Program-made: the position numbers and the translations under genes
Shown: positions 1 through 24,637 of the stretch, one piece after another
Position numbering within the stretch: position 1 is the stretch's first letter
Layout of the letters: the number at the start of each line of letters is the position of its first letter
Virus record (IMG/VR): IMGVR_UViG_3300029908_001149
Location: 1-24,637 of that record
Origin: a virus
DNA: 24,637 nucleotides
Direction: 5' to 3' (one strand)
Notes under the pieces: model-generated
Told to the model about the DNA's origin: nothing
Seen by the model: the letters and a program-made list of their open reading frames with translations, nothing else
The model's database searches: none

Positions 1-1
1 C

Positions 2-235
2 TGGTATCTCGACAATAAGCTTCACCGCGAAGACGGACCGGCTGTTGAGTGGAATGATGGAGAATTGTGGTGGTATTTGAACGGTGGCTTTCACCGCGAA
101 GATGGACCTGCTATAGTCAGACTGGATGGCAACAATGTTTGGTTTTTAAACAACCGAGAGCTTACCGAAGAAGAATTCTCTGGATATTTAAGAAATAAAC
201 AGTTCAACGACAGTATTAACGAGGCTTTAAAATGA
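2..235 (+). CDS. HREDGPA-repeat protein, 5'-truncated by window edge
   Basis: Open at the window start; 77 residues are visible in the frame beginning at base 2. It holds two copies of a roughly 23-residue repeat (W-Y-L-x-x-K-L-HREDGPA-x-E-W-x-DG), which resembles the MORN-like/YwqK-type repeats seen in phage and giant-virus proteins. It ends with the module TEEEF-x6-NKQFNDSINEALK that closes several other proteins here. The stop TGA overlaps the next ATG as ATGA, and the GAGG in the Glu-Ala codons (223-226 region) is the next gene's Shine-Dalgarno, so the two genes are translationally coupled. Function is unknown; such repeats usually form beta-hairpin stacks. The repeat family is certain, the role is not. 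Confidence 0.85.
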   Translation, partial: WYLDNKLHREDGPAVEWNDGELWWYLNGGFHREDGPAIVRLDGNNVWFLNNRELTEEEFSGYLRNKQFNDSINEALK

Positions 236-720
236 AAGACGGATTAACTATCGATGAATACGGTAATAAATTCTGGTACAAGAATAATGTTTCTCACCGT
301 GAAGATGGTCCAGCCGGAGAATGGGCTGACGGCGGCTCTAAACACTGGTGTTTAAATGGTAAATACCACCGCGAAGATGGTCCAGCTATCGAATGGGCTA
401 ACGGAACTAAAGAATGGTATTTAAACGACAAACTTCACCGCGAAGACGGTCCAGCTGTCGAACGGGGTGACAATGGTAACAAAGAATGGCGTCAATACGA
501 TAAATTACATCGCAAGGACGGTCCAGCCATTGAACGTTACGATGGTTCTAACTTCTGGTACTTAGAAGGCAAACTTCATCGCGAAGACGGTCCCGCTATA
601 GAGTATTCTAATGGTGAAAAAGTATGGTCCCTTCACGGTGAAGAAGTTACCGAAGAAGAATTCAATCAACTTCAACGTACTAAACAATTCAACGACAATA
701 TCAATGAGGCCTTGAAATGA
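232..720 (+). CDS. HREDGPA-repeat protein (five repeats, conserved C-terminal tail)
   Basis: A 162-residue protein made almost wholly of five tandem 23-24-residue repeats, each starting HR(E/K)DGPA, followed by an acidic or aromatic stretch and a W-Y-L type beta strand. The last 25 residues are the shared tail module (TEEEF ... QFNDNINEALK). There is no signal peptide or membrane segment, so it is probably a soluble cytoplasmic protein. The start ATG overlaps the upstream stop by 4 nt and is preceded by GAGG at 7 nt. Its own TGA overlaps the start of the IscA-like gene in the same way. Similarity to MORN_2/YwqK-type repeats is recognised by eye; the function is unknown. Confidence 0.9.
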   Translation: MKDGLTIDEYGNKFWYKNNVSHREDGPAGEWADGGSKHWCLNGKYHREDGPAIEWANGTKEWYLNDKLHREDGPAVERGDNGNKEWRQYDKLHRKDGPAIERYDGSNFWYLEGKLHREDGPAIEYSNGEKVWSLHGEEVTEEEFNQLQRTKQFNDNINEALK

Positions 721-1034
721 TCTATTTCACAGAAACAGCTGGAAATAAAATAGCTAGTATGATATTCGAGGGATACTGTCTAAGGATGTCCATGATCGGT
801 GGTGGATGCTCAGGAATGAATTATCAAATGGCAATAGTACCAGATGAAGATTTCGGGCTTGAAGATTTCACTTTAGAGTTTATTGATAGCTTTAAACTAG
901 TCGTTGATTACAAAAGTCTGGAATTCCTACAAGGAACAACTGTAGATTTCTCTGACGGCTTAAATGGACACGGTTTTAGTTATTCAAATCCAAACGCTAA
1001 ACGAACTTGCGGCTGTGGTAAGAGCGCCTGCTAG
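717..1034 (+). CDS. IscA/ErpA-type (HesB family) iron-sulfur cluster carrier
   Basis: A 105-residue protein, the usual length for A-type Fe-S carriers. The family's cysteine pattern is present: C31 in GGGCSGMNY and C98-G-C100 within NPNAKRTCGCGKS near the C-terminus. In the family these bind a 2Fe-2S or 4Fe-4S cluster and pass it to apo-enzymes. An additional C105 is the last residue. The gene follows a repeat protein with an ATGA overlap, so it is co-translated with it. Its stop TAG (1032-1034) directly abuts the stop of the convergent aminotransferase gene with no spacer. In a phage it may mature a phage Fe-S enzyme or support the host Fe-S supply during infection. The client is not in this window. 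Confidence 0.9.
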   Translation: MIYFTETAGNKIASMIFEGYCLRMSMIGGGCSGMNYQMAIVPDEDFGLEDFTLEFIDSFKLVVDYKSLEFLQGTTVDFSDGLNGHGFSYSNPNAKRTCGCGKSAC

Positions 1035-2018
1035 TTATAGATTCTTTCTCAATCTGTAGATAAGTTCTTCGAATTCCTTATCAGAGCAAGCTAAATTCAA
1101 CCGCCTACAAGATTCATCACCACCAAATTGAGTTCCACTACTACCTAAGATGTCCATCTCAAGTAATCTTTCCTCTAGATTTTCGCCTTTAATATAAGCA
1201 AACATACCGTTTTTAGCAATAGATTGGATATCTGTGTCAAAGAAAACAGAATCTAATTGATTGCGGCGTTCTGTTAATACTTTATTGCCAAATTCAAAGC
1301 AAGATTCGATTCCAGCTGGCAGATCTAATAGATATTGAATAACTTTAGCAGCTTTGTTTTGAGAATCCTTACTTACGCCTGATGTTTGATGTTCTACGAA
1401 AAAAGCCATATTAGCTGCTATGATAGGATCTTTGACTAAAGCCCAACCTATACGAGTTCCAGCGTGTCCAGTAGCTTTAGATAAGCTGAATACCATTATA
1501 TCTTCGTCAAATTCCATTACCTCATTAACGTAAGTAGGCCAATTATAACATAAATCAAATATCTTAGCCGAGTTAATGGACACTGGTCTAACTTCACAAT
1601 TTCCATCTGGATTCCCTGGAATTGTAATGAGTTCCACTAATTCTGAATCCTTGGAGCTAATATTGTCTATATCTGTATTTTTCAATCCGCAAGTTGATAG
1701 ATCTACAAAATGGGGGAATTTATGGAAATGTGGTGGCTCAAAATATATCCTACTATGAGTTTTACCCATTGCATACATAGCGGCTTGTAGGATTTGAGTT
1801 GCGCCATTGCCGACTACCAATCTAGTATCTGAAGTAATTTTGGCATTGCCTATTTTCCTATGTAGTTCTTTAATTGGCTCAATCAATGAAGCTGTTATAG
1901 CTGACTTTGGATACGACATGAATTCACCGGAAGAGAAGGTGATGTCGAAACGATTTACCCAATAAGCTTCTAGGAATGTGGGATTCCCAATTCTTAGATC
2001 GAGTAGAGTGTTTTTCAT
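1035..2018 (-). CDS. PLP-dependent aminotransferase, alliinase / tryptophan aminotransferase (TAA1)-like
   Basis: A 327-residue fold-type I PLP enzyme. Visible signatures are: N-terminal GNPTFLEAYW (like the GDPxxxExYW of alliinase/TAA1); the phosphate loop GNGATQ (70-75); IPGNPDG with N136; DLCYNWP with D155 and Y158; the PLP lysine K181 in SLSKATGHAGTRIGW, with R189; and the C-terminal carboxylate-binding region CRRLNL (304-309). The S-K-x-T-G-H-A-G-x-R-x-G-W block is characteristic of the alliinase C-terminal/TAA1 family, which includes C-S lyases and L-Trp or other amino acid:pyruvate transaminases. The EGF-like N-terminal domain of plant alliinase is absent. The start overlaps the upstream 48-aa gene (ATGA). 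The substrate is unknown. Family confidence is high; transaminase versus lyase cannot be decided. Confidence 0.85.
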   Translation of the reverse strand: MKNTLLDLRIGNPTFLEAYWVNRFDITFSSGEFMSYPKSAITASLIEPIKELHRKIGNAKITSDTRLVVGNGATQILQAAMYAMGKTHSRIYFEPPHFHKFPHFVDLSTCGLKNTDIDNISSKDSELVELITIPGNPDGNCEVRPVSINSAKIFDLCYNWPTYVNEVMEFDEDIMVFSLSKATGHAGTRIGWALVKDPIIAANMAFFVEHQTSGVSKDSQNKAAKVIQYLLDLPAGIESCFEFGNKVLTERRNQLDSVFFDTDIQSIAKNGMFAYIKGENLEERLLEMDILGSSGTQFGGDESCRRLNLACSDKEFEELIYRLRKNL

Positions 2019-2161
2019 TTTAGAGCTTCCTCAATTGATTGATTGAACTGTTTATTTCTTAAATATTGAACATATTCTGCTTCGGAATATAAAACGTCAT
2101 CTACTTTAGTATAGCCTAATTCATGACATTTTCTCATTACATCGCCAATTGCTGTTAGCAT
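2015..2161 (-). CDS. 48-aa protein carrying the shared C-terminal tail module
   Basis: A short gene whose 48-residue product begins MLTAIGDVMRKCHELG and ends YSEAEYVQYLRNKQFNQSIEEALK (given here in parts: YSEAEYVQYLR, NKQFNQSIEEALK). That is the same tail that ends the HREDGPA-repeat proteins, but here with no HREDGPA repeat. AGAGGA lies 9 nt upstream of the ATG, a good ribosome binding site. The TGA overlaps the aminotransferase ATG (ATGA), and GAGG in the Glu-Glu codons is available as its Shine-Dalgarno. Only 4 nt separate it from the upstream repeat-protein gene. It shows that the tail is an independent module. Function unknown. Confidence 0.75.
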   Translation of the reverse strand: MLTAIGDVMRKCHELGYTKVDDVLYSEAEYVQYLRNKQFNQSIEEALK

Positions 2162-2165
2162 AAAT

Positions 2166-2393
2166 TTATTCCTCTAGAATTTTGCTCATGTTCTCGTTGA
2201 ACTGTTTAGTACGTTGATATTGTTTGAATTCTTCTTCGGTGTAAGGATAGCCGTTTACCCACCAGAATGTCTCACCATCGGGAAACTCTACCGCTGGACC
2301 ATCTTCGCGGTGAAGTTCGCCGTTTAAGTACCAGGTTCTAACGTCGTGTTCATCAATATGAAGTCCGTTTTCGGTGAAAAAGCTTTCTTTCAT
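2166..2393 (-). CDS. HREDGPA-repeat protein (single repeat)
   Basis: A 75-residue protein with one HREDGPAVEF repeat flanked by W-Y-L-N-G and W-W-V-N-G strands, then a divergent tail (TEEEFKQYQRTKQFNENM...ILEE). It is the first gene of a minus-strand operon running into the 48-aa protein and the PLP enzyme. The bases just before its ATG (ATTGAGGCTCTAAA) read as I-E-A-L-K-stop in frame, exactly like the coding tail that precedes other genes here, although no gene lies upstream; the stretch keeps the GAGG Shine-Dalgarno. A consensus-like promoter sits about 18-46 nt upstream. Function unknown. Confidence 0.85.
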   Translation of the reverse strand: MKESFFTENGLHIDEHDVRTWYLNGELHREDGPAVEFPDGETFWWVNGYPYTEEEFKQYQRTKQFNENMSKILEE

Positions 2394-2407
2394 TTTAGAG
2401 CCTCAAT

Positions 2408-2451
2408 TATACTATATCACACTTTAGGTCTCAGGTCAATGATATAGTATA
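2408..2451. repeat. 12-bp perfect inverted repeat spanning a divergent promoter region
   Basis: TATACTATATCA (2408-2419) is mirrored exactly by TGATATAGTATA (2440-2451) across a 20-bp centre. Each arm contains an extended -10 (TGATATAGT) for the gene on its own side, the repeat protein on the minus strand and the M15 peptidase on the plus strand. It could be a binding site for a regulator or simply two back-to-back copies of the phage's preferred promoter element. Confidence 0.6.
2411..2439 (-). promoter_or_regulatory. sigma70-type promoter for the 2393-1035 operon
   Basis: On the minus strand, TTGACC (2434-2439) is followed by a 17-bp spacer and TATAGT (2411-2416), preceded by TG one base upstream (extended -10). 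The predicted transcription start is near 2404. That leaves only about 10 nt of leader, with the GAGG ribosome binding site right at the 5' end. Confidence 0.65.
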
Positions 2452-2461
2452 GAGAGGTTCT

Positions 2462-2905
2462 ATGATTAATTGGGAAGATGAAAAATGTATGGTTAGTTCC
2501 TTTTTTAGCGTACGCGAATGTTTGTGGCTTCCAACATGGGGACGCATGGCCACAGAAGCCGACGGGTTAACAGATGAGATAAAAGCTAATCTAGTAGCTT
2601 TATGTAATAAAATGGATCAAGTTAGAGCTTGGTTTGGACAATCTGTTAATGTTCACGTTACTTATAGGCCATTGAAGTATAATCAAGAGATAGGAGGAGC
2701 TCTTCATTCAATGCACTCAGTCGGTTCCGCGATGGACTTCAACATAGTCTCAGTAGACTGTGATACAGCCAGGAAAATGATTATGGACTCTAGCATGTTA
2801 GTCGCATGGGACATGCGCATGGAGGACAATCCGCCCGGTAGTCATTGGGTCCATTTAGATTGCAAAGAGGTGCCCGCTGGCGGACATAGGTACTTTATTC
2901 CTTGA
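2462..2905 (+). CDS. M15 family (M15A-like) zinc peptidase, probable endolysin
   Basis: A 147-residue protein with the M15/VanY-type signature S-x-H-x-x-G-x-A-x-D (S83, H85, G88, A90, D92) and the downstream W-V-H-L-D (H131). H85, D92 and H131 would bind zinc. Family members cut peptide bonds in peptidoglycan stems as D-Ala-D-Ala carboxypeptidases or L,D/D,D-endopeptidases, and many phage endolysins have this domain alone at this size. There is no signal peptide, so export would need a holin-type partner. TYRP-type sequence at 67-70 fits the arginine region of the family. Its 3' end overlaps the convergent gene by 11 bp. A plus-strand extended -10 (TGATATAGT, 2440-2448) lies just upstream. 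Confidence 0.85.
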   Translation: MINWEDEKCMVSSFFSVRECLWLPTWGRMATEADGLTDEIKANLVALCNKMDQVRAWFGQSVNVHVTYRPLKYNQEIGGALHSMHSVGSAMDFNIVSVDCDTARKMIMDSSMLVAWDMRMEDNPPGSHWVHLDCKEVPAGGHRYFIP

Positions 2906-3326
2906 CAGACAATACTTCGTAGCCCAATAAGTCTTCGAGATCTTCATCAGTCATTGGTGAGTATTTAAAATATGTACTGCTTACGAATTCTTTAGTATTA
3001 CCGGATGAGGTTCGATATCCACCGTGCTCGTTTGGTCCTATGAGGGTGAGAAATTCTCCATACAGAGGTTCGTCAGTTACTTTGCTCAAATCTCGCCCTT
3101 TAGGACGTGGTATGATAAACTTAGCATTTTCTTTATCTATAAAGATCTTCATGTTAAAAATGGAATCCATTGTACATATCTGCTCTACTGATATCCGAGT
3201 AGTTTCGTGGATAACTTCTAATTCCTTGCTATCGCCATGGGATAGAGCTAAGTTAGAGGTTTTCTCAACTATAAAAAGTTCACTACCATCAGCATAGGAT
3301 ACTTTAAATAACTTCATTTCTTCCAT
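2895..3326 (-). CDS. hypothetical protein (143 aa)
   Basis: I do not recognise this protein. It is predicted soluble, mixed alpha/beta, with an acidic C-terminus (TDEDLEDLLGYEVLSVKE) and no signal peptide or membrane segment. AAGGGA about 8 nt upstream supports the start at 3326; an internal ATG three codons later, preceded by GGAAGAA, is an alternative. It is convergent with the M15 peptidase and overlaps its last 11 bp, so the two stops interlock and no terminator separates them. It lies downstream of the zinc-ribbon gene on the same strand with a 45-bp gap. Confidence 0.7.
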   Translation of the reverse strand: MEEMKLFKVSYADGSELFIVEKTSNLALSHGDSKELEVIHETTRISVEQICTMDSIFNMKIFIDKENAKFIIPRPKGRDLSKVTDEPLYGEFLTLIGPNEHGGYRTSSGNTKEFVSSTYFKYSPMTDEDLEDLLGYEVLSVKE

Positions 3327-3371
3327 ATGTCAGTCCCTTCTAATAGTCTTTTAATCATTAACAGTTCCATA

Positions 3372-3584
3372 TCATTCTACACCGGAAGCGGAATATTGGT
3401 TTATATGTTCGATATAAGGATAAGCTCTATCTGATAAACCGGTCTCATGGCATCTATCGCAGGCATGCAGATAAGTCAGATTTACATCACCCCAACTCTC
3501 TTTTAGATACTGCATATCGCCTTCTAAGCAGACAGTACATTTTAAATCCACTCTATAGGTATCTACTTTAGTTATTTTTTCCAT
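3372..3584 (-). CDS. small zinc-ribbon protein, candidate leaderless gene
   Basis: A 70-residue protein with two Cys pairs, CTVC (17-20) and CDRC followed by His (near 42-46), spaced like a small treble-clef or zinc-ribbon domain. Function unknown; such proteins are often nucleic-acid or protein adaptors. No Shine-Dalgarno precedes the ATG. Instead a TTGACA-16-TATACT promoter ends 7 nt before it, so the predicted transcript begins at or within one or two bases of the start codon. An array of TAGGACA half-sites lies upstream of that promoter. Confidence 0.75.
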   Translation of the reverse strand: MEKITKVDTYRVDLKCTVCLEGDMQYLKESWGDVNLTYLHACDRCHETGLSDRAYPYIEHINQYSASGVE

Positions 3585-3591
3585 CAGTATC

Positions 3592-3619
3592 AGTATAACA
3601 TAGCTAAGTAATATGTCAA
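3592..3619 (-). promoter_or_regulatory. sigma70-type promoter immediately before the zinc-ribbon gene
   Basis: On the minus strand, TTGACA (3614-3619), a 16-bp spacer and TATACT (3592-3597). The predicted start is near 3585 and the ATG is at 3584, so the message would be leaderless or nearly so. Confidence 0.65.
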
Positions 3620-3642
3620 TGGTTATTTTACACGAAACACAT

Positions 3643-3700
3643 GTGTCCTAAATAGGACACTAAAGACATAAATAGGACATTAAAATATCTATTTAGGACA
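3643..3700. promoter_or_regulatory. operator-like array: GTGTCCTAAATAGGACAC palindrome plus two phased half-sites
   Basis: A perfect inverted repeat with 8-bp arms, GTGTCCTA-AA-TAGGACAC, lies at 3643-3660. Further TAGGACA copies start at 3673 and 3694, giving 20- and 21-bp spacing from 3653, about two helical turns. The array begins about 24 bp upstream of the -35 of the zinc-ribbon promoter. The core CCTAAATAGG recurs downstream of the promoter at 10439-10467. A regulator binding site is the simplest reading, but no regulator is identified. Confidence 0.5.
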
Positions 3701-3751
3701 TTTACAAGAAAAGCCACATACTGTCACTATTTGATAGTTTCCGGCAGAGAC

Positions 3752-4198
3752 TTAAACATAATTAGCATAGATATTACTACTATCAAAATCTAAACCGATG
3801 GCAATGAAATCAGTGGCATCCTTACCACGGACTGAGCTTTTATCTATAACGTGAATAGGTAAATCTTCATAGATATCCAATAATTCAATGCTATCTTTAT
3901 TGGCCAGAAAAGAGCAATAAGCACTAAGTCTCAAATGAGTCCGGTAATCCATTATGATGCTAGCTGGAATTTTAAACTGTTCTTGCACCTGTATGATTTT
4001 ATGTTCAATAAAACTAGTTACAAACTGGCAGTCATAGTAATCAATAGTCACAGTAAAAAAGCCGCCAGAGCGCATTGTGTTTAAAACAAAAGTATCTTTG
4101 ATTTCTTCTTCACTAAATGTACGATCTTTAAAGCGTCCATCCCATTCTAAAACACGATAAACTCGGTCCAATACAGGTCTACACGCTATAGTTATCAT
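3752..4198 (-). CDS. hypothetical protein (148 aa)
   Basis: I do not recognise this protein. It is soluble by composition, alternating predicted strands and helices, with two cysteines in the middle (YYDC, AYC) that form no metal motif. It lies 18 bp downstream of the prohead protease gene on the same strand, but that gap is filled by an extended -10 (TGATATAGT, 4204-4212), so it may have its own promoter. No Shine-Dalgarno is visible before the ATG. The 167-bp stretch between it and the zinc-ribbon gene carries the operator-like array. Confidence 0.7.
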   Translation of the reverse strand: MITIACRPVLDRVYRVLEWDGRFKDRTFSEEEIKDTFVLNTMRSGGFFTVTIDYYDCQFVTSFIEHKIIQVQEQFKIPASIIMDYRTHLRLSAYCSFLANKDSIELLDIYEDLPIHVIDKSSVRGKDATDFIAIGLDFDSSNIYANYV

Positions 4199-4212
4199 AC
4201 TATACTATATCA
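4199..4212 (-). promoter_or_regulatory. extended -10 element abutting the 148-aa gene
   Basis: Minus-strand TGATATAGT (4204-4212) with the hexamer TATAGT five bases from the ATG at 4198. No convincing -35 is present. If used, it would give a leaderless transcript; otherwise the gene depends on read-through from the protease gene. Confidence 0.4.
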
Positions 4213-4216
4213 TGGA

Positions 4217-5722
4217 CTATTTCTTAGGTTTCTTAGGCATACTTTTTGCTAGGATCTTTTCTGCTTTTAAGGATTTATTCATAGCAATAACTGAACCAAT
4301 AGAATCGATCTCGCCTAAAGTTAAGTTAGGCATTCTTTTGTGCATGAAATCTCGGAATTCTTCTTTCTTGCCCCAAACCTTGTATTCTTCCTTGGCACGT
4401 TTGGACCATTTTTTCTTACCACTATCCAAACTTTCCTTCACTAATGCGGCACCGCCAGCTAATTGAGAAGGAGCGACGTTTCCAGATCCGGCAGTCAAAG
4501 CTTTCTTGATCTCTTTCTGGCCAGCCTTAGGGGCTCCGGAAGCTCCTTGAGAAGGCATGTTAAACGATCTGTTGCCGCCAGTAGTACCGGCGTTTAAACC
4601 GCTTAGGTATTTATGAGCATGAGCGCTAGCACTTTTCGCATCTGCGTGTCCATGACCAGAAACTCCGCCGACTCCAGCATAGTTACCGGCATGTTTAACG
4701 TCAAACTTATTAGTTTCAGGATTTTTCATAACTGAAACAGTCCCCATCATTGGGTGCTCATAATGAGCTGCAGCATTGCCGCCTTTAGTTTGCACCAAAG
4801 TGCCTTGCCAGCCTTCTGGAGCTTTGATCTTTTGTCTTGTTTCAGTATTAAAAGGTATAGGAGTGCCGACCGGCTTAGGAGCTTTTGGTGCTGCTGGTTC
4901 AGCTTTCTTCATATTAGCAGCTTCGGTATGTTTTTTACCTTCAGCAGTGTGCATATCGGAGATATGAGAGGCCGGAGCTAAGTGGGCGACTCCATGTCCG
5001 CTAGCGTAATCGGCGTGCATTGCTGCAGCTTCATGATGTTCAGCTGGAGTGAAATCTTTGTGAGCAGGATGCTCAAAATTGATATGGATCGGTTTGCCAG
5101 TGGAAGTATGGTCGTAGGGACGTTTACTGAATTTGTCGGCTTTTTCCATGGTAGTTCCTGCGTTAAGTAATTGGATGGCAATCGAAGATTCGGATTTAAA
5201 GATATCTTGATCAAAAAGATCATTCATAGAATCTTTTACAGGTTTATTTTCTGGCATTAATTTAGCAATAGCTGCTTTATTACAAGGAGTTACAGTGATA
5301 GTGACTTTGCGAGCGATAGATTTTGTGATGTACATTCCATTCTTATCTATCTTAGCTCCCTCGATTGAAAAGCCAACGATATCATGTTCATGGGAATTAG
5401 CGGCAGAGTACATAAATAGACCGGCAATATCTTTTGCTGATTCATTATAATCGTCAAATAATTCGCCAGTAATATAAAGAAAGGGAACTTGACATTGGGA
5501 CCAGAAGAATTTCTCATTATCTGAGGAGCATTCGTCTTCGGTCATTATTTTCTTAGCAGTTAGGATTTTACCTACAGTTTGCCCAGGAAGATCGGATTTG
5601 TGTTCAAAGTTTAAAGTACCATCTTTATCCAAAGATGTAATATCCAATCCGGACATTAAGAGCACTTCTCCTGAACTATCGATGTTCTCACTGGCCGCAA
5701 TGCCTTGAATTTTAGTAGCCAT
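4217..5722 (-). CDS. prohead (capsid maturation) serine protease with long scaffold-like C-terminal region
   Basis: A 501-residue protein. The N-terminal ~165 residues look like a herpesvirus/phage prohead protease: a catalytic His in NFEHKSDLPGQTVGKI (H41), a catalytic Ser in VGFSIEGAK (S119), and the strand IARKVTITVTPCNKAA that follows it in this family. It would cleave scaffold and capsid N-termini in the prohead. The rest is low-complexity: a His-rich stretch (about 210-270), an Ala/Pro/Lys linker, a Gly-rich middle and a basic C-terminus ending KPKK. Around residues 405-430 it carries KALTAGSGNVAPSQLAGGAAL, closely matching the capsid protein N-terminus. A fused or embedded scaffold role is plausible. 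GAGG about 10 nt upstream supports the start. Confidence 0.8.
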   Translation of the reverse strand: MATKIQGIAASENIDSSGEVLLMSGLDITSLDKDGTLNFEHKSDLPGQTVGKILTAKKIMTEDECSSDNEKFFWSQCQVPFLYITGELFDDYNESAKDIAGLFMYSAANSHEHDIVGFSIEGAKIDKNGMYITKSIARKVTITVTPCNKAAIAKLMPENKPVKDSMNDLFDQDIFKSESSIAIQLLNAGTTMEKADKFSKRPYDHTSTGKPIHINFEHPAHKDFTPAEHHEAAAMHADYASGHGVAHLAPASHISDMHTAEGKKHTEAANMKKAEPAAPKAPKPVGTPIPFNTETRQKIKAPEGWQGTLVQTKGGNAAAHYEHPMMGTVSVMKNPETNKFDVKHAGNYAGVGGVSGHGHADAKSASAHAHKYLSGLNAGTTGGNRSFNMPSQGASGAPKAGQKEIKKALTAGSGNVAPSQLAGGAALVKESLDSGKKKWSKRAKEEYKVWGKKEEFRDFMHKRMPNLTLGEIDSIGSVIAMNKSLKAEKILAKSMPKKPKK

Positions 5723-5771
5723 TTTGTATAATCCTCAGCATTAAGATTGCTTTGTATAAAACTCTTACATA

Positions 5772-5780
5772 ACTATATCA
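5772..5780 (-). promoter_or_regulatory. extended -10 (TGATATAGT) upstream of the protease gene
   Basis: The 225-bp divergent gap between the protease (-) and the 159-aa gene (+) is AT-rich and holds this TGATATAGT on the minus strand, about 50 bp from the protease ATG. No matching -35 is seen. On the plus side only a possible TATACT at 5929-5934 is visible, too close to the ribosome binding site to be convincing. Confidence 0.35.
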
Positions 5781-5947
5781 CTGACTTGTAGTGGATTATA
5801 TAAGGTTAAAACTCATATTGATAATCATTGTAATTCTTTGAAATAACACAGGATCTTCTAACATGTTCCAAACATTGATTATAGTACATTAGTAGTATTG
5901 AAAATGTACACAGATTAACCATAAACCCTATACTTAGAGGTATTTAT

Positions 5948-6427
5948 ATGAAGAGTACAGCAAAAGCCATAGCTCTAGCAAGAGATCTAGGCGATAAATT
6001 AGCAATCCGTTTTCCAGCAGCCGCAGCTGGTCTTTCATTCGTTCGTCACTCTTTCGACAGCGCTGGCTGGCCAATGCTTTTCTTAAGCCATGCAGGAACT
6101 GAATCTGAAGGTTCACCAGTTATTCTTATCAGAATTATCGGTGTAGATGCTGGTTCTCCAGACATTTTCGGAAGTAGCACTTTCGCATATGCTCCTCATC
6201 TATTACAATTCGCTTTCGAATTAACAGCTACAGCTAACAAGCCATGGCCTTTACTTTCGGATATCGCAATCGCTTCAGCTGAATCAATCAAGACTGGTGT
6301 TGAATTTGAATTGTTTGAAATCGCTAGCGGAACCGCTGTAACTGAAGCTTCTCTTAACGCTGCAGTTGCTGCTGGCGCTCCTGCTGCAGACATTGACGAG
6401 CTATATTTCCCAACCAAGGGCGTTTAA
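5948..6427 (+). CDS. putative virion protein between protease and scaffold genes
   Basis: A 159-residue, Ala-rich, mixed alpha/beta protein with no recognised domain. Its C-terminal third is a low-complexity helical stretch rich in Ala, Glu and Ser, ending in ELYFPTKGV. AGAGG 7 nt before the ATG is a good ribosome binding site. It opens a plus-strand run with the scaffold (28-bp gap) and the capsid protein, so a head role, such as capsid decoration or a head-internal component, is the natural inference. The sequence itself does not prove it. No signal peptide or transmembrane segment. Confidence 0.6.
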   Translation: MKSTAKAIALARDLGDKLAIRFPAAAAGLSFVRHSFDSAGWPMLFLSHAGTESEGSPVILIRIIGVDAGSPDIFGSSTFAYAPHLLQFAFELTATANKPWPLLSDIAIASAESIKTGVEFELFEIASGTAVTEASLNAAVAAGAPAADIDELYFPTKGV

Positions 6428-6454
6428 TTTTAACACTTGGAAGGAGTATAAACC

Positions 6455-7363
6455 ATGCATTACACTGAGACTGAACTAGCAAAGCTAATTCAAAGTGTGG
6501 AAGCGGAATTCACCGCCCACCTCGCTAAGGCTGAGGAACACTTTGAACCTGAGCATAAAGATGCTAAAGAAGAACCTAAGCATCATGAAGAGCACAAAAA
6601 AGCTCATCATGAAGAAAAGGAATCTGAAGAGCATAAAGAAAGCCCAGAGCATGACTATGATGATGAAGACATGGAACATATGCATAAAATGTATATGAGC
6701 ATGCATAAAGGTGAGATCCACGCTCACCATCACGCTTTAAAGAAAGCCATGGAACACCATGGACTTACTTGCCATGATCTCGAAGAAGAAAAAGAGCATC
6801 ACGGCAAAGAAGAAGCTGAAGAAGAACATCATCACGGCAAAGAAGAAGCTGAAGAAGAACATCATCACGGCAAAGAAGAAGAAGAAACTAAGGCGCACCA
6901 CGAGAAGAAAGAAGCTATCAAAGGTGCTTTAAAAGAACCAAAAGAGATGGAGAAGGTTGAAAAACCGACCGAACTCAAGCCTCATGATAAACATGAAATC
7001 TCCCACAAAGAGTTGCATGAAAAGTCTAAGGATATTGGTTCCGAGCCTGAAATTCAAAAGTCTGAAATCGCAGCCCTTAAAGCTGAAAGAGATGGACTTA
7101 AGAAGAACTTGGATGTAATAACTGAATGGTTAAAGGGACAAGCTTCCAAGGCAGCCCCTCAAAGTAAGGCCATTACTCGATTGGATTCTATCACCAAAAG
7201 TGAAGAAACTAAAGAAGTAGCTACCTTATCCAAAACAGAAATTACGACCATATTAACCAAAAAATCTTCAGAACCAAGTTTATCGAAGTCTGATAGAGAA
7301 TTAATCAACGCTTACTACCTTGACGGTGCAAGCTTAACAAGTATCAGTCACTTACTCAAGTAA
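6455..7363 (+). CDS. His/Glu/Lys-rich protein, probable capsid scaffold
   Basis: A 302-residue, extremely charged protein directly upstream of the capsid gene, the usual place for a scaffolding protein. Residues about 30-165 are His/Glu/Lys-rich with three tandem copies of an 11-residue unit (HHHGKEEAEEE). Residues about 195-230 look like a coiled coil (KSEIAALKAERDGLKKNLD), and the last 25 form a short helical domain (DRELINAYYLDGASL...HLLK) resembling the compact capsid-binding end of scaffolds. AAGGAG lies 8 nt before the ATG. The His density could bind metal ions or make the protein pH-sensitive; that is inference. It does not carry the AGSxNxAP motif shared by protease and capsid. Confidence 0.6.
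   Translation: MHYTETELAKLIQSVEAEFTAHLAKAEEHFEPEHKDAKEEPKHHEEHKKAHHEEKESEEHKESPEHDYDDEDMEHMHKMYMSMHKGEIHAHHHALKKAMEHHGLTCHDLEEEKEHHGKEEAEEEHHHGKEEAEEEHHHGKEEEETKAHHEKKEAIKGALKEPKEMEKVEKPTELKPHDKHEISHKELHEKSKDIGSEPEIQKSEIAALKAERDGLKKNLDVITEWLKGQASKAAPQSKAITRLDSITKSEETKEVATLSKTEITTILTKKSSEPSLSKSDRELINAYYLDGASLTSISHLLK
6794..6889 (+). repeat. 33-bp tandem repeat inside the scaffold gene (about 2.9 copies)
   Basis: Unit boundaries at 6794, 6827 and 6860; each 33-bp unit encodes (E/H)HHGKEEAEEE. The first two copies are almost identical in bases and the third diverges after GKEE. The length keeps the frame, so copy number can vary without breaking the protein. Confidence 0.85.
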
Positions 7364-7390
7364 GAGACTTTAACTAGGAGATAATACCTT

Positions 7391-8797
7391 ATGTATACTG
7401 AACAAATGCAATCACTGATGAAGGCTTTGGAAGCTGGTTCTTACAATGCAGCTCCAGGCCAATTAGTACAAGGCGCTGCCTTGATGATCGAAGATCTTTC
7501 CCCAATCATGCACAATGTGACTTTTGATGATTCACACATCAAGTTACAAAAGATGCTAACTAGCAAGGCTGTTAAGTCGCAATTACATCAATTCGACAGA
7601 CAACTTGATTATGGTATCTTCGGTGGATCCGCTCAATTTGAAGGCGGGATCGGCGAAGAGGATACAAGTAATTTCGTCCGTGCTGTAGTGCCTATGGCTT
7701 ACTACTCCACGACACGTCGCGTAACTGTTGCTTCCAACATGGTAGCTACACTTGATGGCGTAAAAGCGGAAGATCGTTCAGCTGCTGACGCTGCAATGAA
7801 ACTTTGCGGTGACGTAGAATTCGACTTGTTCCGTGGACAATCTGACTTCTCAAACGCAGGCGTATTCGATGGTAACCCACTTGCAATCGCTAAAATGCCT
7901 AACATGATCGGCTTAGATCTTCAAGTACGTCAATCAGACGGTGAATTAAACACCCAAGATTTGATGTTCTCTGAATACGGATCTAGCTTGACTGTAGTAC
8001 TTTCGGCTGACGGAACGCTTACGCAATCCATCATCGAAGATTCTTCAGTAAGAAGTGCAATGAACATGGGTGCCGCTGACAAATTGTTAGTAGATCCAAT
8101 CGTTCTATCAGCTTACAACAAGATCTCACACGCTAAAGAACGTATCATGCTTGCTGGTTCAGCTCAAGAAGCTACTGGCGCTCACTTACGTACTCAATGG
8201 ACTTCAGCAGCTGTAGTTTCCTTAGAGCCTTCTAGGTTCCTTTCTGGAAAAACACAACCAGCTCGTGCTCGCTCCGGATCCCCAGCGGCTCCAGGTGCAA
8301 TCACTCCATCCGATGCAGGTGCAGCAGGTTCAATGTTAGCAGCTGGCACTTACTGGTACTTCGTAACTGCTTTCAGCATACGCGGTGAATCTCTTCCAAG
8401 TGCAGCAGTTTCCGTAGCGGTAGCTGCAGCAGGTGACAAAGTAACTGTTGCTATCCCAGCAGTAGCTTTGGCAGCGGGCTTCAACGTTTATCGTTCAGAA
8501 GTCGGCGGATCAGCTTCAAGTGCTCAATTCATCGGAAAGATCGCTTCTCCTTATGGAACAGGCGTAACTTTCACTGACTTAGGTGCTCGCTCCCCAGGTT
8601 CCGTAACAGGATTCTTGGTTCAAGGGAACACAATGGGTATTGCTCAACTTGCTCCTTATAGCAAATTAAAGCTTGCAGTCGCAGATTTGTCGCTTCCCGA
8701 AGCGCACTTCAGATTTCTATCTTTAGCAGTTTTCCAACCTCGTAAGAACGTTCTTTTAGACAATCTTACAGGACAATTGACTGGCGGCGGATACTAA
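7391..8797 (+). CDS. probable major capsid protein with an inserted Ig-like domain
   Basis: A 468-residue protein in the order protease, scaffold, capsid, preceded by AGGAGATAA and followed by a strong terminator, as expected for a highly expressed head gene. The N-terminus holds KALEAGSYNAAPGQLVQGAAL (11-31), near-identical to a segment of the protease C-terminus. The central part (about 40-290), with a long FDDSHIKLQKML-type helix and strands, fits an HK97-fold capsid. Residues about 296-405 (AAPGAITPSD ... TYWYFVTAFS ... GFNVYRSEVGG ... FTDLGARSPGS) read as an Ig/FN3-like domain inserted before the last strands (AHFRFLSLAVFQPRKNVLLDNLTG). The head role rests on context and composition; the family was not confirmed by search. 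Confidence 0.75.
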   Translation: MYTEQMQSLMKALEAGSYNAAPGQLVQGAALMIEDLSPIMHNVTFDDSHIKLQKMLTSKAVKSQLHQFDRQLDYGIFGGSAQFEGGIGEEDTSNFVRAVVPMAYYSTTRRVTVASNMVATLDGVKAEDRSAADAAMKLCGDVEFDLFRGQSDFSNAGVFDGNPLAIAKMPNMIGLDLQVRQSDGELNTQDLMFSEYGSSLTVVLSADGTLTQSIIEDSSVRSAMNMGAADKLLVDPIVLSAYNKISHAKERIMLAGSAQEATGAHLRTQWTSAAVVSLEPSRFLSGKTQPARARSGSPAAPGAITPSDAGAAGSMLAAGTYWYFVTAFSIRGESLPSAAVSVAVAAAGDKVTVAIPAVALAAGFNVYRSEVGGSASSAQFIGKIASPYGTGVTFTDLGARSPGSVTGFLVQGNTMGIAQLAPYSKLKLAVADLSLPEAHFRFLSLAVFQPRKNVLLDNLTGQLTGGGY

Positions 8798-8824
8798 TCT
8801 TAGTTAGTTAAATATAAAAACATT

Positions 8825-8860
8825 AAGCCCAAGGATTGATTTCCTTGGGCTTTTTGTTTT
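8825..8860 (+). terminator. strong intrinsic terminator after the capsid gene
   Basis: A perfect 10-bp stem, AAGCCCAAGG (8825-8834) and CCTTGGGCTT (8843-8852), with an 8-nt loop and then TTTGTTTT. On the minus strand it is followed by a less regular T-rich run (TTAATGTTTTTATATTT), so it may also end the endonuclease transcript coming the other way. Confidence 0.9.
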
Positions 8861-8868
8861 ATGGTGTC

Positions 8869-10407
8869 CTATATTTTCTTTATCCATTTAGAATTTCCCG
8901 TACCATAAATTTTCCAGTACCCTTCTTCTTTCATAGCTGCGTCACCTTTTTTCCATGAGATCTGCCTAGGAAATCTTGACTCTTTATTACACCAGTGCAT
9001 ATCGGGTTCTGTGAATTCTACAAATTGGAACTTATTTCTCTCATAAACTTCACCGTGACTATAACGTCTATCTGCATATGTCATAATCGTATCTATTCCG
9101 TTAGCTTTTAGACTTTTCTCAGCTGAGGCCAGTAACCTATCGAAGCCAGAGCCTACGCTCCAATTTAGTTTGGAACAGAATCTAGCTATCTCTACTGTTT
9201 TTTCGTCTTCATTGACTCTAGGAGTTCTAAAAGTAAGTAGAGATACCAATTCGTCCTTATACCATAGACCTAGGCGTAACGTGCCTCGACATTGACCTTG
9301 CAAGTGATTTGCGTTTAAAAAAGCACTGGCCGTTTTATAATCAACTTCTTTCAAAGTACATTCTCTAGCATATATCTTATGTTGAAATATTCCTAATTTA
9401 GCTTTTATTACAGATTCTACTATATCAGTTTGTTCATTAATTTCATCTTCAAAAAACTGCAGTAACTTAATATCATGTTTGTCGGCTAATTCTGCCTTAA
9501 GCCTATGACTTGATCTGTCAACGCCTATAGAAATGTCCGATTCTGCCTCTTGATGCCAATATAGGCCGTGTAATTCGATTCCGAATTTGCGTTCTTCATC
9601 GTATAAATCTATTTCTAGAGCATTGTTCCCATTTTTAGTATCGTCCCTATATAAAACACGACGGTTCCGCTCTATATTAGGTAGAAGATCTTTTATAAAG
9701 TCATAAACTTTAATTTCCATTGAACTTTTAGGAGTACAAAACGGACAGTTACCGCGTTTAATAAAATTATTGCTGCGCTGTAAAAATATATGTTCTTTTG
9801 GACACATATATTGATACACTCCATCATCGTTGAAAGTTAACACAGTAAAATCTGGAAATCTCAGTTTAGCCAATCGAACATGTCTATCATGAAGAGAAAT
9901 CGCTTGTTCAGTTAAAGCATTGCTTACTCTAGTTTTACGCTCCTCATCAGTCAAGCTATCCCATATATTCTTGCCAAACTCAGATGTCCCAAAACCGCTA
10001 ACTTCGTTGTTTTTTAATGCAGTTTCTCTTCTAATTTCAATTGCTTCAGGATTTTCAGCTATATAATCAGTCACAGATTCTGAAATCTTATCTCTAGTAG
10101 CTTGAACAGACATGTTTTTAGTAGCTGTAACAGACCATTGATCACCTCTCTCGGCTATAGCTTTAGAAATAGCCTTACCCCTATTAGCGAGTACTATAGG
10201 GTCTTTGCTTTTAATTCTATTGGAGCAAATATTACAGATTAGTTTATCTTGATATTGTCCACGTCTTCGAATTTTAATTGGACTTAAGCAATTCTGAGTC
10301 GTGCATTGCCACAGCATTTGTGCTGGTTGTAATCTCGTACCTTCATAAGTACGTTCTCTATCTTTTGTAACTACTACTAAATCTTCTCTATCATTGGACC
10401 GGTTCAT
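8869..10407 (-). CDS. Vsr-like (EDxHD-type) homing endonuclease with zinc ribbons and GNAT-like C-terminal domain
   Basis: A 512-residue protein. Order of parts: an N-terminal Cys cluster (C35, C40, C58, C61); a linker; a second zinc ribbon (C202, H206, C221, C224); then a nuclease core with E231, EID (265-267), IELHGLYWH (277-285), H301 and the FFEDEI block (318-323). This arrangement is typical of the Vsr-like EDxHD homing endonucleases of phages. The final ~165 residues (YARECTLKEVDY...) look like the acetyltransferase-fold domain often attached to these proteins; no acetylation role is implied. It is free-standing, antisense to the capsid gene, with its own promoter, and would promote its own spread by cutting uninserted phage DNA. 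The ribosome binding site is poor (TTAGG about 10 nt upstream). Confidence 0.8.
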   Translation of the reverse strand: MNRSNDREDLVVVTKDRERTYEGTRLQPAQMLWQCTTQNCLSPIKIRRRGQYQDKLICNICSNRIKSKDPIVLANRGKAISKAIAERGDQWSVTATKNMSVQATRDKISESVTDYIAENPEAIEIRRETALKNNEVSGFGTSEFGKNIWDSLTDEERKTRVSNALTEQAISLHDRHVRLAKLRFPDFTVLTFNDDGVYQYMCPKEHIFLQRSNNFIKRGNCPFCTPKSSMEIKVYDFIKDLLPNIERNRRVLYRDDTKNGNNALEIDLYDEERKFGIELHGLYWHQEAESDISIGVDRSSHRLKAELADKHDIKLLQFFEDEINEQTDIVESVIKAKLGIFQHKIYARECTLKEVDYKTASAFLNANHLQGQCRGTLRLGLWYKDELVSLLTFRTPRVNEDEKTVEIARFCSKLNWSVGSGFDRLLASAEKSLKANGIDTIMTYADRRYSHGEVYERNKFQFVEFTEPDMHWCNKESRFPRQISWKKGDAAMKEEGYWKIYGTGNSKWIKKI

Positions 10408-10415
10408 AAAATATG

Positions 10416-10425
10416 CCTAAATAGG
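10416..10425. promoter_or_regulatory. CCTAAATAGG palindrome in the endonuclease leader
   Basis: CCTA-AA-TAGG lies roughly at +7 to +16 of the predicted endonuclease transcript. It is the same core as the perfect palindrome at 3643-3660, so it may be the same operator. Confidence 0.4.
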
Positions 10426-10438
10426 TCTCCTCATTTAT

Positions 10439-10467
10439 AGGATAACATAAAAGCTAAATTTTGTCAA
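10439..10467 (-). promoter_or_regulatory. sigma70-type promoter for the homing endonuclease
   Basis: On the minus strand, TTGACA (10462-10467), 17-bp spacer, TATCCT (10439-10444). A perfect -35 and optimal spacing suggest recognition by the host's housekeeping polymerase, so probable early expression. Confidence 0.7.
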
Positions 10468-10517
10468 GTATTTTATTAATATAGTAACTGATTGCTTTAT
10501 ATTTTCCTATGCAATAT

Positions 10518-10829
10518 TCATGTCTTATCTTTCTTCAACTCTTCCTCAATCATATCCACTATAGCCTTGGCAGCTTCATCATCTATGTTTTTGACTGAAT
10601 CTATATAACCAGCACTAAACATTATCAAAGTGGCCATTCCGCCTATGAAACCAAAGGCTTCTGATTGAACCAGCCACATATTAGCGCCGATTACTACCGC
10701 TGTACCTATAAGGATATTTCTCAAATAATGACTACTGGCCACTTGTATCGCCCTATCACGGGCCACGAGTACTGGTTCGACTAACTCTTTTGGTAGAGTT
10801 ACTTTTAATTCTTCTAAGTTCTTTTTCAT
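10518..10829 (-). CDS. small two-helix membrane protein
   Basis: A 103-residue protein, last gene of the eight-gene minus-strand operon. Two adjacent hydrophobic segments are visible (about 39-55, NILIGTAVVIGANMWLV; about 60-77, FGFIGGMATLIMFSAGY) between a charged amphipathic N-terminus and an acidic/basic C-terminal helix ending EEELKKDKT. The size and two-helix hairpin would suit a class II holin, but the long N-terminal helix and the absence of an adjacent endolysin make that only one possibility. The start overlaps the upstream stop as ATGA. Confidence 0.7.
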   Translation of the reverse strand: MKKNLEELKVTLPKELVEPVLVARDRAIQVASSHYLRNILIGTAVVIGANMWLVQSEAFGFIGGMATLIMFSAGYIDSVKNIDDEAAKAIVDMIEEELKKDKT

Positions 10830-11047
10830 ATTTTAATAGACCTTTCTTTAGCTCTAATTGCAATATCTAATTCAACTAATGCTTCGAATAATGAAGTATC
10901 AGAGAAATCCATTATATAATATATTAATGCCGGATCTTCTCCGATCTGGATTTTATAATAAGCCGGATCTTCCTTGCTAGGGGTTATACTCACTAATCCT
11001 CTGCGATCATCGCCTAAGTAAAATATCCTTTGAAGTACACTGATCAT
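10826..11047 (-). CDS. hypothetical protein (73 aa), start revised
   Basis: Unrecognised small soluble protein (MISVLQRIFYLGDDRR...KERSIKI). I place the start at the ATG at 11047 because AGGAG lies exactly 5 nt before it. The longer reading from 11074 has no ribosome binding site and would overlap the upstream gene. Its stop overlaps the start of the membrane protein gene (ATGA). It belongs to the SbmA-like operon; function unknown. Confidence 0.7.
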   Translation of the reverse strand: MISVLQRIFYLGDDRRGLVSITPSKEDPAYYKIQIGEDPALIYYIMDFSDTSLFEALVELDIAIRAKERSIKI

Positions 11048-11055
11048 ATTATCTC

Positions 11056-11262
11056 CTAATATCCATTCATGCAAGCGGCATATTGGTTATAAATGCCGAC
11101 TTGTTGTTCTTGAGTTATAAAGCCACCTTGAGCATAATACGTACGGTTAATGCTATCTTTATAGATGTAATAACATTGAGAAGTCGAATATCCGCGACTA
11201 TACGAAACCGCGCAAGCGCTGGTAAACGTTAATAAAACTGCTGCTAACATAAATTTATACAT
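11056..11262 (-). CDS. predicted small exported protein, possible lipoprotein
   Basis: A 68-residue product (start at 11262, AGGAG 5 nt upstream) opening with a signal-like segment, a Lys then AAVLLTFTSAC. Cys17 sits where a lipobox cysteine would be, but position -3 is Thr rather than Leu, so lipidation is uncertain and a signal peptidase I site is possible. The mature part is Tyr/Gln-rich with two more cysteines (C29 and C63) that could form a disulfide in the periplasm. The longer reading from 11289 would bury the signal. A Rz1-like spanin lipoprotein is conceivable, but the mature part is not Pro-rich. Role unknown. Confidence 0.65.
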   Translation of the reverse strand: MYKFMLAAVLLTFTSACAVSYSRGYSTSQCYYIYKDSINRTYYAQGGFITQEQQVGIYNQYAACMNGY

Positions 11263-11270
11263 ATGTGCTC

Positions 11271-11477
11271 CTAGTATCTTTTGTGCCACTGAGGTCTTTG
11301 ATGCAAGTATTTTGCAGCTTCAAGATCAGAGGCGGTTTGTTTTAACGTAGTAAGAACTTCATTTAACGATTCTTCATCTAGATCTAAGCTATTGATTTTC
11401 TTTATCATTGTATCAATATCTTTTTCCATATCTGATATTTGTAGTTGAAGTGTCTTTAAGAATTTATCTAATGCCAT
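11271..11477 (-). CDS. small coiled-coil protein
   Basis: A 68-residue, almost fully helical, heptad-like protein (FLKTLQLQISDMEKDIDTM...) with a basic, aromatic C-terminal end (HQRPQWHKRY). No known family. The ATG shares one base with the stop of the SbmA-like gene (TAATG), and GGAG is 9 nt upstream inside that gene, so it is translationally coupled to it. A partner or regulator of the transporter is a reasonable guess from coupling only. Confidence 0.7.
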   Translation of the reverse strand: MALDKFLKTLQLQISDMEKDIDTMIKKINSLDLDEESLNEVLTTLKQTASDLEAAKYLHQRPQWHKRY

Positions 11478-12367
11478 TATTTTGTCTCCATTTCGACTAT
11501 GCGATTAATCACTGATTCCAGTTTTGAAATATCATCCTGCTTCTCGATAATGAGTTCTGAACATTCAATAATGACTTTCATGGCATCTGCAGTCGCAAAA
11601 AGAACACCCAAAGAAAGAGTCCCAAAGAAATATTGCCTAGCCAGAAGCAAATGCGGGAATACTACTGCCGCTTGTAAATAGCCCGACTGAAAGAAACCTA
11701 ATTTCTTGGCTCGAATCATTAAAGCGGACCAGTTCTGTTTAACATCATCTAAGACTGGTGCTTTAGTGAAACTTTTATCCCAAGTAAGTATCTTTTGTCT
11801 TAGAGTTGATTCTCTGCTTTCTTGTTCATAGGAAAGTTGAACTAACGGTTGAGCGATCCATTTTGCAATTCGGCTGCCAACAATTACCCATATGGCTATT
11901 GGTAATAAAAACCAAGGACTAGCTGTGGAGACTAATAGGTATATGAAAATAGGTAAGGTAATAAAAGCGTTGATACAAGCTGTAGCCAAAGTCAAGGTCA
12001 TCGTTGTAAGTTCTTCTAAATCCATGGTCAATCGTTGCTCGTTAGTTCCCGTCTCATTTAAGACTCCAGAAGTAAGCTTTAAATACAAAGCCTCACGCCA
12101 AATGAACGATAGGCCTCTTTTAAAGTACGAATTATAACCTTTGCTCAAAACCCAAGCTGCTGCCATGGCGGAAAAGAAGGCTATGGCCTCTAAAAAGTGT
12201 TGGAAGTTGTGTTGTTGGAAAGAATCCATGAACATACGTCTAAATTGATTTAGACCGACCGTGAGAGCTACCATCGATAACTCAGTTAACAGAATTGCCA
12301 TCAGAAGCTTATAGCTGCCTTTGGCATTATAACACATCTTTAATAGCTTGAATAAATTCTTAAGCAT
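11477..12367 (-). CDS. SbmA/BacA-like ABC-transporter transmembrane protein lacking an ATPase
   Basis: A 296-residue polytopic membrane protein. Six likely membrane segments lie at about 20-40, 57-78, 124-147, 151-171, 224-247 and 252-275. Family marks of SbmA/BacA and ABC_membrane_2 proteins are visible: IWRE (89-92) after helix 2; NEQRLTMDLEE (109-119, like NPDQRIxEDI); the cytosolic stretch PLVQLSYEQESRESTLR (174-190); and AVVFPHLLLARQYFFGTLSLG (given as AVVFPHLLLARQ and YFFGTLSLG, 234-254). It ends with ISKLESVINRIVEM, where the transmembrane domain of relatives ends, and no nucleotide-binding domain follows in any frame. SbmA/BacA import peptides and some antibiotics using the proton gradient. 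An ATPase-less half transporter or dominant-negative partner of a host ABC protein is the alternative. Confidence 0.75.
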   Translation of the reverse strand: MLKNLFKLLKMCYNAKGSYKLLMAILLTELSMVALTVGLNQFRRMFMDSFQQHNFQHFLEAIAFFSAMAAAWVLSKGYNSYFKRGLSFIWREALYLKLTSGVLNETGTNEQRLTMDLEELTTMTLTLATACINAFITLPIFIYLLVSTASPWFLLPIAIWVIVGSRIAKWIAQPLVQLSYEQESRESTLRQKILTWDKSFTKAPVLDDVKQNWSALMIRAKKLGFFQSGYLQAAVVFPHLLLARQYFFGTLSLGVLFATADAMKVIIECSELIIEKQDDISKLESVINRIVEMETK

Positions 12368-12584
12368 AATGTCCTAACCATTCGTAAACTTCATACAAGA
12401 ACAGAAAGAATCCTATAAGGAAAAGGGTATTAAAAGTTAAGCTTATAATTAGACTAGCGGCCTTTTTATCTCTACTTAAAGCGCGTCTGACTTCATTTTT
12501 TATCTCTAAAGCGATTGCAAATATTGGAGCTAGAACTAAGACGGTGATGGACAATAGTCCAATTATGTTAAATACTTTATACAT
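12360..12584 (-). CDS. small two-helix membrane protein
   Basis: A 74-residue protein with two hydrophobic helices (about 7-27, IIGLLSITVLVLAPIFAIAL; about 44-65, LIISLTFNTLFLIGFFLFLY) joined by a basic loop (EVRRALSRDKKA). AAAGG lies 6 nt upstream. It overlaps the start of the SbmA-like gene by 8 bp and carries that gene's Shine-Dalgarno (AGGA), which argues for joint function in the inner membrane. No family recognised; holin-like topology is possible. Confidence 0.7.
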   Translation of the reverse strand: MYKVFNIIGLLSITVLVLAPIFAIALEIKNEVRRALSRDKKAASLIISLTFNTLFLIGFFLFLYEVYEWLGHYA

Positions 12585-12826
12585 AACTTACCTTTCTGGT
12601 AATAGTATTCTACTTTTCTAGTCAAAGGAGCATTATCTTCAGGTTCCCAACCTTCTTTGATCTCTTCAGTTAAATAGTAGAAATAAGGACCTGGTATAAT
12701 TTTACCATTGGCAGTCAAAGAATCCACTAGATGCCTAGCGGCTAACATAGCAGTTGTGTCAGACAGTACAGGAGTCGTCTTTTTAAGTTCTTCGGCTTTC
12801 TTTATGATAATCACAGACTTTTTCAT
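12563..12826 (-). CDS. hypothetical protein (87 aa)
   Basis: Unrecognised soluble protein with a basic N-terminal helix and a Tyr-rich end (VEYYYQKGKLCIKYLT). It overlaps the next membrane-protein gene by 22 bp and shares one base with the previous stop (TAATG), so it sits firmly in the same operon. AAGGA about 11 nt before the ATG is a distant but usable ribosome binding site. Confidence 0.65.
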   Translation of the reverse strand: MKKSVIIIKKAEELKKTTPVLSDTTAMLAARHLVDSLTANGKIIPGPYFYYLTEEIKEGWEPEDNAPLTRKVEYYYQKGKLCIKYLT

Positions 12827-13017
12827 TAGCTACTAATTCCTTCGTCTGGAATAACTAATAAACGAGCTTCTACTAATTCATTAGTATCAGGGCGTATTAC
12901 ATTCCCTAATATCAAATACTTATAAGCCTGTATTTCTGGCATCACTTTACGAGCTTCAGTTAGGGTAATTGTAAAGTTCTTGATATTAATTTCTAGTGGG
13001 ATATCTCCATTTTCCAT
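12826..13017 (-). CDS. hypothetical protein (63 aa), first gene of the SbmA-like operon
   Basis: A 63-residue soluble protein, no recognised family. It lies about 30 nt downstream of the predicted start of a near-consensus promoter. The ribosome binding site is weak (AGAAAG), and a GGGATC-TAT-GATCCC palindrome immediately upstream could fold in the leader RNA or bind a repressor, so expression of the whole operon may be tuned here. Confidence 0.65.
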   Translation of the reverse strand: MENGDIPLEINIKNFTITLTEARKVMPEIQAYKYLILGNVIRPDTNELVEARLLVIPDEGISS

Positions 13018-13031
13018 GACAACTACTTTCT

Positions 13032-13082
13032 GGGATCTATGATCCCTGGTATAAGTATACCATAGGTAAAATAGGTTGTCAA
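13032..13082 (-). promoter_or_regulatory. promoter with two palindromes controlling the SbmA-like operon
   Basis: On the minus strand, TTGACA (13077-13082), 17-bp spacer, TATACT (13054-13059): both hexamers near-perfect. The -10 lies inside a palindrome GGTATA-AG-TATACC (13048-13061), followed downstream by GGGATC-TAT-GATCCC (13032-13046). Repression by a protein binding over the -10 or leader is the likely logic; no regulator gene is identified. Confidence 0.7.
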
Positions 13083-13085
13083 ATC

Positions 13086-13331
13086 CTATTCATCAGTGGA
13101 TTCGATGACCGTGTCGTCTTCGACGTTATCTAACGAGTTTTCTATGTTTCTATTAAAAATGATGGTTCGCATTTTAGTTTTATGTTCATTTTCAGTATAT
13201 TCAACGCCATAGAGGTACCATTTACGATTCCCTTTAACATATTCTATAGCAGGGCCTTCTTCACGATGAAGTTTGCCATTTAAGTACCAGAATACATTGC
13301 CGTTAGAATTGTAAACCGGACCATTTCTCAC
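13086..13331 (-). CDS. HREDGPA-type repeat protein (GTG start, divergent tail)
   Basis: An 81-residue protein with one HREEGPAIEY repeat between two W-Y-L-(N/Y)-G strands, then a diverged tail (TENEH...FNRNIENSLDN) extended by an acidic end. The GTG start overlaps the preceding TGA (GTGA), with GAGG upstream supplied by the previous gene's Glu-Ala codons. It is the last gene of the phosphoesterase operon. The decayed tail agrees with no gene following closely on this strand. Confidence 0.8.
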   Translation of the reverse strand: MRNGPVYNSNGNVFWYLNGKLHREEGPAIEYVKGNRKWYLYGVEYTENEHKTKMRTIIFNRNIENSLDNVEDDTVIESTDE

Positions 13332-13531
13332 TTAAGAGCCTCATTGATATTGTCGTTGAATTGTCTATTGCGTTGAAGTTGTCTGATTTCTAGTTCGGTT
13401 AATGCTATACCATTTAAGTACCAGCGTTTATCACCGTCATTCCATTCGATAGCTGGACCATCTTCACGATGAAGTTTGCCGTTTAAGTACCAGCGTTTAG
13501 AGCCCGATTCGGTATGTAGACCGTTTTTCAT
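13328..13531 (-). CDS. HREDGPA-repeat protein (single repeat)
   Basis: A 67-residue protein: MKNGL start, W-Y-L-N-G-K-L, one HREDGPAIEW repeat, W-Y-L-N-G, then the full tail (TELEIRQLQR, NRQFNDNINEALK). The start overlaps the upstream stop by 4 nt with GGAG as Shine-Dalgarno, and its own tail supplies GAGG to the GTG of the next gene. It is closely related in sequence to the tail proteins at 16575-16790 and 232-720, implying duplication within this genome. Confidence 0.85.
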   Translation of the reverse strand: MKNGLHTESGSKRWYLNGKLHREDGPAIEWNDGDKRWYLNGIALTELEIRQLQRNRQFNDNINEALK

Positions 13532-13824
13532 TTTAAAGCTCCATCGATCCTTTTGTTAAACAATTCACGATCAGTTTCTTCGTACTTGTCACCGGGCTCT
13601 ATATTGACGTAGATTCGTTCTTTGGAATATCTAGAAGTACTTGGTCCAAGTAGATCATTGATAGTTCTTAACATATCAGCCATTGCCGATAAGCCATCGT
13701 CTTCCTCGTTGTTTTGATATACATAATCAGTATGATCGGGCGGATCATTATCGAACGTTACAGTATGTGATAGAATAAATCCGTTATCTGCTACTTTAAT
13801 AGTAATCACAATATTATTCCTCAT
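13528..13824 (-). CDS. hypothetical protein (98 aa) with a tail-like C-terminus
   Basis: A soluble protein beginning MRNNIVITIKVADNGFIL, with an acidic centre and a conserved-looking GDKYEE motif. No family could be named. It has no HREDGPA repeat, yet it ends RELFNKRIDGALK, which resembles the shared tail (QFNDNINEALK). The codons for DGALK give GGAG ahead of the next ATG. The start overlaps the phosphoesterase stop (ATGA). Confidence 0.7.
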   Translation of the reverse strand: MRNNIVITIKVADNGFILSHTVTFDNDPPDHTDYVYQNNEEDDGLSAMADMLRTINDLLGPSTSRYSKERIYVNIEPGDKYEETDRELFNKRIDGALK

Positions 13825-14462
13825 ATGTCAAAAACCAAGGGTTTATTAGTTACTTCATATCTCTCGTTCAATTGAGAGGCATTTGCAAAAGTAATGTTAT
13901 TGATTAAATTTTGTCCAAAAGATCCGTGGATATGGCCAAAGAAGTGGTGTGTTAAATTAGGTAACTGTTTAACTCTCTTAAGTAGCTCTTCACAGCCAAG
14001 GAATTCGCTATTAGCTTCTGGATAGGCTTGATCTAAGATACCATAAGGAGGCCCATGGGTTACAAGGACCCGGGTATCTTCAGGTATCTGGGCCCATTTC
14101 TTTGCGATCTCAGGACCTCTGAGCACGTTATAACTCCAGTCGTGGAATTCAGGCTGGAAGGGCGATAGCCAGAATTTGATGCCTTCAATTTCAATTTGCT
14201 CATGAATCAATAGCTTAGCGGCACTTAATACTGCTTTGGCCATTCCTGGATCTTCTTCTATACAGATGTCATGATTTCCTGGTGAGATAAGAATTCCGTG
14301 TTTAAACTTAGGAGCTTGCTTCATAAGCCATTGATTAAACTGGATTAACTCTCTGACAGAGCCACGGGAACAGAAATCGCCACAGTGGATTAGTAGGTCC
14401 CCTTCTGGTAATTCAATCTGATCATGCAAAGTATGAGTATCGCTTATTATTACTAACTTCAA
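13821..14462 (-). CDS. calcineurin-like metallophosphoesterase, MPPED family-like
   Basis: A 213-residue enzyme with all metal-binding motifs of the family: SDTH (D8, H10), GDF (D29), GNHD (N63, H64), VTHGPP (H136) and GHIHG (H177, H179). The W-L-S-P-F-Q-P-x-F-H-D-W region (about 98-109) and GPPYGILD match class III phosphodiesterases such as MPPED1/2. These hydrolyse phosphodiesters, including 2',3'- or 3',5'-cyclic nucleotides in some members; the substrate here is unknown. The start is TTG, 9 nt after GGAG; no ATG fits better. First gene of a four-gene operon of overlapping stops and starts. Confidence 0.88.
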   Translation of the reverse strand: MKLVIISDTHTLHDQIELPEGDLLIHCGDFCSRGSVRELIQFNQWLMKQAPKFKHGILISPGNHDICIEEDPGMAKAVLSAAKLLIHEQIEIEGIKFWLSPFQPEFHDWSYNVLRGPEIAKKWAQIPEDTRVLVTHGPPYGILDQAYPEANSEFLGCEELLKRVKQLPNLTHHFFGHIHGSFGQNLINNITFANASQLNERYEVTNKPLVFDI

Positions 14463-14475
14463 AAGTATGATCTCC

Positions 14476-14510
14476 TGATATAGTATATCATACGTACAAG
14501 CGTTTGTCTA
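14476..14510 (-). promoter_or_regulatory. promoter of the phosphoesterase operon, overlapping a 15-bp palindrome
   Basis: On the minus strand, TAGACA (14505-14510), 17-bp spacer, TATACT (14482-14487) with TG one base upstream. The -10 lies in the palindrome TGATATAGTATATCA (14476-14490), which also forms an extended -10 on the plus strand, towards the ice-binding gene. The predicted leader is only about a dozen bases, with GGAG at its very 5' end. Confidence 0.65.
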
Positions 14511-14572
14511 TCCCAATCTTATGGATAGCGAACACGCGATAATTTACTTTGATCTTTCAAGGAGATCCTATC

Positions 14573-16501
14573 ATGGCCATTTCTAAATTCGATAATGATT
14601 ATTTTATCAATGCTTTAACTAGCCAAGCAGCCGGGTTGGAGTTGATTAGCGCTCTTGAAAATGGATCGGTTTTATCAACATTCACTTTAGATAGACTAAT
14701 CATAGCTTTAGGTAGTCAACAAGCTGCTTTAAATCTACAAGCCGCTATGATCAACAAGGGAATTCTTTCAGCAGAAGATATTCAATATATGAGCCAAGGC
14801 TTTGCTAATGCTCAAGTAGCTCAAGACGCCGTAGCAGCAATCGCATCTTCAAACGCAGTATCTAACGCTATAACTGCTCCATCTTTAGTAGGAATGCCAA
14901 TAACTTACGGATTAGAAGTGGCAAATTCCGGAGTTACACAAGCTCAAATAGTAAGTTTAAGCGCTCCAGCAGGAAGTTCTTTCCCTACAACTGGAACAGC
15001 CGGATACGTTGAACTGTACAACGGCGGAGACGCTAATAAGTATTATGTATGGTATAGCGTTCTAGGTGGCAGCGTAGTTGATCCAGCTCCAGCCGGGTTC
15101 ACTGGTATCGAAGTCATTATAAACGCCAGTGATACTGCTGCAGCTGTCGCTACAAAGACTCTGACAGCGATTGCTGCTGGAACCGTAGCTTTATCTACAT
15201 CCGTTTCCGGATCAGTAGTCAGCATTACTGCAACTGTAGTTTTAGTCGCTACTCCTACTTTCTCTTTACCAGCTGGAACTTATTCTGGGACACAATTTGT
15301 AACCCTTTCTTGCTCTACAGCCGGTGCGTCAATGTTCTATACATTGGATGGATCCTCTCCTACGATTTCAAGTACACCTTACGTAACAGCGATCTCGGTT
15401 GGCGCTAGCGAAACTATTAAGGTATTAGCTACCAAATCAGGTCTAGCTAATTCCGCAATCGCAAGTGCAGCTTACGTGATTACTGGATCAGCAGGTGTCG
15501 CTACTCACTTAGTGTTTTCAACACAACCTTCAGCAGGTGTAGCTGGAGTCGCTTTTCCTACTCAACCTATCGTAACCATTAAAGATGCTTCAGGCGCAAC
15601 AGTAACGACTGGTGCAGATGCTACTGCTTCTATTACTCTATCACTTCTTTCAGGAACCGGAGTTCTATCCGGTACAGTAACCATGGCTGCTGTTGCGGGT
15701 GTAGCTGACTTCGTAGGTAAAGGGGTTAAGATAAACTTATACGGTAATAAAACTTTATTAGCAACTAAAGCTGACACTACCGGCGGCGGCGGGACAGTCT
15801 CGTTCACAATCGCTAGCGATACTTTTAATATCGCTAACAGTTTAGCAACCGTTGACCTAGGAACATCTGCTAACTATAAGATCTTAGCTGAGTCTGGCAT
15901 TTCCACAACAGCTGGATCTTTTATCACTGGCGCTATTGCAGTAAGCCCTATAGCTTCAACGGCAATAACCGGTTTCGGTCTAATATTAGATGGAAGTGGA
16001 ACCTTCTCTACCTCTTCATTAGTAAGCGGACATGTATTCGCAGCAGATTACGCTTCTCCTACTCCAGCGACTTTGACTACAGCAATAAGTGACATGGGAA
16101 CAGCCTATACGGACGCGGCTGGCCGACCAACTCCTGATTTTACAAATCTAGGTTCTGGTAATCTTGGCGGATTAACATTAACTCCTGGTCTATACAAATG
16201 GACAAGTGGCGTAACGATTCCAACTAACGTGACAATTTCCGGTGGACCAAACGATATTTTCATATTCCAAATCGCCGGTACATTAGTAATGTCAGCTTCC
16301 ACCAGTATCATTCTAAGTGGTGGAGTAGTTGCTTCCAATATCTTCTGGCAAGTTGCCGGAGCTGTAACCATTGGAGCAAATGCTGTATTTAGTGGTATTG
16401 TATTAGCGCAAACAAGCGTCGCTTTAGTAACCAGTGCTTCTTTAAGCGGACGTATCTTAGCTCAAACAGCTGCTACCTTACAAAGTAACGCTATAACCTA
16501 A
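14573..16501 (+). CDS. modular virion-type protein with C-terminal DUF3494 ice-binding domain
   Basis: A 642-residue protein; the start is ATG 14573 because AAGGAG lies 8 nt upstream (an upstream in-frame TTG is discarded). Parts: a helical N-terminus (1-125); a beta region typical of phage fibre/tail proteins (about 130-225, GYVELYNGGDANKYYVWY); a chitobiase-C-terminal/FN3-like domain (about 228-305, VTLSCSTAGASMFYTLDGSSP); an Ig-like domain (about 309-420); and a DUF3494 ice-binding domain (about 424-642). The last is recognised by DLGTSANYKILAESGIS, ITGAIAVSPIASTAITGF, ADYASPTP, AYTDAAGR, LTPGLYKW, NDIFIFQIAGTL, NIFWQVAG and GRILAQTAATL. DUF3494 folds into a beta-solenoid that binds ice in polar bacteria, algae and fungi. 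There is no signal peptide, so placement on the virion is likelier than secretion. A terminator follows. Confidence 0.85.
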   Translation: MAISKFDNDYFINALTSQAAGLELISALENGSVLSTFTLDRLIIALGSQQAALNLQAAMINKGILSAEDIQYMSQGFANAQVAQDAVAAIASSNAVSNAITAPSLVGMPITYGLEVANSGVTQAQIVSLSAPAGSSFPTTGTAGYVELYNGGDANKYYVWYSVLGGSVVDPAPAGFTGIEVIINASDTAAAVATKTLTAIAAGTVALSTSVSGSVVSITATVVLVATPTFSLPAGTYSGTQFVTLSCSTAGASMFYTLDGSSPTISSTPYVTAISVGASETIKVLATKSGLANSAIASAAYVITGSAGVATHLVFSTQPSAGVAGVAFPTQPIVTIKDASGATVTTGADATASITLSLLSGTGVLSGTVTMAAVAGVADFVGKGVKINLYGNKTLLATKADTTGGGGTVSFTIASDTFNIANSLATVDLGTSANYKILAESGISTTAGSFITGAIAVSPIASTAITGFGLILDGSGTFSTSSLVSGHVFAADYASPTPATLTTAISDMGTAYTDAAGRPTPDFTNLGSGNLGGLTLTPGLYKWTSGVTIPTNVTISGGPNDIFIFQIAGTLVMSASTSIILSGGVVASNIFWQVAGAVTIGANAVFSGIVLAQTSVALVTSASLSGRILAQTAATLQSNAIT

Positions 16502-16521
16502 TAGCAAAAGAACATCCTAGC

Positions 16522-16581
16522 GGCGGACGCTCCGCCACTCTCCATTGGGGGCTGACTTAAAACGTCGGCCCTAATTATTTT
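16522..16581 (+). terminator. double hairpin terminator after the ice-binding gene
   Basis: GGCGGA-CGC-TCCGCC (16522-16536) is followed by a longer hairpin, GGGCTGAC (16549-16556) and GTCGGCCC (16564-16571) with one G-T pair and a 7-nt loop, then TAATTATTTT. It lies between convergent genes and partly reaches into the end of the minus-strand gene. Confidence 0.65.
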
Positions 16582-16790
16582 AAAGCCTCATTGATATTGT
16601 CGTTGAACTGTCTATTACGTTGATATTGTTTGAATTCTAGTTCGGTTAATTCTTTGTTATTTAAATACCATACTTTATATTCTGCAATACGCACTTCTTG
16701 GGACCCCATGAAGACTCCCGAATAGTAGTGCACTGTCTTGATATGCTCGCCATTGAGAGGTTTATTATCTTTGTCTATATTATTTCTCAT
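16575..16790 (-). CDS. 71-aa tail-module protein (repeat family without HREDGPA)
   Basis: It keeps the W-Y-L-N-N strand and the full tail (TELEFKQYQR, NRQFNDNINEALK) of the repeat family, but the N-terminal half has no HREDGPA motif. ATG overlaps the thymidylate kinase stop, with GAGG from the kinase's last codons as Shine-Dalgarno. Here the tail ends in TAA instead of TGA and no start codon overlaps, in line with there being no following gene on this strand. The peptide tail is nevertheless intact, so it is kept for more than coupling. Function unknown. Confidence 0.8.
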   Translation of the reverse strand: MRNNIDKDNKPLNGEHIKTVHYYSGVFMGSQEVRIAEYKVWYLNNKELTELEFKQYQRNRQFNDNINEALK

Positions 16791-17398
16791 AATGCCTCAA
16801 TTAACTCATCTATTTGACGTTTAACATTATCAAGATCTTGATTTGCGTCAATAAAAGTCACAGGTAAGTCTAGTTGTTCAATGTACTTATGAAAGCTATC
16901 CAATACCTTAACTTGGAACTCTTGACCTTTAGCTTCAATAGCATCTACGAAACCATTGCGTTTCTGTCTTCTAGCTAGAGCCATCTCTGGTTTTACGTCT
17001 AGAAAAAGGACCATATCGGGAGGTATTGTATACTTATTAAGTATATTAAAATATAAGTCCTCCATAAATTCTCTAGTCGCATTATGTTCACCATAGGCAG
17101 CATGGCTTAATAACCCACGATCGCTTACGCAAAAATCATAATCATTCTCTACAGATCTATAGAATCTCTGATTTTCTGTTCGCATACATGAGAATGCAAG
17201 CTCCATAGCTTCTCCCGATAATTTGTATTCGGGATCTAGAATTAATTCTCTAAGCTTGGAACAGAATGGTATATGTATATTGCCTACTTCTCTAGTCTCT
17301 AGTGTTTTGTAACCTCGAATTCTCAATTGTTCCACTACATATTTTACTGCCGTTGACTTGCCGCATCCATCTACACCCTCAATTTCTAATAAATACAT
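16787..17398 (-). CDS. tmk: thymidylate kinase (dTMP kinase)
   Basis: A 203-residue P-loop kinase that would phosphorylate dTMP to dTDP for phage DNA synthesis. The P-loop is GVDGCGKST (8-16), followed by ETREVG (34-39, like the TREPGG of TMK), LRELIL, the DR motif at D93-R94 in SDRGLLSHAAYG, and a basic lid RRQKR (143-147). Start chosen at 17398, with AAAGG 8 nt upstream; a longer reading to 17422 adds eight residues without support. The C-terminus, IDELIEAL, gives GAGG and an ATGA overlap to the next gene, like the tail modules. It is the only nucleotide-metabolism enzyme seen here. Confidence 0.88.
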   Translation of the reverse strand: MYLLEIEGVDGCGKSTAVKYVVEQLRIRGYKTLETREVGNIHIPFCSKLRELILDPEYKLSGEAMELAFSCMRTENQRFYRSVENDYDFCVSDRGLLSHAAYGEHNATREFMEDLYFNILNKYTIPPDMVLFLDVKPEMALARRQKRNGFVDAIEAKGQEFQVKVLDSFHKYIEQLDLPVTFIDANQDLDNVKRQIDELIEAL

Positions 17399-17452
17399 AT
17401 ACTTGCCTTTCAGATAGAACATTTAACTTATGCGCACCTAATCTTATTATAT

Positions 17453-18289
17453 ATGAATAATAATCAAAAATCAATCAAAAGTTTTAAAGCATTAATACAG
17501 TCGCTTCCCGCCCATATCAAAGTAAAGGAAGATACCTTTAAAGGAATGCGCAAGAATGCTCTCTTTATTGACTCTGCTTATGGTGAATTTTGGGTATACC
17601 CTGATTACATCAGGAGGGGGCATGAGCACCCTAGGCGCGGCATGTTAAAATCAGCTAATACGAGGATGCAGAGGACTTTAAAAAAATATCTACTCAATAT
17701 ACCTCTCGGAATCACCATGGATACTACCACTTACAAAGGATTGAATAAAAAAGCTCGCTTTATTGACCGTGAATTAGGAGAATGGTGGACTTTGGCTAGA
17801 CATGTATTAGTCAGGAAGTGCGGTCATCCTAAGAACCGAGGGAAGAAGATAGCTGAAACTATGCTCTCTAGATATGGAGTAAGTCATAATATGCATAAAA
17901 AAGAATTCTTTGATAAATCAGCGAAAGCTATGAATAGATCTTTTACAAAAATCCATTGGAGGACCGGAGAATCTCTAATATGTGTAGGTACTTATGAATG
18001 TTTTATAGTTGATTATTTAAATGATAATAAAATAGATTTTAAATGGCAGACTAATATATTTACACTACCTGACAGTAGAACTTACAGGCCGGATTTATAT
18101 CTAATAAATGAGAATAAATGGGTTGAAATCAAAGGTAGATTTTGGGGAGATGCGGAAGAAAAATGGGATTGGTTCCACCATATGATGCCAAATTCGGAAT
18201 TGTGGAGCGAACCTAAACTAAGGGATTTAGGGTATAATAAACAATATAAAATCAAGTGCTTATCTCAATGCGCTGAAAATAAAGACTAA
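17453..18289 (+). CDS. PD-(D/E)XK homing-type endonuclease with two DNA-binding-like repeats
   Basis: A 278-residue protein. Two ~45-residue repeats come first (about 20-63 and 84-130), each of the form (T/D)xTxKGxxxKAxFIDxxxGEWW...HPxxRG, with a following YGVSHNMHKKEF element common in phage nucleases. The C-terminal nuclease core has E182 (YEC), P213-D214 (RPDLYL) and E225-x-K227 (WVEIKG), a complete PD-(D/E)XK active site. The gene is AT-rich, lacks a clear Shine-Dalgarno, and stands alone between thymidylate kinase (divergent) and structural genes, as mobile endonuclease genes do. Its target site is unknown. A restriction- or repair-type nuclease is less likely given the repeats. Confidence 0.75.
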   Translation: MNNNQKSIKSFKALIQSLPAHIKVKEDTFKGMRKNALFIDSAYGEFWVYPDYIRRGHEHPRRGMLKSANTRMQRTLKKYLLNIPLGITMDTTTYKGLNKKARFIDRELGEWWTLARHVLVRKCGHPKNRGKKIAETMLSRYGVSHNMHKKEFFDKSAKAMNRSFTKIHWRTGESLICVGTYECFIVDYLNDNKIDFKWQTNIFTLPDSRTYRPDLYLINENKWVEIKGRFWGDAEEKWDWFHHMMPNSELWSEPKLRDLGYNKQYKIKCLSQCAENKD

Positions 18290-18308
18290 TTCATAGCAAT
18301 CTTACTAC

Positions 18309-18332
18309 TATAGTATATCCTCTATTTAGAGG
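18309..18332 (+). promoter_or_regulatory. candidate -10 followed by CCTCTA-TT-TAGAGG palindrome
   Basis: TATAGT (18309-18314) without a good -35, then a perfect 6-bp-arm palindrome at 18319-18332 around the expected start site, upstream of the 172-aa virion gene. The CTATTTAG core matches the CCTAAATAGG sites elsewhere on the opposite strand. Confidence 0.4.
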
Positions 18333-18357
18333 TACGTCAAGTTCTTTGGAGGTTACC

Positions 18358-18876
18358 TTGAGACTTTCGGCACAAGTAATACAAATTTTTAACACTGTTA
18401 ACTCCTATGTTATTGGTAATCAATGGTCGGTTCAAGCCGGGAATCCGAATACCCTTTATTTTCAACTAGTTGATTTAGACCAGCAAGTTGCGGGCTCTTT
18501 GATTCAAAATCCAGGTGCTCAGATTTTTGGGTTATTCAACACTTCTTCTTTAGCTCCTATAAGCCCCCCTTTGCGTTATGTCCTTGGAGCTACTTCTGGC
18601 TTAACACCCTATTCGGTATCAGTAACTTTTCCTAGTATTGACGATGCTAAAGTAGTAACTATTGCTTGTACTCAAGCTAGTCCGTCAGATGCTTCGATTT
18701 GGCAATTTAACATTCCAAATACTATTACACCTATGTCTGGCGATGTTCAATTTAGCGTAACACAAGGCTCAATGACTTGGACTTTCTCGGTTTTACAAAT
18801 GATCGCAGTATCTTATACGAATGACGGTTCAGACGGTACTTTGCCAAATAACTTTACGTACTACTTTTTTGACTAA
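18358..18876 (+). CDS. putative virion structural protein (172 aa), TTG start
   Basis: A beta-rich, low-charge protein (MRLSAQVIQIFNTV...) without recognised domain; composition (Thr, Ser, Gln, aromatic residues, few Lys) is typical of phage structural proteins. The start is the TTG at 18358, 5 nt after a full GGAGG; the longer reading from 18346 would place the Shine-Dalgarno inside the gene. It begins the plus-strand run leading into the connector-like protein, 60 bp downstream. A tail or neck component is inferred from location. Confidence 0.6.
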   Translation: MRLSAQVIQIFNTVNSYVIGNQWSVQAGNPNTLYFQLVDLDQQVAGSLIQNPGAQIFGLFNTSSLAPISPPLRYVLGATSGLTPYSVSVTFPSIDDAKVVTIACTQASPSDASIWQFNIPNTITPMSGDVQFSVTQGSMTWTFSVLQMIAVSYTNDGSDGTLPNNFTYYFFD

Positions 18877-18899
18877 AGATTTCAATAAGATAGAATAGA

Positions 18900-18928
18900 T
18901 AGACATTCCAATAACTTTGTGGTATAAT
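18900..18928 (+). promoter_or_regulatory. near-consensus extended -10 promoter before the connector gene
   Basis: TAGACA (18900-18905), 17-bp spacer, TATAAT (18923-18928), with TG one base before the hexamer. The predicted start (about 18935) is two bases from the ATG at 18937, so transcripts made here would be leaderless, while AGGA (18929-18932) could serve read-through messages. Confidence 0.7.
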
Positions 18929-18936
18929 AGGAATAT

Positions 18937-19767
18937 ATGAATTTTAAGAACCAAAAGACCAATGGAACCTCAGCTTATCCGGTACATGCTGAACAGACTA
19001 GCGGATTACTCCGCCGTGTAGAGCCATTCTTAACTCCTGAACAGCTCGTGAGTCGATTCCTTAAAGGGATCAACCTGATGTTTTCCAGTGGAGCGACTTT
19101 TACCAATGCTGAGCTTAAGGATCGTATCTATTTGGCCATGAACGAAGCTGAGATTCAAATCGGCACCTTTCTTACCAGAGAAGCATTTAAGGACAAACTT
19201 CCCTTCGACAGTTCTTTGTACCGTTCTTATATTCATTTACGTGTTGAACATGGTCCTATCATATCGGTGGAAGAAGTAGCAATCGTAAGTGCTAACAATG
19301 AAGATATATTTAGACTTCCACCACAATGGATTGAGGCGGCCAACTTCAGTAAGAACTTAATTAACATTATTCCGCTTTTAGCCGGTTATGGTTTTAATAC
19401 AATAGCCGCTTCAGCTCCTACCGCTGGTGTTGCGTTCTTATCTATTTTGAACCAAGGACTTGGATTTGTTCCTGCGTACTGGCAAGTTAAATACACTGCA
19501 GGTGTTTCAAATAGAGAAGGCGAAGTTCCAACTATAATTAATGAATTAGTAGGATGCATTGCAGCAATTGCGATCTTGAGCGAGATCGCTCCTTGGTTTG
19601 TTAATATCAGTCAGTCGCAAAGTCAAGACGGTATAAGTCAGTCGTCATCGTCACCGGGCCCTAGAATATATGAACTTCGTATAGCTGAACTTACTAAAAA
19701 ACGCGATGAATATATTAAGAAAATAAAAGGTATATTCAGTACCAAATTTAAGATTGGAGATTTTTAA
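18937..19767 (+). CDS. putative head-tail connector/adaptor protein
   Basis: A 276-residue protein. After a disordered start, LTPEQLVSRFLKGINLMF and ELKDRIYLAMNEAEIQIGTFLTRE (in parts ELKDRIYLAMNEAE, IQIGTFLTRE) form helices like those opening phage head-tail adaptors of the gp6/gp15 type, followed by HLRVEHGPIISVEEVAIVS, which resembles their conserved strand region. A hydrophobic stretch at about 135-165 (NLINIIPLLAGYG) and a Ser/Gln-rich linker (about 226-240) precede a basic C-terminal helix. It would sit at the neck or join head and tail. The assignment rests on pattern and position, not a confirmed match. Confidence 0.5.
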   Translation: MNFKNQKTNGTSAYPVHAEQTSGLLRRVEPFLTPEQLVSRFLKGINLMFSSGATFTNAELKDRIYLAMNEAEIQIGTFLTREAFKDKLPFDSSLYRSYIHLRVEHGPIISVEEVAIVSANNEDIFRLPPQWIEAANFSKNLINIIPLLAGYGFNTIAASAPTAGVAFLSILNQGLGFVPAYWQVKYTAGVSNREGEVPTIINELVGCIAAIAILSEIAPWFVNISQSQSQDGISQSSSSPGPRIYELRIAELTKKRDEYIKKIKGIFSTKFKIGDF

Positions 19768-19770
19768 TCT

Positions 19771-21030
19771 GTGAGCGATAAGAATAAAACTCATAAATCT
19801 GAAGATCCTGAAACTTACAAAAGGCTAGCCGAGACCGGAAGCATTATTGGTCATCCTGTAACTATCAAAGGTCAACATTCTAGATCCGATAATGGTATTC
19901 CATATCATTCTACAATTAAATTACTCACTCCTCATAAGGATCACAAAGAGGCTCATGAAATTGCGAGCAAACATGATCTAGAACCACCAAAACCTGAACA
20001 TACTGGAATTGAGCCTCATACATTCAAAGATAGATACGGTAATGACGTACATGTTTTAAAACTATACGGTATTGGCGCTACTCAAATGAAACATCATAAT
20101 GATCATTTCAAACATCTTGGACCTAAAGAGGCCTACGATTATAGTCCTCACATCTCACTTGATCATGAGTCCTGGAAAAAGATCAAAGACTCTGGCGCAA
20201 AAACTGCTAAAGAAGCTGGAATAGAATTCGGTCCAGCCACAATAAAACGCGGTCATAAAATACTTGGAACTTATGGTAAAAAGATAGAGAAATCTGAATT
20301 CAAACCTTTAATGAAACCTTGGAAATCGAAAGCTCAAGCACGCTGGGGACATTCAGCTGCTGGCGAAGAAGCACTTGGCGGCGAAGCTGGCGTACGTGAA
20401 TGGGACGTTGCAACACACGGAAAGAAACTTCCTGAGAAAGTTAAAAAGACTGATGAAGAGTTAGATAAATCCATTGCTAGAAACATAGGAACTGCATTAA
20501 GTATTGCTGGCGCTTCAATTGGCCAACATCAAGCTAATAGTCCGGAAGCTCCTAAGCCTGCTGTGCAACAGCAGCAAGTAGCACCAAAAAAAGCATCCTA
20601 TGATCATAATAAAATGCTGAATGCTATTTCTTCTGTTGAATCTAACAAAGGTAAATACACTCATCATAAGCCTGTAGAAGGCGGGATGCATCAAGGATCT
20701 AGTGCTGTCGGACAATATGGATTAATGCCTATAACTATTCAAGAGACAGTTAAGATGAATCCTGCATTAAAACGTGAACATTCTAAGATACTAGGTATGA
20801 AGGGACCTGAACTTCATAACTACATGCAAAAACATCCTGATTTAGAAGGTAAAATTGCACATAGTTATTTATCACGTTTGGAGCACCATTTTGGTCAAGA
20901 TCCTGAAAAGATAGGATTTTCATGGTTCCAAGGCATAAGTGCAGGACATAAAGCTATAAAAGAAAATAAACCTATCTCTCAACATTTTCATGTTAAAAAG
21001 ATCAGAGCGGCATATGACAGAGAAAAATAA
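19771..21030 (+). CDS. virion-type lytic transglycosylase with 2H-phosphoesterase-like N-terminal domain
   Basis: A 419-residue protein with a GTG start and GGAG 11 nt upstream. The C-terminal domain (about 278-419) has MLNAISSVES with catalytic-type E290, then GSSAVGQYGLMPIT (309-322) and SWFQGISAG, fitting the SLT/goose-lysozyme-like transglycosylases that tailed phages carry to open peptidoglycan at entry. The N-terminal ~140 residues contain two H-x-(S/T) motifs, Y-H-S-T-I (H46, T48) and P-H-I-S-L (H127, S129), about 80 residues apart with a beta-alpha pattern between, as in 2H phosphoesterases. A His/Lys-rich linker joins them. The 2H call is tentative. The 3' end overlaps the GIY-YIG gene by 17 bp. 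Confidence 0.7.
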   Translation: MSDKNKTHKSEDPETYKRLAETGSIIGHPVTIKGQHSRSDNGIPYHSTIKLLTPHKDHKEAHEIASKHDLEPPKPEHTGIEPHTFKDRYGNDVHVLKLYGIGATQMKHHNDHFKHLGPKEAYDYSPHISLDHESWKKIKDSGAKTAKEAGIEFGPATIKRGHKILGTYGKKIEKSEFKPLMKPWKSKAQARWGHSAAGEEALGGEAGVREWDVATHGKKLPEKVKKTDEELDKSIARNIGTALSIAGASIGQHQANSPEAPKPAVQQQQVAPKKASYDHNKMLNAISSVESNKGKYTHHKPVEGGMHQGSSAVGQYGLMPITIQETVKMNPALKREHSKILGMKGPELHNYMQKHPDLEGKIAHSYLSRLEHHFGQDPEKIGFSWFQGISAGHKAIKENKPISQHFHVKKIRAAYDREK

Positions 21031-21742
21031 AACAGGCACCATATATATAATAAAGAATGAGCTTAATGGAAAGGTCTACATAGGCCTTACTACTCAGAAT
21101 TATTTAAAACGTTTTATTCAACATAAATCAGACGCTAAAAGAGGAACTAAAACGCATTTACATACAGCTATTAGAAAATATGGTATAGAGAATTTTTCAA
21201 TATCTATTCTAGAATCTTGTGATATTAAAGAACTAGGTAATAAAGAACAATTCTATATCAGTCAATATAACAGCACTGATTCTACTATGGGATACAATCA
21301 TTCGATTGGTGGGGAATCTGGAAAATTAGGTACACCTTCTTGGGCTAAAGGATTAACTAAGGACACTTCAGTTTCATTGAAATCTATCTCTGAAAAACAA
21401 ACCGGTAAAACTAATTCCTTTTATGGTAAAACTCATTCTGATGAAAATAAAGCTAATTGGAGTAAGAATAGACGAGGAATGAACCACAGCTGCTGGGGAA
21501 AGAAAAAACCTGAACTTGCAGCCAAAAATGCCGATAAGGCGTGGACCGAGGAAGAAAAAGCAAAGATTTCTGCTGCAAATTCTAAACCGATAATGTGTGT
21601 TCAAAACGATATTATTTATTCTTCTATTACAAAAATGTGCTTAGAATTACATTTAGATGATAGATCGGTATATAGAGTTTTAAAAGGTGAATTTAAACAT
21701 ACAAAGGGTTATACTTTTAAACGTATAGATAAGGAGAGCTAA
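21014..21742 (+). CDS. GIY-YIG homing endonuclease with NUMOD-type DNA-binding motifs
   Basis: A 242-residue protein: GIY-YIG core TIYIIKNELNGKVYIGLT (9-26) with R33 and E78 as the family's catalytic Arg and Glu; then NUMOD3-like repeats (GKTHSDENKANWS, WTEEEKAKISAA) and a C-terminal IENR1/NUMOD1-like helix-turn-helix (KPIMCVQND ... VYRVLKGEFKHTKGYTFKRI). Start chosen at ATG 21014; an upstream in-frame start at 20990 would lie deeper in the transglycosylase gene. The layout is that of Seg-type free-standing homing endonucleases. It splits the transglycosylase from the next structural gene, and its 3' end holds that gene's AAGGAGAG Shine-Dalgarno. Confidence 0.88.
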   Translation: MTEKNKTGTIYIIKNELNGKVYIGLTTQNYLKRFIQHKSDAKRGTKTHLHTAIRKYGIENFSISILESCDIKELGNKEQFYISQYNSTDSTMGYNHSIGGESGKLGTPSWAKGLTKDTSVSLKSISEKQTGKTNSFYGKTHSDENKANWSKNRRGMNHSCWGKKKPELAAKNADKAWTEEEKAKISAANSKPIMCVQNDIIYSSITKMCLELHLDDRSVYRVLKGEFKHTKGYTFKRIDKES

Positions 21743-21743
21743 T

Positions 21744-22229
21744 ATGGATATTCATCCAAACGAAATAGTTAGTAAGGAATTAATAGGTACTTTAAAAGAT
21801 AAACCGATTACTATGCTTAGAACTCGTGGAGGTCTATACATGGCTACGGACGGAAGTTCGGTCATGGCCGCTGGATCTCATCCAGCAATTGTACGTCATC
21901 ATATGGCTAAACAACATTCGGAATTCAAGCCAGCGTTAATGAAGAGCGCCAGTTCTTTAGACAATTTATCCTTGATCAGTCATTCTCAATTTCTAAGTGA
22001 AGATCTAAAGAAATCTGGATATGATATTTATTCGCTACAAACTGGCTCATATGTTAATTTTCACTTAACAAAACACGGAATGGATATTCACGTAGTGAAT
22101 TCCACCTTAAAGGATAATTCCCTTTTGGTTAAAACGCTTCCCTTAGAGTCTAGGTTTACTAAAGCTTTATCAGGTGCAATAGCTGAAAAAGCTCTAATGT
22201 CCAAGGCTAATAAGGTAACTATAGGTTAA
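21744..22229 (+). CDS. hypothetical virion-associated protein (161 aa)
   Basis: Unrecognised protein. After an N-terminal strand-rich part (LIGTLKDKPITMLRTRGGLYM) it carries HPAIVRHHMAKQHSEFKPALMKS, a His-rich stretch similar in flavour to the other head and tail proteins here, and a helical C-terminus (ALSGAIAEKALMSKA). AAGGAGAG precedes the ATG. Only 4 bp separate it from the next structural gene. A structural or assembly role is inferred from neighbours only. Confidence 0.6.
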   Translation: MDIHPNEIVSKELIGTLKDKPITMLRTRGGLYMATDGSSVMAAGSHPAIVRHHMAKQHSEFKPALMKSASSLDNLSLISHSQFLSEDLKKSGYDIYSLQTGSYVNFHLTKHGMDIHVVNSTLKDNSLLVKTLPLESRFTKALSGAIAEKALMSKANKVTIG

Positions 22230-22233
22230 TAAT

Positions 22234-23163
22234 ATGTCTAACCGAATACCTACCGGTATACAGATACCTACTATAATTCCATTTGCGCCAATTAACGAGC
22301 AGTCATTTGATCTAAATCGATTAGACATCTTTGTCACAAGCCTTGGCGTCGATTTCATGCATTATAAAGCAATGCCAAGTACCATTGGTCAAAGTGACAT
22401 CGGTGACTATCGTCGTTCCGATGGAGTAGATACCATAACGTCAAATGGCATGTTATATCAATTCGGCGGCATTTTCACAGCAACTATAGTAGACAACCAA
22501 CGTCAGGAAAACCGCAACGACGGTGGCATATATGATCCTTCTCAAAGTCGTTTAATCATGCCTCGATTCTACAATAATGCAGTTCTAGCCGATGGTCCAA
22601 GAATATATTTAGCACCTGGCGATAGAGTTTACATCGCAGATCCAAATGCCGATACTCAAGTTGCAAACTACGAGAAAATGGAATTCAATCCTAATTTTGA
22701 CAATATAACAATGTTCCCTATTTCGACTATCGATGGTAATATTATAGATTCTAAGAATCAAACTTATCAACCTAACATAGATTTTATCATCACGGCTAGC
22801 GGTAATATCAAATGGCTTTCCAATGGTAACAATCCAGGCATAAACCCAGAAACCGGTCGCGGTAACATCTACTCGGTAAGATACCTTTATAGAGCTTTCT
22901 GGTATGTAACTACAATTCTTAAAGAAGTCCGTATCACCAACATTACAGCTGGGAACATCAGATCGCCGCAAAGAATGCCTTTTGAAGCGATCGTAACTCG
23001 TGAATATCTTTACCATAATAAAAACAAAGGTGATACATCTAACCCATTGAAACCTAAGACGCCTTCTAGAACGCAAGAAGCTCCTACAATACCGCAGAAT
23101 CCGAATCAATACTACATCCCAGTTGATATGAGTAACATTGAACACGGGGAAGATACCGAATAA
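22234..23163 (+). CDS. putative neck/tail structural protein (309 aa)
   Basis: A beta-rich protein with no signal peptide. Marks include MHYKAMPSTIGQSDIGDYRR near residue 42, a GDRVYIADPNADTQ segment, YQPNIDFIITASGNIKWLS and NIYSVRYLYRAFWYVTTILKE (in parts NIYSVRYLYRAFWYV, TTILKE), ending in a Pro/Gln-rich disordered tail. The overall layout reminds me of large-myovirus head-closure or neck proteins, but I cannot name the family. It is in tight order after the 161-aa gene and is followed by an inverted repeat and a new promoter element. Confidence 0.55.
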   Translation: MSNRIPTGIQIPTIIPFAPINEQSFDLNRLDIFVTSLGVDFMHYKAMPSTIGQSDIGDYRRSDGVDTITSNGMLYQFGGIFTATIVDNQRQENRNDGGIYDPSQSRLIMPRFYNNAVLADGPRIYLAPGDRVYIADPNADTQVANYEKMEFNPNFDNITMFPISTIDGNIIDSKNQTYQPNIDFIITASGNIKWLSNGNNPGINPETGRGNIYSVRYLYRAFWYVTTILKEVRITNITAGNIRSPQRMPFEAIVTREYLYHNKNKGDTSNPLKPKTPSRTQEAPTIPQNPNQYYIPVDMSNIEHGEDTE

Positions 23164-23176
23164 CAAGTACTTACAA

Positions 23177-23210
23177 TGCGGGATAGCTTTAAATTATACC
23201 TAAACCCGCA
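23177..23210 (+). repeat. inverted repeat between structural genes
   Basis: TGCGGG (23177-23182) and CCCGCA (23205-23210) are exact complements around a 22-nt AT-rich loop that could itself pair partly (TTTA with TAAA). ATCTTATT follows. It may be a weak terminator or mRNA processing hairpin; there is no proper T-tract. Confidence 0.35.
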
Positions 23211-23220
23211 ATCTTATTAA

Positions 23221-23229
23221 TGATATACT
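23221..23229 (+). promoter_or_regulatory. extended -10 (TGATATACT) before the 144-aa gene
   Basis: Same element as at 2440, 4204, 5772 and 14476. No -35 match at 17 bp. The expected start (about 23236) lies at the AAGGGG ribosome binding site. Confidence 0.45.
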
Positions 23230-23248
23230 ATAGTAAGGGGATATGATC

Positions 23249-23683
23249 ATGGCTATATTTAAAAGAACTTTTCCACCAGCAGCTACACAGGACTTAGGAG
23301 CACTAGGCAATTTGACCTATTCACATGCTGCCGGAGCTGTCAAGACTACTACCACTGGTTTAGCCTTAGATCCATTGCTTTCAGGAGACGGCGTTACTTT
23401 TACTACCAACGCTACCTCAGCACTAGCTCTACCTGCGAAAGGTAAGAGTTTAGCCATCTACAACAACTCTAGTTCACTTGGATCGATCACCTTTGGAACT
23501 AGCTCCGCAGTTACAGTTCTTGCGCCTGGAGTTACAAACGCCACTGGCCAAGTAGGCATTCCTTGCCTTCCAAATGCTTGGACTTACGTTTCAGCTTACC
23601 AATATCAATGGGTAATCGCTAGCGCTTCAACACTTTTAGTCTTCTTAGTAAGTGACTCAACTTCTATAACTCAACAAGCTTAA
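23249..23683 (+). CDS. putative virion structural/decoration protein (144 aa)
   Basis: A Thr/Ser/Ala-rich, almost Lys-free beta protein (MAIFKRTFPPAATQDLG...) ending in TQQA, typical of small exposed virion proteins. I place the start at ATG 23249 because AAGGGG is 8 nt upstream; an ATG at 23243 would be only 2 nt from it. The centre (LAIYNNSSSLGSITFGTSSAV...GQVGIPCLPNAWTYVS) looks like one jelly-roll or Ig-like sheet pair. Function cannot be fixed; a decoration, head-fibre or tail-tube role are all possible. Confidence 0.6.
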   Translation: MAIFKRTFPPAATQDLGALGNLTYSHAAGAVKTTTTGLALDPLLSGDGVTFTTNATSALALPAKGKSLAIYNNSSSLGSITFGTSSAVTVLAPGVTNATGQVGIPCLPNAWTYVSAYQYQWVIASASTLLVFLVSDSTSITQQA

Positions 23684-23692
23684 GAGGTCACA

Positions 23693-24637
23693 ATGTCTTC
23701 TAATGCGATCCATTTTTTAAGCAAAGCCTTGGGTGAAGATTTCTTAGAATCTTTACAGAAGGTCGAGCTATATAAAATTGGCACAAAGACAACTACAGAT
23801 CCTATCGAAATTAAAGCCGCTTTAAAGATTGTACCAAAGGTGATCTTGGCTTTGCTCATTAAAGAATTATCTCCAATGGGTATCGGTGAAGATAAGCAAG
23901 TTCATTTGCCATTGCCTGAAGATCCGGTCATGTCGGTTACAAAGCTTGAAAGAGATGTCTATACCGGTTATATAGCGATAGCTGGTAAAAAGATCTCCGA
24001 GTTCATGTATCGCTCTATCCCTGGGGTCGGCCTAGTTATAATGACCGCCTTCGAACTCTATGATGTGGAACAGCTTGAAGAAGAGAAGCCTGAAGAGAAA
24101 CACTCTGAAGCAGCTTTAAAACACTTTATAGATGAAAGACTCGCACTACACGCTTTAGTTAATCAAGTAGTAGATCAAAAGATAGCTCAAAAAGATGCCA
24201 TAGAAGCCCTTATTCTTCAAAAGCTCACTCATTCAATGGCCGTGCCACACGTCGCTCCAGCTCCAGTTATAGCGCCACCAGTTCACCTTGAAGATCCTAG
24301 CCGTTTGTTTAGAAAAGAACGAGTAGTTTCCATTCCTTCGGTATTTACCCCAGCGGCGGTTGAACATCAGAAGGAAATGAGTGGGATTGATAAATCTGTG
24401 GCGGAACCGGCCGTGCCGATGGAGAAAGGCTCCAAGAAGTTAAACAAGTTTCTTGAACACCGTAAGAAGAAAATACATAAGAAAGAATTTCACATACATT
24501 TAAATAAAAGTGAAACAGTTTCCTGCCCAGACTGCGGCAATATGATTTTTAATGGTTCTGGCATCTCTGCTTGTATTTGCTTCGCAGAAAGCAGCAAAGT
24601 TCATTTAAAGAAAACTGAAGATGGTATCAAAATTAGC
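23693..24637 (+). CDS. helical protein with C-terminal zinc ribbon, 3'-truncated by window edge
   Basis: Open at the window end; 315 residues visible from ATG 23693 (AGAGG 5 nt upstream). The N-terminal half is alpha-helical (MSSNAIHFLSKALGEDF...) with a Gly-containing hydrophobic stretch (RSIPGVGLVIMTAFELYD), then an acidic Glu-rich section, a Pro/Ala/His linker, and a basic region leading to HIHLNKSETVSCPDCGN and ACICFAESSKV, a CxxC...CxC zinc-ribbon-like end seen on various phage proteins. The reading stays open to the last base. No family is recognised for the main part. Its place after virion genes suggests a structural or assembly role. Confidence 0.7.
   Translation, partial: MSSNAIHFLSKALGEDFLESLQKVELYKIGTKTTTDPIEIKAALKIVPKVILALLIKELSPMGIGEDKQVHLPLPEDPVMSVTKLERDVYTGYIAIAGKKISEFMYRSIPGVGLVIMTAFELYDVEQLEEEKPEEKHSEAALKHFIDERLALHALVNQVVDQKIAQKDAIEALILQKLTHSMAVPHVAPAPVIAPPVHLEDPSRLFRKERVVSIPSVFTPAAVEHQKEMSGIDKSVAEPAVPMEKGSKKLNKFLEHRKKKIHKKEFHIHLNKSETVSCPDCGNMIFNGSGISACICFAESSKVHLKKTEDGIKIS

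Follow-up and report, generated by a model that had tools for sequence, protein, structure and literature searches.

A shared C-terminal peptide on MORN-like repeat proteins and other small proteins of a phage: a putative interaction handle

Why should small proteins that otherwise differ end in the same peptide within a single phage? The question is raised by the virus record IMGVR_UViG_3300029908_001149 (24,637 nt; 24.6 kb), the whole length of which is called the window here. A preliminary description had listed eight ORFs with shared ends of the QFNDNINEALK type, and all eight are open at the coordinates given below, with ends as it described. The tail is a peptide module at the C-terminus, about 11–24 residues long, that occurs on 10 repeat proteins and on three or four proteins whose heads are of other kinds. 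Our preferred reading, to which we assign a probability of roughly 0.45, is that it acts as an interaction handle.

Two of the eight ORFs lie on the plus strand. ORF 2-235, cut at its 5' end by the window edge, has at least two HREDGPA repeats and ends in the tail LTEEEFSGYLRNKQFNDSINEALK (161-232), while ORF 232-720 has five repeats and ends in VTEEEFNQLQRTKQFNDNINEALK (646-717). The minus-strand ORFs are more varied. The 48-residue ORF 2015-2161 has no repeats and ends in YSEAEYVQYLRNKQFNQSIEEALK (2018-2089); the one-repeat ORF 2166-2393 ends in YTEEEFKQYQRTKQFNENMSKILEE (2169-2243), a diverged copy of the tail (QFNENMSKILEE); and the one-repeat ORF 13086-13331 has a diverged tail followed by 14 extra residues (DNVEDDTVIESTDE, 13089-13199). 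The one-repeat ORF 13328-13531 ends in LTELEIRQLQRNRQFNDNINEALK (13331-13402), and ORF 13528-13824, whose head lacks any HREDGPA repeat, has the weak tail KYEETDRELFNKRIDGALK (13531-13587). Finally, ORF 16575-16790 retains just the last half repeat (YKVWYLNN) and ends in LTELEFKQYQRNRQFNDNINEALK (16578-16649); no gene follows downstream of 16575, where the neighbouring ORF 14549-16501 is convergent. Repeat counts of five, two, one and none hold as first reported. The term 'near-identical' fits the ends of five or six copies, but not those of 2166-2393 and 13086-13331. Repeats are visible in the DNA as well; 641-721, for example, recurs at 16574-16654 (81 nt, 84%). The tail genes are directly interspersed with two others, one for an A-type Fe-S carrier (PF01521; 717-1034) and one alliinase/aminotransferase-like (PF04864, 7e-57; 1035-2018).

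A longer contig, IMGVR_UViG_3300031788_000018 (G001; 56,313 bp), is 99.97% identical to positions 1-21845 of the window in reverse orientation, and the two represent one phage. It holds the full-length copy of ORF 2-235 (G001 21611-21943), in which the tail reads NETLK instead of the NEALK of the window, a natural variant between two contigs of one phage. The number of tail ORFs in G001 is 14, a count of mechanically predicted ORFs on incomplete metagenomic contigs. Ten have HREDGPA-type repeats and four do not, the latter being the ORFs at 16575, 2015 and 13528 of the window plus G001 55626-55919 (MKPND...RRRQFNKNITDALE), which adds a further unrelated head. Like 13086-13331 in the window, G001 55906-56313 runs well past the module.

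Tails on the repeat-less ORFs stand out from other protein ends. A C-terminus model of 12 positions, built solely from the tails of HREDGPA proteins, was compared with 9,879 ORF C-termini from phages without the tail, among which the top score was 8.8. By this measure 2015-2161 scored 35.0, 16575-16790 scored 43.4, and 13528-13824, by far the weakest tail, scored 14.8; G001 55626-55919 exceeded every one of the 9,879 controls. The HREDGPA-only model also matched the non-repeat G001 ORFs 5050-5271 (E 3e-16), 19673-19831 (E 3e-11; 2015-2161 in the window) and 55626-55919 (E 3e-5). Possibly, G001 31955-32281 (..FNQAISGSLKE) is a further member, with a score of 8.1 that one of the 9,879 controls also reached. 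G022 106596-106955 and G021 7666-7917 were left out as firm members, their matches being short. The tail is not confined to HREDGPA proteins, so the module proposed in the preliminary description withstands the refuting condition set there; 2015-2161, 13528-13824 and G001 55626-55919 provide the otherwise different heads. A search with the heads of 13528-13824 and G001 55626-55919 among named phages returned nothing useful.

The HREDGPA repeats themselves are about 23–24 residues long (GxxxWYxNGxxHREDGPA), with a spacing of 69–72 nt in 232-720. Their consensus matches DUF6745 (PF20530) at 4e-10 and MORN_2 (PF07661) at 1.2e-6, the latter with 28.5 bits against a curated cut-off of 29.6, and ORF 232-720 scores 30.7 against DUF6745, above the cut-off of 27. 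In the AlphaFold2 model of this ORF (21 sequences; mean pLDDT 96.6), short strands are stacked like a ladder and a single helix, residues 141-161 (TEEEFNQLQRTKQFNDNINEAL), closes the C-terminus. The five best solved matches in Foldseek were all MORN1 structures (E 3e-5 to 1e-4); VIA-align gave MORN1 structures Z scores of 7.7–7.8, level with other repeat folds. The model indicates that the repeats are MORN-like and adopt a MORN beta-hairpin solenoid fold, of which the tail is predicted to be the C-terminal helix. For 13528-13824, a C-terminal helix is predicted at residues 83-97 with a pLDDT of about 70. For the tail, neither PHROGs, Pfam, NCBIfam and PADLOC (a weak PHROG match to 2015-2161 had E 0.003) nor solved structures offered a convincing match.

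Is the tail, then, a mere structural cap? A TEEEF-type cap after the last HREDGPA repeat is common to many phages, the QFNDNINEALK part being special to this one, and in the model of 232-720 the tail is continuous with this cap. The cap is also retained in 2015-2161 and 16575-16790. These two ORFs, the exceptions of the preliminary description, indeed lack a full HREDGPA repeat, but because they keep the cap they are probably HREDGPA genes with lost or swapped heads. Hence the main rival to our reading: the tail would simply close one MORN-like family that expanded in the phage, its uniformity reflecting descent and the non-repeat ORFs being head-swapped or decayed copies. This would explain 2015-2161 and 16575-16790 well, and it agrees with the tandem, lineage-specific arrangement of HREDGPA families. 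Yet no convincing cap accompanies the tail in G001 55626-55919 or in window 13528-13824, and the tails are under stronger constraint than the repeats they supposedly cap. Moreover, modules in other phages come after a linker on pentapeptide, FapA-like and globular heads, where a MORN cap is impossible. We therefore regard the structural cap as a possible but doubtful explanation of the whole set.

The strength of this constraint is apparent from the substitution patterns. In G001 the tails have a pN/pS of 0.22, or 0.16 without the last five codons, in comparison to 0.40 for the repeats of those genes. These values bear out the suggestion that selection acts on the peptide. Across seven phages, the tails ranged from 0.00 to 0.23 and the repeats of the same genes from 0.40 to 0.97; an eighth, G025, gave 0.74 for its tail, probably owing to length-variable, misaligned ends. 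Identity was 74–100% among tails versus 55–75% among repeats. Synonymous sites in the G001 tails are near saturation (pS 0.77–1.0), which rules out recent copying as the source of their sameness. The codon data thus point to an old peptide kept by amino-acid selection. This fits an interaction handle, but a capping helix required for folding could yield the same pN/pS.

An alternative explanation might be that the DNA rather than the peptide is selected. In most copies the last tail codons, (AAT) GAG GCT TTA AAA TGA, place GAGG 7 nt ahead of the overlapping ATG of the next gene. At 214-235 on the plus strand, for instance, a Shine-Dalgarno motif and an ATGA stop/start overlap lie in the tail codons, and other copies are arranged alike. 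At the fourth codon from the end, 7 of 8 copies use GAG for glutamate, whereas 15 of 100 other Glu codons in these genes are GAG (Fisher p 4e-5, an optimistic value that treats paralogous copies as independent). By this codon pattern, the last codons of the tail appear to double, in this phage, as the ribosome-binding site for the overlapping gene that comes next. As the sole cause of tail conservation, however, such coupling of translation to the next gene is largely refuted by the sequences, and we give it very little credence: pN/pS stays low (0.16) without the last five codons, the QFN..I part upstream of the Shine-Dalgarno motif varies synonymously, and the tails of other phages often lack a gene overlap. 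ORF 16575-16790 also has its tail with no gene following. The preliminary description took this intact copy as a sign of peptide selection, an argument that overlooks the Shine-Dalgarno motif of the next gene in the tail DNA elsewhere.

Near-identical gene ends might also serve as recombination anchors that allow heads to be exchanged, in the manner of cassette shuffling. One tail on different heads, the tandem clusters and the variable repeat number would all agree with this. But with pS of up to 1.0 in the tail DNA, identical stretches are short, and an anchor would account for the origin of the arrangement rather than for the constraint on the peptide, which makes it a highly improbable explanation.

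The architecture is not unique to this phage. HREDGPA proteins are encoded at 43 IMG/VR loci, and among the phages compared, which were picked for having HREDGPA genes, nearly every one with at least two HREDGPA paralogs gives them a common, lineage-specific end. Examples are ELTLDEIASKFGVSVSKLKIKK, ETIVDLWLAKNIYCFYN..SLEFE, KVIEIDGKKYKLVEA, DEQIIMWKLLQ, DPKEQFWWKMK, TQEQFERLMRLKAFW and DQLVFWVTTKER, among others. Exceptions are G028, where a tail of this sort is missing, and some phages with two tail types. In G025 (L133 contig), two zinc-ribbon-like ORFs at 100223-100456 and 100963-101244 start with TDDKEEFWKSL and TDKEKFWKTL. These starts resemble, at a weak E of 0.35–0.46, the C-terminal tail TDPKEQFWWKMK of the HREDGPA proteins of that phage, as if the motif fits either end.

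Two other modules end proteins that are unrelated. The KVVEIDGKKYKL module (pattern C.GKVVEIDGKKYKL.EV) follows pentapeptide repeats (PF01469, 6e-15), a FapA-like solenoid (PF03961, 1e-7), YENS repeats and other heads, ALALAF-type proteins among them. For this module, and not for QFNDNINEALK, one head was seen both with and without it: the pentapeptide head carries the module in L259 and lacks it in Roseobacter phage CRP-811 (gp20) and in MT835533.1. Similarly, the LGYKIKIV module, in full M(T/S)xxEIExxLGYKIKIV, is found at the end of eight families of unrelated heads, in L289 twice side by side, and also closes four HREDGPA paralogs in L293. Neither module has a convincing family or solved-structure match, and the exact KVVEIDGKKYKL pattern had no match in the bacterial genome collection. 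Choline-binding-like repeats came up as matches to the hairpin module, which we attribute to chance. The KVVEIDGKKYKL and LGYKIKIV modules are not homologous to the QFNDNINEALK tail; the parallel is one of architecture. The same module on non-homologous heads supports, at the sequence level, the idea of a mobile C-terminal module. The mobility of QFNDNINEALK itself is suggested by one genome and by analogy with these non-homologous modules.

Where did the tail come from? In its major capsid protein, the phage has 54% identity to Myxococcus phage Mx1 and 52–81% to environmental contigs of up to 171 kb, so it is probably Mx1-like with a genome of about 170 kb, of which the contigs cover only part. 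Neither the tail nor the HREDGPA repeats occur in Mx1 and 12 relatives, although these relatives have the same structural genes around the insertion points. By this comparison the tail genes appear to be accessory. A collection-wide scan for the exact degenerate pattern QFNxNIxEALK, which would overlook diverged copies, matched no contigs other than those of this phage. This pattern of occurrence fits a single origin or arrival of the tail, which would then have spread over several genes in one genome.

The window carries several other genes as well. ORF 6455-7363, immediately upstream of the capsid gene, is scaffold-like, with a 33-nt tandem repeat at 6785-6919 that encodes EEHHHGKEEAE. Beside the capsid gene, an insertion at 8869-10407 encodes 512 residues that are endonuclease-like in the N-terminal region and resemble Mom towards the C-terminus (PF25680, 4e-7), and 20990-21742 is a GIY-YIG/NUMOD homing endonuclease amid structural genes. 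ORF 11477-12367 is a phage homologue of SbmA/BacA-like peptide transporters (PF05992, 4e-15). ORF 14549-16501, conserved in several relatives, combines a complete Ice_binding domain (PF11999, 7.8e-69) with a CHB_HEX_C domain; its product is possibly a virion surface protein.

The tail might instead direct its carriers to a destination: into the virion, to a scaffold or prohead, or into regulated proteolysis. A sorting signal would be expected on unrelated small proteins, as seen here, and a phage-encoded receptor would explain why the tail varies between phages. Yet the module is missing from relatives that share the structural genes, so that a receptor unchanged in all of them is unlikely. 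In addition, the tail need not stand at the extreme C-terminus, where an ssrA-type signal stands, as 13086-13331 and G001 55906-56313 continue past it. This makes a strict C-end degron, one form of the degradation tag considered at first, unlikely. On the whole, we judge a destination signal improbable.

Comparison with known systems helps to place the module. KilA-N and Bro-N are mobile domains that phages and large DNA viruses join to many different proteins; they are larger, globular and usually N-terminal. The phage modules are likewise joined to many proteins, but are C-terminal peptides of 11–25 residues without a known family. Encapsulin cargo-loading peptides and ssrA-like degrons are short C-terminal peptides on unrelated proteins, and the tail resembles them in this, though it needs no extreme C-terminus. 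MORN, MORN_2 (PF07661) and DUF6745 (PF20530) proteins share the repeats of about 23 residues and the MORN1-like model, whereas the phage proteins are short and multicopy, have a phage-specific end module and score slightly below the curated cut-off of MORN_2. In TbMORN1, TgMORN1 and PfMORN1 the interaction site lies at the C-terminal end of the MORN array (PMC7725318), as it putatively does here; their interface is formed by the repeats themselves, in contrast to the appended helix of the phage tail.

We consider docking or co-assembly the likeliest function of the tail, which would then be an interaction handle as proposed above. The variable heads, whether they differ in the number or the sequence of their repeats or consist of an unrelated domain, would be shown on a common partner via the tail. 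Alternatively, tailed proteins may co-assemble with one another through it. Solved MORN1 proteins are protein-protein interaction modules that dimerise C-terminally (PMC7725318), and this association via C-termini makes tail-mediated co-assembly plausible. Since the module is uniform within a phage and differs between phages, a phage-specific partner or self-association is suggested. Retention of the HREDGPA cap by two non-repeat window heads speaks against a handle. We found no paper on a shared C-terminal handle of this kind in the open-access papers searched, a silence that is not proof of novelty. More tentatively still, and with the odds rather against it, phages might own a set of short C-terminal address modules that can be swapped between proteins, each phage having one or two. 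Such modules would mark otherwise unrelated proteins, for the most part beta-repeat scaffolds, as destined for a single assembly or compartment that is specific to the phage and common to all of them.

The function of most small phage genes is not known. A shared handle, if it is indeed carried by unrelated ones, would group them in one system, which one bait peptide would then suffice to test. As the architecture recurs in phages that are unrelated and use different handles, it could point to a general means by which phages direct proteins to a partner.

Follow-up and report, generated by a model that had tools for sequence, protein, structure and literature searches.

The locus described here raises the question of why the prohead protease of a phage should carry, in its C-terminal part, a segment that resembles the N-terminus of the major capsid protein. 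The window, meaning the whole analysed stretch of 24,637 nucleotides from the IMG/VR virus record IMGVR_UViG_3300029908_001149, encodes both proteins, and an earlier note on this DNA had proposed that their common motif either binds the same partner in both, so that the protease is packed into the prohead by mimicking the capsid N-arm, or marks a cleavage or assembly signal.

The two proteins and their common segment

The protease consists of a catalytic domain, a variable linker and a C-terminal part that contains the copy of the capsid N-arm, with the following features.

5722..4217, minus strand: prohead (head maturation) protease gene, 501 aa (phrog_1028; tblastn to the Mx1 prohead protease, 7e-27)
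5258..5722, minus strand: catalytic domain, residues ~1-155 (10-relative alignment; phrog_1028 match)
5192..5197, minus strand: candidate first self-cleavage site F-K176↓S177-E, directly after the catalytic domain (alignment; predicted cleavage)
4427..4504, minus strand: capsid-arm mimic K407↓ALTAGSGNVAPSQLAGGAALVKESL432, with candidate cleavage K407↓A408 (alignments, profile, co-variation)
4265..4405, minus strand: conserved tail after the mimic, residues ~440-486 (alignment)

In a family profile search, residues 5-151 match the head maturation protease family phrog_1028 (E=3.4e-8), and alignment with 10 relatives shows E40-H41 and S119-x-E121-G122 of the catalytic domain to be invariant, H41 and S119 being the putative catalytic His and Ser by analogy. 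The candidate first cleavage site takes the form F-K↓(S/T)-E, with F175, K176 and E178 invariant in the window group. Further along, the mimic forms a conserved block, its K407 invariant among the relatives' proteases, within a linker that is otherwise poorly conserved and varies widely in length. The tail that follows has the consensus W..RA.E.Y..W.KKEEF..FM......GEIDAIG.T.ALKKS and is probably helical, a helix being predicted with modest confidence in the structure model of an SPO1-type protease tail. In the model of the protease of L021, an SPO1-type relative, the catalytic domain is recognisable and residues 142-208, mimic included, have a pLDDT <50; the 24 best PDB matches of this model in Foldseek are all herpesvirus proteases or T4 gp21, at weak E values of 0.02-0.2.

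The capsid protein carries the original of the mimic at its predicted mature N-terminus.

7391-8797, plus strand: major capsid protein, 468 aa (phrog_752; SPO1 Gp6.1; Mx1 capsid)
7391..7423, plus strand: predicted propeptide MYTEQMQSLMK, residues 1-11 (alignment to A511 Cps)
7421..7498, plus strand: N-arm motif K11↓ALEAGSYNAAPGQLVQGAALMIEDL36, original of the mimic (alignments, profile, co-variation)
8288..8590, plus strand: inserted beta-domain, residues ~300-400, Ig-like by inspection (capsid model)

Family profile search assigns it to the major head proteins of phrog_752 (E=3.2e-36), and it also matches SPO1 Gp6.1 (PDB 9vel chain, 3.7e-23). It is 54% identical to the capsid of Myxococcus phage Mx1, the nearest named phage, whose record is without family assignment, and ~25% identical to SPO1-type capsids; capsid and protease are the genes on which the window phage was compared with Herelleviridae. 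An HK97 fold would be expected for it only by way of its homology to SPO1 Gp6.1, since the model of the window capsid, with an overall pLDDT of 41, is too poor to place the N-arm; the inserted beta-domain (pLDDT ~70-80) is its sole confident part.

The two segments, protease K407-L427 (KALTAGSGNVAPSQLAGGAAL) and capsid K11-L31 (KALEAGSYNAAPGQLVQGAAL), are identical at 15 of 21 positions, just as had been noted earlier, except that the protease range then given, 407-428, was one residue too long. The likeness also reaches slightly beyond the motif first described, ending with GAALxxE(D/S)L at L36 of the capsid and L432 of the protease. Its start is precisely the Lys aligned with the maturation cleavage site of the A511 capsid. 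Local alignment of the capsid motif with the protease scores 72, the best of 200 shuffles reaching 39, and alignment of the full-length proteins scores 74 against a best of 59 in 300 shuffles. At the level of DNA, 40 of 66 bases agree over 22 codons (protease residues 406-427, capsid residues 10-31), and within a 28-residue stretch of the window phage the two genes use a common codon at 7 of the 17 identical residues, with 6.9 predicted from codon usage. The observation that the codons of the two copies differ widely is borne out by these figures; chance falls far short of explaining the similarity, and no recent copying of DNA gave rise to it.

Pairing and co-variation among phages

Among the thirteen IMG/VR capsid loci compared, of which L011 is a contig also holding the window's own genes, the motif is present in both proteins of L002-L007 and L012, as it is in Mx1. 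The proteases of L008, L009 and L013 carry a weakened mimic that retains the K and parts of APxxLxxxxALxxE, so that the loss from one of the two proteins in close relatives, named in the earlier note as a reason to abandon its reading, takes the form of weakening and not of absence; for L010, no protease was found within its stretch. The same pairing recurs with different sequences in A511, where the Lys is followed by SFTTGYGITPDTQTDAGALRREFLDDQISML in the capsid and by SWTTGHGTTPDTQVNAGALRRESLANSISVL in the protease, and in SPO1, where it is followed by ALEAGHTVNPLDLEGGGAFRVESLERSLHNLSF and SLEAGYEVDPEKMEGGDVFRKESLDKDLKNLSY, respectively. Used as a plain query against PDB sequences, the A511 protease matched residues 19-56 of the phage K-type capsid (E 9e-6). 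Pairing is also seen in phages of Enterococcus, Staphylococcus, Bacillus, Priestia, Lactobacillus, Exiguobacterium and Lysinibacillus, Herelleviridae included, and also in a remote group that comprises Pseudomonas phage Touem01 and Morganella phage Mecenats66. When a profile of the motif was run over 4,772 stop-to-stop stretches from ~60 loci at a threshold of E <1e-3, it matched capsids and proteases only, never more than one of each per locus, and nearly all loci had one capsid and one protease with the motif. The earlier concern that the motif might turn up in many unrelated proteins is answered by this result.

Alignment against shuffles revealed no such match in the control pairs T4 gp23/gp21 and HK97 gp5/gp4, nor a mimic in the separate protease of Bacteroides phage DAC19. 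The mimic is therefore not indispensable in the wider family, and DAC19 is an exception for which the explanation favoured below does not account. In Chryseobacterium phage MA9V-3, the protease (XQU63092, and not XQU63093) forms a single protein with a scaffold-like region in which K-S sites are abundant, and this fusion contains no mimic. No relatives of the fusion came up in a scan, and a scan for relatives of DAC19 gave two short weak matches only.

Beyond their presence in pairs, the two copies change together. In a set of 17 representatives and 33 positions, which does not contain MA9V-3, a phage's own capsid and protease copies share 54% identity, whereas copies taken from different phages are 34% (capsid with protease), 39% (capsid with capsid) or 35% (protease with protease) identical. 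None of 100,000 random re-pairings reached the observed identity sum, and the own pairing also wins inside each clade (Touem01 group p 0.002, window group 0.018, SPO1 group 0.036, A511 group 0.004), all of these values being somewhat too small, since the permutations take no account of shared ancestry. Had the two copies evolved independently, however, that alone would give the own pairing no advantage. Individual joint changes can be read from the alignment: in the Touem01 group, capsid and protease alike have Q in place of E; at the S/T position of AGYG(S/T)D, most phages of that group have the same residue in both proteins, L086 being an exception; L077 shows AS for AG and G for R in its capsid as well as its protease; and AGN and AGG occur in both proteins of Mx1 and L012, respectively. 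Over 601 identical residues, 266 codons are identical and 259.8 are expected from codon usage. Because codon agreement is merely at this expectation, recent duplication or gene conversion is ruled out, and the likeness is maintained by selection on the proteins.

Position of the maturation cut

The beginning of the motif coincides with a maturation cut in related phages. In the sequence record of the A511 capsid, whose annotation is the source for this cleavage, the mature peptide runs from S24, after K23, which is the exact start of the motif, and the phage K-type capsid chain of PDB 9row begins with SFQTGYG, again at the motif start (K↓S). Since the mature capsids of A511 and Staphylococcus phage K begin there, the motif represents the N-arm of the mature capsid. 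Transferred by alignment to the window phage, whose group has an invariant Lys at the predicted capsid site, the cut would fall at K11↓A12 in the capsid, and K407↓A408 would be the corresponding site of the protease. The L-x-E site of T4 and the S-x-E site of phiKZ would suggest a cut behind the conserved Glu of ALxxE(D/S), but this reading was rejected, as the mature start in A511 and 9row follows a Lys; the Glu is, moreover, replaced by Gln in the Touem01 group.

A third protein may be subject to the same cleavage.

6455..7363, plus strand: candidate scaffolding protein, 302 aa, Glu/Lys/His-rich (between protease and capsid, as in SPO1)

Family searches gave no match for this candidate scaffold. 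It contains 12 K-S/K-A dipeptides where 6.7 are expected (p 0.016), and a surplus of K-[SA] is found in most candidate scaffolds, such as those of SPO1 (14 against 4.8 expected) and L013 (19 against 7.5), though it is not significant in those of A511 and L012; the capsids show no surplus, with 81 seen against 82 expected. This distribution suggests that the proteases of this branch may be specific for K↓[SA], unlike the E-specific enzymes of T4 and phiKZ (PMC9026906).

Proposed docking of the protease, competing readings and known systems

The reading preferred here, to which a probability of roughly 0.55 is assigned, is that the mimic lets the protease dock in the growing prohead where the capsid arm binds and that self-cleavage then frees the catalytic domain. 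The protease copy would bind the partner of the capsid arm inside the growing prohead, most readily a neighbouring capsid subunit and, as a second choice, the scaffold, and docking would both bring the enzyme into the prohead and keep it beside its substrates. At maturation, Lys followed by Ala or Ser would mark the bonds that the protease cuts: K11↓A12 in the capsid, further K↓A or K↓S bonds in the scaffold, and F-K176↓S-E and K407↓A408 in the protease itself. The cuts in the protease would release the catalytic domain from the docking tail, and the capsid arm, which begins at the maturation cleavage point, would remain on the mature shell. A shared binding partner is the best account because the shared part is the arm retained on the mature capsid and because it co-varies far from the cut; recognition of a short substrate is insufficient by itself, as the co-varying residues reach ~20 positions from the cut. 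Both proposals of the earlier note find support, by inference, in this evidence, the common partner being favoured by co-variation in four clades and a cleavage or assembly signal by the agreement of the motif boundary, in alignment, with the known A511/K-type cut. The MA9V-3 fusion without mimic agrees with what is expected if fusion replaces docking. Also in line with docking, protease peptides have been detected in mature virions of the A511-like phage CKA15 (4 peptides, 29.5% coverage; PMC12282133) and of fRuSau02 (PMC5618024), neither source stating whether they derive from the tail.

More tentatively, with chances put slightly short of even, the mimicry may be a general protease-loading device of SPO1-type phages and their relatives, in which cleavage where the mimic begins would release the catalytic domain, leaving a tail that may remain bound to the inner shell of the mature head.

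The main rival to docking, considered unlikely, is that the protease itself recognises the arm. The motif would here be an extended substrate signal that an exosite of the protease reads in capsid and protease alike, and the protease copy would be a pseudo-substrate within the enzyme that postpones activation or guides self-cleavage. Such an exosite would also explain the co-variation, and it would fit a motif that begins exactly at the cleavage position in both proteins and a P1 Lys that is invariant in the proteases of the window group; the K-[SA] sites of the scaffolds, however, lack a downstream motif, and T4-type proteases read a few residues before the cut (L/I-x-E; PMC9026906). The model of the L021 relative, weak evidence at a pLDDT <50 in this region, likewise leaves the mimic unplaced instead of setting it on the catalytic domain.

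A special form of docking, also thought rather improbable, would have both segments bind the scaffold or the portal, that is, the initiation complex, instead of the shell, with the mimic targeting the protease to the core. It draws on the same data as docking to a capsid subunit, is well suited to the protease-scaffold fusion without mimic in MA9V-3, and has a parallel in the T4 protease, which belongs to the core (PMC9026906). Against it stands the capsid arm, which outlasts the scaffold on the mature capsid and suggests a role in the shell itself.

It is very improbable that the segment in the protease merely survives, without function, from an old duplication or recombination of the capsid gene start: poor conservation of the remaining linker, degeneration of the mimic in L008, L009 and L013 and its absence in DAC19 would suit a relic, which would not, however, keep co-changing with the capsid copy in four clades or persist as a conserved block in a variable linker although its codons have drifted to expectation. 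Chance or low-complexity similarity, which the Ala/Gly-rich composition of the window might bring to mind, can be set aside as having next to no probability, given scores well above all shuffles, recurrence with different sequences in the SPO1, A511 and Touem01 groups and absence from the T4 and HK97 controls.

Docking through a detachable C-terminal tail would have a counterpart in herpesviruses, in which the C-terminal tail of the protease precursor (HSV-1 UL26/UL26.5) attaches to the major capsid protein and is removed by cleavage during maturation. The protease fold may be related as well, judging by the weak Foldseek matches of the relative's model. The herpesvirus tail is, however, common to protease and scaffold, whereas the protease segment described here has its counterpart in the capsid protein itself.

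Other aspects have precedents in phages. The capsid targeting sequence (CTS) of T4 IPIII, IPII and IPI is a short segment common to several head proteins that serves prohead targeting and is tied to a gp21 cleavage site (PMC9026906). It resembles the segment described here in being shared, short and tied to a prohead-protease cleavage site, the targeting role being a proposal in the present case, and differs in that it is N-terminal, 10 residues long, removed, cut at L/I-x-E and not a copy of the major capsid protein. The present segment lies in the C-terminal part of the protease, is ~26-36 residues long, duplicates the N-arm of the mature capsid and stands after a K↓[SA] site; being C-terminal and preceded by Lys, it falls outside the definition of a T4 CTS by N-terminal position and L/I-x-E site. 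C-terminal self-processing is known from SPN3US gp245, which removes its own 64-residue C-terminal propeptide (PMC10052503), and a targeting role has been suggested for the C-terminal part of T4 gp21 (PMC9026906). The window protease would share with T4 gp21, phiKZ gp175 and SPN3US gp245 a C-terminal part that is or may be self-removed (PMC9026906, PMC10052503), although those enzymes cleave after Glu and not Lys and no capsid mimicry is reported for them in the cited passages.

Prohead proteases that remove their own C-terminal propeptides are already known, as are targeting segments such as the T4 CTS (PMC9026906, PMC10052503). What appears to be new is a protease segment that copies the N-arm of the major capsid protein and evolves with it. 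None is described in the searchable literature, and since the SPO1 and A511 genome papers lie outside that search, others may already have noticed it. How the T4 maturation protease cleaves itself, and whether its propeptides target it into the prohead, are called a "major gap" in PMC9026906, and a co-varying mimic in SPO1, A511, phage K and their relatives makes protease loading directly testable in well-studied phages. The motif also provides a simple sequence mark for matching protease with capsid in metagenomes. The window shares with the head module of SPO1 and A511 (Herelleviridae) a homologous capsid and protease and the same mimicry; the gene order in those two phages is portal-protease-scaffold-capsid, whereas in the window, the protease gene is inverted relative to the capsid gene and its product has long linkers.

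Orientation of the protease gene and the proteases of two other phages

Most members of the window group (4217-8797 in the window itself, and the related IMG/VR capsid loci L002-L009 and L013) carry the protease gene in the opposite orientation to the candidate scaffold and capsid genes; in L012, of the same group, and in Myxococcus phage Mx1, it runs in the same direction as both. Two proteases of other phages were also noted:

L070 (Chryseobacterium phage MA9V-3), 5267-6865: fusion of a protease catalytic domain with a scaffold-like region
L015 (Mx1), 6003-9722: prohead protease, 1,239 aa

The MA9V-3 fusion, annotated solely as a hypothetical protein, has numerous K-S dipeptides, candidate protease cleavage sites, in its scaffold-like region, and the Mx1 protease continues for ~900 residues C-terminal to the capsid N-arm mimic and its conserved tail.

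Other genes in the window

232-720 (+): repeat protein with HREDGPA..W..G..W..N units
1035-2018 (-): 327-aa protein
8869-10407 (-): HNH/homing-endonuclease-like protein, from family matches
11477-12367 (-): SbmA/BacA-like ABC membrane domain, 4e-15
14549-16501 (+): 650-aa protein with an Ice_binding domain

By inspection, the repeats of the first protein appear MORN-like. Family searches matched the 327-aa protein strongly to the Alliinase_C and class I aminotransferase families (7e-57), this PLP enzyme being an odd neighbour for phage head genes. The capsid gene is followed immediately downstream by the HNH-like gene, which lies on the opposite strand and whose product matched the Mom DNA-modification family in its C-terminal part. 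The SbmA/BacA-like protein is a phage-borne relative of peptide transporters. In the 650-aa protein, possibly a virion surface protein or host-derived, a chitobiase C-terminal-like domain precedes the Ice_binding (DUF3494-like) domain (8e-69, family search).

Follow-up and report, generated by a model that had tools for sequence, protein, structure and literature searches.

What would a phage do with the membrane domain of a peptide transporter that appears to lack both the proton ladder and the ATPase of its bacterial relatives? The question is raised by one gene, here called op4, within a block of eight minus-strand open reading frames on a 24,637-nt stretch of viral DNA (the window). PMC13316013 proposes that SbmA derives from a YddA-like membrane domain in which the ATPase disappeared and a proton ladder was acquired. 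A phage protein with the ATPase loss and no ladder would reveal what the motorless domain is capable of, and op4 would be a concrete candidate for a phage function that blocks the entry of peptides or DNA. Three near-identical contigs of the phage carry the block: the window, a 56-kb contig and a 10.7-kb contig. The frames are tightly packed from 13017 to 10518:

12826..13017, minus strand, op1: 63 aa, soluble-looking
12563..12826, minus strand, op2: 87 aa, soluble-looking
12360..12584, minus strand, op3: 74 aa, two hydrophobic helices (hairpin)
11477..12367, minus strand, op4: 296 aa, SbmA/YddA-type transporter membrane domain
11271..11477, minus strand, op5: 68 aa, coiled-coil-like and soluble, with many weak coiled-coil profile matches
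11056..11262, minus strand, op6: 68 aa, small and lipoprotein-like, with a lipobox (...TSAC, Cys17)
10826..11047, minus strand, op7: 73 aa, soluble-looking
10518..10829, minus strand, op8: 103 aa, hydrophobic hairpin

Neighboring frames overlap (by 1, 22, 8, 1 and 4 nt) or stand 8 nt apart, the in-frame codon score is the highest of the six frames for 8/8, and all eight look coding. These coordinates agree with the first-pass annotation, which had read eight overlapping or nearly abutting minus-strand genes behind a TTGACA-17-TATACT promoter. Its descriptions of the small products also hold. The two proposed two-helix membrane proteins correspond to the predicted hairpins of op3 and op8, the latter with one segment above threshold and a second, weaker segment read by eye from the sequence; the proposed exported or lipoprotein-like peptide is op6, with its lipobox; the coiled-coil protein is op5, whose start codon shares 1 nt with the op4 stop codon; and the three soluble proteins are op1, op2 and op7, as far as prediction goes. 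An AlphaFold model of op2 alone was too poor for a structure search (pLDDT 51). The label "membrane-focused" stands only in part: membrane or exported products make up 4/8 in the block against 7/73 among the other genes of the phage (Fisher one-sided p 0.010), but the difference is 3/7 against 2/25 (p 0.057) when proteins are size-matched at up to 120 aa, and the remaining four block products are predicted to be soluble. The block lies within a larger co-directional run on the minus strand, from 14510 to 8825, whose other genes are generic cargo (MORN-like, phosphoesterase and HNH genes).

The signals that could govern transcription of this run are as follows:

14482..14510, minus strand: a further extended -10 promoter, TAGACA-17-TATACT, upstream of the block and ahead of the phosphoesterase gene; a similar palindrome spans its -10
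13054..13082, minus strand: extended -10 sigma70-type promoter TTGACA-17-(TG)TATACT, an 11/12 consensus match with TG extension
13032..13062, no strand assigned: putative operators, both palindromic: TGGTATA-CT-TATACCA, spanning the -10, and immediately downstream of it GGGATC-ATA-GATCCC
10439..10467, minus strand: TTGACA-17-TATCCT promoter before the HNH gene, not separated from the block by any terminator
8825..8852, both strands: terminator-like hairpin with an 11-bp stem, where the MCP and HNH genes converge

TG-extended sites as good as that of the block are expected by chance at 0.075 per copy, as estimated from 40 copies of the full window generated by a first-order Markov model. The palindromes at 13032..13062 are possible operators. 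With 6-bp arms, palindromes turn up often (the window has 81, or about 0.2 per 60 bp). The one with 7-bp arms over the block -10 is echoed at the next promoter upstream (TGATATA-C-TATATCA, 14510), and none of the 11 remaining extended -10 sites on the list has such a palindrome. This promoter type is listed 13 times over about 59 kb of phage sequence, in which compact runs of small genes are also common. Apart from a weak match inside op2, scanning of the minus strand from 14462 to 8852 detected no terminator, and none right after op8; the hairpin at 8825..8852 is the probable end of the minus-strand run, after HNH. Because similar promoters flank the block and no clear terminator isolates the eight genes, transcription is likely to read through into and out of it, and the promoter at 14510 may also feed it. 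Of the idea of one strong, palindrome-controlled promoter, a very good promoter sequence with putative operators is borne out; with like promoters at 14510 and 10467 it is neither unique nor isolating, and it may not be the only one to serve the block.

The identification of an SbmA-like protein in the block is borne out by Pfam, AlphaFold and the PDB match alike. op4 matches PF05992 (4.3e-15, 56 bits, cut-off 24) and PF06472 (54 bits, cut-off 24.4), and it matches NF009036 at 2.5e-19, under that model's cut-off. The AlphaFold model (pLDDT 85.8) has SbmA 9g3g as its top PDB match (Z 23.9, rmsd 2.5, 288 aligned). Identity to the bacterial proteins found is 21-32%, and the closest relatives by BLAST score are of the YddA/BclA type (Bradyrhizobium, Paraburkholderia and Azospirillum; 24-32% identity over most of the domain). 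In the sampled phylum 80/398 genomes match op4, and 36 of the 80 returned bacterial loci were used for the A4-type alignment. On the tree op4 sits on a branch 5.9 long, and its grouping with the SLiPTs is not rejected (p-AU 0.236).

Like the SLiPTs SbmA and BacA (PF05992, PRK11098; PDB 9g3g, 7p34), op4 has a six-helix type IV membrane domain, no ATPase, no coupling helices and short coupling loops. Unlike them, it is phage-encoded, shares about 20% identity with them, lacks the TM0 helices, and keeps 1/6 ladder glutamates, with one of the five replacements conservative (E193M, E203L, E269S, E276 kept, E287D and E378K, in SbmA numbering). Loss of any ladder glutamate leaves SbmA inactive or severely impaired, according to the portion of PMC13316013 that deals with the ladder. 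TM0a and TM0b are both absent, the sequence beginning at the TM1 region; this is a weak criterion against SLiPT membership because three free-standing ladder-bearing relatives are also without TM0, and those three keep 6/6 glutamates. The coupling loops of op4, W90-Q111 (21 residues) and E186-N212 (26), are still shorter than those of SbmA (23 and 32). Across four SLiPTs the loops measure 23-24 and 32-33 residues, and in 36/36 ATPase-type relatives 32-37 and 40. With the YddA/BclA half ABC transporters (PF06472) op4 shares the family membrane domain and the Leu at the SbmA E203 position, which 35/36 ATPase-type relatives also have; it differs in having no ATPase domain and docking loops that are 11-16 and 14 residues shorter. 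That group has its ATP-binding domain fused or in the operon, whereas ABC_tran scores do not exceed 9.4 bits anywhere in the three phage contigs (window, 56-kb and 10.7-kb). The orphan YddA membrane domain of Rhizobium tibeticum resembles op4 in lacking an ATPase gene in its operon, as reported in the relevant section of PMC13316013, where the ATPase gene lies elsewhere in the genome; op4 differs from it in belonging to a phage rather than a bacterium and in that no ATPase gene was found in the three contigs. Judged from its sequence, op4 is likely to be neither a canonical SbmA-type nor an ABC-type energised transporter. A different proton path, or an ATPase encoded by the host or in the rest of the phage genome, would still be compatible with the sequence.

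No convincing phage-borne relative of op4 was found in the collections searched. In viral contigs, searched with the single protein and with a three-row alignment, only the contigs of its own phage matched, and tblastn against 50,697 phage records gave no op4 match at E up to 1. In tblastn against phage records, E. coli SbmA matched five records and the Caballeronia YddA domain four. One of these records, a 254-kb "Acinetobacter phage" stretch, is full of housekeeping genes and was taken for a mislabelled bacterial contig. Its twin and the three remaining records, of 7.5, 2.7 and 7.1 kb, were taken for host DNA on size and identity alone. Foldseek of op4 against a viral library gave six matches at E up to 0.001, all ABC transporters, followed by a 291-aa Catovirus protein at 2.6e-3. 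The open-licence literature yielded nothing on SbmA in phages, phage-encoded ABC permeases or Mx1.

The block as a whole occupies a slot of variable content, with the major capsid gene on one side and a tail module on the other. Among 13 MCP-related phage sequences (12 IMG/VR contigs and 41 kb of Mx1), 0/8 cassette genes have a match, though the flanking genes are conserved; 11/12 relative contigs were examined with a mechanical gene caller, L005 being left out because its matches mark it as nearly a copy of L006. Whole-record searches of the 12 relatives found no match to the op4 family, op8, op2, op7, op3 or op6. A match to op1 in 1/12 records (13.6 bits, inside a 691-codon frame) was taken as chance. 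op5 was searched in the MCP-related loci, without a match. Besides op4, the scans of viral contigs and phage records covered op8, op2, op7 and op1, which, taken singly, matched only their own phage among the contigs and nothing among the records. No independent relative carrying any block gene was found in the collections searched. The block has its own promoter, a variable position and no counterpart in close relatives, as a moron would, and it lacks a terminator of its own. It is very probably a lineage-specific accessory (moron-type) cassette of an Mx1-related phage.

We propose, tentatively, that this cassette has a joint function in the host envelope and in exclusion. It would be read by the host sigma70-type RNA polymerase and, from the promoter type, probably expressed early. 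As an inner-membrane dimer, op4 would form an un-energised pore or scaffold and, together with the two hairpin proteins, the small lipoprotein and the soluble partners, would change the host envelope and thereby bar entry to a competing phage or peptide toxin. Envelope remodelling and exclusion, among the readings of the first-pass annotation, suit a co-directional accessory cassette that is enriched in membrane proteins and lies in a variable slot; peptide import and lysis timing are disfavoured. Superinfection-exclusion and moron genes such as T4 Imm and Sp, HK97 gp15, T5 Llp and Cor likewise encode small membrane proteins or lipoproteins from their own promoters in accessory positions, but the cassette has no sequence match to these, and none of its members matches a known exclusion protein in profile searches or PADLOC. 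PADLOC gave weak matches to op3 ("2TM effector" model, 8.7e-4) and op5 only. Those systems are not known to use as many as eight genes or a transporter-sized protein. More speculative, and rather unlikely in full, is the view that a YddA-type domain stripped of ATPase and docking sites became a pore, plug or decoy acting passively in the envelope. This would mark a second ATPase loss in the superfamily, separate from that of SbmA and with no ladder, and op4 would be the central part of a new exclusion system of several genes.

The eight genes could instead be unrelated accessories that share a promoter and the usual packing of an early region, op4 being captured cargo. This is a serious possibility, if short of probable: no independent homologue was found, hence no block genes are seen linked elsewhere, half of the products look soluble, the promoter type and compact small-gene runs recur across the phage, and the adjoining minus-strand genes are themselves generic cargo. 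Against it stand the concentration of membrane and exported products, which is weaker when size-matched, and the start/stop overlaps around op4, which suggest translational coupling. A further reading keeps op4 as a working importer of peptides or solutes, driven by other proton residues or a host ATPase, with the block feeding or sensitising the host. In its favour, op4 retains the complete transporter fold, for which SbmA is the top structural match, along with E276 and a conservative D at E287, but with five ladder glutamates replaced, both coupling loops shortened and no ATPase gene in 56 kb of phage sequence it is improbable. Because glutamate ladder and ATPase are both missing, peptide import by op4 is unlikely, and op4 more likely alters the host envelope than imports peptides.

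op4 might also act as a dominant-negative partner that shuts a host half-transporter of the SbmA/YddA/BclA type, giving protection from bacteriocins or a changed envelope. SbmA and BacA are homodimers, in the part of PMC13316013 that describes them, op4 keeps the membrane domain with no motor, and such transporters are frequent in the sampled phylum; still, the 21-32% identity to the bacterial proteins found makes mixed dimers doubtful, and we give this reading little weight. Lysis or its timing, with the hairpins as holins, op6 as outer spanin and op5 as inner spanin, is the most improbable of these readings. op6 is a small lipoprotein-like peptide and an Rz-like spanin profile picks up op5 at 0.011, but many coiled-coil profiles match op5 equally, and a spanin pair combines a lipoprotein with a membrane-anchored coiled coil, whereas op5 has no membrane segment. 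The promoter is of early type, and profile searches recognise no lysis gene among the block products. A peptidase M15 (endolysin-type) gene lies instead at 2462-2905, away from the block, and is conserved in 6 relatives.

The eight genes of the block lie on the minus strand from 13017 to 10518, as the first-pass annotation described; five of the junctions overlap (by 1, 22, 8, 1 and 4 nt), and 8 nt separate the genes at the other two. For all eight, the gene's own frame is the top of six by codon score, with a codon-use training set of 18 other window genes that are mostly longer. Inner ATGs after good ribosome sites were preferred over the longest frames as starts of op6 and op7 (68 and 73 residues).

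Block genes and other features
12826-13017, minus: op1, no convincing match in Pfam, PHROGs or NCBIfam
12563-12826, minus: op2, as op1
12360-12584, minus: op3, hydrophobic hairpin
11477-12367, minus: op4, 296-aa SbmA/YddA-fold protein
11271-11477, minus: op5, weak coiled-coil matches and nothing else
11056-11262, minus: op6, signal with lipobox TSAC
10826-11047, minus: op7, as op1
10518-10829, minus: op8, hydrophobic hairpin
7391-8797: major capsid protein (phrog_752, 3e-36)
4217-5722: probable head protease
13086-13331, 13328-13531, 16575-16790, 232-720: KxWYLNGKxHREDGPA-like paralogues (also at two other loci, L136 and L137)

SbmA/YddA proteins are well known from bacteria, and op4 has their fold. 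It passes Pfam PF05992 (SbmA_BacA, 56 bits) and PF06472, and its top curated NCBIfam match is NF009036, a putative transporter (70 bits, under that model's cut-off). An AlphaFold model built from an alignment of op4 with 36 bacterial relatives (pLDDT 85.8) has SbmA as its best PDB match (9g3g, Z 23.9, rmsd 2.5, 288 aligned), followed by ABC exporters at Z near 22 (among them Rv1819c, 22.0). Matches to op4 occur in 80 of 398 genomes sampled from the phylum of one bacterium with a relative (best 32%), mostly in long frames sized like ATPase-bearing transporters. In the tree, op4 falls among YddA types on a branch 5.9 long, and grouping with SLiPTs was not rejected (p 0.236).

By sequence and model, the transporter fold is present and neither known motor of the family, the proton glutamate ladder (SbmA, SLiPT) or the ATPase (YddA/BclA), is. 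According to PMC13316013, SLiPT proteins have neither the ATPase nor coupling helices and carry a glutamate ladder along with additional TM0 helices; SbmA is inactive or severely impaired when any ladder glutamate is lost. At the six ladder positions op4 has M, L, S, E, D and K. Of 36 ATPase-type relatives, 35 have L at the E203 position and all 36 have R at the E287 position, so op4 resembles YddA/BclA at the former (L) and neither family at the latter (D). Its cytoplasmic loops between invariant anchors are both short (21 and 26 residues), whereas those of the ATPase-type relatives are longer at 32-37 and 40 (36/36), and those of four SLiPTs have 23-24 and 32-33 residues. No ATPase domain scored as high as 10 bits in this phage's three contigs. 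Three free-standing bacterial SbmA relatives of 323-344 aa (L124, L125, L126) have E at all six ladder positions without TM0, so TM0 is not universal among ladder-bearing proteins.

The record of 24,637 bases is one of three contigs of the same phage, the 56-kb contig being 99.97% identical to the window and the 10.7-kb contig 99.95%, and the block was found in this phage alone. Besides the phage's own 56-kb contig, capsid searches returned 12 relatives from IMG/VR (52-81% identical) and Myxococcus phage Mx1 (54%). None of the eight block genes had a match at 1e-3 in any of 13 relative sequences. Whole-record searches of the 12 relatives recovered no PF05992 family member, no op2, op3, op7 or op8, and no op6 (the phage's own contig, as control, was recovered); op1 had a weak match in one. 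Because several of these records are fragments and short proteins can diverge past detection, absence of the block genes from relatives is likely, short of proven. No independent copy of the block outside this phage was found in the relatives searched. The genes flanking the slot between capsid and tail module (capsid, 5948, 6455, 18346, 18937) are kept in most relatives. At 9.5 kb the slot is larger here than in the 11 relatives examined: ten have 1.2-3.7 kb, and the other, L014, has 6.9 kb with four small ORFs, each with one hydrophobic segment, that are perhaps analogous cargo. Given conserved flanks, unmatched block genes and a larger slot, the best reading is an accessory insertion of this phage lineage.

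The strong promoter that had been annotated was recovered at 13082-13054, with 11/12 sigma70 positions plus a TG extension; across 40 first-order Markov copies, a window had on average 0.075 equally good sites. It is not the sole promoter: the minus strand has comparable sites at 14510 and 10467, and from the phosphoesterase gene to 8852 the scan of that strand showed no terminator except one weak match within op2, so the eight genes are a section of a longer run with three promoters. Where the capsid and HNH genes converge, an 11-bp hairpin occupies the space between them (8825-8852). Of the 13 extended -10 sites (10/12 matches or better) listed across the window plus a further 36 kb of this phage, two are alike: a palindrome with 7-bp arms covers the -10 at 13082 and 14510 and at 0/11 others, which suggests that these two promoters may have a common regulator. 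A second palindrome has one copy in the window and none in the 11 relative loci counted.

The reading we favour, tentatively and short of an even chance, is a joint envelope-altering function: the block would be expressed early, op4 would form an inner-membrane dimer without a power stroke, and the products together might make it harder for a second phage or peptide toxins to enter. The proposed membrane focus survives as an enrichment (membrane or exported products 4/8 in the block versus 7/73 elsewhere, p 0.010), but half of the products look soluble. Several of the seven outside are capsid or tail genes with a single hydrophobic stretch, and among products of <=120 aa the counts are 3/7 versus 2/25 (p 0.057). 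A set of eight unrelated accessory genes is a real possibility, to which we give slightly less weight than to joint function.

Active import, with the transporter fold present and the known motors missing, is improbable; dominant-negative pairing of a motorless SbmA-like protein with a host transporter is equally so, and lysis is very improbable. The pairing of op4 with the small lipoprotein-like op6 resembles in kind an arrangement in E. coli K-12, where yaiW, an outer-membrane lipoprotein gene, comes after sbmA, although op6 is far smaller than YaiW. A weak match of op3 to the PADLOC '2TM effector' (8.7e-4) is a lead only. The term 'phage' was absent on look-up from the main text of two surveys (PMC12003926 and PMC13316013), and phage records matching SbmA look like host DNA, one having been examined directly and the others judged by size and identity. 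We treat op4 as a variant of known SbmA/YddA proteins; the block counts as an accessory cassette whose unity is unproven.

The usual slot content in relatives is phosphoesterase, ice-binding-type, kinase or HNH genes. Adjoining the block here is an HNH/homing-type endonuclease whose C-terminal part is Mom-like (8869-10407, minus); in L016 the HNH gene has the opposite orientation, with the capsid and phosphoesterase genes as its immediate neighbours on either side. The metallophosphoesterase gene (13821-14462, minus) has a PADLOC match (6e-76) to the candidate defence family PDC-S10, and its homologues directly follow the capsid gene in five relative contigs. The protein encoded at 14549-16501 (plus) combines an ice-binding-like domain (PF11999, 8e-69) and a chitobiase-type domain, and L006 has a homologue of it at 60% identity. 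Many small paralogues with the KxWYLNGKxHREDGPA-like motif are dispersed across this phage. An alliinase-type aminotransferase (1035-2018, minus; PF04864, 7e-57) adjoining an iron-sulphur biosynthesis gene (717-1034, plus; PF01521) is unusual phage cargo. In the 164.5 kb record of relative L015, an apparent ABC importer (L134, G013:C1 about 135-138 kb) comprises a 293-aa ATPase (PF00005, 106 bits) and a 263-aa permease (PF00528); its neighbours are a DUF3865 protein of haem-oxygenase-like type and a protein that reads as OmpA-like from its sequence.

Follow-up and report, generated by a model that had tools for sequence, protein, structure and literature searches.

A phage gene on the minus strand at 11477..12367 of the window (the whole 24,637-nucleotide stretch of DNA analyzed here, IMG/VR record IMGVR_UViG_3300029908_001149) encodes a 296-residue transmembrane domain (TMD) of the SbmA/BacA–YddA/BclA superfamily that carries no nucleotide-binding domain (NBD). 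The protein is best characterized as a TMD without NBD or coupling helices, being either a stem relative of the SbmA-like proteins or a second, independent case of ATPase loss, and it appears to form an ATP-free side branch of the transporter family in its own right. Our confidence is evenly balanced that this bare TMD, devoid of the ATPase and of both coupling loops, acts as an ATP-independent conduit for peptides or similar compounds across the host inner membrane during infection. To our knowledge, it would be the first ATP-free ABC-derived transporter found in a phage.

An intact transporter domain without an ATPase

The reading frame (12367 to 11477) starts with ATG, contains zero internal stops, and ends in a clean stop. 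An identical protein is encoded on a 56.3-kb contig of the same phage, whose DNA is ~99.97% identical over the shared stretch, and a third contig of 10.7 kb encodes a transporter that is identical over the 102 residues covered. The few SNPs between assemblies all lie outside the transporter gene, and the known copies of the protein are near-identical ones only.

The preliminary description presented this frame as a SbmA/BacA-like peptide transporter on the strength of its membrane segments, several short motifs and a clean C-terminal end. The intact frame, the motifs and the clean end are all present, but the motifs do not single out SbmA/BacA, since the corresponding positions (W90 R91, Q111 R112, D116, E186, R190, Q232, G254 and R289) are equally conserved in NBD-fused YddA-type transporters. 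What holds is the assignment to the wider superfamily of an ATPase-less, phage-encoded TMD. The Pfam profile SbmA_BacA matches residues 23–295 on profile positions 13–312 with 56.4 bits (4.3e-15, cut-off 24), and ABC_membrane_2 is likewise above its cut-off (54.0 bits, 2.2e-14); where the best match might have been an unrelated membrane family, these two families and the SbmA fold were found instead. Two NCBIfam equivalogs score far under their cut-offs, PRK12369 ‘putative transporter’ with 69.8 of 385 bits and SbmA with 25.3 of 492 bits. The only solved structures reached by sequence search with the phage protein are those of SbmA (3e-4).

As described earlier, no NBD stands behind the transporter gene, which is directly followed by the gene for a 68-residue coiled coil. 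The PF00005 profile detected no NBD in the 24.6-kb window, in the 56.3-kb contig or in the 10.7-kb contig, so that the earlier expectation of no ATPase elsewhere in the genome holds for the ~59 kb covered, about a third of a genome that measures ~145–171 kb in relatives. The ABC ATPase of one related phage (G013) was dismissed as a candidate partner, as it has its own NitT/TauT-like permease in a genome without the TMD. A NitT/TauT-like ABC importer was observed at 560-3358 of the related phage contig IMGVR_UViG_3300049216_000317 (L105, 164.5 kb), where a BPD_transp_1 permease and an ATPase are encoded by overlapping genes that adjoin those for an OmpA-domain protein and a Haem_oxygenas_2/DUF3865 protein.

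Position within the superfamily

The closest sequence relatives are the TMDs of NBD-fused YddA/BclA-type ABC transporters from Bradyrhizobium, Rhodopseudomonas, Herbaspirillum and others, at 26–31% identity. By length, the 80 top-ranking loci in the genome scan with the phage protein are all of the NBD-fused kind. Among 299 genomes of a single phylum, matches stronger than 1e-7 all fall in open frames of at least 566 residues, the size of a TMD plus NBD, and frames of SbmA size (323–474 residues) match at 1e-7 or weaker with 21–27% identity. On average, the phage protein shares 26% identity with 104 YddA-side TMDs and 19.5% with those of 28 SbmA proteins. As SbmA and YddA also share a mean identity of 26%, the phage protein is about as distant from YddA as SbmA is.

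Two phylogenetic trees place SbmA/BacA in a clade with 100/100 support that excludes the phage protein. Attachment of the phage protein to the SLiPT stem is not rejected (p-AU 0.57), and the second tree puts it on that stem with 86/80 support, where long branches meet. The phage branch is very long, at 4.5–5.2 changes per column, and its placement relative to the SbmA stem and the YddA grade is unstable. Its diagnostic columns, taken at 60%, are similarly divided, with 13 YddA-like, 9 SbmA-like and 36 that are neither. Of 30 columns conserved throughout the superfamily, 19 are kept and 11 are changed, including P244 to R. A 2026 study of SLiPT evolution proposed that a YddA-like ABC transporter gave rise to SbmA when the NBD and the coupling helices were lost (PMC13316013). 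Judged by its place outside the clade and by the glutamate ladder described below, the phage protein is not a true SbmA/BacA, and the more specific part of the preliminary description, membership in SbmA/BacA proper, gives way to a sequence nearer to YddA/BclA.

Shortened coupling loops and predicted structure

In type IV ABC transporters, the coupling helices sit in two intracellular loops, and both are shortened in the phage protein. We counted loop spans between well-anchored conserved columns. Loop 1, at the place of coupling helix 1 (W90 to D116; 12020..12100, minus strand), and loop 2, at the place of coupling helix 2 (E186 to N212; 11732..11812, minus strand), each span 26 residues. The corresponding spans are 28 and 32 residues in 28/28 SbmA proteins and 37–48 and 38–40 residues in 104/104 proteins of the YddA side. 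As a control, we used L126, a YddA-type TMD from the Rhodopseudomonas genome G020, encoded in a 383-residue frame that is too short for a fused NBD; it is possibly a split or orphan half-transporter. This cellular protein keeps full-length loops (38/38), so the shortening does not follow automatically from the absence of an NBD. A TMD without a fused NBD is also known in yddA_3 of Rhizobium tibeticum (PMC13316013).

The loop between TM1 and TM2 is YddA-like, with 18 residues, versus 25 in SbmA. The peripheral TM0a and TM0b helices of SbmA are absent from both the sequence and the model of the phage protein, which has no N-terminal extension; in their stead, the model places a helix at residues 2–13 (12329..12364, minus strand), in the position of the ABC-type elbow. 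Two members of the SbmA clade (L138, with a 344-residue frame, and L146, with a 323-residue frame) are also without the N-terminal TM0 part, and TM0 is therefore not universal in SLiPTs.

The AlphaFold2 model, built from 62 relatives, has a pLDDT of 89.1 and a pTM of 0.80; its alignment is of the YddA type and may bias the model toward YddA. The short N-terminal helix is followed by long transmembrane helices that are joined on the cytoplasmic side by a four-residue turn (103–106) and an eight-residue loop (195–202). Pfam, the model and structure comparison all recover the six-helix core of a type IV TMD. A Foldseek search of the PDB ranked SbmA structures at the top (2.7e-8, TMq 0.81), followed by ABCD3 and Rv1819c, among others. 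VIA-align gave a near tie, with Z scores of 23.6 for SbmA, 22.5 for PCAT1 and 22.4 for Rv1819c. Judging from the model, the TMD fold is secure, and it does not settle the choice between the SbmA and YddA branches. Rv1819c of Mycobacterium tuberculosis (PDB 6TQE), which aligns over 296/296 residues, shares the type IV TMD fold but is a full ABC transporter with an NBD. SbmA/BacA (SLiPT; PDB 7P34 and 9G3D-9G3G) resembles the phage protein in its fold, in having no NBD and in having no coupling-helix segments, but differs in clade, in sequence (19–20% identity), in TM0, in the ladder and in the TM1–TM2 loop. Conversely, YddA/BclA proteins resemble it in sequence, in the elbow-like N-terminal helix and in the TM1–TM2 loop, but differ in having a fused NBD and long intracellular loops.

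Loss of the glutamate ladder

We set SbmA numbering by the positions given in PMC13316013 and followed the six glutamates of the SbmA ladder into the phage protein. E193 corresponds to M115, E203 to L125, E269 to Ser, E276 to E186, E287 to D197 and E378 to K282. Five of the six are thus lost, one of them replaced by Asp, and only E186 is retained as Glu. E186 is no evidence for a ladder, since the E276 position is Glu universally in YddA too, and the Leu at the E203 position is the usual residue in YddA.

Other charges lie on the last transmembrane helix. Column composition and helical-wheel arithmetic, both from sequence, predict a stripe on TM6 formed by K264, E268, E271 and E275 (11543..11578, minus strand); assuming a regular helix, these residues share a 60-degree arc that faces the same azimuth as SbmA E378. 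The phage Glu at column 271 is Ser in 102/104 YddA-side proteins and Gln in 28/28 SbmA proteins; acids are common in YddA at 268 (38%) and 275 (32%). We hypothesize from these columns that the TM6 stripe may stand in for the SbmA ladder. A tentative evolutionary reading follows the same lines: the protein could be a stem ‘missing link’, or a second independent instance, in the conversion of an ABC-exporter-type TMD into an ATP-free transporter, with the NBD and coupling loops gone, with neither TM0 nor the ladder, and with the TM6 stripe possibly in place of the latter.

The operon and its phage

The transporter gene is the fourth of eight genes on the minus strand that run from 13017 to 10518, with neighbors overlapping by 1–22 nt. 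Upstream of it lie gene 1 (12826..13017, 63 residues, soluble), gene 2 (12563..12826, 87 residues, soluble) and gene 3 (12360..12584, 74 residues, two membrane segments), which overlaps the transporter gene by 8 nt. Downstream, the coiled-coil gene 5 (11271..11477) is followed by gene 6 (11056..11289, 77 residues), whose product is probably a lipoprotein, judging by an N-terminal hydrophobic segment and a lipobox-like TSAC found by eye. The operon closes with gene 7 (10826..11074, 82 residues, soluble) and gene 8 (10518..10829, 103 residues, two membrane segments), all on the minus strand. Matches of two of these neighbors in PADLOC (2TM effector, 9e-4; LmuB, 3e-4) are very weak and were judged compositional.

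A perfect TTGACA-17-TATACT promoter-like site (13054..13082, minus strand) lies 36 nt upstream of gene 1. With at most two mismatches, 13 such sites occur in the window versus 3.8 expected, and as many were found in 0/100 shuffles. Three such sites on the minus strand (10439-10467, 13054-13082 and 14482-14510) stand directly upstream of three consecutive accessory operons. The GC content of the transporter gene (0.387) and its GC3 match the rest of the phage (0.39), unlike the genera of its cellular relatives, which are mostly GC-rich; the gene is thus not a recent graft, or it has been ameliorated.

The phage's major capsid protein shares 54% identity with its counterpart in Myxococcus phage Mx1, a 169.6-kb phage with a contractile tail (PMC10720576), and 52–81% with the counterparts on a dozen IMG/VR contigs, which reach 171 kb in length. 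A myxobacterium or some other Gram-negative species is the inferred host. Between the capsid gene and the following structural gene (corresponding to 18346-18876), the relatives have a varying set of accessory genes, which encode a calcineurin-like phosphoesterase, an ice-binding-like protein, a thymidylate kinase and a homing endonuclease. The transporter operon is absent from this stretch in the 12 related phage contigs compared, no SbmA/YddA-type TMD was found in 12 relative records searched whole, and none of the eight operon genes occurs in four near-complete relatives. Genes 3 and 8, scanned in IMG/VR, were found only in this phage.

Several other genes of the window deserve mention. A 650-residue protein (14549-16501, plus strand) that adjoins the capsid region has a complete ice-binding domain at its C-terminus (PF11999, 7.8e-69) as well as a CHB_HEX_C repeat; it has counterparts in related phages (L091-L094), and only its CHB_HEX part matched among 50,697 phage genomes. 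Unusual phage cargo is found at 1035-2018 (minus strand), an enzyme of the alliinase/aminotransferase fold (PF04864, 7e-57), beside an A-type iron-sulphur carrier (PF01521; 717-1034, plus strand). The gene before the major capsid gene, in scaffold position (6455-7363, plus strand), encodes repeated His/Glu-rich stretches (HHGKEEAEEE, three times). A family of short genes (1-720, 2166-2393, 13086-13531 and 16575-16790) shares ‘WYLNGKLHREDGPA’ repeats and a common C-terminal tail (RQFNDNINEALK); these genes stand at the ends of several accessory gene groups, one reaches Pfam DUF6745, and the DNA of the copies at 13332 and 16579 is 83% alike.

Function during infection

In the conduit model introduced above, the transporter would be expressed during infection from the operon's own promoter, and its product would insert into the host inner membrane and form a homodimer. 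The homodimer would work as an ATP-independent, alternating-access conduit for peptides or peptide-like compounds, with passage either passive or powered by an ion or proton gradient, and with E186, D197 and the TM6 stripe as candidate charges instead of the SbmA ladder. The outcome would be an altered handling of peptides or antibiotics, or an altered envelope state, in the infected cell. SbmA demonstrates that this fold is able to transport without ATP (PMC13316013). SbmA-type proton-driven peptide import, as put forward in the preliminary description, is not transferable from homology, and the function may have shifted, given the 11 changed conserved columns and the very long branch.

Four other explanations were weighed. 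The fold could have been co-opted for an envelope function other than transport, such as superinfection exclusion or support of the neighboring small membrane proteins and lipoprotein. The operon content, with two two-helix membrane proteins and a probable lipoprotein, agrees with such a role, as does the location in an accessory hotspot that varies between related phages, typical of host-interaction genes. However, the whole TMD is retained, including many fold-wide conserved positions, no match to known exclusion proteins was found, and PADLOC gave very weak signals for two neighbors, so we regard this role as unlikely. Quite unlikely, too, is a dominant-negative subunit that would pair with a YddA/BclA or SbmA half-transporter of the host and block it. 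Members of the superfamily function as dimers (PMC13316013), and a poison subunit would be expected to lack coupling loops as this TMD does, but the 26–31% identity to the cellular relatives found makes a conserved dimer interface doubtful.

An ordinary ABC transporter, with this protein as its membrane half and an ATPase provided in trans by the host or by the remainder of the phage genome, is improbable. The protein's closest relatives are NBD-fused, bacteria have split YddA operons (PMC13316013), the NBD search spans about a third of the genome, and one related phage does have an ABC ATPase, albeit with its own permease and without the TMD. Against this, no NBD was found in the three contigs, the next gene encodes a coiled coil, and both coupling-helix loops, shortened as in SbmA, are shorter than even those of SbmA, which makes an ordinary split transporter unlikely. 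A true SbmA/BacA taken from a host, which would use the glutamate ladder for proton-coupled peptide import, is very improbable: the Pfam and structural matches, the missing NBD and coupling loops and the stem placement speak for it, but the clade and the ladder, as read from the sequence, largely rule it out, together with the missing TM0, the SbmA equivalog score and the lower mean identity to SbmA than to YddA.

The origin of gradient-driven, SbmA-like transporters from ATP-driven ABC transporters is still to be explained (PMC13316013). A naturally occurring protein without the ATPase, the coupling helices, the ladder and TM0 is a direct test object for that origin: either other charges serve transport, or the fold owes its ATP independence to something other than the ladder. 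If the conduit is functional, some phages alter peptide traffic at the inner membrane of their host during infection.

Occurrence in other viruses

Literature searches turned up no phage-encoded SbmA or peptide transporters, and a 2025 survey of SbmA/BacA and BclA does not mention phages (PMC12003926). A tblastn search of 50,697 phage genomes gave no match at 0.01, with a sole, meaningless match at E = 7, and a single-sequence scan of the genome contigs with the phage protein gave no match. PHROG 11436 was discarded as a short family motif, as it covers residues 157–193 only and also matches ordinary bacteria. Scans of IMG/VR with the mixed and the YddA-first alignments returned, beyond this phage, three contigs with YddA-type frames of 561–634 residues, the length of a TMD plus NBD; two contain a Walker A motif and the third an ABC-signature-like motif. 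These contigs have host-like neighbors (TadE-like, sulfatase, TonB-type) and were taken as host DNA rather than as phage cases.

A structure search of viral proteins revealed full ABC transporters of giant viruses and of one myovirus. In addition, an uncharacterised 291-residue protein of Catovirus CTV1 (BFVD A0A1V0SBY5) matches the model over its full length (TM 0.69/0.70, E 0.003) and, on this predicted structure, is perhaps another virus-borne TMD without an ATPase.

Follow-up and report, generated by a model that had tools for sequence, protein, structure and literature searches.

A putative phage surface fibre tipped with a DUF3494 ice-binding domain, and other DUF3494-like modules in phage particle proteins

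Introduction

The known members of the DUF3494 family (type-1 ice-binding proteins, PF11999), such as FfIBP, TisAFP and the Cryosericum odellii IBP, are secreted or cell-anchored cellular proteins. The locus analysed here raises the question of what a phage does with such a domain. In a 24.6-kb IMG/VR virus record (hereafter the window, i.e. the whole stretch of DNA that was analysed), the same complete domain, with the same fold and flat face, forms the tip of a phage structural protein that lacks a signal peptide.

The presence of DUF3494 in a virus is not in itself new, because viral PF11999 genes and giant-virus DUF3494 proteins have been described. PF11999 genes in vOTUs of the Central Arctic surface microlayer were interpreted as auxiliary genes for host cryoprotection (PMC11515562), and one antifreeze protein listed for Southern Ocean viruses (PMC8407431) is read in the same way; in contrast with our fibre, the accessible sections of these two reports describe no virion architecture, anchor or head-module context for the genes. 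We found no PF11999 match in Synechococcus phage S-SKS1, named as a homologue carrier in PMC11515562. In BFVD, every DUF3494 protein among the best matches came from Hyperionvirus, a giant virus of eukaryotes whose proteins have the fold but only 18-27% identity. A virion-displayed DUF3494 domain would be new. The initial annotation knew of no phage ice-binding virion protein, and we found none in the literature on ice binding and phages or virions.

Results

The fibre gene belongs to a phage head module

The window has the following features around the gene of interest.

4217..5722, minus strand: homologue of the head maturation protease
6455..7363, plus strand: homologue of the Mx1 gene that immediately precedes the gene for the major capsid protein (MCP), scaffold-like by position
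7391..8797, plus strand: MCP (phrog_752, 3.2e-36; 54% identical to the Mx1 MCP)
13821..14462, minus strand: metallophosphoesterase, a recurrent neighbour of the fibre in relatives
14559..14564, plus strand: ribosome-binding site AAGGAG, read from the sequence, eight bases before the ATG at 14573
14573..16501, plus strand: fibre gene, 642 aa (helical anchor, phage virion domain, CHB_HEX_C, Ig-like, DUF3494 tip)
16548..16572, plus strand: terminator-like hairpin 3' of the fibre gene
18346..18876, plus strand: neck-region gene, the first conserved one after the fibre slot, with an Mx1 homologue
18937..19767, plus strand: second conserved neck-region gene (phrog_772, labelled tail fiber), probably neck or adaptor by position

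The closest named relative is Myxococcus phage Mx1, a 170-kb phage that we place among contractile-tailed phages because of its sheath gene. The MCP, head maturation protease and neck-region genes of the window are homologous to those of Mx1 and occur in the same order. An additional block separates the MCP from the neck genes in the window; it contains homing-type endonucleases, small repeat proteins and the fibre gene. In Mx1, the corresponding slot is without a fibre, and PF11999 is absent from the whole genome. Over 21.8 kb, the window shares 99.97% identity with a 56-kb contig that comes from another sample, and related phage contigs of up to 176 kb retain the fibre gene in place. The window is phage DNA, as first proposed.

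The ORF at 14573-16501 (plus strand) is a real gene. It could also start at an in-frame TTG at 14549, the ATG at 14573 being the likelier choice. Three more viral contigs carry an identical tip domain, and the whole gene is identical where the contig is long enough; hence, the gene is not an assembly artefact.

The window also encodes an SbmA/BacA-like ABC membrane domain (11477-12367, 4.3e-15), a homing-endonuclease-like protein with a C-terminal Mom-family-like match (8869-10407, 4.3e-7) that has related copies in sister phages, and an aminotransferase-like protein (1035-2018) that is distantly homologous to a protein of the 171-kb relative (24% identity, 3e-15). The protein encoded at 717-1034 ends in CGCGKSAC and, judged by its sequence, resembles an A-type iron-sulphur carrier (IscA/ErpA). 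Short paralogous proteins with W/Y-LNGKLHREDGPA repeats are scattered along the window (2-720, 2166-2393, 13086-13531 and 16575-16790). The metagenome identifiers did not turn up in the literature searched; several of them may denote Stordalen Mire peat or Nunavut permafrost samples, which played no part in our conclusions.

Domain layout of the fibre

The gene divides into five parts.

14573..14857, plus strand: anchor, residues 1-95, six helices in helical-hairpin repeats of ~30 aa, the constant part of the slot in relatives
14891..15247, plus strand: phage domain, residues ~107-225, with the motif YVWY..GG..DPAP.GFTGI.V, also present in a large baseplate-type protein
15269..15463, plus strand: CHB_HEX_C_1 domain, residues 233-297, with 1-3 copies in relatives
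15485..15838, plus strand: Ig-like stalk, residues ~305-422, without profile match and with a low-confidence model
15845..16498, plus strand: DUF3494/PF11999 ice-binding domain, residues 425-642, with an intact B face

What had been described as one fibre-type region consists of two parts: the N-terminal anchor, and the domain at 107-225 that is shared with a 2188-aa baseplate-type phage protein. The predicted structure of the anchor shows six helices in hairpin repeats; a fold search with it returned generic helical matches (Z at most 4.2) and no clear match to a solved fold. The chitobiase-C-like domain was retrieved by Pfam as CHB_HEX_C_1 (PF13290, E=9.9e-18). The Ig-like identity of residues ~305-422 is plausible; this segment has no Pfam match and an AlphaFold pLDDT of ~30. 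We saw neither a signal peptide nor a hydrophobic segment when inspecting the N-terminal sequence, in line with the initial annotation. The whole protein matched no PHROGs family at E<=0.1 (about 87% of these families have no assigned function), and we found no match of the fibre itself to Hoc or its capsid-binding domain.

The tip has the fold and the flat face of ice-binding proteins

The profile search proposed in the initial annotation identified a complete domain at the C-terminus: residues 437-642 matched the Pfam Ice_binding profile PF11999 over positions 1-208 of 208 (E=7.6e-69, 232 bits, for a curated cut-off of 28.7 bits). The AlphaFold2 model of the tip, with pLDDT of about 90-98 across most of the domain, is a triangular beta-solenoid with a long parallel helix. 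Foldseek aligned it with solved ice-binding proteins at TMt 0.92-0.97, rmsd 0.5-1.1 A and 54-58% identity: the chimeric FfIBP 4nu3 (TMt 0.97, 0.7 A, 55% identity), the IBPs of Cryosericum odellii (56-58% identity) and TisAFP7/8 (0.5-0.6 A, 54-56% identity). With the fold taken from this model, it is near certain that the tip has the domain identity and fold of proven ice-binding (antifreeze) proteins.

We then mapped the B face by sequence from AnpIBP (PMC7277481). Its outward residues in the tip are SGST, TATQ, TSAV, GATG, GTVS and SGTP, i.e. 20 out of 24 are A, G, S or T (7 Thr) and none is charged or aromatic. By this sequence mapping, the flat ice-binding face is intact. Proven binders have 16 (FfIBP), 17 (CoIBP) and 20 (TisAFP7) small residues on this face, and none of the 80 nearest cellular relatives combines at least 20 small residues with the absence of charges. 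Mutating T20 or A214 cuts the activity of TisAFP7 (PMC7966756), as does mutating S153 or T156 in AnpIBP. The equivalent residues of the tip (S17, T211, G172 and T175, respectively) are all small.

The face is also more conserved in phages than in cells. In the eight long-form phage fibres described below, the excess of conservation relative to cells is 0.22 on the face, versus 0.02 elsewhere (permutation p=0.0002). This test compares the face with other non-hydrophobic columns, accounts for phylogeny only through those columns, and was devised after the sequences had been seen. Short-form fibres have ~3 charged residues on the face. Membership of DUF3494 does not by itself prove ice binding, because the family is widespread in groundwater, sediment and halophile genomes, and its folds are also present in organisms that never encounter ice. 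From the sequence and the predicted structure, we lean slightly towards ice binding by the window's tip.

A constant anchor with a variable tip

We located PF11999 proteins in many viral contigs by distant scans, and relatives of the phage by a scan with its MCP. Fibres with both the anchor and the ice-binding domain occur in at least 11 different uncultured phages once near-identical contigs are merged (the window, L112, L113/L114, L115, L116, L118/L119, L120, L126, L128, L132 and L133). Beyond the window, homologues are thus present in ten related uncultured phages; tblastn of the tip against 50,697 phage records gave no match. In nine of the ten, the fibre adjoins the MCP or its upstream head genes and precedes homologues of the neck genes at 18346 and 18937; in the tenth (L120), the fibre gene is present and the MCP lies outside the DNA fetched. 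Long-form fibres have 1-3 CHB_HEX modules, some with an Ig-like module, while in three short-form fibres (322 aa) the anchor is fused directly to the ice-binding domain.

We searched all ORFs of 16 phage loci with a profile built from the first 88 residues, and it matched the fibres at 2.4e-33 or better. Its only other matches were the same-slot genes of relatives that lack the ice-binding tip: L136 (1.6e-7), L140 (1e-6), L135 (1.4e-4) and L129 (1.3e-3). Those of L129, L135 and L136 encode small proteins of 97-116 aa, and that of L140 the anchor followed by an Ig/Fn3 domain, with a weak match to Hoc-like head-decoration PHROGs (0.003-0.004). The variable tip of this slot is an ice-binding domain or an Ig/Fn3 domain, or is missing altogether. 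When we scanned with the small anchor protein of L136, it matched only itself, and the aligned anchors vary too much to define a pattern for scanning.

On the MCP tree, the ice-binding tip takes three changes, which fits one gain and two losses or replacements. The tip is dispensable, since two close relatives lack it. The domain tree places the fibre domains together in a single group, which is separated from every cellular sequence with 100/98 support. We also observed further anchor-bearing fibres at L165:3383-4954 and L174:3320-4984, with a divergent DUF3494-like domain in or after the middle domain; in L165 this insert is permuted and lies within the middle domain.

DUF3494 folds in other particle proteins

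The 171-kb contig of L133 encodes three further PF11999 domains, one each in the tail sheath, a baseplate-J-like protein and a 2287-aa tail/baseplate-type protein. The sheath copy is circularly permuted: the segment that matches profile 70-215 comes before the one that begins at profile position 3. The phages of L132 and L128 have this insertion in their sheaths as well, and in three relatives, which have the empty site, sheath residue 179 is next to residue 393. A scan with the sheath insert retrieved 15 loci, comprising sheaths (including those of the more distant L169 and L171), baseplate-type proteins and further anchor-bearing fibres. Permuted DUF3494-like sheath inserts were observed in L146 (G018:C1:73889-76663), L155, L156, L164, L169 and L171. 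A divergent baseplate-type copy had no tblastn match in the 50,697 phage records. These insertions in sheath, baseplate-type and fibre proteins indicate that the DUF3494 fold is a mobile virion module in these phages. They show that the fold is used on particles, and the permuted copies suggest that it can serve as a general surface module.

Other phage lineages (L005, L006-L010, L123 and L124) encode free-standing DUF3494 copies of 216-223 aa without signal peptide. One lies between genes for a portal (phrog_146, 4e-122) and a head-morphogenesis protein (phrog_324, 3e-55), and a second one immediately precedes the gene for the terminase large subunit. In the domain tree, these copies cluster with a Desulfosporosinus sequence from peat soil and lie outside the fibre group, and at least two acquisitions are therefore likely.

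Discussion

The virion-protein architecture first proposed for the gene is supported by our analysis, and is refined to a position in the head module (MCP, fibre, neck). We infer, with good support, that the fibre very probably acts on the virion surface, and it is probably attached to the capsid. Because the gene sits in the head module, capsid decoration is likelier than a tail fibre. The explanation that we prefer, at about even confidence, is a fibre on the virion surface, most likely decorating the capsid in the manner of Hoc, whose exposed DUF3494 tip holds virions on ice. The constant helical anchor would dock on the particle, the CHB_HEX and Ig-like modules would form a stalk, and the C-terminal beta-solenoid would expose its intact flat face. 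If there are many copies per particle, the tips could keep virions attached to ice or to the boundary between ice and water, which may enrich them at sites in freezing soil or brine where cells gather. The benefit could alternatively be that ice is kept from growing over the particle.

This arrangement recalls T4 Hoc and other Ig-like fibres that decorate capsids and mediate adherence to mucus (PMC11150434). They too are encoded in the head module, have an anchor with exposed adhesive domains, and are dispensable, and the sister phage with an Ig/Fn3 tip in the fibre slot adds to the likeness. In contrast to Hoc, the fibre has an unrelated anchor and an ice-binding fold instead of Ig domains at its tip, and its attachment to the capsid is presumed from gene position.

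A serious contender, though one that we think falls short of probable, retains the virion-surface fibre and makes its tip a non-ice adhesin or a passive spacer, which would bind host polysaccharide, soil polymer or the cell surface, or protect the particle, like Ig-like domains on other phages. This would account for the insertion of DUF3494-like folds, often circularly permuted, in sheath, baseplate and fibre proteins, as expected of a generic module, for homologues in lineages with no obvious tie to ice, and for a slot that alternates with an Ig/Fn3 domain or nothing. It fits less well with a tip of the classical ice-binding type, so close to proven binders, whose face is both cleaner and better conserved than that of cellular relatives, as a spacer does not need such a face. 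The haloarchaeal relative has a degraded face (14 small and 5 charged residues).

The fibre might instead belong to the tail or baseplate, as a receptor-binding or side fibre with the same adhesive tip, which we regard as unlikely. The domain at 107-225 recurs in a baseplate-type protein, the nearby gene at 18937 is labelled tail fiber by PHROGs, and the sheath and baseplate proteins of relatives carry DUF3494-like domains. Yet the gene follows the MCP in the head module, about 14 kb before the sheath gene in the 171-kb relative, the alternative occupant of the slot is weakly Hoc-like, and in other phages, the free-standing copies have terminase, portal and head genes as neighbours.

An auxiliary gene whose product guards the infected host from freezing, as proposed for the Central Arctic genes, is very improbable: such a role is disfavoured by the missing signal peptide, by an anchor confined to this phage gene slot, by stalk domains typical of phage structural proteins and by the head-module synteny. 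A host or chimeric contig with a false phage context is ruled out by the synteny with Mx1 and by the independent contigs.

Taken to its full extent, our preferred reading describes a phage lineage with functional ice-binding domains on its capsids, DUF3494-like modules on the sheath and baseplate of relatives, and particles that adhere to ice, the ice-binding fold being an interchangeable surface module that includes natural circular permutants in sheaths. We advance this fuller picture tentatively, at a little under even confidence. If the tip binds ice, it would be, to judge from the literature that we searched, the first ice adhesin on a virion and a cold counterpart of Hoc-mediated mucus adherence; phages could then select their place within freezing soils and ice. 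A single recombinant domain makes it possible to test how phages are retained and survive in ice. Even without ice binding, a DUF3494 solenoid that serves as a swappable, circularly permuted virion module would be a new role for a large family.
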